DNA from: Caulobacter mirabilis
GTDB taxonomy: Bacteria > Pseudomonadota > Alphaproteobacteria > Caulobacterales > Caulobacteraceae
Direction: 5' to 3'
NCBI RefSeq assembly: GCF_002749615.1
Contig: NZ_CP024201.1
Span: 2,480,001-2,544,000 of the forward strand
Length of the DNA: 64,000 nucleotides
Part shown: positions 1 to 64,000 of the stretch, piece by piece
Numbering within the stretch: the stretch's first letter is position 1
How the letters are laid out: every line of letters begins with the position of its first letter
Notes under the pieces: generated by a model
Seen by the model: the letters and a program-made list of their open reading frames with translations, nothing else
Database searches by the model: none
Told to the model about the DNA's origin: nothing
Translations under genes and position numbers: made by a program

Positions 1-1605
1 GGCTTCCCGGGTGTAGTAGCGGATCAGGTCGCGGATCGCGGCTTCCGGAACGATGAACTCCTCGTCCTTCAGGCCGTGATCCTTGGCCAGCTTGGGCAGC
101 ACGTGCCGGATGGCGATCTGCACCTTCTCATCCTCGGTGTAGCCGGGGATGCGGATGATCTCCATGCGGTCCAGCAGCGGCTGGGGCATGTTCAGGCTGT
201 TGGCCGTGGTGACGAACATCGTCTGGCTCAGGTCGTAGTCGACCTCCAGGTAATGGTCGTTGAACGTGCTGTTCTGGGCCGGGTCCAAGACCTCGAGCAG
301 CGCGGCCGAGGGGTCGCCCCGATAGTCGCTGCCCATCTTGTCGATCTCGTCCAGCAGGAAGAACGGGTCGACCTGCTTGGCCTTCTTCATCGACTGGATG
401 ATCTTGCCCGGCATGGAGCCGATGTAGGTCCGGCGGTGACCGCGGATCTCGGCCTCGTCCCGCACGCCGCCCAGCGACAGCCGCACGAACTCGCGGTTCG
501 TCGCCTTGGCGATGGACTTGCCCAGCGAGGTCTTGCCGACGCCCGGAGGGCCGACGAGGCACAGGATCGGGCCCTTCAGCGAGTTGGTCCGGGCCTGGAC
601 GGCCAGGTACTCGAGGATCCGCTCCTTCACCTTCTCCAGGCCGTAGTGATCCTCGTCGAGGATCGATTCGGCCTTCACCAGGTCGATCTTCTTGGCCTTG
701 GCCTTGCCCCACGGGATCGACAGCAGCCAATCCAGATAGTTCCGGACCACCGTGCTCTCGGCGGACATCGGGCTCATGTTGCGCAGCTTCTTCAGCTCGC
801 CCTCGGCCTTGGCCCGCGCTTCCTTGGACAGCTTCGTCTTCTTGATGCGCTTTTCGAGCTCGAGCAGCTCGTCGCGACCGTCGTCCTGGTCGCCCAGCTC
901 ACGCTGGATCGCCTTCATCTGCTCGTTGAGATAGTACTCGCGCTGGGTCTTCTCCATCTGGCGCTTCACGCGCGAGCGGATCTTCTTCTCGACCTGCAGG
1001 ACGCTGATCTCGCCTTCCATCAGGGCGAAGACCTTCTCCAGGCGCTTCACCACGTCGAAGATCTCGAGCAGCTGCTGCTTGTCGCCGATCTTCACCGACA
1101 GGTGGGCGGCGATGGAATCGGCCAGCTTGCCGGGCTCGGCGATCTGCGGGATCGAGGCCAGGGCCTCGGGCGGGATCTTCTTGTTGAGCTTGACGTAGTT
1201 CTCGAACTGCTCGGCCACGGCGCGCGACAGGGCCTCGGCCTCATGCTCCTCGCCGGCGTCCTCGGCGATCTCGGCCGCCTCGGCTTCGTAGTAGTCCTCG
1301 CGGGTGGTGAACTTGACCACGGCGGCGCGGGTCTTGCCCTCCACCAGCACCTTCACGGTGCCGTCCGGCAGCTTGAGCAGCTGCAGCACCGTGGCGATCA
1401 CCCCGACGTCGTAGATGTCGTCGGTGGCGGGATCGTCATCGGCGGAGTTCTTCTGGGTGGCCAGAAGGATCTGCTTGTCGGTGCGCATGACCTCTTCGAG
1501 CGCGCGCACGGACTTGTCGCGTCCCACGAACAGCGGGACGACCATATGGGGAAACACCACGATGTCCCGCAGCGGCAACACCGGAAGCGTACGGATGTCG
1601 GTCAT
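1..1605 (-). CDS. lon: ATP-dependent protease Lon, 3' end outside window
   Basis: Cytoplasmic AAA+ serine protease that degrades misfolded and regulatory proteins. The first 535 codons are present. They hold the N-terminal substrate-binding domain, starting [14 protein letters not shown], a long helical linker, and the AAA+ module with Walker A GPPGVGKT near residues 352-359 and Walker B LLDEID near 416-421. The Ser-Lys protease domain lies beyond base 1. The ATG at 1603-1605 is preceded by a GAGGAG-type ribosome site and matches the usual Lon N-terminus. It is transcribed away from the TonB receptor at 1892. In Caulobacter lon normally follows clpX directly, whereas here about 22 kb separates them. 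Identification is secure. Confidence 0.97.
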
Positions 1606-1891
1606 TCCAATCTCCTCGGCGCGGCCCGGAAGCGGCGCCGCGCTGGCCCGACAACGGAACGGTCGGGCCCTTACAGCAAGATATGTGGCCGCTTTGCGCG
1701 TCTGTTCAAGTTTGACGGTCCCTATGCCCCGGGCAAGCCGTCATCAGCCCACAACTTTCGTCACGTTTCCGACATGAGCGTGCGCTAGCGAAATGCAATT
1801 GCGAGTCGCTTGCATTATTAACACCCCTCCCCTAGAGAACGCCCGTTCGCGGCCGATCTGACCGCTTCGTATCGGGCCGCTGGGGGTTTCC
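1606..1891. promoter_or_regulatory. Divergent lon / TonB-receptor promoter region
   Basis: This 286-bp gap between two divergent genes must contain both promoters. The clearest element is the Fur-box-like palindrome at 1792-1816, listed separately, about 76 bp before the receptor start. I could not assign a confident sigma-32 or sigma-70 promoter for lon by eye. Confidence 0.5.
1792..1816. promoter_or_regulatory. Fur-box-like operator upstream of TonB receptor
   Basis: Seven-base inverted arms AATGCAA (1792-1798) and TTGCATT (1810-1816) flank an 11-bp centre. The sub-sequence 1798-1815 reads ATTGCGAGTCGCTTGCAT. It matches 14 of 18 positions of a second site, 6242-6259 (ATTGCGAATGGATTGCAT), just upstream of the TonB-like gene. 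The shape and the gene context (TonB receptor, TonB) suggest iron control by Fur or a related regulator. The regulator itself is inferred. Confidence 0.5.
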
Positions 1892-4399
1892 ATGTTCAAG
1901 AGTCTGCTTCTCGCCGGCGCGGGCCTCGCCGCGCTGACCGCCTTCGCGCGCCCGGCCCTCGCCCAGGCGCCGACGCCGCCGACGGAGGCCCTGCCCGCCG
2001 TGGTCATCGAGACCGACGCCAAGGCGCCCCAGATCTACCGCTTCGGCGATCCGCTGGATTCCGGGACCTCCACCTTCGACGCCGAGGCGATCTCGACCCG
2101 CGCGCCCGGCTCGGGCGACGTCAACCAGCTCCTGAAGGCGCTGCCGACGGCCCACTTCAGCCTTCGCGAGGGCCTGGCCACGCGCGAGCAGCTGCAGGAC
2201 CTGCGGCCCACGCAGCTGTCCATCTCCGGCGGCCGGGTCAACGAGAACCTGTTCCTGCTCGACGGCGTCGACGCCAGTTCGCGCCTGGATCACACCCAGG
2301 ACGACCCGCAGAACTACACCGAGGTCGCCAACACCTCGCCGCAGGCCTTCTGGGTCGACTCCAATCTCGTCGGCAGCCTGACGGTGCGGGACTCCAACGT
2401 CTCGGCCGAGTACGGCCGCTTCGCCGGCGGCGTGGTCGAGATCGCGACGCGCGACCCGGCCCGGGAATTCGGCGGACAGGTCTACTACAACACCACCCGC
2501 ACCGGTCTGACCTCGTTCCGGATCTCCCCGGCGACCCTGGCGGCGCTGGGCGGCGTGCCCCCGTCCGGCAAGCCGGATTACGAGAAGACCCGCTATGGCG
2601 TCCGCTTCGACATCCCGGTCAATGAACGCCTCCGCCTGCTCGCCGGCTACAGCCGCAGTGAATCGGAGGTCACCTACTTCAAGAGCGCCAACTACGGCGG
2701 CCTGGGCTTCGGCCAGCGGAGCCTGAGCGAGAACTTTCTGCTCAAGGCGACGGCCGACCTTCCCGCCGGTCTCACCCTGACCGGCCAGCTGACCTACACG
2801 CCCTACGAGTCCCAGTCGTCGAACGCGATCGGGATCAACAACATGGTCACGACCGAGGGCGGCGGCTGGACCGGCCGACTGGGTCTCGTGGGCCGAAGCG
2901 GCGAAGCGGACTGGACCCTGGACGCCAGCTTCTCCCGCTCCGAGAGCGGCCGCGACGGCGCGCGGGTTCAGTACAACGTCAGCCGGACGGGAACCAACAT
3001 CGACTGGTGCCCCGCCGGCAGCCAGTGCACCAACGGATTCATCGGGCCGCTGGACCAGCGCGAGAGCGGCTACACCCTGAAGGGAACCTGGTCGCAGCCT
3101 CTGCTCGGCGGCGACTTCCGGGCCGGCTTCGACCTGTCGCATGTCGAGGCCTACCGAAAGCGGCCATTCACGACCTACGCATACACCGGCACCCAGGCCG
3201 GCGCGAACACCCGTTGCGCCGATCCCAATGAAGGCCCGTCCTGCGTGTCGGGCGTCTACGCCCTGACCGAACGGCTTCAGTACCGAGCTTATGAGGCCGA
3301 GGCCTCGATGGAGACCGCTGCGCTCTGGGGCGAACAGACCTTCGAGGTCGCCGGATTCACCGTGCGGGGCGGCCTGCGCCTCGAGCACGACAGCTTCCTG
3401 GGCAATTGGGACTTGTCTCCGCGCTTCTCGGCGACGCATGAGCTGCCGTTCGGGATCACCGCCACGGTCGGCCTGAACCGCTACTATGCCCGCAGCTTCC
3501 TGGGCTACGCCCTCCGGGACAAGCAGCCTGGCATCCTCCGCTACGCCCGCACCGCGCCCGTCGTCGGCGGCACGCGGACCTGGAGCGACAACTGGACCCT
3601 GAGCAGTCAGAGCATCAGCCAACGATACCGGGACGCCAACCTCGACACCCCCTATTCGGACGAGCTGACGATCGCTCTTGCCGGCCCGCTGTTCGGCGGC
3701 CAGTACCGCATCCGGGGCATCAAGCGCGAGGGTCGCCAGGAGTTCGCCCGCTCCCCGGCCGTGCGCACCGAGTTCGTCAACGAGCTGGGCCGGGTCGTGA
3801 CCCTCACCAGCTACACCATCACCAACGATGGCGAGAGCAGCTACCAGGGCCTCAGCCTGGAATGGAACCGCTCATTCGGGCGGCACTCGGTGGGCCTGTC
3901 GACCAGCTGGTCGGAAACCAAGACCAGCAACATCGACTACTTCCTCCAGGCCGAAGACGAGCTCTACGAGGGCACGTTCGTCTACTACCAGGGTCAGGTT
4001 CGTCCTAAGCCTTCGGTCCTGGCCGAGAACCAGCGCGAGGACTACGCCGCCCCGCTGATCATCAACGCTGACTACCAGTCGACCTGGTGGGACGATCGGG
4101 TGAAGCTGAACGTCAACGCCCGCTTCCGCGGCAAGTTCGAGCGCATCGACGACACCGGCGCCGACATCCGGCTGGGCGGCGTCACCTACGACGTGTACGA
4201 CAAGGTCAAGTACGACCCGTCGGTGGACTTCAACCTGAACGTCACCGCCGACGTCGTCCGCAATCAATGGGGCACGGTCACCCTGGACGCCCGCGTCGAC
4301 AACCTGCTGGACTCGATCCCGTACCGGAACTCGGTGAACCGCACCCAGCCCTACCAGCTGGGCCGGACGATCTGGGTGGGCGCGAAGTACACGTTCTGA
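1892..4399 (+). CDS. TonB-dependent outer-membrane receptor
   Basis: An 835-residue outer-membrane transporter for a scarce ligand, probably iron or another metal complex. Residues 1-24 are a Sec signal peptide ending in ALAQ. A plug domain follows (about 35-200, containing LFLLDGVD and [16 protein letters not shown]), then a long beta-barrel ending in the typical aromatic KYTF. A Fur-box-like palindrome lies 76 bp upstream. The stop codon overlaps the start of the di-haem peroxidase by one base, so the two are translationally linked. The substrate cannot be told from sequence. Family assignment is firm. Confidence 0.93.
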
Positions 4400-5487
4400 T
4401 GTTCGCAAGGACCGTCCTGGCCGCGGCCGTCGTGGCCGGGGCCTTCGTCATCGCCGGCGCGGCGTCCTCCCAGGGGACGCCGACGCTGCGCGAACTGTAT
4501 GCCGGACCGCCTGAGACCTGGCCGCGCCCCACGCTGCTGGACGGCGCCATCTTCACCGAGTTCGGACCACTGCCGCCCGCGCCGCAGCCGGCAGACAACC
4601 CCTCGACGCCGGCCAAGCTCGCCCTGGGCCAGCGCCTGTTCGAGGAGCCCAGGCTCTCCAAGTCCGGACAGTTCGCCTGCACCTCCTGCCATAACCGCGA
4701 ACTGGCCTTCGGCGACGGTCTGCGGACCTCGTTCGGTCACGACCGTCAGCGGGGGCGGCGCAACGCCCAGCCGCTCTTCGCGGCGGCCTGGATGTCCTCC
4801 CTGTTCTGGGACGGCCGCTCCCCCAGCCTGGAAGCCCAGGCCCTGGAGCCGATCGGCCATCCGGTCGAGATGGCCGCGGATCGCGCCACGGTCGAGGCGC
4901 GCCTGAACGCCGACCAGACCTATCGCAAGGCCTTCGCCGCGGCGTTCAACGACGACCGGCCGATCACGCTCGAGCGCGTGGGTCAGTCGATCGCCGTGTT
5001 CGAACGCTCGCTGAAGCCCCGCCGCACCCGCTGGGATCGGGTCACGGCCGACGGCGGCGGCGTCCGCCTCCTGACCGACCAGGAGCTGCAGGGGCTGCAC
5101 CTGTTCCGCACCAAGGCCGGCTGCGCCAACTGCCACAGCGGCCCCCTGTTCACCGACGGCAAGTTCCACAACCTGGGTCTCAGTTTCTACGGCCGGCGGC
5201 TGCAGGACCTGGGCCGCTACGAGGTGACCAAGGACCCAGCCGACGTCGGCGCGTTCCGGACCCCGACGCTGCGCAATGTCTCCGCGACCGGGCCCTATAT
5301 GCACAACGGCCTGTTTCCGACCCTGGCCGGGACCGTCAACTTCTACAACCAGGGCGGGGCTCAACTGCGGCCGCGGCCCGACCAGGTCAACGACCCGTTG
5401 TTCCCAAAGACCTCGCCGCTGGTGAAGCCCTTGGGCCTGACCGCAGAGGAGCGCCGGGCGCTGGTCGCCTTCCTGGAGACGCTCTAG
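4399..5487 (+). CDS. Di-haem cytochrome c peroxidase family protein
   Basis: A 362-residue periplasmic protein with a signal peptide at the N-terminus. It has two haem c sites: C94-x2-C97-H98 and C242-x2-C245-H246. The second lies before the conserved tail FRTPTLRNV and GPYMHNG typical of the CcpA/MauG family. Family members reduce peroxide or carry out haem-based oxidations using electrons from cytochrome c. The start overlaps the receptor stop (TGATG), so it is probably the second gene of the receptor operon. This pairing suggests a role in oxidising the imported ligand or metal, which is inference. It ends four bases inside the convergent TonB-like gene. Confidence 0.9.
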
Positions 5488-6221
5488 GCCCGTCCGACGC
5501 GCACCCGGTAGACGATCGGCGCCTCGAAGCGCCGGCGGCTCCAGGTCGAGTCCGCCGGGGCTGCCGGGAACGGCGAGGCGTTCCGCACCTGGGCCAGCGC
5601 CGCGTCGTCCAGGACGCCGTGCCCGCTCGACCGGATCAGATCGACCGCCCGCACCCGCCCGCGCCGGTCCAGGGTGACCGCGACCACCACCGCGCCCTCC
5701 AGGGACTCGGCGCGGCCGCGCTCCGGATAACGCTTGTGGCGCTCGATCCAGGCCAGCACCTGGGCCGGATAGGGATCCTCGGCCGAACGCACACCCACGC
5801 CGGCGGATGCGGCCTCGCCCGTCCCGATCCCCGTCGCGGTCGACACGCTCGCCGACCCGGCTGTGAAAGCGGTCTCCGAGACCGCAGGCGCGCCCTGGGC
5901 GATCCGTTGAAAAACCGGGGTCGGAGCCGCCGTAGCTTGGGCGGCGGCCGCGGGCTGGGACACCGATCGGGCGACCGGAGTCGCCTCCGGCGCCGACGCT
6001 GCGGACGGGGCCTCGGGCTTCGGCCGTGACGTCGCCGGCGGGGACCAGGCCGGCGACGCCGAGAAGAGCTCCACGGCGACCTCCGGGACCTCGACGCGCG
6101 CGCCGTCCGACGCCGCCCGGCTCAGCGCCAGGAAGACCAGACCGTGCAGGATCGCCGCCGCCAACCCAGCCATGAGGCGGGAGTCGCCGGCCGGGCGCGA
6201 ATGAACGGACGAGTGCGCCAC
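5484..6221 (-). CDS. TonB family energy-transducing protein
   Basis: A 245-residue protein with one N-terminal membrane segment (about 17-37), a Pro/Ala-rich periplasmic spacer (about 55-115) and a C-terminal TonB domain (about 150-245) containing RYPERGR and [15 protein letters not shown]. It would link the inner-membrane ExbB-ExbD motor to receptors such as the one at 1892. No exbB or exbD is present in the window. It converges on the peroxidase gene with a four-base overlap. A Fur-box-like site sits about 21 bp before its start, so it is probably co-regulated with the receptor. Confidence 0.88.
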
Positions 6222-6241
6222 GCGGACGACGGCCTTCTGCT

Positions 6242-6259
6242 ATTGCGAATGGATTGCAT
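6242..6259. promoter_or_regulatory. Fur-box-like operator upstream of TonB-like gene
   Basis: ATTGCGAATGGATTGCAT matches 14 of 18 positions of the site before the TonB receptor (1798-1815). It lies 21 bp from the TonB-like start codon, a position suited to repression. The same motif at two genes of one pathway is the evidence. The regulator is inferred. Confidence 0.5.
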
Positions 6260-6332
6260 CCTCTAGCGCCTGAGGCGACGACTGACCACCCCGCGTCTTT
6301 CCCTTCGCGATCCCAGCGCCTAGACAGGCCCC

Positions 6333-7094
6333 ATGGCCTGGACCCGCACCTACGACGACGCCGAACCGCAGCGCGTGAATCGCTGGCTGGCCCAGAGCGG
6401 CGTCTGCTCTCGGCGCGAGGCCGAGGCCTTGATCGCCCAGGGCCTGGTGTCCATCGACGGCGAGGTCGTGGGGGACGTCGGCCGCAAGATCCTGCCCGGC
6501 CAGACCCTGACCCTGAACGACAGCGCCACCGCCAGCCTGAGCTCGGCCCTCACGGTGATGATCCACAAGCCCGTCGGCGTGGTCTCCAGCCAGCCCGACC
6601 CGGGCCAGGTCCCCGCCGTCAGACTGCTGACCCGCAAGGCGCTCTGGGGCGAGAGCGAGACCATCCCCGACCGCGACAGCAAGCTGGCGCCGGTCGGGCG
6701 TCTGGACATGGACTCCCGGGGCCTGCTGATCCTGTCCGAGGACGGCGTGGTGGCCAAGGCGGTCATCGGCCCGGAGTCGGAGCTGGAGAAGGAATACGTC
6801 GTCCGGGTCTTCGGCAATGTAGCGAGCGACAAGATCGCCCTGCTCCGTCACGGCCTGGAGCTCGACGAACGGAAACTGCGGCCCGCCAAGGTGACCGTGG
6901 CCGGCGACAACATCCTGCGCTTCGTCCTGAAGGAGGGTCGCAACCGCCAGATCCGTCGGATGTGCGAACTGGTCGACCTGCGGGTCATGGATCTGTTCCG
7001 CGTCCGGGTCGGCCCGATCGCCCTGGGCGACCTGCCGGAGGGTCGATGGCGGCCGCTGACGGCTCAGGAACGGCAAGCGTTGATCGGAGCTTGA
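6333..7094 (+). CDS. rluF: RluF-like 23S rRNA pseudouridine synthase
   Basis: A 253-residue RsuA-family enzyme that isomerises a uridine to pseudouridine in ribosomal RNA. An S4 RNA-binding domain occupies about residues 13-60 (RVNRWLAQSGVCSRREAEALI). The catalytic motif GRLD places the nucleophile at D125, followed by DSRGLLILSEDG. The segment GRNRQIRRMCE resembles RluF rather than RluB or RsuA, which usually read RRLWE there. RluF modifies U2604 next to the peptidyl-transferase centre in E. coli. The exact target here is inferred from that similarity. It ends eight bases before the EamA transporter. Confidence 0.85.
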   Translation: MAWTRTYDDAEPQRVNRWLAQSGVCSRREAEALIAQGLVSIDGEVVGDVGRKILPGQTLTLNDSATASLSSALTVMIHKPVGVVSSQPDPGQVPAVRLLTRKALWGESETIPDRDSKLAPVGRLDMDSRGLLILSEDGVVAKAVIGPESELEKEYVVRVFGNVASDKIALLRHGLELDERKLRPAKVTVAGDNILRFVLKEGRNRQIRRMCELVDLRVMDLFRVRVGPIALGDLPEGRWRPLTAQERQALIGA

Positions 7095-7101
7095 GCTCGC
7101 C

Positions 7102-7950
7102 ATGGCGGTAGGTCTGGGCCTTCTGGCGGCCTTCCTGTGGGGACTGACCGATTTCCTCATCAGCGTCGCCGGCCGCTCCTTCGGCGTCCATCGCTCGATG
7201 CTCTACGCCCAAAGCGTCGGGGTCCTGGGGATCGGCGCCTGGATCCTGCTCTCGGGGACCGCCCCTCCCGCGACCGCCTCGCCCGAGGCCTGGTTCGCGG
7301 CGGTCGTCTCGGCCCCCCTGGGCGTCGTCGCCACCCTGGCCCTCTATCGGGGCCTGAAGACCGGCCAGGTCTCCGTCGTCACCCCCATCACCGCCACCTT
7401 CGGCGCGGTGACCGCGATCCTGTCGCTGGCGACCGGCGAGCGGGTCGGCCCCTTCACCCTGGTCGGCATCGGCCTGGTGGTCGTCGGCGCGGTGCTGGTC
7501 GGCGCCCGCCGGGCCAAGGGCGAGGCGACGACAGGCTCCAGCGGCGCGCTCTGGGGCGTCTTCGCCGCAGCGGCCTATGGCGTGCAGTTCTGGATCCAGG
7601 GCCGGTTCGCCGTGCCCCAGCTGGGCGGCGTCTGGCCGGTTTGGATCTACTATCTGATCAGCGCCAGCCTGCTGCTGATCGCGGTCCCGATCCGGCGGGC
7701 GCCGATGACGATCCCGCTCTCCGGCCTGCCCGTCGTCATCTCCACGGGCACGGTGGCCGTCGGCGGCTTCCTGGCCCTGGCGGCGGGACTGGCCACCGGC
7801 GAGGTGGCGGTGGTCACGGTTCTCGCGTCGCTGCAGAGCGCCATCACCGTCTGCCTGGCCTGCCTGCATCACCGAGAGCGCCTGGCCTGGCCGCAATGGC
7901 TCGGCCTGGCGCTGACCCTGCTGGGTCTGGCCGCGGTGCACGCGGGCTAG
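7102..7950 (+). CDS. EamA/DMT-family membrane transporter
   Basis: A 282-residue inner-membrane protein with about ten hydrophobic helices arranged as two EamA repeats of five. The internal repeat is visible from the paired ends YRGLKTGQVSVVTPI and GLATGEVAVVTVL. Drug/metabolite transporters of this type export amino acids, nucleosides or other small molecules; the substrate is unknown here. It follows the pseudouridine synthase by seven bases and converges with a second EamA gene, overlapping it by four bases. Confidence 0.88.
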   Translation: MAVGLGLLAAFLWGLTDFLISVAGRSFGVHRSMLYAQSVGVLGIGAWILLSGTAPPATASPEAWFAAVVSAPLGVVATLALYRGLKTGQVSVVTPITATFGAVTAILSLATGERVGPFTLVGIGLVVVGAVLVGARRAKGEATTGSSGALWGVFAAAAYGVQFWIQGRFAVPQLGGVWPVWIYYLISASLLLIAVPIRRAPMTIPLSGLPVVISTGTVAVGGFLALAAGLATGEVAVVTVLASLQSAITVCLACLHHRERLAWPQWLGLALTLLGLAAVHAG

Positions 7951-8849
7951 CCCGTCCGCCCCTTCAGCGAGGCGAGGCCGATGCCCGCCCCGATCAGCAG
8001 AACGCCGACCGCGTGATAGCCGCGGAAGCTCTCGCCCAGCAGGACGACGGCCAGCACCGCCCCGAACACCGGCATCAGGTGCATGAAATGCGAGGCCCGC
8101 GCCGGCCCCAACAGCTCCACCCCGCGATTGAAGAACAGGTAGGACAGGAACGACGGAAAGATCGCGATGTAGAGCACCCCGCCGATGGCCTGGGGGGTCA
8201 GCGGAACGCCGCGCCCCTGTCCCAGCTCCCACGCCCAGAACGGCGCGAGCAGCAGCACCGCCAGGGCGAAGGTCGCCCACAGCAGGCTCAGCGGATGCAC
8301 CGCCGGTCGCCGGCGCAGCAGCAGCGAGTAGCCGGCATAGAGCAGCACCCCGACCAGGATGATTCCGTCGCCGGGATGGACATCCAGGTGCAGCAGGTCC
8401 CACGGGCGTCCCTGCGCGATCACCACCAGCACCCCGAGCAGCGACAGGGCCACGCCGATGGTCTGCGCCATCGTCGTCCGTTCGCGCAGGATCAGAAATC
8501 CGAACAGCATCACCAGCGGCGGAATGGCCGCCTGCATCAGAACGCTGTTCAGCGCCGTGGTGGTCTGCAGGCCGACGTAGAGCAGTGCGCCGAACGAGGC
8601 CACGCCGGTGGCCGCCAGCGCCAGGACCATCGGCCAGCGCCGGATCAGCTCGGCTCGGTCGCTCTTCAGATGCGGCCAGGCGAAGGGCGTGATGAGCAGC
8701 AGCGCCAGGACCCATCGCCAGAAGCTGAGCCCCATCGGCGGGACCACGCCGGCCATCGCCCGGCCGGCGACCGAATTGCCCGCCCAGAACAGGACGGCCA
8801 GGCACAGCAGGATCGGCGCGGCGCGCCACAGGCGGGAGACCGGACTCAT
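7947..8849 (-). CDS. EamA/DMT-family membrane transporter
   Basis: A 300-residue polytopic inner-membrane protein with two EamA repeats. Hallmarks are FWAGNSVAGRAMAG near the N-terminus, TTALNSVLMQAAIPPLVMLFG at the end of repeat one and LMPVFGAVLAVVLLGE in repeat two. The chosen ATG (MSPVSRLW) begins the first hydrophobic segment; a longer in-frame upstream extension is basic, proline-rich and unlikely to be translated. Substrate unknown. It is convergent with the other EamA gene at 7102. Confidence 0.88.
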   Translation of the reverse strand: MSPVSRLWRAAPILLCLAVLFWAGNSVAGRAMAGVVPPMGLSFWRWVLALLLITPFAWPHLKSDRAELIRRWPMVLALAATGVASFGALLYVGLQTTTALNSVLMQAAIPPLVMLFGFLILRERTTMAQTIGVALSLLGVLVVIAQGRPWDLLHLDVHPGDGIILVGVLLYAGYSLLLRRRPAVHPLSLLWATFALAVLLLAPFWAWELGQGRGVPLTPQAIGGVLYIAIFPSFLSYLFFNRGVELLGPARASHFMHLMPVFGAVLAVVLLGESFRGYHAVGVLLIGAGIGLASLKGRTG

Positions 8850-8953
8850 GTCCTCTGCATAGCCGCCCAGCTCAGATGACCAAAGCTTCACTAGGCCGCC
8901 CCGGCCGCCAGTGGTCTGCTCCCGCGCGAGGGACCTCGTCGGGGAGCGAGGAC

Positions 8954-10390
8954 ATGATCGACAGACGTTCGGTGTTGCTGGCCGCGGCGCCCATGGCGCT
9001 GACCTATGGGCCGGCGCCGATCCAGGCCGCAACGCCCAGGGCCCAGGTCGAGGCGCTGCTCAGGACGGAACTGATCGAACAGGGCGTCCCGGCGGTCCAG
9101 TACGCGGTGACCAGGGGCGGCCGCATCGTCCTGCAAGGGGCTATGGGCCAGGCCGATGTGCGCTATCGCGCGCCGGCGACGACGGAGTCGCTGTTCCCGA
9201 TCTACTCCTGCACCAAGGGCTTCACGGGCGTGGCCCTCATGCAGCTGGTTCAGGCCGGCAAGCTGGACCTTTCCGCACCCGTCTCGCGCTATCTCGACGA
9301 CCTGCCCGAGGCCTGGCGGCCGATCACCCTGCGCCAGTTGGCCAGCCACAGTTCGGGCCTGCCCAACATCATCCGCAACGACACCGGCCGGCTGATCGCC
9401 AACGACGAGGCCTCGACCTGGAAGGCGGTGCGCGCCATGCCGCTGGCGTTCCCGCCGGGCGACCGGTTCGCCTACTGCCAGACCAACCCCGCCCTGCTCG
9501 GCCAGATCTTCGAGAAACTCACCGGCCTGCCCGCGACGCGATTCATCGCCGAGGGCCAGTTCAAGCCGGCCGGCATGACCCGGACGAGCTTCGGCGACAG
9601 CCTCGACGTCACCCCCGGCAAGGTCACCTCCTACAACCGGCGCTTCGTCGACCCGATGGGACCGGGCGAGATGCGGCACGTCTATTCGGAACTGCCGGAA
9701 GGTCGCCGCACGGCCACAGGCATGGTCGCCACCGCCGGCGACGTCGGCCGCTGGCTGATCGCGCTCCAGGCCGGGCGGCTGCTCGACGCGGAAAGCCGCA
9801 AGGCTCTCTGGACTCCCTATGTGTTCAACAACGGCAAGACCGGCGACTGGGCGGTCAGCTGGATGGCCAACACCCGTCCCGTCCACCGCTCGACGGGCAT
9901 GACCGGCGGCAGCGCCTGCGCCTTTACCCTCTACCCGGAGGACGATGTCGGCGTGGTCGTGCTGACCAACCTGGGCAGCGCCTATCCCGAAGACCTGATC
10001 GACCAGATCGCCGCGCTCTATATTCCCGGCATGCGGCTGAACGGCGTCGCGGCGCTGCGCAGCCGGTTGACCGGCAAGGACTACGCGACCGCGCCGGAAA
10101 TCGCCGCCGCCCTGAAGCGGGAGGACCCGAACTTCCGCCTCGGGGAAGGCGAGCTCAACGACTGGGGCTACCGCCTGCTGCGCAGCGGCCGTCCGAGGCA
10201 GGCGGTCGAGTTGTTCAAGCTCAACGCCACGCTGAACCCCGAGAGCGGCAACGCCTTCGACAGCCTGGGCGAGGGCTACGCCGTGATCGGCGACAAGCCC
10301 CGGGCCGTCGAAAACTATCGCCGCTCCCTGGCCCTCGACCCGGCCAACGAGGGCGCGGCCCGATACCTCAAGGCCCAGGGCGCTCAGTAG
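8954..10390 (+). CDS. Beta-lactamase-fold serine hydrolase with C-terminal TPR
   Basis: A 478-residue exported protein. The N-terminus (MIDRRSVLLAAAPMAL) is a signal sequence, and the start is chosen at the ATG after GCGAGGA. The serine-hydrolase domain has the catalytic S85-C-T-K88 tetrad and a downstream YCQTN in the Tyr-x-Asn position. Residues about 400-478 form TPR-like helices (YRRSLALDPANEGAARYL). Such class-C-like proteins act as esterases or D-amino peptidases more often than as true beta-lactamases. It ends inside the convergent amidase gene by seven bases. Confidence 0.88.
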   Translation: MIDRRSVLLAAAPMALTYGPAPIQAATPRAQVEALLRTELIEQGVPAVQYAVTRGGRIVLQGAMGQADVRYRAPATTESLFPIYSCTKGFTGVALMQLVQAGKLDLSAPVSRYLDDLPEAWRPITLRQLASHSSGLPNIIRNDTGRLIANDEASTWKAVRAMPLAFPPGDRFAYCQTNPALLGQIFEKLTGLPATRFIAEGQFKPAGMTRTSFGDSLDVTPGKVTSYNRRFVDPMGPGEMRHVYSELPEGRRTATGMVATAGDVGRWLIALQAGRLLDAESRKALWTPYVFNNGKTGDWAVSWMANTRPVHRSTGMTGGSACAFTLYPEDDVGVVVLTNLGSAYPEDLIDQIAALYIPGMRLNGVAALRSRLTGKDYATAPEIAAALKREDPNFRLGEGELNDWGYRLLRSGRPRQAVELFKLNATLNPESGNAFDSLGEGYAVIGDKPRAVENYRRSLALDPANEGAARYLKAQGAQ

Positions 10391-11772
10391 CCGGGCGGCG
10401 CCCGGAAGCCGCCGTAGGCCTGTTCGATCAGGCCGGCGAAGGCGATGGTCGTGCGGTCTTCGAGGTAAGGTCCGATGATCTGGATCCCGATTGGCAGGCC
10501 GCCGCGGCTCTGGCCGATCGGCGCGGCCGTGGCCGGCAGCAGCGGCAAGGTCGCCAGGCCCGACCAGGCCAGGGTGTCGAAATAGACCTCCTCGCGGCCG
10601 TTGATCGTCAGTCGCCGGGCGCGCATGTCGGGGTTCGGCTCGTGGGCGAAGGCGGTGGTCATATGGGCCGGGGCGAGCACCACGTCGAAGGTCTCGAACA
10701 GCTCGGCCCACTGCTTGCGGAACGCCAGCTGGGCGTCCAGCAGGGCCATGTACTCATGGGCCGAGATCGGGGCCGCGTTCGGCGCGCCTCGGGTGATGGC
10801 CGTATTGAGGACGCCCATATAGGTCCGGTGCATCGCGTCCAGGTCGGGGATCAGCTCGCTGCCGCGGGCCACCTTGGCGCCGTCCGCCTCCAGCCGATCG
10901 CCCAGGTCGTGCAGCGCCTGGCGGATCTCGTCATCCAGCGCCGCGCGCGGATGTTGATCCAGGATCAGCACGTGGAAGTCGGCCAGCCGGTCGTGCCGGG
11001 CCTTGGGAAGGTCGAGCCGCCAGCCGACCGCCTCCATTCCGACCGGCCCGGCCATGACGTCGAAGCCCAAGGTCAGGTCGGCGGCGGTGCGGGCGATCGG
11101 CCCCATCACGGCCAGGGGCGTATCGACGCCCTCGATCCCCGGCGGCGTGTGGCCGGCCAGCGGGATCAGGCCGTAGGTCGCCTTGTGGCCGAACACGCCG
11201 CAGAAGGCCGAGGGGATGCGGATCGAGCCGCCGATGTCCGATCCGGCCTCCAGGGGGACCATCCCGGCCGCGACGGCCGCCGCCGCGCCGCCCGAAGACC
11301 CGCCGCAGGTGCGGCTGAGGTCCCAGGGATTGTTGGTGCGGCCGTAGACCGGATTGTCGCTCTGCAGATCGGCCAGCATCGGCGGCACGTTGGTCTGCCC
11401 CAGGATCACCGCCCCGGCCGCCTTCAGCCGCGAGACGGCCACGCCGTCCTTGGGCGCCCGCCAGCCCTTCCAGAAGTCCATGCCCCAGGTCGTCGGCTGG
11501 CCCTCGACCCAGTTCGACTCCTTGACCGTCATCGGCACGCCGAGCAGCGGCCGGCGCTCGCCCCGGGCCAAGGCCGCGTCCGCCGCCCTCGCCGCCGCCC
11601 GCGCCTGGTCGAAGTTGCGCACCACCACGGCGTTGAGCGGCCCGTCCCGCGCCTCGATCCGGGCGATGGCCGCCTCGGCCAGCTCCAGGGCGGTGACCCG
11701 GCCCCGGGCCAGGGCCTCGACAAGGGTGGTCGCCGAGGCGTCGGCGAAGTCTTCGGTCAGCGTGTCGGACAT
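10384..11772 (-). CDS. Amidase signature family hydrolase
   Basis: A 462-residue cytoplasmic enzyme hydrolysing a carboxamide. The Ser-cisSer-Lys triad is visible: K84 in PMTVKES, S159 in CGGSSGG and the nucleophile S183 in SDIGGSIRIP. Length and motif order match the family. No gatB or gatC neighbour is present, so this is a stand-alone catabolic amidase rather than the tRNA amidotransferase subunit. Specificity cannot be deduced. Confidence 0.92.
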   Translation of the reverse strand: MSDTLTEDFADASATTLVEALARGRVTALELAEAAIARIEARDGPLNAVVVRNFDQARAAARAADAALARGERRPLLGVPMTVKESNWVEGQPTTWGMDFWKGWRAPKDGVAVSRLKAAGAVILGQTNVPPMLADLQSDNPVYGRTNNPWDLSRTCGGSSGGAAAAVAAGMVPLEAGSDIGGSIRIPSAFCGVFGHKATYGLIPLAGHTPPGIEGVDTPLAVMGPIARTAADLTLGFDVMAGPVGMEAVGWRLDLPKARHDRLADFHVLILDQHPRAALDDEIRQALHDLGDRLEADGAKVARGSELIPDLDAMHRTYMGVLNTAITRGAPNAAPISAHEYMALLDAQLAFRKQWAELFETFDVVLAPAHMTTAFAHEPNPDMRARRLTINGREEVYFDTLAWSGLATLPLLPATAAPIGQSRGGLPIGIQIIGPYLEDRTTIAFAGLIEQAYGGFRAPPGY

Positions 11773-11962
11773 GGCGTTTCCCTTCTCTTTGTTGCGCGAA
11801 GGGTGGCCCGCCGGGTCGCGGCTTGTCGAGACCCGAGAAGGCAGTAGGTGGTTCGAGACGCGGACCCGAGGGTCCGCTCCTCACCATGACGAACTCAGCA
11901 ATGCTCTGATTTCGTCATCCTGCGGAGCGAGCCTCAAGCGAGCGCCGCGAAGGGCGCAAAGC

Positions 11963-12550
11963 TTAGGCCCCCAGCGCCGCTTCCACGAAATCCAGCCGGT
12001 CCTGGCCGAAGAACATCTCGTCGCCGACGAAGAAGGTCGGAGCGCCGAAGACGCCTCGGGCGACGGCGGCCTCGGTGTTGGCCTTCAGGCGGTCCTTGGC
12101 CTCCGGCGTTTCGGAGATCGCCAGCAGTTCCGCCGGATCGAAACCGGCCGCCGTCAGCACCTCGCCCGCCACCGCGGGGTCGCCCATGTTCTTGCGGGCC
12201 CGCCACATGGCGTCGAACAGGGCGTCGACCAGCTTCGGGAAGCGCGCATCGCCGACCAGGCCGGCGATCATCCGCATCATCGGCAGGGTGTTGATCGGGA
12301 AGTAGGGGTTCATGTTCAGCGTCACGCCGAACCTTTTGGCGAAGCGCCCCATGTCGGCGTTCATGTAGACGCCCTTGGCCGGCACCATCGCCGGCGAGGC
12401 GTTGCCCGTGGCCTTGAAGATCCCGCCCAGCAGCACCGGGACATAGACGACCTCAGCCCCCGTGCGGGCGACGACGTCCGGGAGCCGCTTGTGAGCCAGG
12501 TAGGTGGTCGGGCTGCCGACGTCGAACAGGAACTCCAGCGTCTTGGGCAT
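11963..12550 (-). CDS. DsbA-family 2-hydroxychromene-2-carboxylate isomerase-like
   Basis: A 195-residue thioredoxin-fold protein of the kappa-GST/HCCA isomerase group. The N-terminus FLFDVGSPTTYLAHKRLP carries serine S13 in place of the redox cysteine, and the C-terminal GVFGAPTFFVGDEMFFGQDRL is diagnostic. Members use glutathione to isomerise aromatic degradation intermediates. Its ATG overlaps the stop of the upstream SDR gene by one base (TGATG), so both are in one operon, possibly with matB. A longer in-frame extension merely antisenses the SDR. Confidence 0.9.
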   Translation of the reverse strand: MPKTLEFLFDVGSPTTYLAHKRLPDVVARTGAEVVYVPVLLGGIFKATGNASPAMVPAKGVYMNADMGRFAKRFGVTLNMNPYFPINTLPMMRMIAGLVGDARFPKLVDALFDAMWRARKNMGDPAVAGEVLTAAGFDPAELLAISETPEAKDRLKANTEAAVARGVFGAPTFFVGDEMFFGQDRLDFVEAALGA

Positions 12551-13284
12551 CAGAAGGTCTCCATCCAGGGCCGCAGGTCCAGTTCGTGGGTCCAGGCGTC
12601 GCGCGGCTGGGCGTGCAGGCCCCAGTAGGCGTCGGCGATATGGTCGGGGTTCAGGATGCCGTCCTGGTCCTTGAGCGCATAGCGCTGCGGGAAGTTGGTC
12701 GCGATCCATTCGGTGTCGATGGCGCCGTCGATGATCGTGTGGGCGACGTGGACGCCTTCCGGCCCCAGCTCCCGCGCCAGGCTCTGGGCCAGGGCCCGCA
12801 GCGCGAACTTGGCCCCGGCGAAGGCCGAGAAGCCGACCCCGCCGCGCAGAGAGGCCGTCGCGCCGGTGAAGATTATCGTGCCCCGGCCGCGCGGGACCAT
12901 GTGCTTGGCCGCCTCGCGCCCAGTCAGGAAGCCGGCGAAGGCCGCCATCTCCCAGACCTTGCGGTAGACCCGGGCGGTGGTGTCGCGGATCGGGAAGTTC
13001 ACGTTCGCGCCGATGTTGAAGACCACCGCCTCCAGCGGGGCGATGTCGCGTTCGATCCGCTCGAACAGCTCAACCATCGGCTCCTCGAGCCTGGCGTCGA
13101 CGCCGAAGGGATGAACCTCGCCGCCGTCGGCGCGGATCTGGGCGGCCAGTTCGGACAGCCGTTCGGCCTCGCGCCGGATGACCACCGCAGCCAGGCCTTC
13201 GCGGGCGAACCGCCGGGCGATGGCCCCGCCCAGGGCGTCCCCCGCCCCGACGACAAGAACGGACTTCTTCTCGGCCATGCGCAC
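12550..13284 (-). CDS. Short-chain dehydrogenase/reductase with Phe at the catalytic Tyr
   Basis: A 244-residue Rossmann protein. The nucleotide site GAGDALGGAIARRFA is near the N-terminus and the NIGAN motif sits mid-protein. The usual YxxxK dyad reads F-A-G-A-K here, after TGATAS, so the catalytic tyrosine is replaced by phenylalanine. I believe this FTGATAS subgroup is widespread in proteobacteria, so the protein may be conserved with altered chemistry rather than damaged. The start could also be the second Met, two codons later. It overlaps the isomerase gene downstream. Confidence 0.88.
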   Translation of the reverse strand: MRMAEKKSVLVVGAGDALGGAIARRFAREGLAAVVIRREAERLSELAAQIRADGGEVHPFGVDARLEEPMVELFERIERDIAPLEAVVFNIGANVNFPIRDTTARVYRKVWEMAAFAGFLTGREAAKHMVPRGRGTIIFTGATASLRGGVGFSAFAGAKFALRALAQSLARELGPEGVHVAHTIIDGAIDTEWIATNFPQRYALKDQDGILNPDHIADAYWGLHAQPRDAWTHELDLRPWMETF

Positions 13285-13314
13285 GCTCCCAACAAGAACG
13301 TTGCGAATAAAGAC

Positions 13315-14826
13315 TTACGAACCGCCGCTGTAAAGCCCGGCGTGCTGCTCGCGCAGCAGGGCCTTCTGGACCTTGCCCATGGCGTTCCGCGGCAGGTCGT
13401 CGACGAACAGCACCCGCTTGGGCTGTTTGAACCGCGCCAGCCGGTCCTTGAGGGCCGCGATCACCGCCTCTTCGTTCATCGCACCCTTTCCGCCCGTGGC
13501 CACGACGGCGGTGACGCCCTCGCCCAGGTCCGGATGCGGCAGGCCGATCACGGCGCTCTCGACCACGCCGGGCAGCGCGTCGATCTCCTCCTCGACCTCC
13601 TTGGGATAGACGTTGAAGCCGCCGGAGATGATCAGGTCCTTGCCGCGCCCGACGATGTGGACATAGCCGCGGTCGTCGACCCGGCCGAGGTCGCCAGTGA
13701 TGAAATAGCCGTCCGGGCGGAACTCTGCGGCGGTCTTTTCCGGCATGTTCCAGTAGCCGGCGAAGACGTTCGGGCCCTTGACCTCGATCATGCCGATCTC
13801 TCCCTGCGGGACGGCCGCGCCGGTCTCCGGATCGGCGATGCGAAGCGACACGTCGGGCAGCGGGAAGCCGACCGTCCCGGCGACGCGATCGCCGTCGTAG
13901 GGATTGGAGGTGTTCATCCCCGTCTCGGTCATGCCGTAGCGTTCGAGGATCGCCGTCCCCGTCCGCGCGCGCCACTGGTCGTGGACCTCGGCCAGCAGCG
14001 GGGCCGAGCCGCTGACGAACAGGCGCATGCCCCGGGCGGCCTCGGCGTCCAGGCCGGGCTGGGCCAGCAGGCGCGTGTAGAAGGTCGGCACGCCCATCAG
14101 GGCCGTCGCGCGGGGAAACAGCGACAAAGCCTCGGCGGCGTCGAACTTCGGCCGGAAGATCATCGACCCGCCGGCCATCAGCAGGACGTTGGTCGCCACG
14201 AACAGCCCATGGACGTGATAGATCGGCAGGGCGTGGATCAGCACGTCCTTCGGCGTGAACCGCCACAGCTCGACCAGGGTCGCGGCGTTGCTGGCCAGGT
14301 TGCCGTGGGTCAGCATCGCCCCCTTGGACCGGCCGGTCGTGCCGGAGGTGTAGCAGATCGCCGCCAGGTCGGAGGCCTCGCGGACCACGGTGGCGAAGCT
14401 CGTCGAGCGGCTGTCGGCGATGTCGCTCAGGCTGCCCTGCCCCAGACCGTCCAGCGTCACGACCTTGGCGTCCATCGGATCGACCAGGTCTTCCACATCC
14501 TCCTGCACCGCCGGGTCGCAGACGATCAGCCGGGGCCCGGCGTCGCCGATGAAATAGTCCAGCTCGCGGATGGTGTAGGCGGTGTTCAGCGGCAGGAAGA
14601 CCGCCCCTGCCCGGATCGTCGCCAGATAGAGATAGAGGTTCTCCGGCGTCTTCTCGACCTGGACCGCCACCCGGTCGCCGGGCTTCACGCCCAGGGCCGT
14701 CAGGCTGTTGGCCAGCCGCGCGGTGTGGACCTGGAGGTCGGCGTAGCTGTCGATCCGCCCGTCGGGCCGCTCCAGGAACGGCGCGGCGGGGTCGGCGTTG
14801 GCGGTGAGGACGTCGAAGAGGTTCAT
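13315..14826 (-). CDS. matB: Malonate--CoA ligase (malonyl-CoA synthetase)
   Basis: A 503-residue AMP-forming acyl-CoA synthetase. The P-loop YTSGTTGRSKGAMLTHGN lies around residue 165. RYGMTETGMNTSNPYDG is the acid-specific motif typical of MatB. The C-terminal swivel domain has GRGKDLIISGGFNVYP and the catalytic lysine in NAMGKVQK. It activates malonate to malonyl-CoA. The SDR and isomerase genes follow on the same strand after about 30 bp, suggesting a short catabolic operon. Confidence 0.9.
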   Translation of the reverse strand: MNLFDVLTANADPAAPFLERPDGRIDSYADLQVHTARLANSLTALGVKPGDRVAVQVEKTPENLYLYLATIRAGAVFLPLNTAYTIRELDYFIGDAGPRLIVCDPAVQEDVEDLVDPMDAKVVTLDGLGQGSLSDIADSRSTSFATVVREASDLAAICYTSGTTGRSKGAMLTHGNLASNAATLVELWRFTPKDVLIHALPIYHVHGLFVATNVLLMAGGSMIFRPKFDAAEALSLFPRATALMGVPTFYTRLLAQPGLDAEAARGMRLFVSGSAPLLAEVHDQWRARTGTAILERYGMTETGMNTSNPYDGDRVAGTVGFPLPDVSLRIADPETGAAVPQGEIGMIEVKGPNVFAGYWNMPEKTAAEFRPDGYFITGDLGRVDDRGYVHIVGRGKDLIISGGFNVYPKEVEEEIDALPGVVESAVIGLPHPDLGEGVTAVVATGGKGAMNEEAVIAALKDRLARFKQPKRVLFVDDLPRNAMGKVQKALLREQHAGLYSGGS

Positions 14827-14842
14827 GCCCTTCGATAGCAGG

Positions 14843-15073
14843 TCAGTTGCAGGGAGCCACCCGGCTTAGGAACACCTTGACGACCTTGATCTCGGTCAGC
14901 GGTTCCGGGCCCGGCGCCGCCGTCCCGACCGGCAGGCTGCCATCGGGCTGCTCCCGCGGGACCTGGAAGCGAAAAACGCCTTCCAGGACCACCTCCCGGC
15001 CGAAGCCCTACTCCTCCTGTATCGCCAGCGACTGCGCCGGGTCGGTGTGGATCAGGCGGGCGCCCTCCACCTA
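14843..15073 (-). pseudogene. Degraded gene remnant with in-frame stop
   Basis: On the minus strand one frame reads a plausible protein tail: about 20 codons ending SLAIQEE, then a TAG, then 53 codons (starting GFGREVVLEGVFRF, ending SRVAPCN) to a TGA at 14843-14845. A stop also precedes the fragment. The composition looks coding but there is no start or 5' domain, so this is probably the tail of a decayed gene between matB and the Crp-type regulator. Family not recognised. Confidence 0.4.
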
Positions 15074-15077
15074 TGTT

Positions 15078-15740
15078 CTAGGCCAGCATGCGCTCCAGGC
15101 CGCGCCGGTCAAGCACCTCCACCCGCCCATAACCGAGGCGGACCAGCCCCTTGCTCTCCAGCTCGCCCAGCCAGCCGTTCACCGCCTTGCGGGTGACGCC
15201 GATCATCTCGGCGAGGTCGGCCTGCGAGGCGACGACCTCGCCATCGCCCAGGCCCCCGAGCGCCAGCAGGCGCGAGACCAGCCGGGCGCGCGGCGGCAAC
15301 GCCACCATCTCGGCCAGGCCCAGGCTGACGCTGCGCAGCTGGGCGTAGACCAGGGTCGACACCGCCTCCCACAGCCCTGGTCGCACGGCGGCCACCCGTC
15401 GCAGGGCGCGGTCGCTGAGCGTGAAGACCAGCGAGGGCGTGGCCGCCGTCACCGTCACGATCCGGGGACCGCCGCCGAAGCTGACGCTCTGGCCGATCAC
15501 CCCTCCGGCCGGCAACAGACTGATCAGCGCCTCGCGGCCGCCGTGGGCCTGGACGTAGACGCGCAGCACGCCCTCGACCACGGCTAGCACGCCGGTGTCC
15601 TCGTCGCCCTCGGCCTGGACCCACTCGCCGACGCCGCGACGCGACAGGCGGCCGGCCTCGAACAGCGCCGCGCGCAGATCCTCCGGCAGGGCGGCGAACC
15701 AACCGATCGCGGCCAGCCGCTGGTGAGCGTCGACGGTCAT
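15078..15740 (-). CDS. Crp/Fnr-family transcriptional regulator
   Basis: A 220-residue regulator with an N-terminal cyclic-nucleotide-binding-like beta-barrel (about 20-125) and a C-terminal winged helix-turn-helix (SQADLAEMIGVTRKAVNGWL, about 168-190). No cysteine cluster for an Fe-S sensor is visible, so it is not a canonical Fnr. It faces away from the TauD-type dioxygenase gene 80 bp away and may control it, which is inference from divergent arrangement only. Confidence 0.88.
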   Translation of the reverse strand: MTVDAHQRLAAIGWFAALPEDLRAALFEAGRLSRRGVGEWVQAEGDEDTGVLAVVEGVLRVYVQAHGGREALISLLPAGGVIGQSVSFGGGPRIVTVTAATPSLVFTLSDRALRRVAAVRPGLWEAVSTLVYAQLRSVSLGLAEMVALPPRARLVSRLLALGGLGDGEVVASQADLAEMIGVTRKAVNGWLGELESKGLVRLGYGRVEVLDRRGLERMLA

Positions 15741-15820
15741 TCGCCGACTGTAACTTCAGTGACAATCACTTGCCCAGTCCCGTGTCCTCCTGCGCGCAAC
15801 GACAAGACGAGGAGGACGCC

Positions 15821-16663
15821 ATGATCGACACCCGCCTGCACATCGAGGCCCTGCCCGGCTGCGGCGCCGTGGTCCGCAACGTCGATCTGACCCAGACCGG
15901 GGACGGCGAGATCGATCAGATCCGCCAAGCCCTGTTCGATCACGGCATGCTGGTCTTCCGCGGCCAATCCCTGACGCCGGAGCAGCACATCGCCCTGGCC
16001 GAGCGGATCGCCCCGATCGACGTCAACCGCTTCTTTCCCGCCGACCCGGCCTATCCGGTCATCGCCAAGGTCGAGAAGACCGCTGAACAGACGACCAACA
16101 TCGGCGGCGGCTGGCACACCGACCACAGCTACGACCGGGAGCCTGCGATGGGCTCGATCCTGGTCGCCCGCGACCTGCCGCCCAGCGGCGGCGACACCCT
16201 GTTCGCCGACCTGTACGCCGCCTGGGCGACCCTGCCCGACGATCTGCGGGCCAAGGTCCGCGACCTGCGCGCCGTCCACGCCTCCGATCATGTTTTCGGC
16301 GAGACCGGCGCCTACGCCGGCACCGATCGCAAGGAGCTGGCCAAGGGCGGCGTGGAGACGCCGGAGACCGTCCACCCGGTGGTCATCCGCCATCCCGGCA
16401 GCGGCAAGCCGGTGCTCTACGTCAATCCGGGCTTCACGATGCGGTTCGAGGGCATGACCCGCGAGGAGAGCCTGCCGCTGCTGATGAAGCTGTTCGCCCA
16501 CGCCATCGACCAAAGCCGCGTCTACACCCTGCGGTGGGAGCCCGGCGACGTGGCGATGTGGGACAATCGCGCCACCTGGCATTTCGCCAAGAACGACTAC
16601 CACGGCCACTATCGCCTGATGCACCGCATCACCCTCGGCGGCTGCGCCCTGGAAGCGGCGTGA
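15821..16663 (+). CDS. TauD/TfdA-family alpha-ketoglutarate dioxygenase
   Basis: A 280-residue non-haem Fe(II) enzyme. The metal facial triad is visible as H99-x-D101 in GGWHTDHSYD and H254 in WDNRATWHFA. Family members oxidise taurine, sulfonates, 2,4-D or similar organic acids using alpha-ketoglutarate and oxygen. The ATG used follows GACGAGGAGGACGCC, a strong ribosome site. Substrate unknown. It is divergent from the Crp-type regulator. Confidence 0.92.
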   Translation: MIDTRLHIEALPGCGAVVRNVDLTQTGDGEIDQIRQALFDHGMLVFRGQSLTPEQHIALAERIAPIDVNRFFPADPAYPVIAKVEKTAEQTTNIGGGWHTDHSYDREPAMGSILVARDLPPSGGDTLFADLYAAWATLPDDLRAKVRDLRAVHASDHVFGETGAYAGTDRKELAKGGVETPETVHPVVIRHPGSGKPVLYVNPGFTMRFEGMTREESLPLLMKLFAHAIDQSRVYTLRWEPGDVAMWDNRATWHFAKNDYHGHYRLMHRITLGGCALEAA

Positions 16664-16728
16664 AACGGGTGACGGCCGGAGGCGAACGCCGCTAGGCTGC
16701 GTCCCCTGAGTTCACAGGGGGTAAGTCC

Positions 16729-18216
16729 ATGAAGTTCGCCGCCGCATTCGCCGCCCTCCTGCTCGCCGCGGCGCCGGCCGCCCAGGCGGCCGCCCCCGAC
16801 GCCAAGACCCTGGCGGAAGTCGATCGGATCTTCGCCGACTGGGGTCTGTCGGCCCATGCGCCGGGGATGGTCTGGGGCGTCGTCGCCGACGGCAAGCTGG
16901 TCCATGTGAAGGGCGCCGGCGTCCAGGACCTGGCCTCGAGGAAGCCGGTCGGTCCCGAGAGCCTGTTCCGCATCGCCTCGATGTCCAAGGCCTTCACCGG
17001 CCTGGCCATCCTGAAGCTTCGCGACGACGGCAAGCTGCTCCTCGACGCGCCGGCGGAGCTGTATGTGCCGGAGCTGAAGGCCTGGAAGTACCCGACCGCC
17101 GACAGCCCCAAGATCACCGTCCGGCAGCTCCTCTCCCACACCGCCGGCTTCGTCGAGGACAACCCCTGGGGCGACCGCCAGCAGGTGATCAGCGAGGCCG
17201 AGTTCACCAAGATGCTCGCCGACGGCGTACCCTTCGCGCGCACGCCCGGGTCGGGAATGGAGTATTCCAACTTCGGCTACGCCGCGCTCGGCCGGATCAT
17301 CACCAACGTCTCCGGCATGCCCTATCAGGACTACATCCGGAAGGAGCTGATGGCCCCGCTCGGCATGGGCTCGACCACCTTCGACATCTTCGCCTCGCCG
17401 AAGGACCGCCGCGCTATCGGCTACCGCTGGCAGGACAACAGCTGGGTGCGCGAGCCTGACATGAAGGACGGCGAGTTCGGCGCCATGGGCGGGGTCGAGA
17501 CCAGCGCCAATGACTACGCCAGGTGGATGAGCTTCCTGCTGTCGGCCTGGCCGCCGCGCGATGAGGCCGACAAAGGGCCGGTGCGCCGGGCGACCGTGCG
17601 CGAGATCGCCACCGAGGCCAATCCCGCCGGCGGGAACATGCGCAACCCGGCGATCGGCGGCGCGCCCTGCCGGCAGTCGACATCCTACGGCATGGGCTGG
17701 AGGGTCCTGGACGACTGCGATCTGGGTCAGGTCGTGACCCATACCGGCGGTTATCCCGGCTACGGTTCGGTGGTGATGCTGCTGCCCGAGAAGGGCGTCG
17801 GCGTCTTCGCCTTCTCGAGCCGCACCTACGGCGCGCCGTCGGTCCCGGCCTTCCGCGCCGCCCTGGCTCTGCAGAAGGCGGGCGCGCTGCCCGGCCGCGA
17901 CCTGCCCGTCACGCCGAGCCTGAGCGCCGCCTATGACGCCGCCAAGGCCGTCTGGCGCGCCGGCGACATCAACGCCGCGCCGCTTGCCAACAACATGCTG
18001 CTCGACCGTGACGCGGCCGCCTGGAAGAAGACCATCGCCGGCGTGAAGGCCGAGGTCGGCGCCTGCGCCGCGACCGAGGCCATTTCCCCCATCTCGGCCA
18101 TGGAGGGCCGCTTCACCTGGACCTGCGAGCACGGCCGGGTCAGCGGCCGGGTGCAGCAGGCGCCGACCCCGACGATGACGATCCAGGCGCTCGGCTTCAC
18201 GCCGACCGCGCCGTGA
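16729..18216 (+). CDS. Beta-lactamase-fold serine hydrolase (class C-like)
   Basis: A 495-residue secreted protein. It has a signal peptide (about 1-22, ending AQAAAPD), the catalytic S84-M-S-K87, the tyrosine motif YSNFG, and HTGGYPGYGS as the third (KTG-like) box. A cysteine-containing C-terminal domain follows. It is likely a periplasmic esterase or peptidase. GTGA overlap with the next gene shows an operon with the helical-repeat protein and the GNAT gene. Confidence 0.88.
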   Translation: MKFAAAFAALLLAAAPAAQAAAPDAKTLAEVDRIFADWGLSAHAPGMVWGVVADGKLVHVKGAGVQDLASRKPVGPESLFRIASMSKAFTGLAILKLRDDGKLLLDAPAELYVPELKAWKYPTADSPKITVRQLLSHTAGFVEDNPWGDRQQVISEAEFTKMLADGVPFARTPGSGMEYSNFGYAALGRIITNVSGMPYQDYIRKELMAPLGMGSTTFDIFASPKDRRAIGYRWQDNSWVREPDMKDGEFGAMGGVETSANDYARWMSFLLSAWPPRDEADKGPVRRATVREIATEANPAGGNMRNPAIGGAPCRQSTSYGMGWRVLDDCDLGQVVTHTGGYPGYGSVVMLLPEKGVGVFAFSSRTYGAPSVPAFRAALALQKAGALPGRDLPVTPSLSAAYDAAKAVWRAGDINAAPLANNMLLDRDAAAWKKTIAGVKAEVGACAATEAISPISAMEGRFTWTCEHGRVSGRVQQAPTPTMTIQALGFTPTAP

Positions 18217-18896
18217 GATTTCCCTGGTCGAAGCCGAGGCGAAACAGCGACGGCGGCCCGCCGACCGCCGTGTTTTCCTTTGATCGTGACCGCGAACGCC
18301 AGATGGCCGAGCACTATTCCGGAGATCGGTCCGACTGGATCGCGGCGCGCCACAGACTCATCGACGAGGTGCTGGCCTACCGGCGCTGCGGTCGTTTGGA
18401 GCCGTCGTTGCTTCGGGCCTGCGAGGCGGAGTTCGCGGTCGCCCCTTGGACGCGCTCCGCAGGCCTGCGCCGGCTCGCCGAGTTGGCGCAGGACGGCCAT
18501 GCCCTAGCGCTGGACCGGCTCAAAGCCTTCGCCGCGTCAAGCGACTGGCAGGTGCGATATGACGCGCTCCGAGCGCTTCTGGAGGCCGGGAGTTCGGACG
18601 CTGATCGTCGCGACGTGATCACCCGCGGCCTCGCCGACCGAAGCGCGCGTGTCCGGATATACGTCGCCGAGACAGCGGCATTCGCGCATTTCATCGACAT
18701 GGCCGGTATTCTGGAGCAGGCCGCCCGCCGCGAGAGTGCTCCCAAAGCGGCCCGCGCGATCTACTCCGCTGCCTGGCATTTGCGGCTCAACGAACGCACC
18801 GGGGAGCGAAATCGGCTGGGCGGCTCGGAAGCCGATCGAGACGCGTTCGAGCGCGACTGGACCGCCTTTCGGGCCGACCGCACCCCGACGCCATGA
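18213..18896 (+). CDS. Hypothetical protein with HEAT-like helices
   Basis: A 227-residue soluble protein starting with GTG, overlapping the preceding stop by four bases. The central part (about 60-190) is a run of amphipathic helices such as WQVRYDALRALLEAGSSD and RSARVRIYVAETAAF, which resembles HEAT or armadillo repeats used for protein binding. No catalytic motif seen. It overlaps the GNAT gene by four bases. Function unknown. Confidence 0.75.
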   Translation: MRFPWSKPRRNSDGGPPTAVFSFDRDRERQMAEHYSGDRSDWIAARHRLIDEVLAYRRCGRLEPSLLRACEAEFAVAPWTRSAGLRRLAELAQDGHALALDRLKAFAASSDWQVRYDALRALLEAGSSDADRRDVITRGLADRSARVRIYVAETAAFAHFIDMAGILEQAARRESAPKAARAIYSAAWHLRLNERTGERNRLGGSEADRDAFERDWTAFRADRTPTP

Positions 18897-19312
18897 CCGC
18901 CGCCGTCGTTCCCGTCGACCAGCCGACCGGCGATCACTGGGAGGCCGTGGCCGCGCCGCTGCGCGCCTATAACGAGCGACACGGCCCGCCGATGCGGGCC
19001 CGACCGCTCGCGGTGCTGCTGCGGGACGAGGCCGGGGTCGTGGTCGGCGGTCTCTGGGCCGAGACGCTGTATGACTGGATGTTCGTCGAGGCCCTGACCG
19101 TGCCGGAGACGCTGCGGGGCCAGGGTCTGGGCGCGCGGCTGATGGCCGAGGCCGAGGCCATCGCCCGGGACAGGGACTGCGTCGGCGCCTGGCTGGACAC
19201 TTTCGCCTTCCAGTCGCCTGGCTTCTACGAGCGGCTGGGCTACGAGGCCTTCGGCCAGCTGGACGACCACCCGGCGGGCAGCGCCCGCATCTTCATGCGC
19301 AAGCAGCTCTGA
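18893..19312 (+). CDS. GNAT-family N-acetyltransferase
   Basis: A 139-residue acetyl-CoA-dependent transferase. The acetyl-CoA loop is VPETLRGQGLGARLMAEAEAIARDRDC (about residues 67-95, Q/RxxGxG/A type), and the C-terminal FQSPGFYERLGYEAFGQL is typical of the fold. Substrate unknown. ATGA overlap places it third in the operon starting at 16729. Confidence 0.9.
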   Translation: MTAAVVPVDQPTGDHWEAVAAPLRAYNERHGPPMRARPLAVLLRDEAGVVVGGLWAETLYDWMFVEALTVPETLRGQGLGARLMAEAEAIARDRDCVGAWLDTFAFQSPGFYERLGYEAFGQLDDHPAGSARIFMRKQL

Positions 19313-19324
19313 CGCCGGCGCCGC

Positions 19325-20548
19325 CTAGCCCCTGGCGGCCAGGGACGGGGGAGTCCTGGCCGCTCTCGAGGCGACGAAGACGCCGATCGCCAGGCCCAAC
19401 GCGCAGCCGAGCAGGATCGAGAACGCCCCCGCCGGCCAGCTGAGATGGACAGGCCAGTCCCAGACCTGAGCCGCGACGACGGACCCCGCCAGGCCGAGCA
19501 GCAGGCCGACCGCGGAAGCGAAGACGCCAACCAGGGCATGCTCCATGGAGATCTGCCTGAGGATGTTTCCCGCATCCGCCCCCATCGCCAGCCTGAGCGC
19601 GATTTCGCGCCTGCGGGCGGCCGTCGAGGCCAGGGCGACGCCGCCGTATCCGATCAGGCTCGCCGCCAAGGCCGCGCCGGTGACCGTCCAGAGCAGGCGG
19701 GCGAGGACATCGCGCTGACGGGCCTGCTCCAGAATGTCGGCGCCGGGGTCGTCGTAGCTGAAGGGGCTCTCGCGGGACATGGGCACGCCGGCCGCGCGGC
19801 GCATCTCGCGGTCGGCCTTGTAGCGCACGTCCTGCATGTCGCTCTTCGACGTCATGAAGAAGCTCAGCCAGCTGGCTTCGCGAGGGCCGGCCGGAGGCGT
19901 CGCACCCTCCGGACGCATGTCGAAGTACCGCCGCGCGGTGAGAAATGGCGTGATCGCCGCGTCGTTGAACCGCCCGGCGGGCCGGGTCTCTGCATAGTCG
20001 AGCACGCCGACGACCCGACAGCGCGGTCCGCCGAGCGAGATTTCGGATCCCAGCAGCGATCGTTCGGCCTGGCCGAGATCGGCGGCGAGAGCGGCGCCCA
20101 GAAGGCAGACCCGGGAAAGCCCGCCCAGCTCCCGTTCGGTCAGCCAGCGCCCCTCGACGAGCTTGGCGTCGAGCTCGCGCCGATAGTCGCCCATGGCCCC
20201 GAAGACGCGCACGACCCGCGTCTCATTGGCGCCGCGCAGCGGCGCTTCCGTCGCGATCCAGGCCGCCGATCCCTCCACCCCCTCGAGCGCGTCGAGCAGC
20301 CTGGCCCGATCATCGAGAGACGGCCCCCCTCGGCGAGACGGCACAAGACCGTTGGCGCGTACGACCAGCGTCGTGGCGTAGTCGCCGAACGCCAGGCGCT
20401 CCAGACGCTTCGAAAACCCTCCGAGGACCGAGGCGGAGAAGACGACGCACGCAACCGCGGACGCCAGTGAAAGCGTCAGGGCCAGCGTCCGCAGGGGATG
20501 GGCTCGGATGGCCCAGACGGCGGATCGGAACGCCATTCCCTCGATCAT
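19325..20548 (-). CDS. ABC transporter permease, MacB/FtsX type
   Basis: A 407-residue inner-membrane protein. It has an N-terminal helix (about 18-40), a large periplasmic domain (about 45-275) and three C-terminal helices with a FtsX-like region (AARRREIALRLAMGA). ATGA overlap at 20545-20548 with the ATPase gene sets the start. Together with the ATPase and the HlyD-like adaptor it forms a split MacAB-type exporter, which typically moves peptides or lipoproteins out of the periplasm. Confidence 0.85.
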   Translation of the reverse strand: MIEGMAFRSAVWAIRAHPLRTLALTLSLASAVACVVFSASVLGGFSKRLERLAFGDYATTLVVRANGLVPSRRGGPSLDDRARLLDALEGVEGSAAWIATEAPLRGANETRVVRVFGAMGDYRRELDAKLVEGRWLTERELGGLSRVCLLGAALAADLGQAERSLLGSEISLGGPRCRVVGVLDYAETRPAGRFNDAAITPFLTARRYFDMRPEGATPPAGPREASWLSFFMTSKSDMQDVRYKADREMRRAAGVPMSRESPFSYDDPGADILEQARQRDVLARLLWTVTGAALAASLIGYGGVALASTAARRREIALRLAMGADAGNILRQISMEHALVGVFASAVGLLLGLAGSVVAAQVWDWPVHLSWPAGAFSILLGCALGLAIGVFVASRAARTPPSLAARG

Positions 20549-21231
20549 GTCGCGCCCTCGACCGCGACGAGCCGTCCGCGCTCCATGACGAGCCTCGTAT
20601 CCGCCCGTTCGATCACGATGGGATCGTGACTCGCGCAGACCACGAGCGCTCCGTCGACGGCCGCCGCGAGCAGATGGTCGACGACGAGCCCGCTGTTCGC
20701 TTCGTCCAGCGAGGCGGTCGGCTCGTCGCAGATGATCAAGCTGGGCCGCAACGCCAGGACGCGGGCCAGGCCCACGCGCTGTCGTTCGCCCCCTGACAGG
20801 GCGTCCACCCGCGCATGTGTTCGTTCGGCCAGCCCCAGCGCTTGGATCGCCGCCCGCGCGCTCTGCAGACGACGAGCGCCCGCCAGTCGCCGATAGCCCA
20901 GAGGCAGGAGAACGTTGTCCAGCACGCTCATTCTGTCGATCAGCCCGGCGTCCTGAAACAGAAAGCCGACCTTCTCGCGCCTCAAGACGGCCGCCGCGGC
21001 ATCGGCCATGGCGCCGACCTCGACGCCGTCGATCTGGAGGCGGCCGGCCGTCGGTCGATCCAGGAGGCCAAGCAGATTGAGCAAGGTGGACTTGCCGCAT
21101 CCCGACGGCCCCCGCACGGCGACCAGACGTCCGGACGACAGCTCGAGATGAACGTCAACGAGCGCGTCGACATGCCCCCGCGCCGAGGGAAACCGGCGCC
21201 CGAGGCCCTCGCAGCAGATCTGGAAGGTCAC
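20545..21231 (-). CDS. ABC transporter ATPase, MacB/LolD type
   Basis: A 228-residue cytoplasmic ATPase with Walker A GPSGCGKSTLLN, Q-loop FLFQDAGLID, signature LSGGERQRVGLAR and Walker B IICDEPTASLD. It has a GTG start overlapping the HlyD-like stop (GTGA) and an ATGA overlap with the permease, so the three are co-translated. This family powers export or extraction of lipoproteins and peptides rather than import. Confidence 0.9.
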   Translation of the reverse strand: MTFQICCEGLGRRFPSARGHVDALVDVHLELSSGRLVAVRGPSGCGKSTLLNLLGLLDRPTAGRLQIDGVEVGAMADAAAAVLRREKVGFLFQDAGLIDRMSVLDNVLLPLGYRRLAGARRLQSARAAIQALGLAERTHARVDALSGGERQRVGLARVLALRPSLIICDEPTASLDEANSGLVVDHLLAAAVDGALVVCASHDPIVIERADTRLVMERGRLVAVEGAT

Positions 21232-22448
21232 ACCGCCTTCCTGGCGTCGCGCGCGCTCTTGATGATCACGACGTCGCCCGGCCTCAGCCCCTCGGTCACC
21301 TCGATGAACTCGTCCGTCTCGGCGCCCACCCGGATCTCCCGCCTGACCGGCCGCCCCTGCTCCAGGACGAAGACAACGCGAAACCCTTCCATGAGCATTC
21401 GCCTGATCTCCAGACCGCGGGCGCCGACGCGGACCGCACGCATGTCGCCATGGCTCTCGCGCTTCAGGTCTTCCAACTTTCCGGGCGGGAGCGGAGCCAT
21501 GTAGTCGGGCGGCGCGAAGTATGTCGCCTGTATCGGTATGCGAACCGCGCTTCGCGCATCCGCGCGGACAAGCTGTACCGATGCGCTCATCCCCGGCTTG
21601 AGGACCTCGGCGTAGTTGTTCACGCGCGCCAGAGCCCGATAGGAGACGAAGCGTCCTTCCCGGATCGGCGCCGCACCGATGCTGACCAGCGTCGCCTCCT
21701 CCGATATGCCCGGATAGGCGTCGACCGTGAACAGGACGCGGCTCTTCATGCTGACGCGAGCAAGATCCGCCTCCGAGATCAGTATCTCCAGCGTCATGTC
21801 GCGGATGTCCTGCCCCGTTTGGAACAGCGCGCGTTCGTCCTCGGGCGTCACCCGCTGCCCCACCCGGGCGGCCGCGAAGGTGACGGAACCGTCCAGGGGG
21901 GCGACGACATCGGCGCCCGCGCCCTCCGCCGCGATCACCCTCGCCCTGGCGCGAACCGCGGTGCGTTCGCTGGCCAGACGGTCCACCGCCGCCTGGGCCT
22001 GCTCCACCTCCGCCCCGGCGGTGCGGACGGCCGCCGGGCTGACAAAACCCTGCGCCTGGAGCGTCCGATTGCGCTCCAGCCGATCCCGCGCGTTTCGCAG
22101 CGACACCTCGGCTTCGCGATAACTGGCCTCGGACGCCGAGGCGTTGGCCGCGGCTTCTTCGCGAGAAGGGCCCCGAGCGGGCGCCGCGAGGGTGGCCAGC
22201 ACCTGACCGGCCCGCACCTGGTCGCCTTCCTTGGCGTAGACCGCGGAAATGACCCCGGCCCGCGGCGCGCGGATTTCGGCGCCGCCCTTGGTCGTCAGGG
22301 TTCCCGTCGCCGGCACGCTGTCCCGCACGTCGCCGACTTCCGCGACGGCGGTGACGTACTCCGACTTGGGCTCCGGGCCTGAGCAGGCTGCAAGTGCGAG
22401 GCTGACGACCCCCGTCGCGAGGGCCGCCAGCGACTTTCGCCCGACCAT
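21228..22448 (-). CDS. HlyD/MacA-like periplasmic adaptor, probable lipoprotein
   Basis: A 406-residue adaptor. A lipobox LALAACSG near residues 16-23 suggests a lipid anchor. A biotinyl-lipoyl-like domain (TLTTKGGAEIRAPRAGVIS) is split by a coiled-coil hairpin (about 90-165, rich in Ala/Glu/Arg), followed by beta-barrel domains. Such proteins bridge the inner-membrane transporter to an outer-membrane channel. No TolC-like gene is in the window. It is four bases downstream of the lipoprotein-like gene. Confidence 0.85.
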   Translation of the reverse strand: MVGRKSLAALATGVVSLALAACSGPEPKSEYVTAVAEVGDVRDSVPATGTLTTKGGAEIRAPRAGVISAVYAKEGDQVRAGQVLATLAAPARGPSREEAAANASASEASYREAEVSLRNARDRLERNRTLQAQGFVSPAAVRTAGAEVEQAQAAVDRLASERTAVRARARVIAAEGAGADVVAPLDGSVTFAAARVGQRVTPEDERALFQTGQDIRDMTLEILISEADLARVSMKSRVLFTVDAYPGISEEATLVSIGAAPIREGRFVSYRALARVNNYAEVLKPGMSASVQLVRADARSAVRIPIQATYFAPPDYMAPLPPGKLEDLKRESHGDMRAVRVGARGLEIRRMLMEGFRVVFVLEQGRPVRREIRVGAETDEFIEVTEGLRPGDVVIIKSARDARKAV

Positions 22449-22451
22449 GTC

Positions 22452-23177
22452 CTACTCCGCGTTGGCGACGAGCACGAGCGTGCCGGACGGTGTCCTCTCA
22501 GCGATGGGCCAACCCCGGCTTTGCGAAACCAAGAATTCAGTATCGATCATCCTGGTGAACTCGCCAGGCTTTTCCGACGTCGAATAGGGCAGCTTGACGT
22601 GGAACACGCGGACAGGCTCGTTCGCCGCGCCGACGACGATCGGTTCGGACAGGCCGCATCCGACGAAGGTCAGGGTCGCGACCGCCGGCTTCGGCGGCGA
22701 GCCGGCGCGCGTCTCGGTGATCGGGATCTCGGCGCTCGTTCCGGGCCGCAGGCCTTCCATCGCCGCCGCGGCGCCCTCGTACCGCACCGAGCCGCCCAGA
22801 ATGGTCGTGGGCAGGATGCCCATGCGCACCTGGCGAGGCTCGGGCGGGAACGAGTCCTTGCCCACCGGGATGAGGGCCTCGGAATAGTCGACGAGGTCTC
22901 CCGAAACCGCCCTCAGGGTCTGGCGTCTCGCCATGGACCGATCGGGTTTGCCGTCCGACGCGAGCAGCAGATAGTCGAAACTCTGGCCTGCCTTCGGCGA
23001 GGCGAGCGCCGCATCGGCGCACTCCGCCTTGCGGTAGAGCGCCAAAGCAGCTTCCGGCCGGGGTTCCGCCCGGAAGTCCGGAGCTGCTTTGGCTTTGGAG
23101 GTTTCGGGTCGATCGCAGGCTGTCACCGTCAGACAAGCCAACAACAATGAAAGATTGAACGACGCAGACAGCTTCAT
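22452..23177 (-). CDS. Hypothetical lipoprotein in exporter operon
   Basis: A 241-residue exported protein with a probable lipobox (LTVTACDR, Cys about residue 21). The rest is beta-rich and contains an HlyD-tail-like region (MGILPTTILGG, GTSAEIPITETRAG). Family not recognised. It lies between the cysteine-rich peptide gene (33 bp upstream) and the adaptor gene (3 bp downstream), so it probably works in the same export or maturation process. Confidence 0.7.
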   Translation of the reverse strand: MKLSASFNLSLLLACLTVTACDRPETSKAKAAPDFRAEPRPEAALALYRKAECADAALASPKAGQSFDYLLLASDGKPDRSMARRQTLRAVSGDLVDYSEALIPVGKDSFPPEPRQVRMGILPTTILGGSVRYEGAAAAMEGLRPGTSAEIPITETRAGSPPKPAVATLTFVGCGLSEPIVVGAANEPVRVFHVKLPYSTSEKPGEFTRMIDTEFLVSQSRGWPIAERTPSGTLVLVANAE

Positions 23178-23210
23178 GATCAGGCGACCCTCATTCCCCC
23201 GATGACCGAT

Positions 23211-23393
23211 CTAGCAACCGCAGCAACGCGCGATGCAGCGGATCCGGTCGGTTGCGTCATGATACTGCTGGGCACAGGGCGAGTAGCACTCGCCGGGAGT
23301 CGGGCTTGCCTCCTCCTGCATCGTCTGAGCAAACGCCGTCCCCGCGACGGCGACAACGGACATCAACGCCAAACCGGTAAGCAGCTTACGCAT
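23211..23393 (-). CDS. Small secreted six-cysteine peptide
   Basis: A 60-residue precursor (61 if the first of two tandem ATGs is used). GGAGGG lies five bases before the second ATG, which I chose. Residues about 1-22 are a Sec signal peptide ending AFA-Q. The mature part is about 38 residues with six cysteines, ending RCIARCCGC. That pattern suggests a disulfide-rich extracellular peptide such as a bacteriocin, metal-binding peptide or signal. It heads the operon of the MacAB-like exporter. No processing enzyme is nearby. Function unknown. Confidence 0.65.
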   Translation of the reverse strand: MRKLLTGLALMSVVAVAGTAFAQTMQEEASPTPGECYSPCAQQYHDATDRIRCIARCCGC

Positions 23394-23396
23394 CAT

Positions 23397-23705
23397 TACC
23401 CTCCAGCCGTTTGCGAACCATATCGCAACCCCAACGTGTACAGACCCGATCGGAGAGTCAATCGCATCAACTACCTTTCCGAGAAGTCGTGACCGCCTCC
23501 TAGGAACGCCGCGCCGCGGGGCCGGAACCGACGCCGGCCGACCTCGCCGAGGCCGGCCTGGACTGGGGATCGCGCAGGAGGCTCGCTTGTCTATCGGGCG
23601 GGGAAGCCGCGATGGCCCCCCCCCTCAGGTCTCGGCCCTCGCGCATGAAAAGGGGCGCGGCCTTGGCGACCGCGCCCCTTCACATAGCTCTATGCGGCAA
23701 GCGCG
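23397..23705. other. Intergenic region between peptide gene and clpX
   Basis: 309 bp without a credible gene on either strand. It contains the promoter side of the peptide operon near 23400-23470 and the clpX terminator at 23650-23680. Nothing else was seen. Confidence 0.5.
23650..23680 (-). terminator. Intrinsic terminator of clpX
   Basis: A perfect 11-bp stem, AAGGGGCGCGG (23650-23660) with CCGCGCCCCTT (23670-23680), and a nine-base loop. On the minus strand it is followed by a T-run (CCCCTTTTC). It lies 25 bases past the clpX stop. Confidence 0.85.
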
Positions 23706-24968
23706 TCAGGCGCTGGCGCCGCCCGCCTTCTTCTCGGCGTAGATGACCAGCGGCTGGGCGCGACCTTCCACCACCTCGGCGTTGACCACGACCTCTTCGA
23801 CGCCCTCGTAGGACGGCAGTTCGAACATGGTCTCCAGCAGAATGCCCTCGAGGATCGACCGCAGGCCGCGGGCGCCCGTCTTGCGCAGGATGGCCTTGCG
23901 GGCCACCGCGTTCAGGGCGTCGTCGGTGAACTTCAGGCCGACGTTCTCCATCTCGAACAGACGGGCGTACTGCTTGATCAGGGCGTTCTTCGGCTCGGTG
24001 AGGATCTTCACCAGCGCCGTCTCGTCCAGATCTTCCAGGGTCGCGATGACCGGCAGACGGCCGATGAACTCGGGAATCAGGCCGAAGCGCTGAAGGTCAT
24101 CCGGCTCGACGCCACGCAGGATCTCGCCCGTGCGGCGCTCCTCCGGATCGGCGACCTTGGCGCCGAAGCCGATCGAGGTGCCCTGGCCGCGGCCGGAGAT
24201 GATCTTCTCCAGGCCGGCGAAGGCGCCGCCGACGATGAACAGGATGTTGGTCGTGTCGACCTGCAGGAACTCCTGCTGCGGATGCTTGCGCCCGCCCTGC
24301 GGCGGCACGGAGGCGACGGTGCCCTCCATGATCTTCAGCAGCGCCTGCTGGACGCCCTCGCCCGACACGTCGCGGGTGATCGAGGGATTGTCCGACTTGC
24401 GGCTGATCTTGTCGATTTCGTCGATGTAGACGATGCCGCGCTGGGCCCGCTCGACATTGTAGTCGGCGGCCTGGAGCAGCTTCAGGACGATGTTCTCGAC
24501 GTCTTCGCCGACATAGCCGGCTTCGGTCAGCGTCGTGGCGTCGGCCATCGTGAACGGCACGTCGATGATTCGGGCCAGCGTCTGAGCCAGCAGCGTCTTG
24601 CCCGAGCCCGTGGGGCCCACGAGCATGATGTTCGACTTGGCCAGTTCGACGTCGTTGTTCTTCGTCGCATGGTTCAGCCGCTTGTAGTGGTTGTGCACCG
24701 CGACCGAGAGCACTTTCTTGGCGTGATCCTGACCGATGACGTAATCGTCGAGGACTTCGCGGATCTCCTTCGGAGTCGGGACGCCGTCCTTGGACTTCAC
24801 AAAGGCGATCTTGTGCTCTTCACGGATGATATCCATGCAGAGCTCTACGCATTCATCGCAGATGAACACGGTCGGTCCGGCGATGAGCTTGCGCACCTCG
24901 TGCTGGCTCTTTCCGCAGAAGGAGCAGTACAGGGTGCTCTTCGAGTCGCCGCTGGCGGCCTTGGTCAT
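23706..24968 (-). CDS. clpX: ClpX ATPase subunit of ClpXP protease
   Basis: A 420-residue AAA+ unfoldase that selects substrates and feeds them to ClpP; in Caulobacter ClpXP degrades CtrA and is essential. The N-terminal zinc domain has C15, C18, C37 and C40 ([17 protein letters not shown]). The AAA+ module has Walker A GPTGSGKT near 120-127, Walker [10 protein letters not shown] and the pore and IGF-type loops. The start [11 protein letters not shown] matches the family; longer upstream extension is rejected. clpP and the cicA-like gene are the neighbours. Confidence 0.98.
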
Positions 24969-25323
24969 GTGTTCTCTCACGCTCTGGCGACGTGTCCGAA
25001 GACGTAACGCCACCCACCCGTTCGGCGTTTCCTGCCAAGCGAACATGCAGGATAGGCGCCGGGGGTTTTCTAAACCTTGACAATCCCCGATCGGACGCGC
25101 CGGGACAAGGGGCCTGGACGTCACAGGGGAACCGAAACCGTGGACGCCTTGCTCGCGCCCCCGTCCCGGCCTTCCCATCTGACATGGTGACTGCGCCGTT
25201 TCGACACAAGCGAATAGCGTTCGCCGGGACGGCGAAGCCCATTTGGTGACGCCGTGTCATGTATATCGTGTATCGGAATCGTGATCGAACGGCCGCGAGC
25301 CGAAGAAAGGACCCACCGAGGAC
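24969..25323. promoter_or_regulatory. Divergent clpX / cicA-like promoter region
   Basis: 355 bp between divergently transcribed clpX and the HAD gene, with no credible coding sequence. Caulobacter clpX and clpP are known to be growth-regulated and partly heat-inducible, but I could not identify a convincing promoter hexamer pair here by eye. Confidence 0.45.
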
Positions 25324-25995
25324 ATGGCGCGACGAACGTCTCTGCTGGCGCGAGGCCTGACGATGGCGCGCCCCGTCATGGCTGATCCGTTGGCGCCGCG
25401 CCCGATCGTCGCCTTCGACTTCGACGGCACGCTGACGGTCCGCGACAGCTTCACCGCCTTCCTGAAGTGGCGCGCCGGCCCCTCGCGCTGGACCGCGGGC
25501 TGCCTGCGCATGGCCCCGGACGCCGCCAGCTACCTGTTCCATCGCAACCGCGGCCGCATCAAGGCCGCCGCCGTGCGCGAGTTCCTGGCCGGCGTGCCTC
25601 GCGAACAGCTCGAGGCCGACGCCAAGAGCTTCGCCAACTACGCCTCGGCTACGCTGTTCCGCCCGGACGCCCTGGCGACCTGGCGTCGCTGGCAACAGCG
25701 CGGCGCGCAGATGGTCATCGTCACCGCCTCGCCCGAGGTGATCGTCGCCCCGTTCGCCCGCGGTCTGGGCGCCGACATGCTGATCGGCAGCGGCATCGCC
25801 TACGATCACGACGACCGGGTCATCGGCGCCCTGGCCGGGCCCAACTGCCGGGGCCCCGAGAAGGTCCGGCGCCTGCAGGCCATGTTCGGCGAGGATGTCC
25901 GCCTGACCGCCGCCTATGGCGACACTTCCGGCGACACGGAGATGCTCGCCATCGCCGACGAGCAGGGCTACCGGGTGTTCAAGGGCAAGCCCTGA
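25324..25995 (+). CDS. cicA: HAD-IB family phosphatase, CicA-like
   Basis: A 223-residue HAD hydrolase. The catalytic loop is AFDFDGTLT with nucleophile D32 and general acid D34, and motif III/IV is YGDTSGDTEMLAIAD. In Caulobacter the gene between clpP and clpX is cicA, a HAD protein whose overproduction disturbs cell growth; position and family match, so I use that name tentatively. Two internal Met codons (25366, 25381) are alternative starts. Substrate unknown. Confidence 0.8.
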   Translation: MARRTSLLARGLTMARPVMADPLAPRPIVAFDFDGTLTVRDSFTAFLKWRAGPSRWTAGCLRMAPDAASYLFHRNRGRIKAAAVREFLAGVPREQLEADAKSFANYASATLFRPDALATWRRWQQRGAQMVIVTASPEVIVAPFARGLGADMLIGSGIAYDHDDRVIGALAGPNCRGPEKVRRLQAMFGEDVRLTAAYGDTSGDTEMLAIADEQGYRVFKGKP

Positions 25996-25996
25996 G

Positions 25997-26251
25997 ATGA
26001 AGCACGCCGGTTCCCGAGCGCTGGATCGCCTGGAACCGCTGCTGGAGCGCCTACGCGCCCTGCCCGGCCTGAAGGAGAAGAGCCGGGGGACGTTCTTCTA
26101 CCGCCGCGGCAAGGCCTTCCTGCACTTCCACGAAGACCCGACCGGTCTGCACGCCGACTTGCGCGCGGGCGACGACTTCGATCGCTTCCGGGTGGAGACG
26201 GAGGCGGAGCGCGAGAGGTTCCAGAAGGCGGTGGAGGCCGCGCTGCGGTAA
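25997..26251 (+). CDS. Conserved small hypothetical protein
   Basis: An 84-residue soluble protein beginning one base after the stop of the HAD gene (TGAGATG). It contains GTFFYRRGKAFLHFHEDPTGLHADLR and a charged C-terminal helix, a pattern of small proteobacterial proteins of unknown function. Likely co-transcribed with the cicA-like gene. Confidence 0.75.
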   Translation: MKHAGSRALDRLEPLLERLRALPGLKEKSRGTFFYRRGKAFLHFHEDPTGLHADLRAGDDFDRFRVETEAERERFQKAVEAALR

Positions 26252-26258
26252 AGAAAAA

Positions 26259-26280
26259 GGCCCGGCGTTTCCACCGGACC
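26259..26280 (-). terminator. Probable clpP terminator
   Basis: On the minus strand GGTCCGG (26280-26274) pairs with CCGGGCC (26265-26259), with one U-G wobble and an eight-base loop, followed by five Ts (26258-26254). It lies 30 bases past the clpP stop. Confidence 0.65.
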
Positions 26281-26309
26281 CCTTCCCTGTTCAGCGATGA
26301 CGCCACGCC

Positions 26310-26942
26310 CTACGACGCCGCGTCGGCTTCGGCCTTCTCGCGGCTTTCGTAGACGTGGTCGACGATGCCCCAGGCCTTGGCCTCGTCGGCGCTCATGAAG
26401 TGGTCGCGGTCGAGGGTCTGTTCGACCTCCTCGAGCGTGCGGCCGCAGTGCTTCACATAGATCTCGTTCAGGCGCTGCTTGGTCTTCAGGATGTCCTCGG
26501 CGTGACGCATGATGTCGCTGGCCTGGCCGCGGAAACCGCCCGAGGGCTGGTGCACCATGATGCGGGCGTTCGGCAGGGCGATGCGCTGGCCGGCGGCGCC
26601 GGCGGCGAGCAGCAGCGAGCCCATCGAGGCCGCCATGCCCATGCAGACGGTGGTCACAGGGCTCTTGATGTACTGCATGGTGTCGTAGATCGCGAGACCG
26701 CTGGTCACCACCCCGCCCGGCGAGTTGATGTACATGCTGATCTCCTTCTTGGGGTTCTCGGACTCCAGGAAGAGCAGCTGGCTGCAGATCAGGGCGCTCA
26801 TGCCATCCTCGACCGGACCGGTCAGGAAGATGATCCGCTCCTTCAACAGGCGCGAGAAGATATCGAAGGCCCGTTCGCCGCGGCTGGTCTGCTCGACCAC
26901 CATGGGGACCAGGTTCATCGCGGTGTGGATGTAGTCGGTCAT
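26310..26942 (-). CDS. clpP: ClpP peptidase subunit of ClpXP/ClpAP
   Basis: A 210-residue serine peptidase forming the tetradecameric chamber. The catalytic triad is S106 (GMAASMGS), H131 (IMVHQPSGG) and D180 (DRDHFMS). The N-terminus [22 protein letters not shown] fits the family; upstream in-frame sequence is not coding. It lies between the cicA-like gene and tig as in Caulobacter. Confidence 0.98.
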
Positions 26943-27058
26943 AAGAACCCTTTTTCGATGCAACAGCCTGTCGCGAATCATGCCGCGCCATGGCTCTGAA
27001 CCCGATATCGGGCTCAGGTTAAGAGGATGCAAGGAGGGAGCGACGCTCGTCGAGTCCC

Positions 27059-27946
27059 CTACTTCGCCTTCGGCTCCGAGGCCAGGGTCCCCGCCATCGA
27101 ACGGACGATGTCCTGCTTCTGGCGTTCGTCGCGCCGGACATCGCGCCGCGCGGCGTAGAGGCCGGACAAGTAGGCCTTGTCCCAGGCGGTCAGTCCCTCG
27201 GCGGGCGTCCGTCCGGCCTCTCGATCCTTGAACAGGTTCAGGACGGTGTCGCCGGTCTCGATCTCGGCCTTCGGGTCGATCTGGGCCAGGCCGACCATCG
27301 CGACATAGTCGGCCAGGGCGGCGAACCGCACCTTGCCGATCCGCTTCACATCCATGACGACGACCGCTCGATCGAAGTCCATTCGGGTGGTGCTCTTCAG
27401 CCGGCCGACATCCCGCACCCGAACGCTCCCGCCCACGTCGTAGCGCTGGCCGTCGGCGGTCACCCGCGCGCTGACATGCCACCACCGGACCGGCTCCGGA
27501 GAGGTCAGGAAGGCGTCGAACGCCTTGCGGCCGGCGGTCATCTCGGTGTCGTACTTGGAGAAGCCGTCCGGGTTCGCCGCAACGGTCATCTTCACCAGGG
27601 CGTCGGAATCGTCGGTCGCCACGATGATCATGTTCGGCTGGCAGCCCTTCTGGCCAACGTCCAGCCCGGCCTCGATCGCCGCCGCAGCGATCTGGTCGAT
27701 CAGAAGCTGGGCGTAGGCCTCCTTGAGCCCGACAACGCTGGTGCAGATGCTGCGGTCCCACCGGGCCAGCCGTCCGTTGGTGGAGCTGGCGACGCTCGCC
27801 ACGAAGTCGGTCAGGGCCTGCTGATCAGGCGCCTTCTTGGCGGTGACGACCAGACCCTCGACGGTGGTCTCGTCCTGAGGCTCGGCCGCAAACGCGCTCT
27901 GCGCCAGGAGCGCCGCGCCGATGATGGCGGTGAGCTTGCCCCACAT
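27059..27946 (-). CDS. Exported protein of unknown function
   Basis: A 295-residue periplasmic or outer-envelope protein with a signal peptide (about 1-21, SAFAAEP) followed by [10 protein letters not shown], which looks like a TonB-box-like stretch. A two-cysteine core (C48, C82 region) and no recognised catalytic motif. It sits between clpP and tig. Similar short secreted proteins are, as far as I recall, common in Caulobacteraceae. Function unknown. Confidence 0.75.
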
Positions 27947-28024
27947 GTGCGATACCTCCGTTCCCTCAGTCTAACGCGGATAGTCCCGCGCCGGCGTGAC
28001 CACAAGTTAAGTCGCGGCAATGAA

Positions 28025-28051
28025 AAAGGGCCGGCGCTGGGCCGGCCCTTT
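28025..28051 (-). terminator. Intrinsic terminator of tig
   Basis: A perfect 11-bp stem, AAAGGGCCGGC with GCCGGCCCTTT, and a five-base loop, followed on the minus strand by a T-run (CCCTTTTTC). It is 27 bases past the tig stop codon. Confidence 0.9.
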
Positions 28052-28077
28052 CCGAAAGTCCGTGTGGCGAGACGGGA

Positions 28078-29430
28078 TCAGTAGCCTTCCGGCAGATCGT
28101 CGTCGGCCTCGATCTCCTTCTTGGAGACCTTCTTGTCCTTCACGTCGGCCTTCTCGAAGATCAGCTCGACGACCTTGTCCTCATAGAGAGGCGCGCGCAG
28201 CTGGGCCTGGGCCTGCGGGTTGGTGCGGAAGAACTCGAACACCTGCTGGGCCTGCTGGCCGTACTGCATGGCTTCGCGCTGCATCGCCTGGCCCAGCTCC
28301 TGGTCGGTGACCTGGACGTTGTTGCGGCGACCGATCTCGGCGAGGACCAGACCCAGGCGCACGCGGCGCTCGGCGATCTTGCCGTACTCTTCCTTCAGCT
28401 GTTCTTCGGTCTTGTCGGCGTCTTCCGGCGGCAGGTTGCCGGCGGCCTTGTCCTGCTCCACCTGCTGCCAGATGCCGGCGAACTCGGCTTCCACCATGCG
28501 CGGCGGCAGCGGGAAATCGTGGCCCTTGTCCAGCTCGTCCAGCAGCGCGCGCTTCAGCTTGAAGCGCGAGTTGCGGTCATAGCCCTGCTGCAGGTTCTTG
28601 GTCAGGGTTTCCTTCAGCGTCGCCAGGTCCGACAGGCCCAGGCGCTTGGCCAGCTCGTCGTCCGGCTCGGCGTCGACCGGCGCGCGGACTTCATGGACGG
28701 TGACCTTGAACTCGGCGTCCTTGCCGGCCAGTTCCTCGGACTGGTACGGCGACGGGAAGGTGACCTTCACGACGGTCTCTTCGCCCGGCTTGGCGCCGAC
28801 CAGCTGGTCTTCGAAACCCGGGATGAACTGGCCCGAGCCCAGGGTCAGCTCGAAGCCTTCGCCCTTGCCGCCCGGGAACTCGACGCCGTCGACGCTGCCG
28901 ACGAAGTCGATCAGCACCTGGTCGCCGTCCTTGGCCTTGACGGTCTTGCCGGTGCGCGGCTCGAAGGTCTTGGCCTGCTTGGCCAGATCGGCCAGGGCCT
29001 CGTCCACTTCCTTATCGGTCGGGCTGTAGACCGGACGGGTCAGCTTCAGGGCCGCGATGTCGAGCGGCTCGAACTCGGGCATCAGCTCGAGGGACAGTTC
29101 GTAGGTCAGATCTTCGCCGCCGGCGATGACCTTCTCCATGTCCGACTCGGGCTTCAGGTCCGGCTGCGAGGCCGGGCGCAGCTTGTTGTCGTCCAGGACC
29201 TTCTGGGTGGTCTCGTTGAGCGCCTGCTCGATGACTTCCGCCATCAGGGCCTTGCCGTGGACGCGCTTGACGTGCGCGGCCGGCACCTTGCCCTTGCGGA
29301 AGCCCTTGATGTTCATTTGCGGGGCGATTTCGGCGATCCGGGCTTCCAGACGCTTGGCCAGCTCGCCGGCGGGCACGGTGACGCCGTAGACGCGGCTCAG
29401 GCCTTCGCCAGACTTTTCAACGATCTGCAT
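28078..29430 (-). CDS. tig: Trigger factor, ribosome-associated chaperone
   Basis: A 450-residue chaperone. The N-terminal ribosome-docking motif GFRKGKVP is present at about residues 45-52, the FKBP-like prolyl isomerase domain at about 155-250 ([25 protein letters not shown]) and a helical C-terminal substrate cradle. I chose MQIVEKS as start, as in Caulobacter; an ATG two codons upstream (29436) is equally possible. The next genes downstream are the secreted protein and clpP. Confidence 0.97.
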
Positions 29431-29673
29431 CGACATTCTTTGAGTCCCGGACGCGCGGTCTTGGAGCCGCATCAATCCGCCTTCAGGTGAAAACGAGAAG
29501 CGCGCCCGGATCAGGGGCGGCGCAAAGAGGCGCCCTTATGTCATGAGGGGCTTTGAGGGCCAAGCCCCGTTTCCGCTCGCCGATGGCCTCCCTGCCCGCC
29601 CCCGTCGCCGCCTTCACTTTGGCGAGGCTTGGAATACTGCATCGTGACGGCCCGCACGTCAGGAGGAACGCCG

Positions 29674-30405
29674 ATGCGCATCATTCTGATCGCCGCCTGG
29701 CTCCTGGCGTCGCCGACGATGGCCAACCCGACGCCCGCCGATCGGGTGGCCCAGGCTCAGACGTCGCTCGCCGCCGGACGGTCCGCCGAGGCGCTTCGCG
29801 CGCTGGACGTCGTCGTCCGCGATCTCTCCCCCCAGGACCCGCTCTGGAGCCGTGCGCAGCACCTTCGTGGCCGCGTCAATGCGGCTTCAGGGAACCCCGC
29901 CACGGCCGCGACCATCTACTATGAACTCTACAAACAGGCGCCCAACAGCAAGGAAGCGCCGGATGGCCTCGTCGGGCTCGGAGAGGCGTTGATCACGCTG
30001 AACAAGGCGCCGGAGGCCTGCCGGGTGTTGCAGGAGGCGTCCGTCGTCTACCTGAACCGGCTGTCTACTTCACTGCGCGGCCGGATCGAGAAGAGCAGAC
30101 GGGCGGCGAGTTGTGCGCCGGCCGGTCCGCCTGCCCCCGTCGACAGCCGAGGCTCCAATGGGGCTATCGCGTCGAAAACACACCCGAGATACCAGTTCGC
30201 CGTCTACTGCGTCGCGAGATTTCAGGAGGCCGCGGACCTCGCCAAGCAGGACAACAATCGAGGGGCCGATCAGTTCTTTACGGCGCGCGCGCTGAACCTG
30301 CTCAGTCAGTTCGCCATCGACCCGACGACCGATGTGGCCCGGGCGAGACTCGCCCTCGCCAATGGACACGCCAACATCCCCGATGGCCGCGACTGTCCGA
30401 TGTAG
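29674..30405 (+). CDS. Periplasmic TPR protein
   Basis: A 243-residue exported protein with a signal peptide (MRIILIAAWLLASPTMA) and TPR-like helices between about 20 and 140 (RVNAASGNPATAATIYYELYKQAP). The ATG is preceded by AGGAGGAACGCCG. The C-terminal third has four cysteines and no recognised domain. Divergent from tig and immediately before the tRNA-Leu gene. Function unknown. Confidence 0.75.
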   Translation: MRIILIAAWLLASPTMANPTPADRVAQAQTSLAAGRSAEALRALDVVVRDLSPQDPLWSRAQHLRGRVNAASGNPATAATIYYELYKQAPNSKEAPDGLVGLGEALITLNKAPEACRVLQEASVVYLNRLSTSLRGRIEKSRRAASCAPAGPPAPVDSRGSNGAIASKTHPRYQFAVYCVARFQEAADLAKQDNNRGADQFFTARALNLLSQFAIDPTTDVARARLALANGHANIPDGRDCPM

Positions 30406-30499
30406 CCGTTCCGCCTGCCCCGGCGAGCCAAGTCGCGCCTGCAGGCCTGCGCCCCGACTTGCGCCGGACCGGCGCATCGCCTAGAGCCGCCCTGGACCT

Positions 30500-30540
30500 G
30501 CGGATGTGGCGGAACTGGTAGACGCACTGGATTTAGGTTC
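30500..30540 (+). pseudogene. tRNA-Leu(UAG), 5' half, split by the element
   Basis: These 41 bases hold the acceptor 5' strand GCGGATG, the D arm, the 5' anticodon stem (30527-30531), the loop with anticodon TAG (30534-30536) and the first two bases of the 3' stem. The following element sequence does not continue a tRNA. Joined to 50297-50340 it makes a perfect 85-nt tRNA-Leu with CCA: acceptor GCGGATG/CATCCGC, long variable arm CGCC-GAGA-GGCG. As it stands the gene cannot give a functional tRNA. Confidence 0.92.
30530..30540 (+). repeat. attL core, 11-bp direct repeat
   Basis: GATTTAGGTTC, identical to 50286-50296. It covers the anticodon loop and the start of the 3' anticodon stem of tRNA-Leu(UAG). 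Crossover lies within it. Confidence 0.9.
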
Positions 30541-30600
30541 AGTCAAGCGTGTCAGAAAATTCTTCAATTTCAGCTAGATATAGCTCGCCAAAATCGACAT

Positions 30601-30619
30601 GTGTCCAGACGCGTGTCCA
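30601..30619. repeat. Paired GTGTCCA motifs, candidate integrase arm sites (left)
   Basis: GTGTCCA occurs at 30601-30607 and 30613-30619, twelve bases apart, 61 bp inside the left end. The same heptamer occurs twice (50192, 50203) near the right end. Paired short repeats about one helical turn apart at both ends resemble arm-type binding sites of tyrosine integrases. Confidence 0.45.
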
Positions 30620-30738
30620 ATCTCAGCTGTTCTAGCTACTAAGCCGCGCGCAATCAGCGGCAGTTAGCCTCCGACTAGACAACGTTTGGTGTTGCGGATC
30701 GAAATCTGCACACTAGGATTCGCAGTCGGGGGCGACGC

Positions 30739-31650
30739 ATGAAGCACAAGCGAGCATGGGACGGTGGAGAATGGCAGAGCTTTGCCCTTCAGCTCGTTCA
30801 GCATCGCCACGGGCACCAGAACATCCAATGCGTACCGGATAAGGTGGCTGGAGACGCCGGCATCGAATTCATCTTCACCGGCGGCACGCTCTATCAGTGC
30901 TATGCGCCAGCGGAGACGAGTGATGTTGCCAAGGCAGCTGAGGCTCAGAAAGCTAAAGCTACAAAAGATCTGAAGAAGCTGGTCACCTATAAGGACAAGC
31001 TCATCCCCCTCCTGAAAGGCTTGTCCATCGACAGGTGGATTTTGCTCTGTCCATTTTTGGACAACAAGGAGGTTGTGGCTCACGTTCGGAGCAAGGCGAT
31101 AGCGCTCCGTTCTGAGAACCTCCCCTTCCTGTCGAACCAGTTCGAAGGCCTCGTGCATTCACAAGAGGACTTTGCCGCTGAGATCGAACTGCTTCGGCAG
31201 CAGTCTATGCTGCCGATGAAAATCGACCTCTCTCCAGCGATGGATATCAGCGCCGCCCAGGGTGGAGAGATCGGCCAGAAGATCACTGAAAAGCTGACCC
31301 GAGGCTTCGAGGCCATCGAGACACCCGAGAAGATCGCCGCGCGGCGAGACACCTACATTCGCAATCACCTGAGCCGCGAGAACGCGCTGGAAAATCTCCG
31401 GCAGAACCACCCGGCGCTGTGGGAGCGGTCCATCCAGTGTCTCTCAGCGGAAGAACAGCGCCTCGCAGCGGTAGGCGCTAGCTCCAGCCTACCTGGTGAC
31501 CAACTGAAGGAAAGTGTTGCTCGCATCGAAGCGGCGCTCTCCAAAGATCTGCCGGATATGCCGGGCGCGTTCGCCACAACGGTTGCTATCGGCACGGTCG
31601 GCGAGTGGCTGATGCGTTGTCCGCTCGACTTCCCGGAGGCAAACAAATGA
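30739..31650 (+). CDS. ABC-3C/Lamassu-like effector with PD-(D/E)xK-type nuclease domain
   Basis: A 303-residue protein, first gene of a three-gene defence operon. The N-terminus carries nuclease-like motifs: E11 in GGEWQ, D39 and E43 in GDAGIE, and Q53-C54-Y55 in LYQCYAP. The third motif has Tyr where classical enzymes have Lys (QxK). I recall the QxYAP form as common in nucleases of ABC-three-component systems. The C-terminal part (about 130-300) is helical and unrecognised. In these systems the effector is unleashed on DNA when the SMC-like ATPase senses foreign DNA. ATGA overlap with the next gene. Confidence 0.7.
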   Translation: MKHKRAWDGGEWQSFALQLVQHRHGHQNIQCVPDKVAGDAGIEFIFTGGTLYQCYAPAETSDVAKAAEAQKAKATKDLKKLVTYKDKLIPLLKGLSIDRWILLCPFLDNKEVVAHVRSKAIALRSENLPFLSNQFEGLVHSQEDFAAEIELLRQQSMLPMKIDLSPAMDISAAQGGEIGQKITEKLTRGFEAIETPEKIAARRDTYIRNHLSRENALENLRQNHPALWERSIQCLSAEEQRLAAVGASSSLPGDQLKESVARIEAALSKDLPDMPGAFATTVAIGTVGEWLMRCPLDFPEANK

Positions 31651-32129
31651 GCCTTCCATCGCAACCAGAACGCTTCTCCTTCAGGCAGCGCCCCATTCCG
31701 GTGCCTGGCGACCTGCGCATCGAATGGCGGGTCTCCCTAATTGTTCTCATGCTTGGACATTCACGAGCGAAGCAAGCCTCTTTGGCCAAGCTGCACATTC
31801 TGAATGACGCGATTAGGGGGAAGCGAAGCGCGCATCTCCTGGAACTGGTCGTCAACTCCAAAGCCGGAATGATGCCGTGGACGTTCCGGATTGAGCCGGC
31901 CTTTGCGCGAGCGGTTGATTTTGTGGTCGGCGACAAACTCGCTGACTGGACCACGTCGTCAAATCGGTCCGGCTTGCAACTCACTGCCAAAGGCATCGCG
32001 CTATTCGAAAAACTCAAAGCGGAAGATGACGTCCTTACGGCCGAAAAGGACGTACTCGCTGTCTACGCAAAGTCGATGACCGAGGGTGCCGTCAGCTTAG
32101 TCATTGGGTCTAAGCGGAGGGCGATGTGA
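31647..32129 (+). CDS. ABC-3C middle component (LmuC-like)
   Basis: A 160-residue protein between the nuclease and the SMC-like ATPase, with four-base overlaps on both sides, which fixes the start at 31647. It has winged-helix-like features: helix pairs RVSLIVLMLGHSRAKQASLAKLH and a basic/amphipathic middle, then GLQLTAKGIALFEKL. Small proteins in this position are the middle component that couples ATPase to effector. Call rests mainly on gene order and helical pattern. Confidence 0.6.
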   Translation: MSLPSQPERFSFRQRPIPVPGDLRIEWRVSLIVLMLGHSRAKQASLAKLHILNDAIRGKRSAHLLELVVNSKAGMMPWTFRIEPAFARAVDFVVGDKLADWTTSSNRSGLQLTAKGIALFEKLKAEDDVLTAEKDVLAVYAKSMTEGAVSLVIGSKRRAM

Positions 32130-34192
32130 TTCACGTTCGCCATCTTCGTCTCCGGTCGATCACCGCCACCCGGATCTATGGGGCAGACATTCCCCTAAAG
32201 GCGGGCCTCAACATCATCCAGGCCAACAACACATCCGGGAAGTCCACCTCCCTTCAAGCGATCATCTATGCGCTAGGCCTAGAACGTTCTCTCGGTCCGC
32301 AGCTTACAGTTCCGCTCCCTTACGCGATGAGAGAGCGAATTCATCCGACGGAGGACGCGCCGTATGAACACGTCCTGCAGTCATACGTCGAAATCGAAAT
32401 TGAGAATGGTAAGAAGCAATCGCTGATCGTTCGTCGCGACATTGTTGGCGGCAAGGATACCAAGCTTGTCCAGACGTGGAACCAGGGGTCTCTTGCGCAG
32501 AACGGCAAGCGGGGAGAACAGCGTGACTTCTTCGTCCATGATGGCGGCGCCGCCCAACGCGAGGACGGCTTCCACACGTACCTAACCACCTTTATCGGAT
32601 GGGAGCTTCCCGTCGTTCCCAAGTTCGACGGCACCGAAGGGCCTCTTTACCTAGAGGCCATCACACCGATGCTTTTCGTTGAACAGAAGCGTGGTTGGTC
32701 CGCAATCCAAGGACCGTTCCCGACATTCCTGAAAATCCAGGATGTGGCGCGGCGTGTCATGGAGTTTTTGCTTGACCTTGACGCTGGAAAAATTCGGCGT
32801 CAGCGGACGGAGTTGCGCAACGCTCTAGCTTCGGTTTCGCAGCGATGGGCGGATCGCCGTCAACTACTTGAGGACCAAGCACAGCGAGTTGGGCGATTGC
32901 GCGGTATTCCGATGCAGCCGAGCGCTGAGTTCGCGCTTGCGCCGGATATGAAGCTTGAACTCTTCCGCGATGAAGAGTGGCTGCCGATCGACGAAGTCGT
33001 CTCTGAAACGAAAGCGCGCATCAGTGAGCTCGAAGTCGCCCAGATAGAGACCACGGAAGATGCAGCGCCAGAGCTACTCAAACGCCTCGAAACCGCCCGT
33101 CGCGCGATCGACGATCTTTCGGCGCAGGCAGAGGTCGTTCGGTCGGAGTTGGGCGCGGAACACCAAGAGCAACAAGCCATCCGAGCCCGACTGGACTCGT
33201 TGAATGCTGATCTACGGCGTAATCAAGACGCCTTGAAGTTGAGAAGGTTGGGCTCCGATCTTGGGCAAGCTGCTGGCGAACACGTCTGCCCTACATGCCA
33301 TCAAGACGTAGGGAATGAGCTCCTCCCCGCCGTCGAAAATGTCGGCATGGGGCTCGAAGAGAACATCACTTTTGTGAAGTCGCAGATCGATCTTTATGGA
33401 ACCGCCCTCCAAAGCGCGTCTCAAAGGGTTCAGGACTGTCAAGCGCGCTACCGCGGCATTGAGGAAGCGCTCCAAGAAAGGCAAGCCGAGCTGCGAAGTC
33501 TGCGGCAAGCGCTCCTCCAGCCAAGCTCCGCTCCCTCGCGGGTTGTGATTGAGGAGATTGTTCGCTCGCAAGCCTTCGTCGAGCGCATAGGCTCTCTCGA
33601 CGAGGCCGCCAGCATCGCTGGCGCGGAACTCCAACGGCTGGCGAAGGAATGGTCGGAGCTTCAGGACGCAATGAAGCGGTTGCCGGCCGACGAACTGACT
33701 TGGGCTGATCGCGAGAAGATCGATGCGTTTCAAGCGTCGGTCCAAAGCCAGCTTGAGAATTACGGGTTCAAGTCGTTTCAGCCGACAGAAATCATTCTGT
33801 CCCGTGACAACTTTCGCCCGTTAGCCGTCACGAGGGGGAAAGACGGAGCGCTCATCGAGCAGGAGATCGGGTACGAGGTTTCCGCTAGTGACGCCATCCG
33901 TCTCAAGTGGGCCTACTACCTCGCCTTGCTTCGCTTGGCGGCGGTGAAGAGCACAAATCACACAGGCGTGGTCATCTTTGATGAGCCGGGCCAACAGGAG
34001 ATTGACGCGCAGGCTCTGTATGCACTCCTTGCAAACGCAGCCGAACAAGGTGCCACCAGCCAACAAGTTATCGTTGCGACCTCCGAACCGCTGGATCCCG
34101 TCCGCTCAGCTGTTGGATCAAAAGCGCATATCGTCAGCTTCCCTGGTTTCATCTTGCAGCCGCTCCCCACCGTCGAGGACCTGCTCGGATGA
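32126..34192 (+). CDS. SMC/RecN-like ATPase of an ABC-3C/Lamassu-like system
   Basis: A 688-residue ATPase with a GTG start. Walker A ANNTSGKST spans residues 33-41. Two coiled-coil arms (about 200-385 and 400-545) flank a zinc-hook-like C388-P-T-C391-H. Walker B is VVIFDEPG with D619-E620, followed by QQVIVATSEP. Such Rad50-like proteins sense unusual DNA ends and license the partner nuclease. The three-gene order nuclease, middle component, ATPase with overlapping starts matches ABC-3C/Lamassu-type anti-phage systems. It ends nine bases before a convergent small gene. Confidence 0.82.
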   Translation: MIHVRHLRLRSITATRIYGADIPLKAGLNIIQANNTSGKSTSLQAIIYALGLERSLGPQLTVPLPYAMRERIHPTEDAPYEHVLQSYVEIEIENGKKQSLIVRRDIVGGKDTKLVQTWNQGSLAQNGKRGEQRDFFVHDGGAAQREDGFHTYLTTFIGWELPVVPKFDGTEGPLYLEAITPMLFVEQKRGWSAIQGPFPTFLKIQDVARRVMEFLLDLDAGKIRRQRTELRNALASVSQRWADRRQLLEDQAQRVGRLRGIPMQPSAEFALAPDMKLELFRDEEWLPIDEVVSETKARISELEVAQIETTEDAAPELLKRLETARRAIDDLSAQAEVVRSELGAEHQEQQAIRARLDSLNADLRRNQDALKLRRLGSDLGQAAGEHVCPTCHQDVGNELLPAVENVGMGLEENITFVKSQIDLYGTALQSASQRVQDCQARYRGIEEALQERQAELRSLRQALLQPSSAPSRVVIEEIVRSQAFVERIGSLDEAASIAGAELQRLAKEWSELQDAMKRLPADELTWADREKIDAFQASVQSQLENYGFKSFQPTEIILSRDNFRPLAVTRGKDGALIEQEIGYEVSASDAIRLKWAYYLALLRLAAVKSTNHTGVVIFDEPGQQEIDAQALYALLANAAEQGATSQQVIVATSEPLDPVRSAVGSKAHIVSFPGFILQPLPTVEDLLG

Positions 34193-34201
34193 TGCTGAGC
34201 C

Positions 34202-34522
34202 TCAGAAGAGGCTCAGCTGCCGCGCTCCCTCGACATAGGCCTTCCACTCATTCGATTGCGCCATGTAGTCGAGCCAGGCCACTGCGTAAGCCACCGGCCC
34301 GCCTCCCTCGGTAATCTCGGTCGTTGTCGCGAAGTGCGAACGGTAGCCTGTTTCCGCGATCGGTAGGCGCTCACCACTAGCGCTGCGCACCTCCAAATGA
34401 ACGATATGGATAGACTCTAAATCGAGCCAACGCACCTCGAAGTGAATGGTGATGGCGATGCCCTGCCAAGCGCTCTCGAAGACTTCAATGGCACGCTCGG
34501 GTTTGGGAGAAGCGGGGCTCAT
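34202..34522 (-). CDS. Hypothetical protein of the element backbone
   Basis: A 106-residue soluble protein with no signal or membrane segment. Aromatic- and acid-rich, ending ARQLSLF. It overlaps the next upstream gene by four bases (34519-34522), so the two form an operon. Family not recognised; its place between cargo and relaxase region suggests an element-maintenance or transfer role, which is a guess. Confidence 0.65.
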   Translation of the reverse strand: MSPASPKPERAIEVFESAWQGIAITIHFEVRWLDLESIHIVHLEVRSASGERLPIAETGYRSHFATTTEITEGGGPVAYAVAWLDYMAQSNEWKAYVEGARQLSLF

Positions 34523-34728
34523 TGCTGAGCCTCTTTCTCGGTGATGGCACGCATGACGAAGCGGCCGTGGAGCGGAACAGCGTCGCAGCTGATGCTGAAA
34601 CCTTGGCCGTCCTTGTTGGGCCAGGCCGCGCCGATAGGGGTCCAGATGGCGGACTCGTTTTCGCCGACGACTCGGTAGGGGCGATGGGTGGGTTTCTGAC
34701 CCGGTTGTTTGGGTTGGGGGTTAGCCAT
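34519..34728 (-). CDS. Small hypothetical protein
   Basis: A 69-residue protein. Start taken at MANPQPKQPG behind a GGAGACCACC ribosome site; a 15-codon longer form begins at 34773. Contains YRVVGENE, GQGFSISCDAVPLHGRFVMR, a motif I associate with small proteins next to mobilisation genes in alphaproteobacterial elements. Function unknown. Confidence 0.7.
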   Translation of the reverse strand: MANPQPKQPGQKPTHRPYRVVGENESAIWTPIGAAWPNKDGQGFSISCDAVPLHGRFVMRAITEKEAQQ

Positions 34729-35212
34729 GGTGGTCTCCTTCCAAGTTTGCCGCGGACCATTCCGCGGCTTCATGGGGAGCCAGGGGCGACGGCTGATGAG
34801 CCGGCGGTCACACCTCGCGCGTCAGCGCGCCCGCGGAGGGGGCGGAGCTGCACGGAACCGAAGGCGGAGGAAGCGAGCCAGGTTGATCGGCGGCGGGCCG
34901 ACGGCAGAACGCTCACCCAGCAGAAGCCGTGAATGTCAGAGGCCGACGAAGGATCGGCCTCGACCGATTGCGTTCGAATCTGCACACCGCATCCTGAGAG
35001 CGATCTGTAGCCGGCGCGGTGTCGTAGTTGATGCTTGACCTTGGTCGCCCAGCGCTGGACGACCAAGACTAGAGCAGCGAGAGCTGTTGCCACGTTTCCA
35101 CATCGTCGCGCTATGCCAAGCACGCACGCGGCGAGTTTGCGATGCGCATTCAAGAAGCGATGATATTCTAGCTGAAGGTGTGGTTGTTCCATCTAGAGAC
35201 GAGCGGGGGCAA
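34729..35212. other. 484-bp gap with no convincing gene
   Basis: Short overlapping frames exist but none has a ribosome site or protein-like composition. The only structure seen is an 8-bp stem, GAGGCCGA (34939-34946) with TCGGCCTC (34954-34961), without a T-run. It presumably holds the promoters of the divergent genes at 34728 and 35213. Confidence 0.4.
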
Positions 35213-35896
35213 ATGGCCCGAAATCTAGAGATCACTGCAGCACTGATCGTTGGTGCCGCCGCGCTTATGGCTGCCGCGATTGCCCCGTTCGTCACCCATG
35301 TTCTTAGGGATGACCAACGCATGGAGAAGGCTGTCGTGAGCCCCTCCGTGCGGCCTATCGACCCCGTTTCGCATCCAGATGAGCGCGGTGATACACAACC
35401 ACCGCCCAATTCCGCGCAGGAGCCAGCCAGAGCTCCTATTCCACCTCCGTCAAAAGGCGACAGCCCGTCAGTTGCGGAGAGGTACGACCTAGACCGTACT
35501 GCGCTCTTGATGCGTCTCTATGGTCGTAACTCCCCCGAAAGCCCCAAGCTGTTCATTGCCTTCCGAAATGGCTCTGACCGAGCGCTCAGATACCGGGTTA
35601 ACTCCGCCAGCCTCTTGCTCGACGGCACAGCGCTCCAGTTGAGCCGATCTACCGGGCAGTGGGTGGAGCTTGCTCCAACCCGGGATTTGGGTCCGATGTT
35701 CGACATCGCCAATCATGGCATCGAGGTCCAGATCGGTTCTGCCTTCGATGTGGCTTATGAAGTCGATATTCAGTTCAGCGACGGCACCGGCCCGATAGAG
35801 CGGCGCTATGAGCAGGTCGCGGTGACCATAACGTCGGTTGCCCCTCTTAGAATGCAGAACCGTGAGATCTTGTCCCGAAGCACCTTCTTGCCCTGA
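35213..35896 (+). CDS. Membrane-anchored hypothetical protein
   Basis: A 227-residue protein with one N-terminal membrane segment (about 6-28, LIVGAAALMAAAIAPFV), a Pro-rich linker (about 40-85) and a beta-rich C-terminal domain (about 100-225). Start at MARNLEI behind GCGGGGGC. Likely inserted in the inner membrane with a periplasmic or cytoplasmic beta domain. Family not recognised. Confidence 0.65.
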   Translation: MARNLEITAALIVGAAALMAAAIAPFVTHVLRDDQRMEKAVVSPSVRPIDPVSHPDERGDTQPPPNSAQEPARAPIPPPSKGDSPSVAERYDLDRTALLMRLYGRNSPESPKLFIAFRNGSDRALRYRVNSASLLLDGTALQLSRSTGQWVELAPTRDLGPMFDIANHGIEVQIGSAFDVAYEVDIQFSDGTGPIERRYEQVAVTITSVAPLRMQNREILSRSTFLP

Positions 35897-36252
35897 GCGG
35901 CAAAGGCGCGAGGCTTCGTGTCGAGCCCCATAACATTGCGATGTATTGACCACGCCTAGGGGTGTCGGGGGCGCGGCCTACGCCCCTGACCTGGACACGG
36001 GAGAGTTCCCGTTCCGCTGCCGGGAGCTTGCTTAGGCGCCGGTCGGCCGGGGGTGGTAACGGGGGTGGCCCGAACCCCCTCCCAACCCCATCGGCTTCTG
36101 TTGCCGCCATGCACCCATGGCGGAAATCCGAGGCCGATCTCAACCAAAGGGCGACCACTTCCCTTGGTGCACATCCGCAGGATGTATAAGTGCACCCATA
36201 TCGCCTTTCTTCCTTACGGTCGCTCGGCAAGCGTCTCGTTGGGGGTTGGGGT
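35897..36252. other. Intergenic region preceding relaxase, includes candidate oriT
   Basis: No gene on either strand fits. It includes a GC-rich stem GGGGCG...CGCCCC around 35969-35988 and the oriT-like hairpin at 36166-36197, listed separately. Confidence 0.5.
36166..36197 (+). other. Candidate origin of transfer (oriT), MOBQ type
   Basis: Inverted repeat GGTGCAC-ATCC (36166-36176) / GGAT (36180-36183) and GTGCACC (36190-36196), nested around GCA. The right arm overlaps TAAGTGCACCC (36187-36197), close to the RSF1010-type nick region as I recall it (TAAGTGCGCCC). It lies about 55 bp upstream of the MOBQ relaxase start, the usual place. Confidence 0.6.
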
Positions 36253-37239
36253 ATGGCTATCTACCACCTCCGTCTCAAGGTGGTTTCGCGTGCGCTCGGT
36301 CGGGCCGCCAAGGTCGGCGGAGCCACGCGCCGTTCGGTTGTCGCCGCCGCAGCGTATCGCTCCGGGGAACGGCTCTACGACGTCTCGCAAGGGCGCTGGT
36401 TCACTTTCGACAAACCGGACGTCGTGCACACGGAGATCATCGCCCCGCCGGGCGCGCCGGCGTGGGTGTTCGGCCGGCAGACGCTGTGGAACATGGTCGA
36501 GCGGGCGGAGAAGCGGGTGGACGCCCAGCTCGCCCGCGAGGTGGAAGTCACCCTGCCCCGCGAACTATCACGCGACGACCAGATCGAGCTGGTGCGCCGG
36601 TTCGTGCGCGAGCAGTTCGTGGCCCAGGGGATGGTGGCGGACGTGGGCGTTCACGAACCCGATGCGTCGGACGGCAAGGCGCAGCCGCATGCGCATGTGC
36701 TGCTCACCATGCGCTATCTCGACGAGGCGACGGGCACCGGCTTCTCGGCGAACAAGGAGCGCGATTGGAACGAGCGCGAGGACATCGCGCAGGCCGTCAA
36801 CGAGGCCCGCAAGCGTTTCAATGACACGGGCCTGGACGCCGACAAGGACGCCCTCGAAGCGGCCGAGGCGCTGCGCAATGTGAACGTCTGGCGGTCGGCC
36901 TGGGCGGACTACGCCAACGGCGCGCTAGCGCGCGCCGGCTCGGCCGAGCGGATCGATCACCGCACGCTGGAGAAGCAGGGGATCTTCCGCATGGCCGAGC
37001 CCTATCTCGGCCTCGCCCGCCATGTGGAGAAGGCCTACGCTTATCTGAAGGAGCGCGTGACCCAATGGGTCGCGGTGAAGACGCGCACGGCGCTCTACGA
37101 CGACATCGAGCACTACAAGCAGCGCGACCCGAAGGGGCTGGCGGATTTCGTGCTGCGCCTGGGCGAGATGGCGGAGGGCTTCGCGGCCTCGCTGCGCCGG
37201 CCGGACCAACCTATTCCGGAGGTCGACCTTGACCGATGA
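36253..37239 (+). CDS. mobA: MobA/MobL-family relaxase (MOBQ)
   Basis: A 328-residue relaxase that nicks one strand at oriT and pilots it into the recipient. Motif I is MAIYHLRLKVVSR with AAYRSGE placing the catalytic tyrosine candidate at Y35. Motif III is PHAHVLLTMR, giving the metal-binding H146 and H148. Start chosen at MAIYHL, the universal start of the family; an in-frame ATG 63 bp upstream lies in the oriT hairpin. It is short: no primase or helicase tail. It overlaps the next gene by 11 bases. Confidence 0.9.
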   Translation: MAIYHLRLKVVSRALGRAAKVGGATRRSVVAAAAYRSGERLYDVSQGRWFTFDKPDVVHTEIIAPPGAPAWVFGRQTLWNMVERAEKRVDAQLAREVEVTLPRELSRDDQIELVRRFVREQFVAQGMVADVGVHEPDASDGKAQPHAHVLLTMRYLDEATGTGFSANKERDWNEREDIAQAVNEARKRFNDTGLDADKDALEAAEALRNVNVWRSAWADYANGALARAGSAERIDHRTLEKQGIFRMAEPYLGLARHVEKAYAYLKERVTQWVAVKTRTALYDDIEHYKQRDPKGLADFVLRLGEMAEGFAASLRRPDQPIPEVDLDR

Positions 37240-37666
37240 TTTCGATGCGATGTTCGGCGGGCGGCCGCGGCCGACCTTCGCCGATCGGGTGGGACGCGAG
37301 CAACCGGCGACACCGCCGCCGATGGAAAGCGCGGTGGGGGCCGGCCCCTACAAGCCCTATGGCTTTCTGCCTTCAGGCGTCGGCGAGGCGTGCGACGTGC
37401 AGCGCTGGCTGGACGGCACGGAGGTCGCTGAAGGGATCGAGTTCCAATACCGGTTCCTGATGCAGATCGGCTATGTGGGCGAGGAGCAGATCAAGCTGTT
37501 CCTGCCGGACTGCATCGTGGTGATCGAGGGCCGCCAGTTGCGCGACCTGCGCAAGCGCCTGGCGCGGCGGCAGGTGACGTTCATCGCGCAATACAATCCG
37601 CGGGTCTGGCCGACGCCGCCCGCCGGCGAACCGATCGTCATGAGCATTGAACTGATGCGACCTTAG
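37229..37666 (+). CDS. Hypothetical protein downstream of relaxase
   Basis: A 145-residue soluble protein with a Pro-rich N-terminus and a mixed alpha/beta core (RWLDGTEVAEGIEFQYRFLMQIGYVGEEQIKLFLPDCIVVIEGRQL). It overlaps the relaxase gene by 11 bases, so it is probably translated with it and may be an accessory mobilisation protein. Family not recognised. Confidence 0.7.
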   Translation: MTDDFDAMFGGRPRPTFADRVGREQPATPPPMESAVGAGPYKPYGFLPSGVGEACDVQRWLDGTEVAEGIEFQYRFLMQIGYVGEEQIKLFLPDCIVVIEGRQLRDLRKRLARRQVTFIAQYNPRVWPTPPAGEPIVMSIELMRP

Positions 37667-37718
37667 ATTGCGCGCCTCCAAAAACCGTGGATACCTGTAG
37701 CTCGGTTCGGGGGGTGGC

Positions 37719-38999
37719 ATGGTACCTGGGATAGACCCGATTTCTTCGATGCTCGGCGGCGCCGCCATCGGCATTTCGAGCTCAATCGCGGGGCGTCTTG
37801 CGCAGCGCTACCTGCCCACGAAACTCGAAGTCAGCCAGGCGGCCTGGTACGATGCGCAGCGTGCGCGGATGGACACTGATCTCGACCTCTATCGAGACCG
37901 CATGCGGCTCGCGGAGGAACAGTTTCAGACGCAGATCGCGGAAGCGCGCGAACGCCTGATCGAGGATCACCGGAACCGTAAGGAACAGATCGCCTACGCC
38001 GAGCAGTTGCGGCGTTGGGATCTCCCCTTTCGGCCGGAAAACTTCCTTCTGCGGTCAAGCAAGCGCGGCGTTCAAAGCCTCAACATCATCGCCCTGCACG
38101 CCGACTTCCGCCCCTCTCAGTTGCGGCTAGCGGGAGACACGACGGCGATCGACGGACTCCTGGATGGGACTCGGCAAGCCAGCGACCGATTGCTTCAGCT
38201 GTATGGCGGCCCCGTCGAGGGACACCAGGTCGTTTTCTACCGGGATCGCCAGGTGCGCGATGACCTGGACATGCAATCGCTCGTGACCGATCTGTCAGGC
38301 CTGCTCTCGACCGAGCCCACCTTGGTCATCGCTCTCGGCCCGGAAGCCCAGGACTCGTACAAGGTCACCCTTGCTCATTGGGGATTGCTCGCTTCGACGG
38401 AGCCCAACCCAGTCGTTGCGGCACCCTTTTCGGTATCACTGGCGCACCACGGCGCCGGGGCCAGGCTAGATGTCCGCGACACCATGATGCGGGTAACGGC
38501 GGCTTTGGCGATAGCATCAGCGGATGCGTATTTCGCGCTGAGAGTTCCACACGAGCTGCCGCAGCCGCGCCTGACGGACCTCATGGGCCATTTGCTGCCA
38601 GACGAGGTTACCTGGTCGTGGGGCCCGCTTACGGCGAGCTACGCCGATGCGGTCCAGAAGCTTCGCGGACAGAACCCAGGTCTCGCCGCGGAGCTCGCCG
38701 CGGGAGCGGCGCTGGGAGCTCTGGAAGCGGGCAATCCGACCTACGCTGGGGAACTGCTCGACCTAGCGCTGGGCGTCTACCCGTGGCCGGGGCCCGTCAA
38801 CGCGACCGATGGCGCGAGGTACGAGCATCTCGTGCGCATCGAACTACCGAGGCGCGCGCAATCCAACCTTCGGATCGCGCTTGAACGTCTGAGGTCATTC
38901 ACTCCGCCGACAAACATCCGGTCTGCGGCCGATGACTTGAACACATCGGCTTCCCGTCTTGGCCCGAGGGGGCAACGCAACAATGGGGGCATTCGTTGA
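37719..38999 (+). CDS. Unrecognised protein, first gene of GTPase operon
   Basis: A 426-residue protein. The N-terminus has a small-residue-rich hydrophobic stretch (SSMLGGAAIGISSSIAGRLA, about 9-28), then a highly charged coiled coil (about 35-105), then an alpha/beta domain (about 115-330) and a helical tail. No catalytic motif recognised. A TTGA overlap with the GTPase gene shows tight coupling. It lies between mobilisation and coupling-protein genes, a cargo position. Perhaps a membrane-linked sensor or effector partner. Confidence 0.7.
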   Translation: MVPGIDPISSMLGGAAIGISSSIAGRLAQRYLPTKLEVSQAAWYDAQRARMDTDLDLYRDRMRLAEEQFQTQIAEARERLIEDHRNRKEQIAYAEQLRRWDLPFRPENFLLRSSKRGVQSLNIIALHADFRPSQLRLAGDTTAIDGLLDGTRQASDRLLQLYGGPVEGHQVVFYRDRQVRDDLDMQSLVTDLSGLLSTEPTLVIALGPEAQDSYKVTLAHWGLLASTEPNPVVAAPFSVSLAHHGAGARLDVRDTMMRVTAALAIASADAYFALRVPHELPQPRLTDLMGHLLPDEVTWSWGPLTASYADAVQKLRGQNPGLAAELAAGAALGALEAGNPTYAGELLDLALGVYPWPGPVNATDGARYEHLVRIELPRRAQSNLRIALERLRSFTPPTNIRSAADDLNTSASRLGPRGQRNNGGIR

Positions 39000-40108
39000 A
39001 AATCGCGCTTATCGGCGCTCCGTCGTCCGGAAAGACAACCTATTTCTCCGGGCTGTACCTCGCCTTCCGCAATTCCATCGCCTTCAAACACATGACCGAT
39101 GGTCAGATCATGGAGGCGCAGAAGCGAGGTCTTTCCGAGCAATTTTCCTTCCGGGTCAGTATATCCGATAGCGATCTCGACGGATTTATGTCGAGGAATT
39201 CGGCATCCCTTCTAAGGATTCCAGTCGAATACCCGAACGGAAACATATATTTGGACAAAGGATTGATTTCCGGGATTTTTGCTTTTCGACCACTTACTGG
39301 CGATCAGCTAACAGAAAAACACATTCGAGACTTCACAATATTTGATCCTCCAGGCGGAGCGTTTCATGGCCTTCATGAGAAATCGGACGATATAGTTGAA
39401 GAGATGGCGTCTTGCGACGTTTTCATTGTGCTTCTGGATGCCGAAAACATAATGGAAGCTCTGAGGCGGAAGTCAAAAAACGAAGCCTTTCAGTTCCTGG
39501 CAGCGCTGGGTAAGATTGATGAGACAATCAGGGACGCCTCCAGCAGTTTGATTGATGGGGACATTCTTCCTGTTTGTTTTATGATATCGAAGTTCGACAT
39601 TCTTCAAGAAAATGTAATAAAAGAAGTAAACGACCTCATATATGATAATCTTATTCTTCCATATTCGGGGGAAAATGATAAATATATGATCTGTGTCTGC
39701 CCTACATCTGTCGTTGATCAAAAGCATGGCGAGTTTTCGCCATATAATCTTGAGTGGCCGTTCATTTTTAGCGTAGCGGGCACTATTTTTCGGAATAGCC
39801 TGGCTGTTCGCGCCGATGCGGACACCCATAGCCGCCTGACCCATGATCATGAAGTTCGGGCGCGGGAGGTGGAGCGCGGTTCCTGGTGGCTCAAGCTGAC
39901 GGCCTATCTGAGGGGTACGGGGGTGGACGCCTCCAAAGCCCGAGCCCGCGAGCTGCGGGACAAGCGCGGTAGGCTTATCACCATCGCCGATGATGATCTC
40001 ACGCTAGCGCGGAAACTCTGGGGCCGCCTTTCGACAGAAGGTCGCGCTCGGCATGTTCGCGTTTTCATGGGCGGAAGCGAGATCGATCCCGCCATTGTGG
40101 CGGACTAA
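38996..40108 (+). CDS. P-loop GTPase-like protein, chimeric base composition
   Basis: A 370-residue protein with a TTG start overlapping the previous stop. G1/Walker A is GAPSSGKTT (residues 7-15), G3-like D117-P-P-G120 and G4-like S198-K-F-D201. This spacing suits a TRAFAC-type GTPase such as the double-GTPase proteins of conflict systems, but only one GTPase domain is seen. The middle (about 39170-39790) is strongly AT-rich (15 of 60 bases G/C in 39601-39660) while both ends are GC-rich, so the gene looks recombinant. Two bases separate it from the next gene. Confidence 0.75.
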   Translation: MKIALIGAPSSGKTTYFSGLYLAFRNSIAFKHMTDGQIMEAQKRGLSEQFSFRVSISDSDLDGFMSRNSASLLRIPVEYPNGNIYLDKGLISGIFAFRPLTGDQLTEKHIRDFTIFDPPGGAFHGLHEKSDDIVEEMASCDVFIVLLDAENIMEALRRKSKNEAFQFLAALGKIDETIRDASSSLIDGDILPVCFMISKFDILQENVIKEVNDLIYDNLILPYSGENDKYMICVCPTSVVDQKHGEFSPYNLEWPFIFSVAGTIFRNSLAVRADADTHSRLTHDHEVRAREVERGSWWLKLTAYLRGTGVDASKARARELRDKRGRLITIADDDLTLARKLWGRLSTEGRARHVRVFMGGSEIDPAIVAD

Positions 40109-40110
40109 CT

Positions 40111-40824
40111 ATGTGGCAGCAGACATTATTCTCTAAGAGAACAGCTATCGGCGGCATAGCGGTCGATGAGTACCATACGCTGACCAGCGGTGCAGGCGCG
40201 GATTGGGATGCGATGTCGTCGATCCAGCGCGCTGGCCGGGCTCATGGGGAGCCAACCTGCTTCGTGGCGAAGCTACCAAATCGACTGCTAGTGGGCGTTA
40301 TCGGTAAGGTCGGGGATATCTTCGGGAACGACAGCAAATTCGCCTACGAGGCCGTTCAGGGGAAGCGCCCGATCCATTTCACTCACATTTTCGGGTCATC
40401 AGAGGCTCGCGTGCTGCCCGATCTACAGGAACTGCTCGCCAAGCAGCGCTCCTCCTTCGAGGAACTATTGGAGCGAGCGCACGCTACGCCGGGGAAGATT
40501 GATGCGCCGCCGATGCAGCTCAGCCCGAGCGCTCGCGCGGGGACGGATTGGGCTGAGTTTCTGACCAAGCCGGAAAGCCGAACCCATGGCGCGCTGTTTT
40601 CATTGGACGGAAAGCTCCTCAAGCGGGTCGAGCTCTCCGCCCCTGGCCTGACGGAGGGTCGGGAGCTCCCAAAAAAATTCGAAACGGCCCGGCAGGGCCC
40701 GAGCTTTTACAAGGTCACCGCGATCGTCGTGGGAGCAGCGGTCGCGATCACAGTGGGCGCATACCTTTGGAAGAAAGCCCACGACCAATCAGCCGAGAAT
40801 ACTCGCTCCAGCCAGTCGAGATAG
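40111..40824 (+). CDS. GTPase-operon protein with C-terminal membrane anchor
   Basis: A 237-residue protein. The N-terminal region (about 1-90, GGIAVDEYHTLTSGAG, FVAKLPNRLLVGVIGKVGD) is alpha/beta. A single hydrophobic helix lies near the end (about 198-217, VTAIVVGAAVAITVGAYLW) followed by basic residues, giving a tail-anchored topology. Two bases separate it from the GTPase gene, so a partner or regulator of that protein is likely. Family not recognised. Confidence 0.7.
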   Translation: MWQQTLFSKRTAIGGIAVDEYHTLTSGAGADWDAMSSIQRAGRAHGEPTCFVAKLPNRLLVGVIGKVGDIFGNDSKFAYEAVQGKRPIHFTHIFGSSEARVLPDLQELLAKQRSSFEELLERAHATPGKIDAPPMQLSPSARAGTDWAEFLTKPESRTHGALFSLDGKLLKRVELSAPGLTEGRELPKKFETARQGPSFYKVTAIVVGAAVAITVGAYLWKKAHDQSAENTRSSQSR

Positions 40825-40930
40825 ATGAACGCCACCCGCCCCATGGCTGGTGGCAGCGGCTCTTGCGGTTCTTCGGGTTGTAAGCTGTGCTATGTTCTAA
40901 GTGCTCGCCAAGGCGGTCGGGGAGACGGAA

Positions 40931-41386
40931 ATGCCAGGGCCCACACGTGAGGATGTGCTGAAGGTATTTGGCGGCAGTGCCATTGAGCAGCCGATTGCAA
41001 ATCCGGCCGAGAGGCACGCCGCCCCCTCGGCGGCCGGCTTGGTCGAAGGCGACCTGCCTATCCCCGACATTCTATCCCCGCTCACCATCCCGACTGTCGG
41101 CGAGATCGATGTGCAGGTGCTTGCTGGAGATAATCTGGACGCGATCAGCATCGCCGAGCGCAGCGAACCGATAGTCGATCCTGTGATCGCTGAGGTAATC
41201 AGTGAAGCGATAGGCGCGACGATAGCTGTGGTGACCACTGAACTGATCTTGCCGACTCCTGCCGGGCCAATCGCGCCGGCCATTGGAGCGGCAACTGGTG
41301 CTGCAGTGGGCACGGCGGTGAAAGTTGCGCTTGGGGACGAGGTCGAGGTCGGTCCGGGCACCGATCCTCTTTTGGACCCGATCTAG
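40931..41386 (+). CDS. Small protein with glycine/alanine-rich hydrophobic segment
   Basis: A 151-residue protein. The acidic N-terminal 80 residues are followed by a long hydrophobic Gly/Ala/Pro stretch (about 95-140, AIGATIAVVTTELILPTPAG onward) resembling glycine-zipper membrane segments. Start at MPGPTREDV; a start ten codons upstream (40901) is possible. It follows the GTPase operon by about 106 bp and converges with a minus-strand gene, overlapping by four bases. A membrane-active product is conceivable but unproven. Confidence 0.55.
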   Translation: MPGPTREDVLKVFGGSAIEQPIANPAERHAAPSAAGLVEGDLPIPDILSPLTIPTVGEIDVQVLAGDNLDAISIAERSEPIVDPVIAEVISEAIGATIAVVTTELILPTPAGPIAPAIGAATGAAVGTAVKVALGDEVEVGPGTDPLLDPI

Positions 41387-41925
41387 GAAGACAGCGGCTC
41401 CCTAGCGATGAAGGAGGTTAGGTGCGCAGGCAGTGCCGCCATGGCGCTGGCGACGCTTGGTGATCCCGCGCCGCCGCTGACGCATACCGCGACCGGCATG
41501 CTGCGGGGCTGAGGTTTCGGCCGCTTCTTCATGGCCCAGCGCACCGCTGCGATCACGACCAGCGCGGCGGACCCCAGCCAGAAGAGCGCGACCGGGCCCT
41601 GCATCGCGGGGTCTGACGCGCTGTCGACTGCCAGCCAGGCGAGGACGCACCAGGCGGCCACGCCCAGCATGATGCGCCGCGGAACTGGCGGCGACGCACG
41701 GCGAGCACCGCCCATCGCATCCCACTCGCGTTTCCAGGCGGTGTAGGCGTTGACCCGGTTCGCGGCGCGGAAGGCATAGCTGCCGGCGACGACCCCAACG
41801 GCGGCGAGGAAGAACGGCACCTGGCCCAGGAACCAGCCGATGAGGCCAGTGGCCGCGAGGATGGTGAGGACAAGCGCGCTGGCAGGATTGCCGAACAGCC
41901 ATTCGACGGGCTTGGGCGATCTCAT
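41383..41925 (-). CDS. Membrane protein linked to coupling protein
   Basis: A 180-residue inner-membrane protein with about four hydrophobic helices (17-33, 36-52, 86-101, 112-128) and a basic loop. ATGA overlap with the upstream coupling-protein gene. Many VirD4-type proteins have N-terminal membrane helices; the coupling protein here lacks them, so this neighbour could supply the membrane anchor. That role is inference. Confidence 0.7.
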   Translation of the reverse strand: MRSPKPVEWLFGNPASALVLTILAATGLIGWFLGQVPFFLAAVGVVAGSYAFRAANRVNAYTAWKREWDAMGGARRASPPVPRRIMLGVAAWCVLAWLAVDSASDPAMQGPVALFWLGSAALVVIAAVRWAMKKRPKPQPRSMPVAVCVSGGAGSPSVASAMAALPAHLTSFIAREPLSS

Positions 41926-43490
41926 TGCTGGAACTCCACATGCAGGTAGTTGCGGGCGCTATCGGCGAAACGGCGGCCGGCGGAGAACCACAGCGCGGTG
42001 ACCCTTCCGCGGTTGGCGGGACCGCCGGTCACGAGATCCCGCGCGAAGGTGGCGGGTTCGATCTCGTGGTCCATGGTTTCGCTGAAGCCGCGGCTGTGGC
42101 TCGTGCCGTCGTTGACGCCGCGATTGCGACCCCAGCTGTCGCCGGTGCTGTAGCTGGAGCTCGACGACCAGTTGGAGCTGCCGTTGCCCTTGCTGTCGGT
42201 GGAGCCGCCGCCGCCGCTAGTGCTGCTCCAGGACTCGTTCTCGCCGGCGTTCATGCCCATGGACGAGCCGTAGCTTTCGCCGCTGCTTTGGTTGTAGCGG
42301 CGTTGCAGGGAGCGGCCGATCATGTCTGACGCCCAACGGTTGGTCTCGGGGTCGGCCGAGTTGTGGAAGACCTTGGTGACGAAGTTGGCCAGCAGCATGT
42401 CGGCGCGGTGCTTGGCGTGCTCGCCGCCCATCTTGGCGTAGTAGGTCGGCAGCGACTGCGTGAGGAAGACGGTGCAGGCCTTGGCCGAACGGCAGGTCGA
42501 CTGGAAGTCGGTGTCGAAGGCGTTGACGAAATACTGGCTCTCGTCGGCCCAGAGGAAGACGGGCCGATCGCGGTGCTGGGTCTCGAGCGCGTTGCGCGCC
42601 AGCACCGCACGCTGCCACATGAACTTGAAGAGCTGCTGGGCGATGACGCCGTCTTCCGACCAGGTGAGCGCCGACATGTCGAGAATGATGATCGCGCCGT
42701 GGAAGGTCATCTCGGGCACGAGCGTGGTTTCGGTGCAAAAGGCGCGGTGCAGCCGGCCGCGATTGAAGCGGTCGAGTGTGGTCGACAAGGTGATGGCGAT
42801 GTTGCCGCGCGTTTTCGGATCGAGCTGGGCGTACTCGTTGCGCCAGTAGCTCGCGGTCTTCTCGAAGTCGCCCTCGGCCATCGGCATGACCGGGTTGCGG
42901 TGCGCGGCGGCGAGCGCCTGATACATGAAGGAGGTCGACTGCCAGTCGGCATCGTGAAGCTGGTCGAGGTTGACAGGCGCGGTGCTGACGAAGCGAATGA
43001 TGTCGGGGATGCGCACGGTTCCGGTCGCGGCGTAGAGGACCGGAATGGAGTTGCGCAGCAACTGGCGCGTGGCGTCTTCCCAGAAGGACTCGCCGGAGCG
43101 GCCGTCGCCCTTGGAGAGGCGCGCGGCATCGACGATGCGCATGAGGCATTCGACGACGCTGCCGATGCCGTCCTGCCCCTGACGGGCGAGCTCGTAGGTG
43201 AGGAAGTTAAAGGCCCCGCCGCGATCGCCGAAGAGGACGACGGAGTTCCCCCGCCCGTTCTCTTTCGCGTAGCGCTGCCAGAGCTCGACCTCGTCGGGCT
43301 TGGCGGCCAGGACCAGGCCGCCCATGCCAGCGCGCAGATAGGCCGAGGCCAGCACCTTGCCGCTGCCCGAGGTTTTGCCGGAGCCGATGCCGCCGAAAAT
43401 ATGGACGCCCTGGCAGGCATCGCGAAGCGTGAAGTAGTCGCTGCCGGACAGGCGCAGCAGGCGCGTATCGAGCGCGCTCACGTAACTCAT
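41922..43490 (-). CDS. VirD4/TraD-like type IV coupling protein
   Basis: A 522-residue ATPase that hands the relaxase-DNA complex to a secretion channel. Walker A GGIGSGKT at residues 33-40, Walker B VFLWADESQY with D316-E317. No N-terminal transmembrane helices, unlike classical VirD4. Residues about 401-470 form an unusual Ser/Gly/Asn-rich low-complexity insert. No other secretion genes are present. ATGA overlap with the small membrane-protein gene downstream. Confidence 0.88.
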   Translation of the reverse strand: MSYVSALDTRLLRLSGSDYFTLRDACQGVHIFGGIGSGKTSGSGKVLASAYLRAGMGGLVLAAKPDEVELWQRYAKENGRGNSVVLFGDRGGAFNFLTYELARQGQDGIGSVVECLMRIVDAARLSKGDGRSGESFWEDATRQLLRNSIPVLYAATGTVRIPDIIRFVSTAPVNLDQLHDADWQSTSFMYQALAAAHRNPVMPMAEGDFEKTASYWRNEYAQLDPKTRGNIAITLSTTLDRFNRGRLHRAFCTETTLVPEMTFHGAIIILDMSALTWSEDGVIAQQLFKFMWQRAVLARNALETQHRDRPVFLWADESQYFVNAFDTDFQSTCRSAKACTVFLTQSLPTYYAKMGGEHAKHRADMLLANFVTKVFHNSADPETNRWASDMIGRSLQRRYNQSSGESYGSSMGMNAGENESWSSTSGGGGSTDSKGNGSSNWSSSSSYSTGDSWGRNRGVNDGTSHSRGFSETMDHEIEPATFARDLVTGGPANRGRVTALWFSAGRRFADSARNYLHVEFQQ

Positions 43491-43601
43491 CGAAATCCCC
43501 CGATCCGCGAGTGGCGTTCCCTCGGGGAGTTAATGCGCTGGTAGGTCGCAGAAACAACGACACACTACCTATGAGAGTCTTTCTGTGCGGGGGTGCAGGT
43601 A

Positions 43602-43889
43602 ATGGGCGAGCGCAAGGTGCTGAACGCGATCGGCGATGCCATCGCGGATATTCGATCGACACTCATCGATCGCGGCTGGTTTGGGCAGGAAGCGCGGATC
43701 CGGCAGCAGTGGAACGAGCTTGGCTACAAGAACGACGAGGGGCCGTCGCGCTTCCTCGGGCCCGAGCATTTCGTGTGGCCGGAAGGGTCGAAGGGCCATG
43801 AGAAGTACGGCTCGTTCGAGCGGGATTGGGCTCCGAGAGAGCCGGCCGAACGCGCCCAACAGAACCAGGACATCGAGATCGACCGCTAG
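43602..43889 (+). CDS. Small hypothetical protein
   Basis: A 95-residue soluble protein starting MGERKVLNAIGDAIADIRS; a GTG three codons earlier is possible. Aromatic and charged, with a hydrophilic C-terminus. It precedes a small membrane-protein gene by 27 bp. Family not recognised. Confidence 0.65.
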   Translation: MGERKVLNAIGDAIADIRSTLIDRGWFGQEARIRQQWNELGYKNDEGPSRFLGPEHFVWPEGSKGHEKYGSFERDWAPREPAERAQQNQDIEIDR

Positions 43890-43916
43890 ATCGTCACCGC
43901 ATCGAGGGGGAGCACG

Positions 43917-44186
43917 ATGCAATATCAAGGCATGCCACTGCCGGTGTGGGCGAAGTTCACGATCTGCATCGTGTTCGACCTCATCGACATGACGTTCGGG
44001 CGGGCGATGCTCGGCGTCGGAATTCTCACCGACGTGGGCAATGCGCTGATCATGTTCTGGCTGTGGGGGCCGACCGGCCTACTTGCGGCGTGGGAGGCGG
44101 CGGACGTCACCGAACAGTTCGACGGGTTCGTTCCGACCAACACGATCCTAGCGTGGGCGGCGCACAAGAAATCGGTATCGACCTAG
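43917..44186 (+). CDS. Small membrane protein
   Basis: An 89-residue protein with two hydrophobic segments (about 11-37 and 40-59, FWLWGPTGLLAAW). The ATG is preceded by GAGGGGGAGCACG. It ends eight bases before the left copy of the 32-bp repeat at 44194. Function unknown. Confidence 0.65.
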   Translation: MQYQGMPLPVWAKFTICIVFDLIDMTFGRAMLGVGILTDVGNALIMFWLWGPTGLLAAWEAADVTEQFDGFVPTNTILAWAAHKKSVST

Positions 44187-44193
44187 CCGCTTC

Positions 44194-44225
44194 GACGCCG
44201 TCTGAAGCAACCGCATCATGACGGC
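44194..44225 (+). repeat. 32-bp direct repeat, left copy (cassette boundary)
   Basis: Identical over 32 bases to 45497-45528. Internally it carries inverted arms GCCGTC and GACGGC separated by 17 bp, as in recombinase target sites. It lies between a small membrane-protein gene and the secreted-protein gene. Confidence 0.85.
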
Positions 44226-44395
44226 GTGGGGAGACGTTGTCGCCCTCAATCGCGACGAAGCCTAGAGCCGAAGGAACACCACTAGCTTGACCGCTGGATG
44301 TTCGAACTCAGCGTACCGATCGAGCGCGCCGACACAGAAAGCTCCACGCCGTTAGCCCATTGGAAAATTGCACGACCTACGGCTTACTCGGCCCT

Positions 44396-45475
44396 ATGCA
44401 CTTTGATTTTCGCAGGACCGACATTCATGCCCGCCTCTGGGCGGCTGCCTTCCTGTCGGTGGCGATGTTCGGACCGCTTGCGCATGCCCAGCAAAGCTCG
44501 GCCCCAAGACCATCAAGAGACATCACGCAACCGCCAGATCGCGTTCACGCCGCGCAGGCACGCTATGTTGATCAGTTCATTGTGGATTTCAGCGCAGGTT
44601 CAGCCAGCAATCCTTTTGGCAAAGGCTACCGTGAACTTACCCCGCAAGACTTTACACGTACCATTCCAGATCAGAGTGACCCTACCAAACGAATTTATGT
44701 AATTTCGGATGGAGATCTAAACGGCATTCGTGCAATTTTTATCTACGAAAATTATGACCTGATTGACCAGATCAAACCCACCCGCATGACCCGCGCTGAA
44801 TTCTCCCGCGGCATTTTGCGCGAAGCTGCCCGCCGTGGTGATGCGATGGATTATTACGAGCGCCGTCTTCCGTTCGGCGTCGATGCTGTCACCGTCTCGC
44901 GCCCGCAGGAAGCTGCACCGGAGCGCCGCGTGACCGTCACCGAAAACCCAGCTTTCATTACCGCACGCGACACATCGGTGGGTATTTTGCGCAACCGCAA
45001 TCTCGGTGCGGTTACCGTGCAGCCGGACGTGATGGAACAAACCGGCCTGCGCCCCGATCCGCAAGGTCGCCCGGTAGGTTTTGGTATCCAAACCGACACC
45101 GCCGCCTACGACCTCGGCTACACCATGGGCGCGGCACCGCAAAACCGCCCGAATGGCGGCACACCGCTCGCATTATTGTTCGACCAGGGCCGCGAACAAA
45201 TCACCTACGGCTATTGCGTCGCCACCAACGATATCTACGCCCAGAGCGGTCGCACCATCGACCAGCGGGAGGCGTTCTCTGTCGGATGGCTGCAAGCTCT
45301 TCAAGACGCTCGTGCCAGCTTCGAACCGACCAACGCACGCATTGGCGTGTTGGATACTGTGTGTCCGGCAACGGCGCCACCGGTAACCGACAATGCTCGC
45401 CTTATGCTTGCGATCCGCAGTTGGACCGACATGGGCGTCACGCACAGGATCGAGCCGGGAGCGCCGCCTCGCTAG
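44396..45475 (+). CDS. Exported protein of unknown function (cassette gene)
   Basis: A 359-residue protein with a signal peptide (about 1-32, ending AHAQQS). ATG at 44396 chosen because it opens the signal region; a TTG 12 codons earlier is possible. Two cysteines near the C-terminus. No recognised domain. Codon use and lower GC than adjacent genes suggest separate acquisition. It is the only gene of the 32-bp-repeat cassette. Confidence 0.7.
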   Translation: MHFDFRRTDIHARLWAAAFLSVAMFGPLAHAQQSSAPRPSRDITQPPDRVHAAQARYVDQFIVDFSAGSASNPFGKGYRELTPQDFTRTIPDQSDPTKRIYVISDGDLNGIRAIFIYENYDLIDQIKPTRMTRAEFSRGILREAARRGDAMDYYERRLPFGVDAVTVSRPQEAAPERRVTVTENPAFITARDTSVGILRNRNLGAVTVQPDVMEQTGLRPDPQGRPVGFGIQTDTAAYDLGYTMGAAPQNRPNGGTPLALLFDQGREQITYGYCVATNDIYAQSGRTIDQREAFSVGWLQALQDARASFEPTNARIGVLDTVCPATAPPVTDNARLMLAIRSWTDMGVTHRIEPGAPPR

Positions 45476-45496
45476 TCGACGTGCGGCGATAACGGG

Positions 45497-45528
45497 GACG
45501 CCGTCTGAAGCAACCGCATCATGACGGC
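45497..45528 (+). repeat. 32-bp direct repeat, right copy
   Basis: Second copy of the repeat at 44194-44225, with no mismatches. It overlaps the stop codon (45519-45521) and final codons of the minus-strand tyrosine recombinase, a typical place for an attachment site. Confidence 0.85.
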
Positions 45529-46127
45529 TTATCGAACGTACGCTCATCCCACAGGCGCGCGGCGAAGCTGCGTTCTTCGTCGCCGACAGCCTGCTGGTAG
45601 ATCACGGTGGAACGTGGGCTCGCATGGCCTAGCCAACGCTGCGTCAGCGCAGTGGGCACATCGTGCTCGGCGGCGCGCACGCCGAAGCGATGGCGCAACC
45701 CTTTGGGCATGGCCTGCCCGCCGGTGATGCCAGCTGTCGTCATCACACGTTTGATGCGCCGCCAACCGGTCTGTCGGCACCAGGGCCAGATCCGTTCGTC
45801 TGGCCCGAGCCGATGTGCGAGGTCGACCAACTCGGCCATCATCGCGGGCGGTATGGGAACCGCGCGAAACACCAGGCGGCGGCGCTTCAATGTACGGAAC
45901 ACGATGTGACCGCGTTCGCGATCGAGCCGGCTCGGCGAGAGCTCCAACGCTTCGCTGATCCGGCAGCCGCTGGTGGCGAGTACGCGGCAGAGAGCGCGGG
46001 TCAACGGATCGGCTTTTGCCGCCTCGGCGAGAAAGCGGCGCCCCTCATCGCCGGTGAGATACTTTCGCTGGCCTCGACAATCAAAGAGGCTGAGGGGATC
46101 GGACTGATCTGCTCGGCTGACGCTCAC
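45519..46127 (-). CDS. Short tyrosine recombinase (catalytic domain only)
   Basis: A 202-residue recombinase. The catalytic set is visible: R56 (SGCRISE), K81 (LKRRR), R145 (GLRHRFG), H168 (WLGHAS) and Y177 (VIYQQA). The N-terminal core-binding domain typical of XerC/D and phage integrases is missing or reduced to about 25 residues. Its 3' end contains the 32-bp repeat, so it may act on that site. It is distinct from the main element integrase at 48857. Confidence 0.85.
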   Translation of the reverse strand: MSVSRADQSDPLSLFDCRGQRKYLTGDEGRRFLAEAAKADPLTRALCRVLATSGCRISEALELSPSRLDRERGHIVFRTLKRRRLVFRAVPIPPAMMAELVDLAHRLGPDERIWPWCRQTGWRRIKRVMTTAGITGGQAMPKGLRHRFGVRAAEHDVPTALTQRWLGHASPRSTVIYQQAVGDEERSFAARLWDERTFDKPS

Positions 46128-46159
46128 TCAAACTCCTGCTGGCGAGGCGTCGCAACGGA

Positions 46160-46177
46160 ATGGGCTATTCGGTTGCA
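46160..46177 (+). repeat. 18-bp inverted repeat, left arm
   Basis: ATGGGCTATTCGGTTGCA is the exact reverse complement of 46293-46310, enclosing 115 bp between the recombinase and a small secreted-protein gene. Could be the ends of a miniature element or a regulatory structure. Confidence 0.65.
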
Positions 46178-46292
46178 ACCCCTCGCTGGACTGCGCAGCT
46201 GGCCGCACCTTTTCCGCTCTGCCTCGGAAACGCACCGGCTCACCGCACCGTGTGTAGTTCAACGATAACAATTGTGTAGGAGTGCGCCCGCC

Positions 46293-46310
46293 TGCAACCG
46301 AATAGCCCAT
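46293..46310 (-). repeat. 18-bp inverted repeat, right arm
   Basis: Reverse complement of 46160-46177. The 151-bp unit 46160-46310 has no gene of its own and lies in the promoter region of both neighbours. Confidence 0.65.
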
Positions 46311-46353
46311 AGTGTTGAATCCACCTGACGCTTTTCAGCTCGGGTGAGGCTTC

Positions 46354-46722
46354 GTGGCCAGGAACTTCTCAGCAGTTTTTGCCGTCCTGGCGGTGCTTAC
46401 AGCAGCTCCGCCGGCCGACGCGACACAGGCCGGTGCGAACCAACTCGCCTACAATAGCGCCATCAAATGCCTCGTCGCAAACAGTAGAGCGAAGAGCATG
46501 CGCCTACGGGTTGGCGATGAAACCGGCGCAGCGCGCTATGACACCCAGGCACGGAAAACGTTCGATGTGGCGGTGCGGCTGGGGCGCGGCATTGGGCTGT
46601 CGAACGAGCGGATCAATGGCGACCTCGACGCAATGATGGATCGAGAACTGCCACTGATGGTGCAGGACAACGCGTACTTCCGCCAGACGGTCGCTGACTG
46701 CCGCACCATGGGTCTGATGTGA
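46354..46722 (+). CDS. Small secreted protein
   Basis: A 122-residue protein with a GTG start and a signal peptide (about 1-23, PPADATQA). Two cysteines in the mature part (IKCLVAN and VADCRTM) could form a disulfide. Helical, no recognised domain. It ends just before a convergent gene. Function unknown. Confidence 0.65.
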   Translation: MARNFSAVFAVLAVLTAAPPADATQAGANQLAYNSAIKCLVANSRAKSMRLRVGDETGAARYDTQARKTFDVAVRLGRGIGLSNERINGDLDAMMDRELPLMVQDNAYFRQTVADCRTMGLM

Positions 46723-46723
46723 T

Positions 46724-47557
46724 CTAGGCGATGCCGGCTTGTGGGCCGGGCTTGGCGCTCTGCGTTACGCCGTGTCCGCTTTGGGACTGATCGGCGACGG
46801 TCACACCGGCGGACCGCAAGGACGCGAGAAGCGCCGGATCAATATTGGAGTTCGGTGCGATGTCGTCGAGCGGGTCGATATTCTGTGCTGAAGGCGCGGT
46901 ATTGCCCCGTTCTCTGCTGCCGCGGCCGATTTGCGCCTCCAGAGCAGTTTCGGCACGGCCGAAGCGTTCATCCCAACGTGCATAGTCTGGGCTTGCGGTC
47001 GCGCCATGCGCGCCAGCGTCACGCAACTGGTCGCGCGACAGACGCACGGCGCGCAGATCGCCTTCAGGCGTGCCTTCAGCTTTGGCCCGTTCAATCTGCT
47101 GCTGACGTTCGGCCTCACGCTTGCGATAGGCCTCTTCTTCCTCGGCGCTGCTGAAGCGCAGGTACGGGTCGAAGATGCGGTCGCGATAGTAGGCATCAGC
47201 GAACTCGTTGACGGCGGCGCGGGCTTCGGTGCGAGCGACATCCAGCGCGGAAGCCGAACGGTCGCTGGTCAACGCTGAGGCGCGGACCTGTTGGGCGACG
47301 TTGGTCGCGGCGGTGACGCAGGCGACGATTTCACCACGAAGCGCCGCTGCGCTGACGGTTCCTGAAGCCAGGCGGCGTTGGAAACCGACCAAGTCAGTCA
47401 TCTGCGCTTCGGCTGCGGCAAGCAACTCGGCTCCGCCGGCACGGCGCAGTTCCTGAATTTGGCTGGTGAGTTCGGTTTGGGCGTTGAGTAGCTGCATCAG
47501 CAGTTCAGCGCGGAGGCTAGCCTCCGAACCAGCGGGCGAAGCCTGCTGGTGGCGCAC
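46724..47557 (-). CDS. Hypothetical coiled-coil protein
   Basis: A 277-residue soluble protein, mostly helical, with a charged coiled coil (about 135-165, EEEEAYRKREAERQQQIERAK) and a Pro/Ser/Asn-rich tail. Resembles accessory proteins in alphaproteobacterial mobilisation regions but family not recognised. It converges on the small secreted-protein gene. Confidence 0.65.
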   Translation of the reverse strand: MRHQQASPAGSEASLRAELLMQLLNAQTELTSQIQELRRAGGAELLAAAEAQMTDLVGFQRRLASGTVSAAALRGEIVACVTAATNVAQQVRASALTSDRSASALDVARTEARAAVNEFADAYYRDRIFDPYLRFSSAEEEEAYRKREAERQQQIERAKAEGTPEGDLRAVRLSRDQLRDAGAHGATASPDYARWDERFGRAETALEAQIGRGSRERGNTAPSAQNIDPLDDIAPNSNIDPALLASLRSAGVTVADQSQSGHGVTQSAKPGPQAGIA

Positions 47558-47872
47558 ATTGCTGTCTGTAGGGTCGCCGACGATACGCTACTCCAATTGG
47601 GTCATCGTAGCGGTCAATCGTTAGGATTTCGTTAAGCATTTGGCAGCTCTGCCCAGGCTAACCCGTTCCGGTTCAAGGGTTTCCTGGCCCCACGCGGCAT
47701 GCGCAGTGGGGATTTCGGAAGGTGGCTAGGGCTGCGTTTCCGCAAGGCGCTCGCTTCATTCTTGCAGCTTCGCCCGCCAGGGGCGGCTATCGGCCTGTGC
47801 GGGAACGCCATGGACCCAACGCCCAAGAGTTCCTCATCCCGCGCATTCCGCGCGGGGCCAAAGGAGGAAACC
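47558..47872. other. 315-bp gap between hypothetical genes
   Basis: No convincing coding sequence. A 7-bp stem CCCGCGC (47838-47844) / GCGCGGG (47850-47856) ends 16 bases before the start codon of the 31-residue protein and could modulate its translation. Confidence 0.4.
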
Positions 47873-47968
47873 ATGACCTATACCGAGATCGCTCTGTGCA
47901 TCACCGCCGCCGCTCAACTCATCGCCGCGGTCGCAGCCCTGATCAGCGTGGTGCGAGGCTCCCCTTAG
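47873..47968 (+). CDS. 31-residue membrane peptide
   Basis: MTYTEIALCITAAAQLIAAV is the first part of a 31-residue, almost fully hydrophobic peptide. The ATG follows an ideal ribosome site AAAGGAGGAAACC, which is why I chose it over a longer frame from 47699. One membrane helix; might be a small regulatory or toxin-like peptide. Function unknown. Confidence 0.5.
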   Translation: MTYTEIALCITAAAQLIAAVAALISVVRGSP

Positions 47969-48055
47969 GGAGGGCTAAGCGTATTCCAACTAAGCGGCGG
48001 CTTTGACCGGTGCTAGAAGCTTAGTGACTAAATAGCGCCAAGGAAGAGAACTACA

Positions 48056-48586
48056 GTGGAATGGCTGGAACAGCACGAAGCCTTGGCGGGCTGGGCGCAA
48101 TTCCTCGGTGCCGTGCTCGCATTGTTCCTGACGTACATCACCGCATTTGCTCCCACTTGGCGTCGTAAGCGACAGCTGCGGGACGAGGCAATGCGCTTGC
48201 TCATGCATGGGTACGAAGTGATCGAGAGCTTTCATCGAACCTCGGCGCACTTTGCTCCGTTCCAACTCTCCCTGCGCCAAGCAGCTCTCAGCATGAACGC
48301 AGCCATTGAGGATCTGGGCCGGTTTCCAGTTTACGAGCTGGACAATAATTTCGGCACGATGTCGCTGGCGCGACGTCTCATGACGATGCGCATGACCGTC
48401 GCAGCCGCGAAGCTGTTCCTCGACCAGGCGGCGCAGGATATCGGCGATAGGACGGCCACGGCCGAGGAACACGAGTTTTTGCGGGAAATGGTCGGGCAGC
48501 AGCTCAAGATGGCCGAGAACCTCCTGATGAACCGGCAGATGGCACGACCGGAGTGGCCCGCGCCCGGGGCCGCGGAGACCGCATAA
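48056..48586 (+). CDS. Hypothetical protein with one membrane helix
   Basis: A 176-residue protein, GTG start after AAGGAAGAG. One N-terminal membrane segment (about 13-33, FLGAVLALFLTYITAFA) and a long helical cytoplasmic part (about 36-165). No recognised domain. Convergent with the tRNA-Leu/integrase unit. Confidence 0.65.
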   Translation: MEWLEQHEALAGWAQFLGAVLALFLTYITAFAPTWRRKRQLRDEAMRLLMHGYEVIESFHRTSAHFAPFQLSLRQAALSMNAAIEDLGRFPVYELDNNFGTMSLARRLMTMRMTVAAAKLFLDQAAQDIGDRTATAEEHEFLREMVGQQLKMAENLLMNRQMARPEWPAPGAAETA

Positions 48587-48671
48587 TCGAGTGGATTTTT
48601 GGTGGGCGATGGCTGCGCCCGTTCGGTCGCTTGACGCCACCGGTTCGGCTCGTTCGATCCGCCCCTTCGCC

Positions 48672-48711
48672 AGCGGGCAGCACGGCCAGTTCTGGCCTTT
48701 CGCTGCCCGCT
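48672..48711 (-). terminator. Hairpin downstream of element tRNA-Leu
   Basis: Outer 10-bp stem AGCGGGCAGC (48672-48681) / GCTGCCCGCT (48702-48711) and inner 6-bp stem GGCCAG / CTGGCC. It starts 11 bases after the tRNA 3' end on the minus strand. No T-run follows, so termination or processing is likely rather than certain. Confidence 0.5.
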
Positions 48712-48721
48712 AGAAAGAAGG

Positions 48722-48804
48722 TGGTGCGGCTAGAGGGACTCGAACCCCCACGGTTGCCCGACGGTACCTAAAACCGTTGCGTCTACCAATTCCGCCATAG
48801 CCGC
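48722..48804 (-). tRNA. Intact tRNA-Leu(UAG) carried by the element
   Basis: An 83-nt gene read on the minus strand. Acceptor GCGGCTA/TAGCCGC, D arm GCGGAATTGGTAGACGC, anticodon stem ACGGT/ACCGT with loop TTTAGGT (anticodon TAG), short class II variable arm, T arm with GGTTCGAGTC, discriminator A and encoded CCA. Same anticodon and near-identical D arm as the split host gene, but acceptor, anticodon stem and variable arm differ. Its anticodon region (TTTAGGTACC) does not match the att core, so it is not a target of the integrase. It lies 52 bp downstream of the integrase stop on the same strand. Confidence 0.95.
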
Positions 48805-48856
48805 GGAGAGGCTCGTCTATAGCCGAGCCAGCAGTGGGGGCAAGGAAATCGTCGCC

Positions 48857-50125
48857 CTAGATCGGAGCGGCGGCATCTTGCTCCATCGCCGACATGGGCG
48901 GCACCGGCCGGCCTTTGGCGACCTTGCGCTGTGCCTTCGGGCGCTGGAGATTGATGGCCGTCGTGTCGATCCGATCCTTGATGTGGGCGGCGTAAAATTC
49001 CTCGATCATCTGGACGCTGGTGCGGCAGTTGTTGGCGATCTGATAGATGTTCGCGCCTTCCATGAGGCGCATGGAAATGTAGGTGTGGCGAAGGCTATAG
49101 GCCGTCCGCACGCGGCCGTCGCGGTCACGCTTGAGGCCTTCCTCACGCAGGATGTTGTTGAAGGCGTCGCGCCCGAACTTCGGGAAGAGACGGATGTAGG
49201 GGAGCTGTTTCGTGATCTCCTCGTTCGTCATACCGGCCTGACGAAGCTCTTCGGCCCGTCGCTCCACGAGCCGTTTGTAGGGAAACACGGCGCCCGGCAT
49301 GGTCTTGCAGTAACCGACGCCGGTTTTGCCGCGCACGTCGATCACTAAGATGGTCTGGCCAGTGGCGAAGTCGTCCTCGATGCAGATGTCCCGGATTTCG
49401 AGCCGAGCTGACTCGTCCGGCCGAAGGCCACTGTTGCCGACGAACAGGACGTAGTCGTGTAGGTCCTGATAGCGCTTCTTCCAGCCGCGCCGGCCGTCGC
49501 TACTCTCAGCACGTCGGCGCGTCGCGGTGTATAGCTGCTTGTACTCTTCGGGTGAGAACCATGCCCGCCGCTCGCGCTTGCCCTGGGTCATGTAAGGCAT
49601 GGTGAGGTTGGGCAGGTGTGACAGCCAGCCTAGACCTTCGGCGTGCTTGAGCACCTGCCGGATGTGCACGATCTCCTGGTTCATGGTGCTGCGCGAAGGC
49701 GGCTTGCCCGTCCGAGCGATCGTCTCCTCGGCCCGCGCAACACGGTAGGTCTGCACGAGGCCGCGATTGACCTCCGGCAGCGGTGTCGTCCCGAAGAAGG
49801 GGACGATATGCCGCTTCATCCGAAGGTCGAGCAGTTCGATGTACTTCGGGCTGCGGACCGTCGCCGCGAGCACGCGGGCCTGCCGCATGTAGTGGTCGGC
49901 GGCTTCGCCGAAGGATCGCTCCTTGGGCTTGATCTCGCCATTTCGGACCATGCCGCGCAAGCGGAGGTACCATTCCTCCGCGACGTCCTTGGCACGGTCG
50001 AGATCCTCCTCGCCGGTGCTCTCGCGGAAGCGCTCGCCGCCAACGCGGGCTGCGCATTGCCAGGTCCGCCCCTTATCGCGCCGGTAAACCTGTAGCCGGC
50101 CATCAAACATCGTGTGCGTCGTCAC
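48857..50125 (-). CDS. int: Tyrosine integrase of the element
   Basis: A 422-residue phage-type integrase. An arm-binding-like N-terminus (about 1-70) and SAM-like core-binding domain (about 71-170) precede the catalytic domain. Catalytic residues: R235 (NSGLRPDE), K267 (RGKTGVG), R346 (YSLRHTY) and nucleophile Y378 (MIEEFYAAH). The first His of the HxxR box is Tyr and the GH pair reads NC, deviations found in some integrase groups. Location 160 bp inside the right end and a downstream tRNA gene fit its role in inserting at tRNA-Leu. Confidence 0.92.
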   Translation of the reverse strand: MTTHTMFDGRLQVYRRDKGRTWQCAARVGGERFRESTGEEDLDRAKDVAEEWYLRLRGMVRNGEIKPKERSFGEAADHYMRQARVLAATVRSPKYIELLDLRMKRHIVPFFGTTPLPEVNRGLVQTYRVARAEETIARTGKPPSRSTMNQEIVHIRQVLKHAEGLGWLSHLPNLTMPYMTQGKRERRAWFSPEEYKQLYTATRRRAESSDGRRGWKKRYQDLHDYVLFVGNSGLRPDESARLEIRDICIEDDFATGQTILVIDVRGKTGVGYCKTMPGAVFPYKRLVERRAEELRQAGMTNEEITKQLPYIRLFPKFGRDAFNNILREEGLKRDRDGRVRTAYSLRHTYISMRLMEGANIYQIANNCRTSVQMIEEFYAAHIKDRIDTTAINLQRPKAQRKVAKGRPVPPMSAMEQDAAAPI

Positions 50126-50191
50126 TCTCAGCCCCCTCTGCCGGGGGTAAACCCCGGCTGCGTTCCGACTTCGGCCGCGCTAGCGGACACT

Positions 50192-50209
50192 GTGTCCACG
50201 ATGTGTCCA
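50192..50209. repeat. Paired GTGTCCA motifs, candidate integrase arm sites (right)
   Basis: GTGTCCA at 50192-50198 and 50203-50209; the first forms part of the palindrome GGACACTGTGTCC (50185-50197). They sit 77-94 bp inside the right att core and upstream of the integrase gene. Counterparts at 30601 and 30613. Confidence 0.45.
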
Positions 50210-50249
50210 GGCATTTCAACTGAAGCGCGATCGTAAAGTCGTTGTTTTT

Positions 50250-50267
50250 ATAGAGGTTTTCCTCTAT
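50250..50267. other. Perfect hairpin near attR
   Basis: ATAGAGG-TTTT-CCTCTAT, a 7-bp perfect stem 19 bp inside the right att core, in the AT-rich stretch before it. Could be a DNA-bending or recombination-directionality site, or a transcription stop. Role not known. Confidence 0.4.
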
Positions 50268-50285
50268 TGGGGCTTTGTAGCACCA

Positions 50286-50296
50286 GATTTAGGTTC
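50286..50296 (+). repeat. attR core, 11-bp direct repeat
   Basis: GATTTAGGTTC, identical to 30530-30540. The host tRNA continues directly after it. Confidence 0.9.
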
Positions 50297-50340
50297 CAGC
50301 GCCGAGAGGCGTGGAGGTTCGAGTCCTCTCATCCGCACCA
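50286..50340 (+). pseudogene. tRNA-Leu(UAG), 3' half, split by the element
   Basis: Contains the anticodon loop copy, the rest of the 3' anticodon stem, variable arm CGCC-GAGA-GGCG, T arm with GGTTCGAGTC, acceptor strand CATCCGC, discriminator A and CCA (50338-50340). The element sequence before it (GCACCA) cannot form the acceptor, D arm or anticodon stem. Partner of 30500-30540. Confidence 0.92.
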
Positions 50341-50406
50341 TTCTCCCGACTTGCCCCGCGCCGCCGCTGCGATAGCGTGCCGCCTTCGGTTTCGGGGAGA
50401 GCCTCC

Positions 50407-52236
50407 ATGCATCGTCGTCAGTTCCTGCAGGGCGGCTCGGCCCTGGCCGCCGTCGTCGTCGCATCCTCGGCGCGGGCCCAGCCCGCCGCGGGGACGGAGG
50501 ACGCCAGGCTTCGAACCCTTCTCGACGCCTTCTGGGAAGAGGATCTCGACGCCGGCCCCGAGGGCGCCACCTCCATGGGCCTCGATGTCGGCAAGCGGGC
50601 CGCCCAACGGGGGCAACTCACCGACCAGAGCCGCGCCGAACGGGATCGCTGGGTCGCCGCCCACAAGGACCGCCTCGCGCGGCTGAAGGCGATCGACCCC
50701 GGCAAGCTGTCGGCCGCCTCGAAGATCGACCGCGAGGTGGTCGTCTACGCCTACGAGCGCATCGCGGCGGGCGGAACCAAGTACCGCTTCGGCGAGGGGC
50801 CGGCGGGCTTCGACTACGCCCCCTACTCGCCCTATGTCGTCAGCCAGCTGAGCGGCGTCTACCAGGCCGTGCCGGACTTTCTGGACTCCGACCATCCGGT
50901 CAGGACCGTCGAGGACGCCGAGGCCTATCTGTCACGGCTGGAGGCCTTCCCCAAGGCGCTGGACGCCAACACCGAGTCGCTGAGGATCGACGCCGCCGCC
51001 GGCGTGCTCGCCCCGGACTTCGCCCTGGACGCGACGCTGGGCCAGCTGACCCGGCTCGCCGGCGCGGCGCCGCTCGACAGCGGCATGACCCAATCCCTGG
51101 TGAAGCGCACGACGGCTCTGGGCCTTCCGGGAGACTGGCGGACGCGCGCCGCCAAGATCGTGCAGGACAAGGTCCAGCCCGCCCTCGCCCGCCAGATCGC
51201 CGCCCTCCAGGCGCTGCGGCCGAAAGCGACCGGCGACGCCGGGGTCTGGAAGCTGCCCGACGGCGACGCCTTCTACGCCGACGCCCTGGCCTTCCAGACG
51301 ACGGTCGACCGTTCGCCCGAGGACACGCATCAGCTCGGCCTGAAGCAGGTGGCCGAGCTGACGGCCCAGATCGATACGCTGCTGAAGGCTCAGGGCCTGA
51401 CCGCGGGCACGGTCGGCGAAAGGCTGACGGCGCTGTCGAAGCGGCCCGACCAGCTTTGGCCGAACACCGACGAAGGCCGCGCGGGGCTGATCAAGTCGCT
51501 CAACGAACAGACCGAGGCGATGCGGGCCAAGATGCCCCAGGTGTTCCGCACCCTGCCCAAGGCGGAGGTCGAGGTCGTGCGCGTGCCGCCGGAGATCCAG
51601 GACGGCGCGCCGAACGGCTACGCCACGCCGCCGACGTTGGACGGCTCGCGGCCGGGCCGCTTTTACATCAACCTCAAGGACACGGCCGAGTGGCCGAAGT
51701 TCACCCTGCCCAGCCTCACCTACCACGAGGCCCTGCCCGGCCATCAGTGGGAGGGCGCGATCGCCATGATGTCGACCGACACGCCGATCCTGCGCCGGAT
51801 CGGCATCGGCTTCGCGGCCTACGGCGAGGGTTGGGCGCTCTACGCCGAACAGCTTGCGGACGAACTGGGCGCCTACGAGGGGGATCCGCTCGGCAAGATC
51901 GGGCTGCTGCAGTCGCTCCAGTTCCGGGCGGTGCGGATCGTGGTCGACACCGGGATGCACGCCAAGCGCTGGACCCGCCAGAAGGCGACCGACTACATGG
52001 TCGAGATGACCGGCATGCCCCGCGGCCGGGTGCAGCGCGAGATCGACCGCTACTGCATCTGGCCGGGCCAGGCCTGCGCCTACAAGATCGGCCACACCGA
52101 ATGGGTCCGGCTGCGCGAGGAGGCCAAGGCCCGCGCCGGCGCCCGCTTCGACCTGAAGACCTTCCACGACGTCCTGCGCGGCGGATCGATGCCGCTGGTC
52201 GTGCTGGAGCGGGTGGTGAAGGCGACCTTCGCCTAG
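50407..52236 (+). CDS. DUF885-family putative metallopeptidase
   Basis: A 609-residue exported protein. The N-terminus HRRQFLQGGSALAAVV is Tat-like (twin Arg) with a cleavage site near ARAQ. The family hallmark H440-E-A-L-P-G-H446 is present (YHEALPGHQWEG), which looks like a zinc-binding site. DUF885 proteins are thought to be peptidases; substrate unknown. It is the first gene past the element. Confidence 0.88.
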   Translation: MHRRQFLQGGSALAAVVVASSARAQPAAGTEDARLRTLLDAFWEEDLDAGPEGATSMGLDVGKRAAQRGQLTDQSRAERDRWVAAHKDRLARLKAIDPGKLSAASKIDREVVVYAYERIAAGGTKYRFGEGPAGFDYAPYSPYVVSQLSGVYQAVPDFLDSDHPVRTVEDAEAYLSRLEAFPKALDANTESLRIDAAAGVLAPDFALDATLGQLTRLAGAAPLDSGMTQSLVKRTTALGLPGDWRTRAAKIVQDKVQPALARQIAALQALRPKATGDAGVWKLPDGDAFYADALAFQTTVDRSPEDTHQLGLKQVAELTAQIDTLLKAQGLTAGTVGERLTALSKRPDQLWPNTDEGRAGLIKSLNEQTEAMRAKMPQVFRTLPKAEVEVVRVPPEIQDGAPNGYATPPTLDGSRPGRFYINLKDTAEWPKFTLPSLTYHEALPGHQWEGAIAMMSTDTPILRRIGIGFAAYGEGWALYAEQLADELGAYEGDPLGKIGLLQSLQFRAVRIVVDTGMHAKRWTRQKATDYMVEMTGMPRGRVQREIDRYCIWPGQACAYKIGHTEWVRLREEAKARAGARFDLKTFHDVLRGGSMPLVVLERVVKATFA

Positions 52237-52243
52237 GCCCGGT

Positions 52244-52822
52244 TCAGCGGGCGGCGCCGGCCCGGTCGAGCGCCGCCCTGATTTCGGGGTCGACGATCCG
52301 CTCGAAGCTGAGGGCGTCCAGCACGCGGTCCCGCGTCGGATAGGCGCCGGTCGAGAACACCACGACCGGCTCCTTGTCAGAGAGACCGCCGCTGTTGAAC
52401 CGGAACCGATAGCCGCATGTCGTCATCGCTGCGGAGTCGATCACTTCGAAGGCGCGCAGCGGCGGTGCGCCCTTCAGCGCCGTCGAGGGCGTGAGGATCA
52501 TCGTGCGCTCGAAGCCATTCACGTCGACCATAACGAGCCGCGGCGGGCGCGGAGGGCCGTCGCGCCTCGGATCATAGCGCGGCGCTTCCGGCGGTTCCGG
52601 CTCGGCCGCGGTTGCAACGAAGACGCGGTCGGCCTGGGTCCAGAGGTCGCGCTGTGTCCGCAAGGCGCTGGCCTGGGCCTCGCTGCGCCAGCGCGCCTGC
52701 GCCGCCTCCGCTGTCTCGCCCGGCAGCGGCGCCTCCATCACGCAGGCGACAGCGCTCCCCGTCGACAGGAAGGTCGCCGCGGCCAGCAATCCCGGGAAAA
52801 CCGATCGTCGCCCAAACCCCAT
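52244..52822 (-). CDS. Exported hypothetical protein
   Basis: A 192-residue protein with a signal peptide (about 1-27, TGSAVACVMEAP). A Pro-rich linker (about 75-95) splits it. Two cysteines. No recognised domain. Seven bases separate it from the convergent DUF885 gene. Confidence 0.7.
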   Translation of the reverse strand: MGFGRRSVFPGLLAAATFLSTGSAVACVMEAPLPGETAEAAQARWRSEAQASALRTQRDLWTQADRVFVATAAEPEPPEAPRYDPRRDGPPRPPRLVMVDVNGFERTMILTPSTALKGAPPLRAFEVIDSAAMTTCGYRFRFNSGGLSDKEPVVVFSTGAYPTRDRVLDALSFERIVDPEIRAALDRAGAAR

Positions 52823-52874
52823 AACGCATGGACGCGCGGCGAACGGCGTTCGTCAAGCGGCGGCGGTGAGCGCG

Positions 52875-53036
52875 CTACTTCTTCATCCATGGCTTGGACT
52901 TGCCCGCTTCCATCCCCGCGCTCTGGCGCGGCCCCAGCTTGCCGCGCGGCGGCTGAGCCTTGGCGGCCGCGGATTCCTTCTTGAGGCGCAGAGCCTTCTG
53001 GGCGGGGGTCTCGTCGCCGGTCGGCTTGTCGGTCAT
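52875..53036 (-). CDS. 53-residue basic conserved-type protein
   Basis: MTDKPTGDETPAQKALRLKK starts a small, highly basic, disordered protein ending PWMKK. Coding by composition and clean start; resembles short Caulobacteraceae proteins of unknown function with repeated Lys/Ala/Pro. Too short for domain assignment. Confidence 0.55.
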   Translation of the reverse strand: MTDKPTGDETPAQKALRLKKESAAAKAQPPRGKLGPRQSAGMEAGKSKPWMKK

Positions 53037-53115
53037 GGGTCTGTGCTCCGGCGGACTGCGGCCCGGATTCGTCCGGACCGCCCGGCCTATACCTCGGCGG
53101 CGCGCCCGGCCCTAG

Positions 53116-54153
53116 CTAGGCCGGGGCGATCGCCGCAAGAACGGCCGGCAGGATGGTCCCGAAATAGGCCTCTGCCGGAACATTGCGCGGCGGCGGGACA
53201 GCGGTCTTGTGGACCACCACCGCTTTCAGGACCGGGGCCACGGTGATGAACTGGCCGAAGGCGCCGCTGGCGGTGTAGGCGCCGCGCAGCGCGGCCGGCC
53301 AGCGCGGACCGTCGAACACCCACCAGCAGCAGCCGTAGCCAAGTCCGTCGATGAACGGCGAGTCGCGGGCGACCTCGGCCGCCGGGGTGATAAGACGCGT
53401 GGTCCGTCGCACCCAGCCGGCCGGAAGCACCCGCCGCCCGCGCCAGGCGCCGCCGTCGAGCATCAGCTGGCCCAGCCGCGCCATGTCCCGCGCCGACAGG
53501 GCGAAATGCTGGGCGGGATGGTCCGACAGGCCGGTGTCGTTGCGGCTCTGCTGCAGGTCCGGCGCCCAGTCCTCCAATCCGATCGGGGCCGCGATGTCCT
53601 CGGTGAAGGCCCGGTACAGCCCTCGGCCAGTCGCGCGCTCGAACACCGCGCCGAGGGCGTTGAAGTCCCAGTTGTTGTACAGGAACCGGCTTCCGGGCCG
53701 CACTGTCCCTCGCGCCGGGGCCCGATCGGTCGCGTCGCCGCCGTTGGCGGCCGGGTGATAGACGCCCGAGCGGGATCGGAGCAGGTCGATCACCCGGGCT
53801 TGGCGTTCCCGGGGCAGCAGCCCGCCTTTGTCATCCAGCCCGATCTCGGCCAGGGTCGCGTCCAACCGGATGTCACCGCGCGCCGCCGACGGCCCGTAGA
53901 GCATCGACACCAGGCTCTTCCGGGCGGAGGCGAGATAGCTGACCTGGCGGTCGTCGCCCCAGGTCCAAGCCCGCTCGCCCCCGATCAAGACCACCATGGC
54001 GGTGGTCTGCCGTCCCTCGAGGCTGGCCTCGAGAGCCGCCCAGCCGCCGCCCCGCCCAGGTGGGTGGAAAGGCGGAACGGCGAACACGGCCGCCCCCATC
54101 GCCCGGCGGAGAAAGCCCCGCCGATCCTGCAACGTTGCGCTGTCGACCGGCAT
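53116..54153 (-). CDS. Beta-lactamase-fold serine hydrolase
   Basis: A 345-residue exported enzyme. Tat-like N-terminus (DRRGFLRRAMGAAVFAVP). Catalytic S76-A-R-K79 and the tyrosine motif YNNWDFN are clear. Class-C-like; esterase or peptidase activity is more likely than resistance. It faces away from the ABC-ATPase gene 134 bp away. Confidence 0.87.
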   Translation of the reverse strand: MPVDSATLQDRRGFLRRAMGAAVFAVPPFHPPGRGGGWAALEASLEGRQTTAMVVLIGGERAWTWGDDRQVSYLASARKSLVSMLYGPSAARGDIRLDATLAEIGLDDKGGLLPRERQARVIDLLRSRSGVYHPAANGGDATDRAPARGTVRPGSRFLYNNWDFNALGAVFERATGRGLYRAFTEDIAAPIGLEDWAPDLQQSRNDTGLSDHPAQHFALSARDMARLGQLMLDGGAWRGRRVLPAGWVRRTTRLITPAAEVARDSPFIDGLGYGCCWWVFDGPRWPAALRGAYTASGAFGQFITVAPVLKAVVVHKTAVPPPRNVPAEAYFGTILPAVLAAIAPA

Positions 54154-54287
54154 GGCTCCTCCCCGTTTGCGGCGCCTTAGAACGCCAGACCCATCCGCCC
54201 CGACCAGTCCGGTTTCGCGAACGGAGCCGCGGCTTCGTGAACGGGGTTGGAGGGGACGATCAATCGAATCCCGTGTTAGCCAGGGGC

Positions 54288-55061
54288 ATGGCAGGAGCCG
54301 CGATCGAGTTCGTCGGGGTCGAGAAACGCTACGGCGGACGCTCAGCGCTCGCCGGCGTCTCCCTGGTCGTTCCAGCTGGCCAGTTCGTCGCGCTGGTCGG
54401 CCCCTCCGGCTCCGGCAAGACCACCCTGCTCAAGACCGTCAACCGCCTGATCACACCCGACGCCGGACGCGTGAGCCTCGACGGCCGGGACGTCGCGGAG
54501 GGGCCCGCCCCTGCCCTGCGCCGGCGGATCGGCTACGTCTTCCAGGAGGTCGGCCTCTTCCCGCACCTGAGCGTGGCGGAGAACATCGGAATCACCCCGC
54601 GCCTGCTCGACTGGTCGGCCGAGCGGACCTCGGCGCGCGTCGCCGAGCTTCTGGACCTGGTCGCCCTGCCCCCGGCCTTCGCCAGCCGCGCCCCCGCCGA
54701 ACTTTCGGGCGGCCAGCGCCAGCGGGTGGGCGTGGCTCGGGCCCTCGCCGCCGAGCCTGGCGTGTTGCTGATGGACGAACCATTCGGCGCTCTGGACCCG
54801 ATCACCCGCGACAGCCTGGGCGGCGACGTCCGCGCCCTGCACGATCGGCTGGGCCTGACCACGGTGATGGTCACCCATGACATGGCCGAGGCGGTGTTGC
54901 TGGCCGACCGCATCGTCGTCCTGCGCGACGGCGTCGTGGCCGCCGATGGCGCGCCCGCCCGCCTGCTCGAGTCCGTGACCGACCCCGAGGTTCGTGCGCT
55001 GATCGAGACCCCGCGGCGGCAGGCGCGCCGCCTCGCCGAACGGCTGGGCGACGGCGCATGA
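54288..55061 (+). CDS. Betaine/choline-type ABC transporter ATPase (OpuCA/ProV-like)
   Basis: A 257-residue ATPase: Walker A GPSGSGKT (38-45), Q-loop YVFQEVGLFPHLSV, signature LSGGQRQRVGVAR, Walker B LLMDEPFGALDP. ATG chosen where the domain starts (MAGAAIEFVGVEKRYGG). No CBS pair at the C-terminus, unlike OpuCA. ATGA overlap with the permease gene. Imports osmoprotectants such as glycine betaine or choline; substrate inferred from the partner. Confidence 0.88.
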   Translation: MAGAAIEFVGVEKRYGGRSALAGVSLVVPAGQFVALVGPSGSGKTTLLKTVNRLITPDAGRVSLDGRDVAEGPAPALRRRIGYVFQEVGLFPHLSVAENIGITPRLLDWSAERTSARVAELLDLVALPPAFASRAPAELSGGQRQRVGVARALAAEPGVLLMDEPFGALDPITRDSLGGDVRALHDRLGLTTVMVTHDMAEAVLLADRIVVLRDGVVAADGAPARLLESVTDPEVRALIETPRRQARRLAERLGDGA

Positions 55062-56611
55062 CCGATCCCTTCCAACAGGCCCTGAAACTGCTGCCCGAAT
55101 ATCTCGGCTGGCATGTGCTGCTCAGCGCCTCGGCCCTGCTGCTGGGACTGGCGATCAGCCTGCCGATGGCCATCGCCGCCGTCCGCAGCCCCAGACTCCG
55201 CTGGCCAGTCCTGGCCGGCGCCGGCCTGATCCAGACCATCCCCAGCCTGGCGCTGCTGGCGCTGTTCTTTCCACTGCTGCTCGCCGCTTCCCGCCTCGCC
55301 GAAGCGCTGTTCGGCCAAGGCTTCTCCGCGCTCGGCTTCCTGCCGTCGCTGCTGGCGCTGACGCTCTACTCGATGCTGCCGATCCTGCGCACGGCGACGA
55401 CCGGTCTTCTGGGCGTCGACCCGGCGGTGCGCGAAGCCGCCGACGGCGTCGGCATGACGCCGGGCCAGCGCCTGTTGCGCGTCGAGTTGCCCCTGGCCAT
55501 GCCGGTGATCATGGCCGGCGTGCGCACCGCCGCGGTCTGGACCATCGGCGCCGCCACCCTCTCCACCCCCGTCGGCCAGACTAGCCTCGGCAACTACATC
55601 TTTTCCGGGCTTCAGACCGAGAACTGGGTCTTCGTGCTGTTCGGCTGCGCCGCCTCGGCCGTGCTGGCGATCGTGGCGGACCAACTGCTGGGCCTGATCG
55701 AAGCCGGAGCCGCGCGCCGAGACCGGCGACGGATATCGGCGGGCCTGGCCGGCCTGGCGCTGGGCGTCGCGGTCGCCGTGGCGCCGCTCGTGGCCGGCGG
55801 CAAGCCCGCGGCCTATGTCGTCGGCGCCAAGAACTTCTCCGAGCAGTACGTCCTCGCCGAACTGATCGCGGGTCGACTGGAACGCGGCGGCGCCCAGGTC
55901 CGCCGCAAGGAGGATCTGGGCAGCGCGGTGGCCTATCGGGCCCTCGCCGCCGGAGAGATCGACGTCTACGTCGACTATTCCGGCACCCTGTGGAGCAACG
56001 TCCTGGGCAGGACGGACAATCCCGGCCGCGCCGTCGTGCTCTCCGAACTGACCAAGCAGTTGCAAGCCCGCGACGGCGTGGTCGTGCTCGGCTCCCTGGG
56101 CTTCGAGAACGCCTACGCCTTCGCCATGAAGCGTGACCGGGCCGAGGACCTGGGCGTCGCCGACCTGGCCGGCCTGGCCCGTGCGGCGCCGCATCTGAAA
56201 CTCGGGTCGGACCTGGAGTTTCTGTCGCGGCCGGAATGGAAGGCGGTCGATGCGGCCTACGGCCTGAAGTTCCAGAGCAGGCGCTCCTACCAGCCGACCT
56301 TCATGTATCGCGCTCTGGGCGGCGGGGATGTCGATGTCATCTCGGCCTTCTCGAGCGACGGACGCATCGACGCCGACGGCTTGGTCGTGCTGGCCGACCC
56401 CAAGGGGGCGCTGCCGCCCTACGACGCCGTCGTGCTGGTCTCGCCGAAACGGGCCGGCGACCGCCGGCTGCTGGCGACGCTGCGGCCCCTGATCGGAAAG
56501 ATCCCGGTCGAGGCGATGCGGTCGGCCAACTACAGCGTCGACCGCGACCGCGGAAAGATCACGCCGGCCGAGGCCGCGCGGCGGCTCGAACACCGGCTCG
56601 GACTGGACTAG
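55058..56611 (+). CDS. Fused permease and substrate-binding protein of betaine/choline ABC importer
   Basis: A 517-residue fusion. Residues about 1-215 are a permease with an EAA-like loop (AADGVGMTPGQRLLRVELPLAMPVIMAGVRTA). After another helix (about 228-247) a periplasmic OpuAC-type binding domain follows (about 250-515, GAKNFSEQYVLAELIAGRL, DVYVDYSGTLW). Such fusions are known for OpuC/ChoW-like systems. Works with the ATPase at 54288. Confidence 0.9.
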   Translation: MTDPFQQALKLLPEYLGWHVLLSASALLLGLAISLPMAIAAVRSPRLRWPVLAGAGLIQTIPSLALLALFFPLLLAASRLAEALFGQGFSALGFLPSLLALTLYSMLPILRTATTGLLGVDPAVREAADGVGMTPGQRLLRVELPLAMPVIMAGVRTAAVWTIGAATLSTPVGQTSLGNYIFSGLQTENWVFVLFGCAASAVLAIVADQLLGLIEAGAARRDRRRISAGLAGLALGVAVAVAPLVAGGKPAAYVVGAKNFSEQYVLAELIAGRLERGGAQVRRKEDLGSAVAYRALAAGEIDVYVDYSGTLWSNVLGRTDNPGRAVVLSELTKQLQARDGVVVLGSLGFENAYAFAMKRDRAEDLGVADLAGLARAAPHLKLGSDLEFLSRPEWKAVDAAYGLKFQSRRSYQPTFMYRALGGGDVDVISAFSSDGRIDADGLVVLADPKGALPPYDAVVLVSPKRAGDRRLLATLRPLIGKIPVEAMRSANYSVDRDRGKITPAEAARRLEHRLGLD

Positions 56612-58062
56612 GCGCGGGCGGCGTAGAGATCGCGCAGCACGGCGCTGGACAGCTGCGGCAGATCCTCGGCGATCAGCCCAGGCCCGTGGCGGCGCGCGCA
56701 TTCGGCGTGGATCCAGGCGCCGGCGCAGGCCGCCTCGAAGCTCTCCATTCCCTGGGCGATCAGTCCGGCCACGAACCCCGCCAGCACGTCGCCCGAACCG
56801 GCCGTCGCCAGCCAAGGAGCGTCCTCGACGTTCACCGCCGCTCGGCCGTCCGGCGAGGCGATCACCGTGTCCGCGCCCTTCAGGATTACGATCGCGCCCG
56901 CCTTGACCGCCGCCTCGCGCGCGGCCGCGAGCCGGTGCGGCGCCCCGTCCAGCAGCCCAGGGAAGAGCCGCTCGAACTCGCCGGGGTGAGGCGTCAGCAC
57001 GTCGTCGCGGTCCAGGGTCGCGAACAGTTCGCCGGGCCGGTCGCGGAAGACGGTCAAGGCGTCGGCGTCGACCACCATCGCCGCGCCGGTGTGTGCGAGC
57101 GCGAACAGATTGCCGCGGGTCTCCGGCGTCACCCCCGCAGCGGGTCCGATGACCACCGCGTCAGCGTTGTCGGCGCCCTCGACCAGCTGGGCCTCGTTGT
57201 CGAAGGCCCGCAGCATGATCGCCTCGAGATGGGCGGCGTTCACCGCCACGGCCGAGGGCGGCGAGAGCACCGTCACCACGCCGGCGCCGATGCGCAGGCC
57301 GGCCCGCGCCGCCAGGCGGGCCGCGCCCGTCTGGGTCTGCTGGCCGCTGACCACCGCCAGCCGACCGCGCACATGTTTGTGGGACGCGCCGGTCGGCCAC
57401 GGGAAGCGCTCGCTCCACAGGGCCGGCCCATTCTCCCGAAGCGGCTGGGCGGCGTCGGCCAGACCGATGTCGGCGACCAGAACCTCGCCGCAGGCCGCAC
57501 GGCCGGGCTCGAGCACATGGCCGATCTTTCGCCGATGGAAGGTCACGGTCAGGTCCGCGCGGAAGGCGGCGTCGCCTCGAACCTTGCCGCTGTCCCCGTC
57601 GACGCCGCTGGGGATGTCGATCGCGACCACCCGTCCTCTCATCGACCGCGACAGTCGAGCCAGCCGAACAGCCTCGCCCTCCAACGGCCGCGTCAGACCC
57701 GCGCCGAACAGCGCGTCGACGATCAGGTCGGCGTTCCGCCCGGCCTCGCCGGCCTCGAACGTCTCGCCCCGCCACTTCGCCGCCATCGCCCGGGCGTCGG
57801 CCGTCGCCGGCGCGCCGACCGTTTCGACCCAGACGGTCCACCCCCGCCGCTTGAGCAGCCGCGCCGCCACATAGCCGTCGCCGCCGTTGTTCCCCGGCCC
57901 GCACAGCACCGCCACGCGGCAGGGCTTGAAGCGCGCGCGGATCGCCTCGGCGACCGCGGTCCCGGCCCGCTCCATCAGCACCAGCCCCGGCGTCCCGGCC
58001 GCAATCGCGGCGCGATCGGCCGCGGTCATCTGTTCGACGGTCAGGATCGCGGGCGCGGTCAT
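56608..58062 (-). CDS. nnr: Bifunctional NAD(P)HX epimerase/dehydratase
   Basis: A 484-residue repair enzyme for hydrated NADH/NADPH. The N-terminal epimerase domain (about 1-210) has CGPGNNGGDGYVAARLL; the C-terminal dehydratase domain (about 225-484) has TPHPGEFERLF, LKGADTVIA and GSGDVLAGFVAGLIAQG. Length matches the E. coli two-domain enzyme (formerly YjeF). It overlaps the convergent transporter gene by four bases. Confidence 0.93.
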   Translation of the reverse strand: MTAPAILTVEQMTAADRAAIAAGTPGLVLMERAGTAVAEAIRARFKPCRVAVLCGPGNNGGDGYVAARLLKRRGWTVWVETVGAPATADARAMAAKWRGETFEAGEAGRNADLIVDALFGAGLTRPLEGEAVRLARLSRSMRGRVVAIDIPSGVDGDSGKVRGDAAFRADLTVTFHRRKIGHVLEPGRAACGEVLVADIGLADAAQPLRENGPALWSERFPWPTGASHKHVRGRLAVVSGQQTQTGAARLAARAGLRIGAGVVTVLSPPSAVAVNAAHLEAIMLRAFDNEAQLVEGADNADAVVIGPAAGVTPETRGNLFALAHTGAAMVVDADALTVFRDRPGELFATLDRDDVLTPHPGEFERLFPGLLDGAPHRLAAAREAAVKAGAIVILKGADTVIASPDGRAAVNVEDAPWLATAGSGDVLAGFVAGLIAQGMESFEAACAGAWIHAECARRHGPGLIAEDLPQLSSAVLRDLYAARA

Positions 58063-58072
58063 CGGGCCTCCC

Positions 58073-58642
58073 TCAAAGCACCTGGGTCGCAGCTTCGCGT
58101 CCCCGGGCGATCAGGATCAAGGCCCCCTCGCCATCGGCCTCGAAGGTCTGGATCGAGCAGTGGTCGGGGCGGAAGCCCATCACCAGGTCGTGGCCCTCGG
58201 CCGTCGAGACCGCGGCGTTGATGGCGACGTAGTGACTGAACACCGCCGCTCCAGCATAGCCCGCCACCGCCGAGGCCACGCTGCGGCGCCAGGCGTCGTA
58301 GTCCAGATCGCCGACGATCTCGCCCCAGCGGCCGGCGAAGGCGTCGCGCAGCCAGGCCGAACGGTCGGCGGGCGCGACAGCGGTCGGGGTCGGAATCTCG
58401 CCCACGCGCGGGTCGACGACGACCTCGACGCCCAGGGCCGCCGCGAAGGGCGCGGCGGTCTCGCGGCAGCGGCGCAGCGGCGAGGACACCACCCGCGTCG
58501 GCCGCTCACCTTCCGGCAGCGCCAGCAGGGCGTCCGCCGCGGCGCGGGCCTGCGCCAGCCCCGCCTCGTCCAGGCCAGGATCATCGTCCGCATCGCCCCA
58601 GGTCGAGGACGGCTTGCCGTGGCGGATCATGTAGACGCGCAT
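58073..58642 (-). CDS. Histidine phosphatase family protein
   Basis: A 189-residue phosphoglycerate-mutase-like phosphatase. The catalytic RHG is residues 7-9 (MIRHGKPS), with SSPLRRCRETAAPFA and the second catalytic His in FSHYVAINA. Start at MRVYMIRHG; longer upstream sequence rejected. It lies 10 bases upstream of the NAD(P)HX gene on the same strand. Substrate unknown. Confidence 0.88.
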   Translation of the reverse strand: MRVYMIRHGKPSSTWGDADDDPGLDEAGLAQARAAADALLALPEGERPTRVVSSPLRRCRETAAPFAAALGVEVVVDPRVGEIPTPTAVAPADRSAWLRDAFAGRWGEIVGDLDYDAWRRSVASAVAGYAGAAVFSHYVAINAAVSTAEGHDLVMGFRPDHCSIQTFEADGEGALILIARGREAATQVL

Positions 58643-58890
58643 CTGCGGACTCCGAGAGTGGCCGTCTTGTCCGATGCTGGGATTCGGCGCGGCGGACACG
58701 GGTGACACGGCATCGTTACCGAAGGGGCCGGAACGCCTGAACCGTCAGATCGTTCAGCCCTCGGATCAACGGTGAAAGCCTGCGATCCCGATCCGGAAGG
58801 CGATCGAAACCCAGATCGAATTCCAGGACCAGGAAGCCCGACGCGATCCCCTGAAAAGGAGTGAACGCCGGGCTTCGCTGCATCTGGGCG

Positions 58891-60992
<2,102 letters not shown>

Positions 60993-61042
60993 GCCCGGAC
61001 CGCCATCAGAATTCGCATCGAGAGTCTTAGGGGATAGGACAC

Positions 61043-62458
61043 ATGGCCAAGACCAAGGCAAAGGACATCCTGGCGCAGATCAAGGAGAAGGACGTCAAGT
61101 ACGTCGACGTCCGCTTCACCGACATCCGCGGCAAGATGCAGCACGTCACGTTCGACATCGACCTGGTCGACGAGGACTTCCTGGAAGACGGCACCATGTT
61201 CGACGGCTCGTCGATCGCCGGCTGGAAGGCCATCAACGAGTCGGACATGAAGCTGCGTCCGGACCTGGACACCGCCTACATCGACCCCTTCTACCAGCAG
61301 ACCACGCTGTGCCTGTTCTGCGACATCGTGAACCCGGACTCGGGCACGCCCTACAATCGCGACCCGCGCTCGATCGCCAAGACCGCGCTGGCCTATGTGA
61401 AGTCCTCGGGCGTGGGCGACACCGTGTTCTTCGGCCCGGAAGCCGAGTTCTTCGTGTTCGACGACGTGCGCTGGTCCACCGCCCCGCACAACACCGGCTA
61501 CAGCTACGACTCCGAAGAGCTGCCGGCCAACACCAACAAGCAGTACCCCGAAGGCAACATGGGCCATCGCCCAGGCCCGAAGGGCGGCTACTTCCCGGTC
61601 AACCCGGTCGACAGCCTGCAGGACATGCGCGGCGAGATGCTGGCCGTCATGGGCGAGCTGGGCATGAAGCCGGAAAAGCACCACCACGAGGTGGCCCCGG
61701 CCCAGCATGAACTCGGCCTGAAGTTCGACACCATGATCACCATGGCCGACCGGATGCAGCTGTATAAGTACGTGATCCACAACGTGGCCCACGCCTACGG
61801 CAAGACGGCGACCTTCATGGCCAAGCCGATGTTCGCCGACAACGGCTCAGGCATGCACGTCCACCAGTCGATCTGGGCCGACGGCAAGCCGCTGTTCGCG
61901 GGCGACCAGTACGCCGGCCTGTCGCAGCTGTGCCTGTGGTACATTGGCGGGATCATCAAGCACGCCAAGGCGATCAACGCGTTCTCGAACTCCACGACGA
62001 ACAGCTACAAGCGCCTGGTGCCCGGCTACGAAGCCCCGGTGAAGCTGGCCTACTCCAGCCGCAACCGCTCGGCCTCGATCCGCATCCCGCACGTCGACAG
62101 CCCGAAGGCCAAGCGCATCGAGTGCCGGTTCCCCGATCCCATGGGCAACCCGTACCTGACCTTCACCGCCCTGCTGATGGCCGGCCTCGACGGCATCGAG
62201 AACCGCATCGATCCGGGCGCGGCCGCCGACAAGAACCTCTACGACCTGCCGCCCCGCGAGCAGAAGAAGATCCCGGAAGTCTGCGGCTCGCTGCGCGAAG
62301 CCCTGGAGAACCTCGACAAGGACCGCGCCTTCCTCAAGAAGGGCGGCGTCATGGATGACGACTTCATCGACGGCTACATCGAGCTGAAGATGCAGGAAGT
62401 CATGCGCCTGCAGCTGCATCCGCACCCGGTCGAGTTCGACATGTACTACTCGTGCTAG
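61043..62458 (+). CDS. glnA: Glutamine synthetase type I
   Basis: A 471-residue ammonia-assimilating enzyme (glutamate + NH3 + ATP). Signatures: [40 protein letters not shown], and the adenylylation tyrosine Y400 in KNLYDLPP. Full length, dodecameric class. Second gene of glnBA, ending in a strong terminator. Confidence 0.98.
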
Positions 62459-62481
62459 TCGGCGACAGCTGACCGATACGG

Positions 62482-62513
62482 AAGGGCCGGAGAGCGATCT
62501 CCGGCCCTTTTCT
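62482..62513 (+). terminator. Intrinsic terminator of glnBA
   Basis: A perfect 12-bp stem, AAGGGCCGGAGA (62482-62493) with TCTCCGGCCCTT (62498-62509), GCGA tetraloop, then TTTTC. 23 bases after the glnA stop. Confidence 0.93.
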
Positions 62514-62694
62514 TGTGCGGCGGCGCCCGATGCTGTCGCAGCCGCGACACAGGATCGTCGCAAACGCGCCTTCCAACCCCGGATCGCGCCGTTTCGCGAT
62601 GGCGGGATATCGCTGTTCGCCCTACCGATTCCCCCCAGGCGCGAGGGGGCGACTGATTCCGCCGCCTCCCGCGATGGCTGGCGGAGGTCCCCCT

Positions 62695-64000
62695 ATGAAG
62701 ATCGGTCGAAGCGCGCTCACCCTGTCCTGCGGCCTGGCCGCGCTGACCGCGGCGCTCGCCGCCGCGCCGGCCTTGGCGCAGGAAACGACGCTCGAGGAGA
62801 TCGTCGTCACCGCCCAGAAGCGCAGCGAGAACCTCCAGGACGTGCCGATCTCGGTCGCCGCCGTCGAGGGCGAACAGCTGAAGAGCATCCTGGCCGGGGG
62901 CGAGGACATCCTCGCCCTCTCCGCCCGCGTGCCGGCCCTCTATGTCGAGTCTTCGAACGGCCGGGTGGCGCCGCGGTTCTACATCCGGGGCCTCGGCAAC
63001 GCCGACTTCGACATCGCCGCCTCACAACCGGTCTCGGTGATCATGGACGAGGTGGTGATGGAGAACGTGGTGCTGAAGAGCACCCCGCTGTTCGACGTCG
63101 ACCGGGTCGAAATCCTGCGGGGGCCGCAGGGCACGCTGTTCGGCCGCAACACCACCGCCGGCATCGTCAAGTTCGACAGCGTCCGGCCCAGCCAGGACTT
63201 CCGGGCCAACGGCACGTTGAGCATCGGCACGTTCCGCACCATCACCCTGGACGCCGGCATGGGCGGCCCGATCATCGACGGCAAGCTGGCCGTCCGCCTG
63301 TCGGCCCTGGTCCAGCACCGCGACGACTGGATCGACAACGGCTTCACCGGCGAGAAGGACGCCCTCGGCGGCTTCGACGAACAGGCCGCCCGGCTGCAGC
63401 TGCTGTTCACCCCGAACGACCAGCTCAGCGCCCTGTTCAACATCCATAGCCGCACCCTGCAGGGCACCTCGGCGGTGTTCCGCGCCAACATCCTGACGCC
63501 GGGCAGCAACAAGCTGAACAAGAACTACGACCGCGACACGGTCTGGTACGACGCCGGCGGCGGCAATCCGCAGGCCTACGACGGCTGGGGCTCTTCGCTG
63601 AAGGTCGACTACGACTTCGGCGGCGTGACCCTGACCTCGATCACCGCCTTCGAGAACACCAGCGGCTACAGCCGCGGCGACATCGACGGCGGCAACCCGA
63701 CGGGACCCGGCTTCATCCCCTTCCAGTCGGACACCACCGACGGCATCGACAACCTCGACCAGTTCACCCAGGAAATCCGCCTGGCCAGCGGCGACGACGG
63801 CCCGATGACCTGGCAGGTCGGCGCCTACTATTTCGACTCCGAGCTGGACGCGACGACCAACCCCGGCTTCGCGCCGCCGACCACGCTGCGCCACACCAAC
63901 ACCTCCTGGGCGGTGTTCGGCCAGGCGACCTATCAGGTCACCGAGCCGCTGAAGATCACCGGCGGCCTGCGCTACACCAGCGACGAGAAGGATCTGAAGG
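62695..64000 (+). CDS. TonB-dependent receptor, 3' end outside window
   Basis: The first 435 codons of an outer-membrane receptor. Signal peptide about 1-30 (APALAQ), TonB box TLEEIVVTAQKR, plug domain with ILRGPQGTLFGRNTTAGIV, then barrel strands. The TAQKR plug type is abundant in Caulobacter and Sphingomonas and often imports carbohydrates or other organics. AGGTCCCCCT before the ATG is a weak ribosome site. Ligand unknown. Confidence 0.93.
   Translation, partial: MKIGRSALTLSCGLAALTAALAAAPALAQETTLEEIVVTAQKRSENLQDVPISVAAVEGEQLKSILAGGEDILALSARVPALYVESSNGRVAPRFYIRGLGNADFDIAASQPVSVIMDEVVMENVVLKSTPLFDVDRVEILRGPQGTLFGRNTTAGIVKFDSVRPSQDFRANGTLSIGTFRTITLDAGMGGPIIDGKLAVRLSALVQHRDDWIDNGFTGEKDALGGFDEQAARLQLLFTPNDQLSALFNIHSRTLQGTSAVFRANILTPGSNKLNKNYDRDTVWYDAGGGNPQAYDGWGSSLKVDYDFGGVTLTSITAFENTSGYSRGDIDGGNPTGPGFIPFQSDTTDGIDNLDQFTQEIRLASGDDGPMTWQVGAYYFDSELDATTNPGFAPPTTLRHTNTSWAVFGQATYQVTEPLKITGGLRYTSDEKDLK

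What the first reader, a model, noticed from the sequence alone, without database searches (positions are those of the whole stretch)
30500..50340. Element splits tRNA-Leu(UAG) and carries its own replacement tRNA
The 85-nt host tRNA-Leu(UAG) can be rebuilt perfectly from 30500-30540 plus 50297-50340, so the element went into its anticodon loop. Neither junction restores a tRNA: the bases after 30540 and before 50286 cannot form the missing half. Usually tRNA-targeting elements rebuild the gene at one end. Here an intact tRNA-Leu with the same UAG anticodon sits inside the element (48722-48804), next to the integrase and on its strand. Its anticodon-loop flank differs from the att core, so it is immune to the integrase. 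From general knowledge tRNA-Leu(UAG) is typically single-copy and needed for CUN codons, so the element would make the host dependent on it: an addiction-like tRNA swap. I do not know a named example of this arrangement.
Basis: partly seen in the sequence, partly recalled or inferred. Interest (0 to 1): 0.9.

Follow-up and report, generated by a model that had tools for sequence, protein, structure and literature searches.

The report
Mobile element that swaps a tRNA
A mobile DNA element has cut the bacterium's only known gene for one leucine tRNA in two and carries its own copy of that tRNA, so the cell probably depends on the element; related elements carry a spare tRNA interrupted by a self-splicing-type intron, which may hide it from the element's own cutting enzyme.

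Summary
A 19.76-kb element (11-bp core GATTTAGGTTC at 30530-30540 and 50286-50296) splits the host tRNA-Leu(UAG). The joined halves equal, base for base, the intact 85-nt gene of 5 genus relatives. Neither junction rebuilds a tRNA. The only intact tRNA-Leu(UAG) found in the 4.58-Mb genome is the element's own (48722-48804), beside its integrase.

It is a lineage, not a one-off. In integrase relatives the broken host gene and the carried tRNA are the same isoacceptor: 10 UAG loci, and UAA and CAA loci, through at least seven target changes on a quick tree. Carried copies without an intron have an altered core (one exception); UAA copies carry a group I intron inside the anticodon and read the intact core only after splicing. 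Some genomes keep a carried-type tRNA with the integrase decayed or absent, possibly including this host's own tRNA-Leu(UAA).

The principle is known in phages as tRNA-dependent lysogeny (2024), and two Sinorhizobium prophages were reported to break tRNA-Leu(UAG). New here: a relaxase-bearing, apparently non-phage element; the intron-bearing form; the apparent fossils. Nothing was tested at the bench. New variant of a known kind, interest 0.72.

The parts
30500..30540 (+). 5' half of host tRNA-Leu(UAG), ends in core (attL side)
   Evidence: matches the 5' part of intact genes of relatives
30530..30540 (+). attL core GATTTAGGTTC
30739..31650 (+). LmuA-like, Lamassu defence (cargo)
   Evidence: PADLOC 1.4e-20
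31605..32129 (+). LmuC-like
   Evidence: PADLOC 1.1e-14
32126..34192 (+). LmuB-like SMC-type ATPase
   Evidence: PADLOC 8.4e-104; Pfam AAA_23 1e-6
36190..37239 (+). MobQ/MobA-MobL relaxase
   Evidence: Pfam 1.6e-63; NCBIfam MobQ 2e-67; 71-76% identical in G096, G203, G038
38996..40108 (+). double-GTPase-like protein
   Evidence: Pfam DO-GTPase2 2.3e-10
41922..43490 (-). TraG/TraD-type coupling protein
   Evidence: Pfam 6.9e-8; 69-74% identical in G096, G203, G038
45519..46127 (-). second, small tyrosine recombinase
   Evidence: Pfam Phage_integrase 1.8e-16; 56-61% identical in G096, G203, G038
46724..47557 (-). backbone protein shared with G096, G203, G038 (39-52%); one weak NCBIfam match far below its cut-off
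48722..48804 (-). carried tRNA-Leu(UAG) with CCA; anticodon stem-loop ACGGT-TTTAGGT-ACCGT, core absent
   Evidence: ARAGORN; fold; pairs across relatives
48857..50125 (-). tyrosine integrase, GTG start, 422 aa
   Evidence: PHROG_1 integrase 9.2e-26 (no Pfam match); alignment A2; tree
50286..50296 (+). attR core GATTTAGGTTC
50286..50340 (+). core plus 3' half of host tRNA-Leu(UAG) with CCA
   Evidence: 55-56 nt identical in 7 of 7 relatives

Best explanation
An integrative, probably mobilizable element whose tyrosine integrase recombines an 11-bp core inside the anticodon stem-loop of the host's single-copy tRNA-Leu(UAG) gene, splitting it without rebuilding it, while the element supplies a tRNA of the same anticodon from a gene just behind its integrase. 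The carried gene still forms a tRNA but lacks the core, because its 31:39 pair is U-A instead of A-U (U-A or G-C in relatives), so the integrase should not attack it or recombine it with attL or attR. While integrated, the cell relies on the element for this tRNA; precise excision returns the host gene. Over time the rest of the element can decay while the carried tRNA remains as the new chromosomal gene. Shown by sequence: anatomy, single copy, empty site, same-isoacceptor rule, altered core, integrase-less carried-type genes. Inferred: expression, charging, need for the tRNA, immunity, excision, transfer, and that integrase-less genes come from decay.
For: Empty site and exact join. No other intact UAG gene found. 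Of 44 genomes tested, 43 have exactly one intact tRNA-Leu(UAG); in the 8 with a UAG-branch integrase and its tRNA on the contig, that one is the element's copy. Broken half and carried tRNA both seen in 10 UAG loci, each UAG with UAG. The far half of the host gene was found in 4 of 4 UAG relatives fetched far enough (G096, G292, G203, G038). UAG integrases lie on one side of a branch with SH-aLRT 100. In 18 element-type tRNAs (9 beside an integrase, 9 without or with a piece; 17 distinct) 98.1% of cells pair and 8 pairs change on both sides; score, cells paired and cells with double changes were reached by 0 of 500 shuffles. CUA codons occur in host ORFs picked by script (5 in 11,117 codons); by recalled decoding rules this tRNA is their only reader here.
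Against: No expression, charging, excision or transfer data. Fold energy of the carried tRNA is not exceptional (z -0.97). In one search the number of double-changed pairs was reached by 12 of 500 shuffles and the number of pair types by 452 of 500, 6 of 17 sequences do not pair at columns 28:44, and the shuffles do not remove relatedness. Swapped-pair tRNAs also occur without an integrase. No full conjugation machinery was seen, so mobility rests on a relaxase and a coupling protein.
Confidence: 0.9

Rival explanations
1. The element tRNA is ordinary cargo (translation support, as in many phages) and its match to the broken gene is coincidence.
For: Mobile elements and phages often carry tRNAs (recalled).
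Against: Isoacceptor match in every intact pair read, across UAG, UAA and CAA targets and at least seven target changes. In 8 genomes the carried copy is the only intact UAG copy found.
Confidence: 0.03
2. The two halves, 20 kb apart, still make a functional trans-assembled (split) tRNA, and the inner tRNA is redundant.
For: Split tRNAs exist in archaea (PMC3293823, passages).
Against: No tRNA called at either junction. The left junction (30500-30584) shows no unusual fold (z -0.36). In G372 the retained half has a base change inside the anticodon, as expected without selection.
Confidence: 0.02
3. The element is a prophage and this is plain tRNA-dependent lysogeny in a new host.
For: Same att logic as PMC10865867; phage-type integrase profile PHROG_1.
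Against: No PHROG match at 1e-3 for 10 other element proteins (smaller ORFs and the Lamassu genes were not scanned there). No relative of the integrase at 1e-5 in 50,697 phage records (at E up to 1, 27 weak matches, best 2e-3 at 21-26% identity). A pattern-based scan of IMG/VR confirmed none. MobQ relaxase and coupling protein present and conserved.
Confidence: 0.05

Closest known systems
tRNA-dependent lysogeny (Guerrero-Bustamante and Hatfull 2024, PMC10865867; abstract, Discussion and passages read)
   Same: Tyrosine integrase, attB in a host tRNA gene, short core (about 10 bp; [quoted passage not shown] their phage Gaia encodes tRNA-Leu-CAA downstream of int with an 8-bp core. They also mention Lactobacillus prophage Lj965.
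   Different: Temperate actinobacteriophages with bench tests there; here a relaxase-bearing element of an alphaproteobacterium, no phage genes found among those scanned, no bench test. 'Intron' occurs there once, in a reference title.
S. [quoted passage not shown] also cited in PMC12429752, passages)
   Same: Integration inside tRNA-Leu(UAG) breaks the gene and the prophage carries a functionally similar tRNA (2 strains).
   Different: Called prophages. Whether their integrase belongs to this family was not tested.
Archaeal tRNA introns as protection from integration (Sugahara 2012, PMC3293823, passages; cited in the review PMC8371274, passages)
   Same: Idea that an intron in a tRNA gene blocks integration by mobile elements, to the advantage of host or element.
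   Different: Archaeal tRNA introns at the att site; here a group I intron in a separate carried copy in bacteria.
Group I introns in bacterial tRNA genes (PMC4033280 and PMC8450103, passages; PMC4476775, start of abstract in a listing)
   Same: Group I intron in tRNA-Leu(UAA) of cyanobacteria and plastids; tRNA group I introns also in some alpha- and betaproteobacteria.
   Different: In the text seen, no link to an integrase or to a broken intronless host copy.

Membership tests
tRNA-dependent lysogeny | tyrosine integrase with attB inside a host tRNA gene | tested here: met
tRNA-dependent lysogeny | short core, tRNA not rebuilt at either junction | tested here: met
   11-bp core
[quoted passage not shown]
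   relatives
tRNA-dependent lysogeny | carried tRNA required for stable integrants | not testable with these tools
   needs a deletion or integration assay
tRNA-dependent lysogeny | element is a temperate phage | tested here: not met
   no PHROG match at 1e-3 for 10 non-integrase proteins; no phage relatives of the integrase at 1e-5 nor in the IMG/VR scan; relaxase present. Not every ORF was scanned.
integrative and mobilizable element (IME) | own integrase and defined att sites | tested here: met
integrative and mobilizable element (IME) | relaxase, without a full type IV secretion system | tested here: inconclusive
   MobQ relaxase and coupling protein present; no mating-pore family seen in the ORFs scanned, but not every ORF was scanned
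integrative and mobilizable element (IME) | excision and transfer with a helper | not testable with these tools
   needs a mating assay

The most novel reading that the evidence does not exclude
In this integrase family, group I introns in tRNA-Leu(UAA) act as recombination shields: the element carries a replacement tRNA whose DNA core is split by a self-splicing intron, so the integrase cannot use it, while the mature RNA keeps the exact anticodon loop. Repeated loss of the rest of the element then leaves an intron-bearing tRNA as the host's only copy, making such elements a source of tRNA introns and of tRNA gene replacement in alphaproteobacteria.
Probability: 0.6. Interest if true: 0.88.

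Novelty: new variant of a known kind. Interest (0 to 1): 0.72.

Why it matters
It extends a 2024 phage phenomenon to a relaxase-bearing, defence-carrying element and suggests that mobile DNA can replace tRNA genes again and again. The UAA branch offers a bacterial system in which the idea that tRNA introns protect against integration can be tested by comparing two DNA substrates. It gives a candidate origin for lone group I introns in tRNA-Leu(UAA) of this family, and a warning to annotators that a broken tRNA plus an extra tRNA may be one functional swap.

Tried and rejected
Considered and dropped: ordinary cargo tRNA, split tRNA, plain prophage (see rivals). I first expected CAA elements to lack a replacement more often, because tRNA-Leu(CAA) may be dispensable; spoke against it: where saw no intact copy within 1.8 kb, one lay farther downstream on the same contig and strand in 7 genomes (G163, G095, G150, G312, G314, G334, G340; 2-21 kb, not shown to be inside the element). 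The two exceptions of 17 are G321 (copy on another contig) and G005 (none; the contig ends in the integrase). G150 has a second intact copy on another contig and a degenerate copy beside the integrase (L076).

Against or weakening the core rule: the G312 CAA copy keeps the core; in the other 14 CAA copies the change is one base of the 9-base core, and whether that blocks the integrase is unknown; 3 of 9 genomes without a CAA integrase also have a changed CAA core (14 of 15 against 3 of 9, p 0.004). For UAG, 1 of 35 genomes without a UAG integrase has the swapped pair and three more (G024, G025, G041) differ at one core base. The p values treat related genomes as independent. G013 has a swapped pair but is closest to the native gene. 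'Remnant' G140 is a contig edge, not decay. G331 has both an intronless and an intron-bearing tRNA-Leu(UAA). A subgroup with an intact tRNA-Met or tRNA-Arg upstream of the integrase looks like ordinary tRNA-preserving integration. In 17 rows of the tree no broken half was seen.

Rows dropped: 13 of 87 integrase matches were not fetched as such (two seen later in L153 and L234). From the intron set, G316 and G342 (partial matches) were not fetched, and 9 family loci (L233, L237, L240, L241, L243, L245, L246, L264, L267) and L216 were left out because ARAGORN did not read a UAA tRNA with the insert. From the tree, four genome contigs copies of whole-genome loci, two rows of L077 (same place as L129) and rows under 330 aa were left out.

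Viral scan, phage searches and a plasmid DNA search gave nothing close; plasmid integrases reach 48% over most of the query, 51-54% over a fifth to a third of it. Literature searches for an intron-bearing replacement or shield showed none in the listings and passages seen; the library holds open-access papers only.

Full report
1. What is there. The window lies at 2,480,001-2,544,000 of a single-contig genome of 4,577,265 bp, 100% complete by the tool's figure. A relative in the same coded genus (G254, L073) seems to be the same locus as L012, a record titled Caulobacter sp. (same match length and identity), so the host is probably Caulobacter or near it (inference). The left half of tRNA-Leu(UAG) is 30500-30540, the right half with CCA 50297-50340. 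The core GATTTAGGTTC is at 30530-30540 and 50286-50296, spacing 19,756 bp, and at no other place in the genome under pattern GRTTTAGGTWC. ARAGORN finds one tRNA in the window, 48722-48804 on the minus strand, anticodon UAG; its minimum-energy fold is a cloverleaf, of unremarkable energy. Element G+C is 61%, the window's flanks 69%.

2. Empty site. I fetched the intact tRNA-Leu(UAG) locus of 7 genus relatives. In 7 of 7 the window's left 41 nt (97.6-100%) and right 55-56 nt (100%) are contiguous; in 6 of 7 about 1.05 kb of the window's left flank lies beside it (78-80%). In 5 of 7 the 85-nt gene equals the joined window halves exactly; the other two (L219, L224) match the left 41 nt at 97.6%.

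3. Single copy. The 42 tRNA matches of the genome were fetched and re-read: intact leucine tRNAs are UAG (element), CAG, CAA and GAG. The fifth, UAA, is at G000:C1:1327858 and holds a group I intron (RF00028, 38.8 bits, below the gathering score of 50, E 2.2e-7). tRNA-Ala(UGC) and tRNA-Ile(GAU) are not in the 42, so the scan misses some genes; searched for UAG directly. Of 44 genomes chosen for a pattern test, 43 have exactly one intact tRNA-Leu(UAG); G254, whose contig ends behind the integrase, has none. By recalled decoding rules CUA needs this tRNA; CUA occurs 5 times in 11,117 codons of host ORFs and 6 times in 1,267 codons of element ORFs, both picked by script.

4. The lineage. A search of 390 family genomes found integrase relatives in 62 at E <= 1e-60. 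Loci covering 74 of the 87 listed matches were examined. UAG branch: 11 loci of the tree set (9 family genomes, one contig of a MAG titled Rhodoferax, one genome of another family) have the broken 3' half upstream of the integrase; 10 of 11 have tRNA-Leu(UAG) downstream, the eleventh (G254) is a contig end. UAA branch: 28 family loci have a broken 5' half upstream (in L115 with one changed base). In 20 of 28 a UAA tRNA was read within 1.8 kb downstream, 19 with an intron; in 7 more (G218, G233, G237, G297, G160, G062, G068) an intron copy lies on the same contig and strand 2.9-26 kb from the half; in G140 the integrase and the intron copy sit at two contig edges. In other families G488, G770 and G398 show half and intron copy; G713 shows a half and a 5' exon only. 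CAA branch: 17 loci with a broken half; an intact CAA copy on the same contig and strand downstream in 15 of 17. No intact pair with differing anticodons was seen; a degenerate copy in G150 cannot be read. The tree (86 rows, quick method, SH-aLRT only) puts the 11 UAG rows on one side of a branch (100) and needs at least 7 changes among the three targets, so cargo has followed target repeatedly.

5. Core rule. Carried tRNAs without an intron lack the target core: UAG 10 of 10, UAA 1 of 1 (G314), CAA 14 of 15, there by a single base. Among 35 genomes without a UAG-branch integrase, 1 (G210) has the swapped 31:39 pair (Fisher p 3e-9, relatedness ignored). Intron-bearing UAA tRNAs read GACTTAAAA after splicing in 63 of 63, and in 32 of 32 of those with an integrase in the fetched flank. 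Native intronless UAA genes also have this core (26 of 26), so the loop may be constrained anyway; the point is that the insert, between the first and second anticodon base by ARAGORN's reading, splits the DNA core. Group I identity: 71 of 390 family genomes match RF00028 at E <= 0.001, one match each, 6 over the cut-off (stricter filters); 6 of 6 loci checked separately match, 3 over the cut-off. In the 44-genome test 17 of 18 genomes with an intron copy have no intronless UAA gene (exception G331), and 25 of 26 without one do (exception G301, 77% complete).

6. Carried-type tRNAs without an integrase. 39 of 390 genomes have a swapped-pair tRNA-Leu(UAG), 8 of them with a UAG-branch integrase. 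Of the 31 others, 15 were compared: 14 are closest to element copies (89-100%; 71-82% to the native gene), G013 is native-like (95%); the native reference is one sequence from the window's genus. G245 keeps a 3' half (76% to the host gene) 50 bp from the tRNA, with no integrase found in 10 kb; G010 keeps a C-terminal integrase piece (113 aa, 89%). For UAA, G383 has a broken 5' half 32 nt from the intron tRNA and no integrase in the fetched 6.7 kb; G025 has short integrase pieces (53 and 41 aa). Of 63 intron tRNAs (60 family genomes, 3 others; dropped rows are listed elsewhere), 32 have an integrase in the fetched flank (up to about 5 kb), 29 none, 2 a piece, one of these a contig edge; on the intron tree the 'none' group needs at least 9 changes by starred branches. 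Unrooted counts cannot tell loss from gain. This genome's own intron-bearing tRNA-Leu(UAA) has no integrase relative within about 10 kb either side and no broken UAA half matching the pattern, so a second, older swap is possible but unproven.

7. The element. The MobQ relaxase, the TraG/D-type coupling protein and a second small recombinase are shared at 56-76% with the UAG elements of G096, G203 and G038; the Lamassu-like cargo (LmuA, LmuC, LmuB) had no match in the stretches of those genomes. G292 shares integrase and tRNA but only a distant relaxase (37%). Ten non-integrase proteins have no PHROG match at 1e-3.

8. Known kind. tRNA-dependent lysogeny (PMC10865867) has the same logic in phages, with bench proof; PMC11476347 reports two S. 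meliloti strains whose prophages break tRNA-Leu(UAG) and bring a substitute. The archaeal proposal that tRNA introns block integration (PMC3293823) is the nearest idea to the shield. I saw no report of an intron-bearing replacement in the searches listed. Hence: new variant of a known kind.

Noticed in passing
G000:C1:1327858-1328176 (L062 1501-1819), outside the window: The host's tRNA-Leu(UAA) holds a group I intron of about 230 nt inside the anticodon, with no integrase nearby; possibly the relic of an earlier swap.
   Followed up: partly
window 30739-34192: Lamassu-like defence genes (LmuA, LmuC, LmuB) as cargo next to attL.
   Followed up: partly
G038:C1:1030413 and 1032581; G254:C52:115974 and 117947: Two tRNA-Leu(UAG) 5' halves about 2 kb apart, in G038 both followed by nearly the same element-end sequence: tandem or serial insertion.
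   Followed up: no
L217 (G398) and L211-L215: A related integrase subgroup has an intact tRNA-Met(CAU) upstream; L217 also has a second tRNA-Met downstream of the integrase.
   Followed up: no
L116, L120, L108, L129: Two related integrases in tandem, the first beside the broken half and, in L116, L108 and L129, the second beside the replacement tRNA (none seen in L120).
   Followed up: no
L010: A close element on a short contig of a MAG titled Rhodoferax (betaproteobacterium); possibly a misbinned contig.
   Followed up: no
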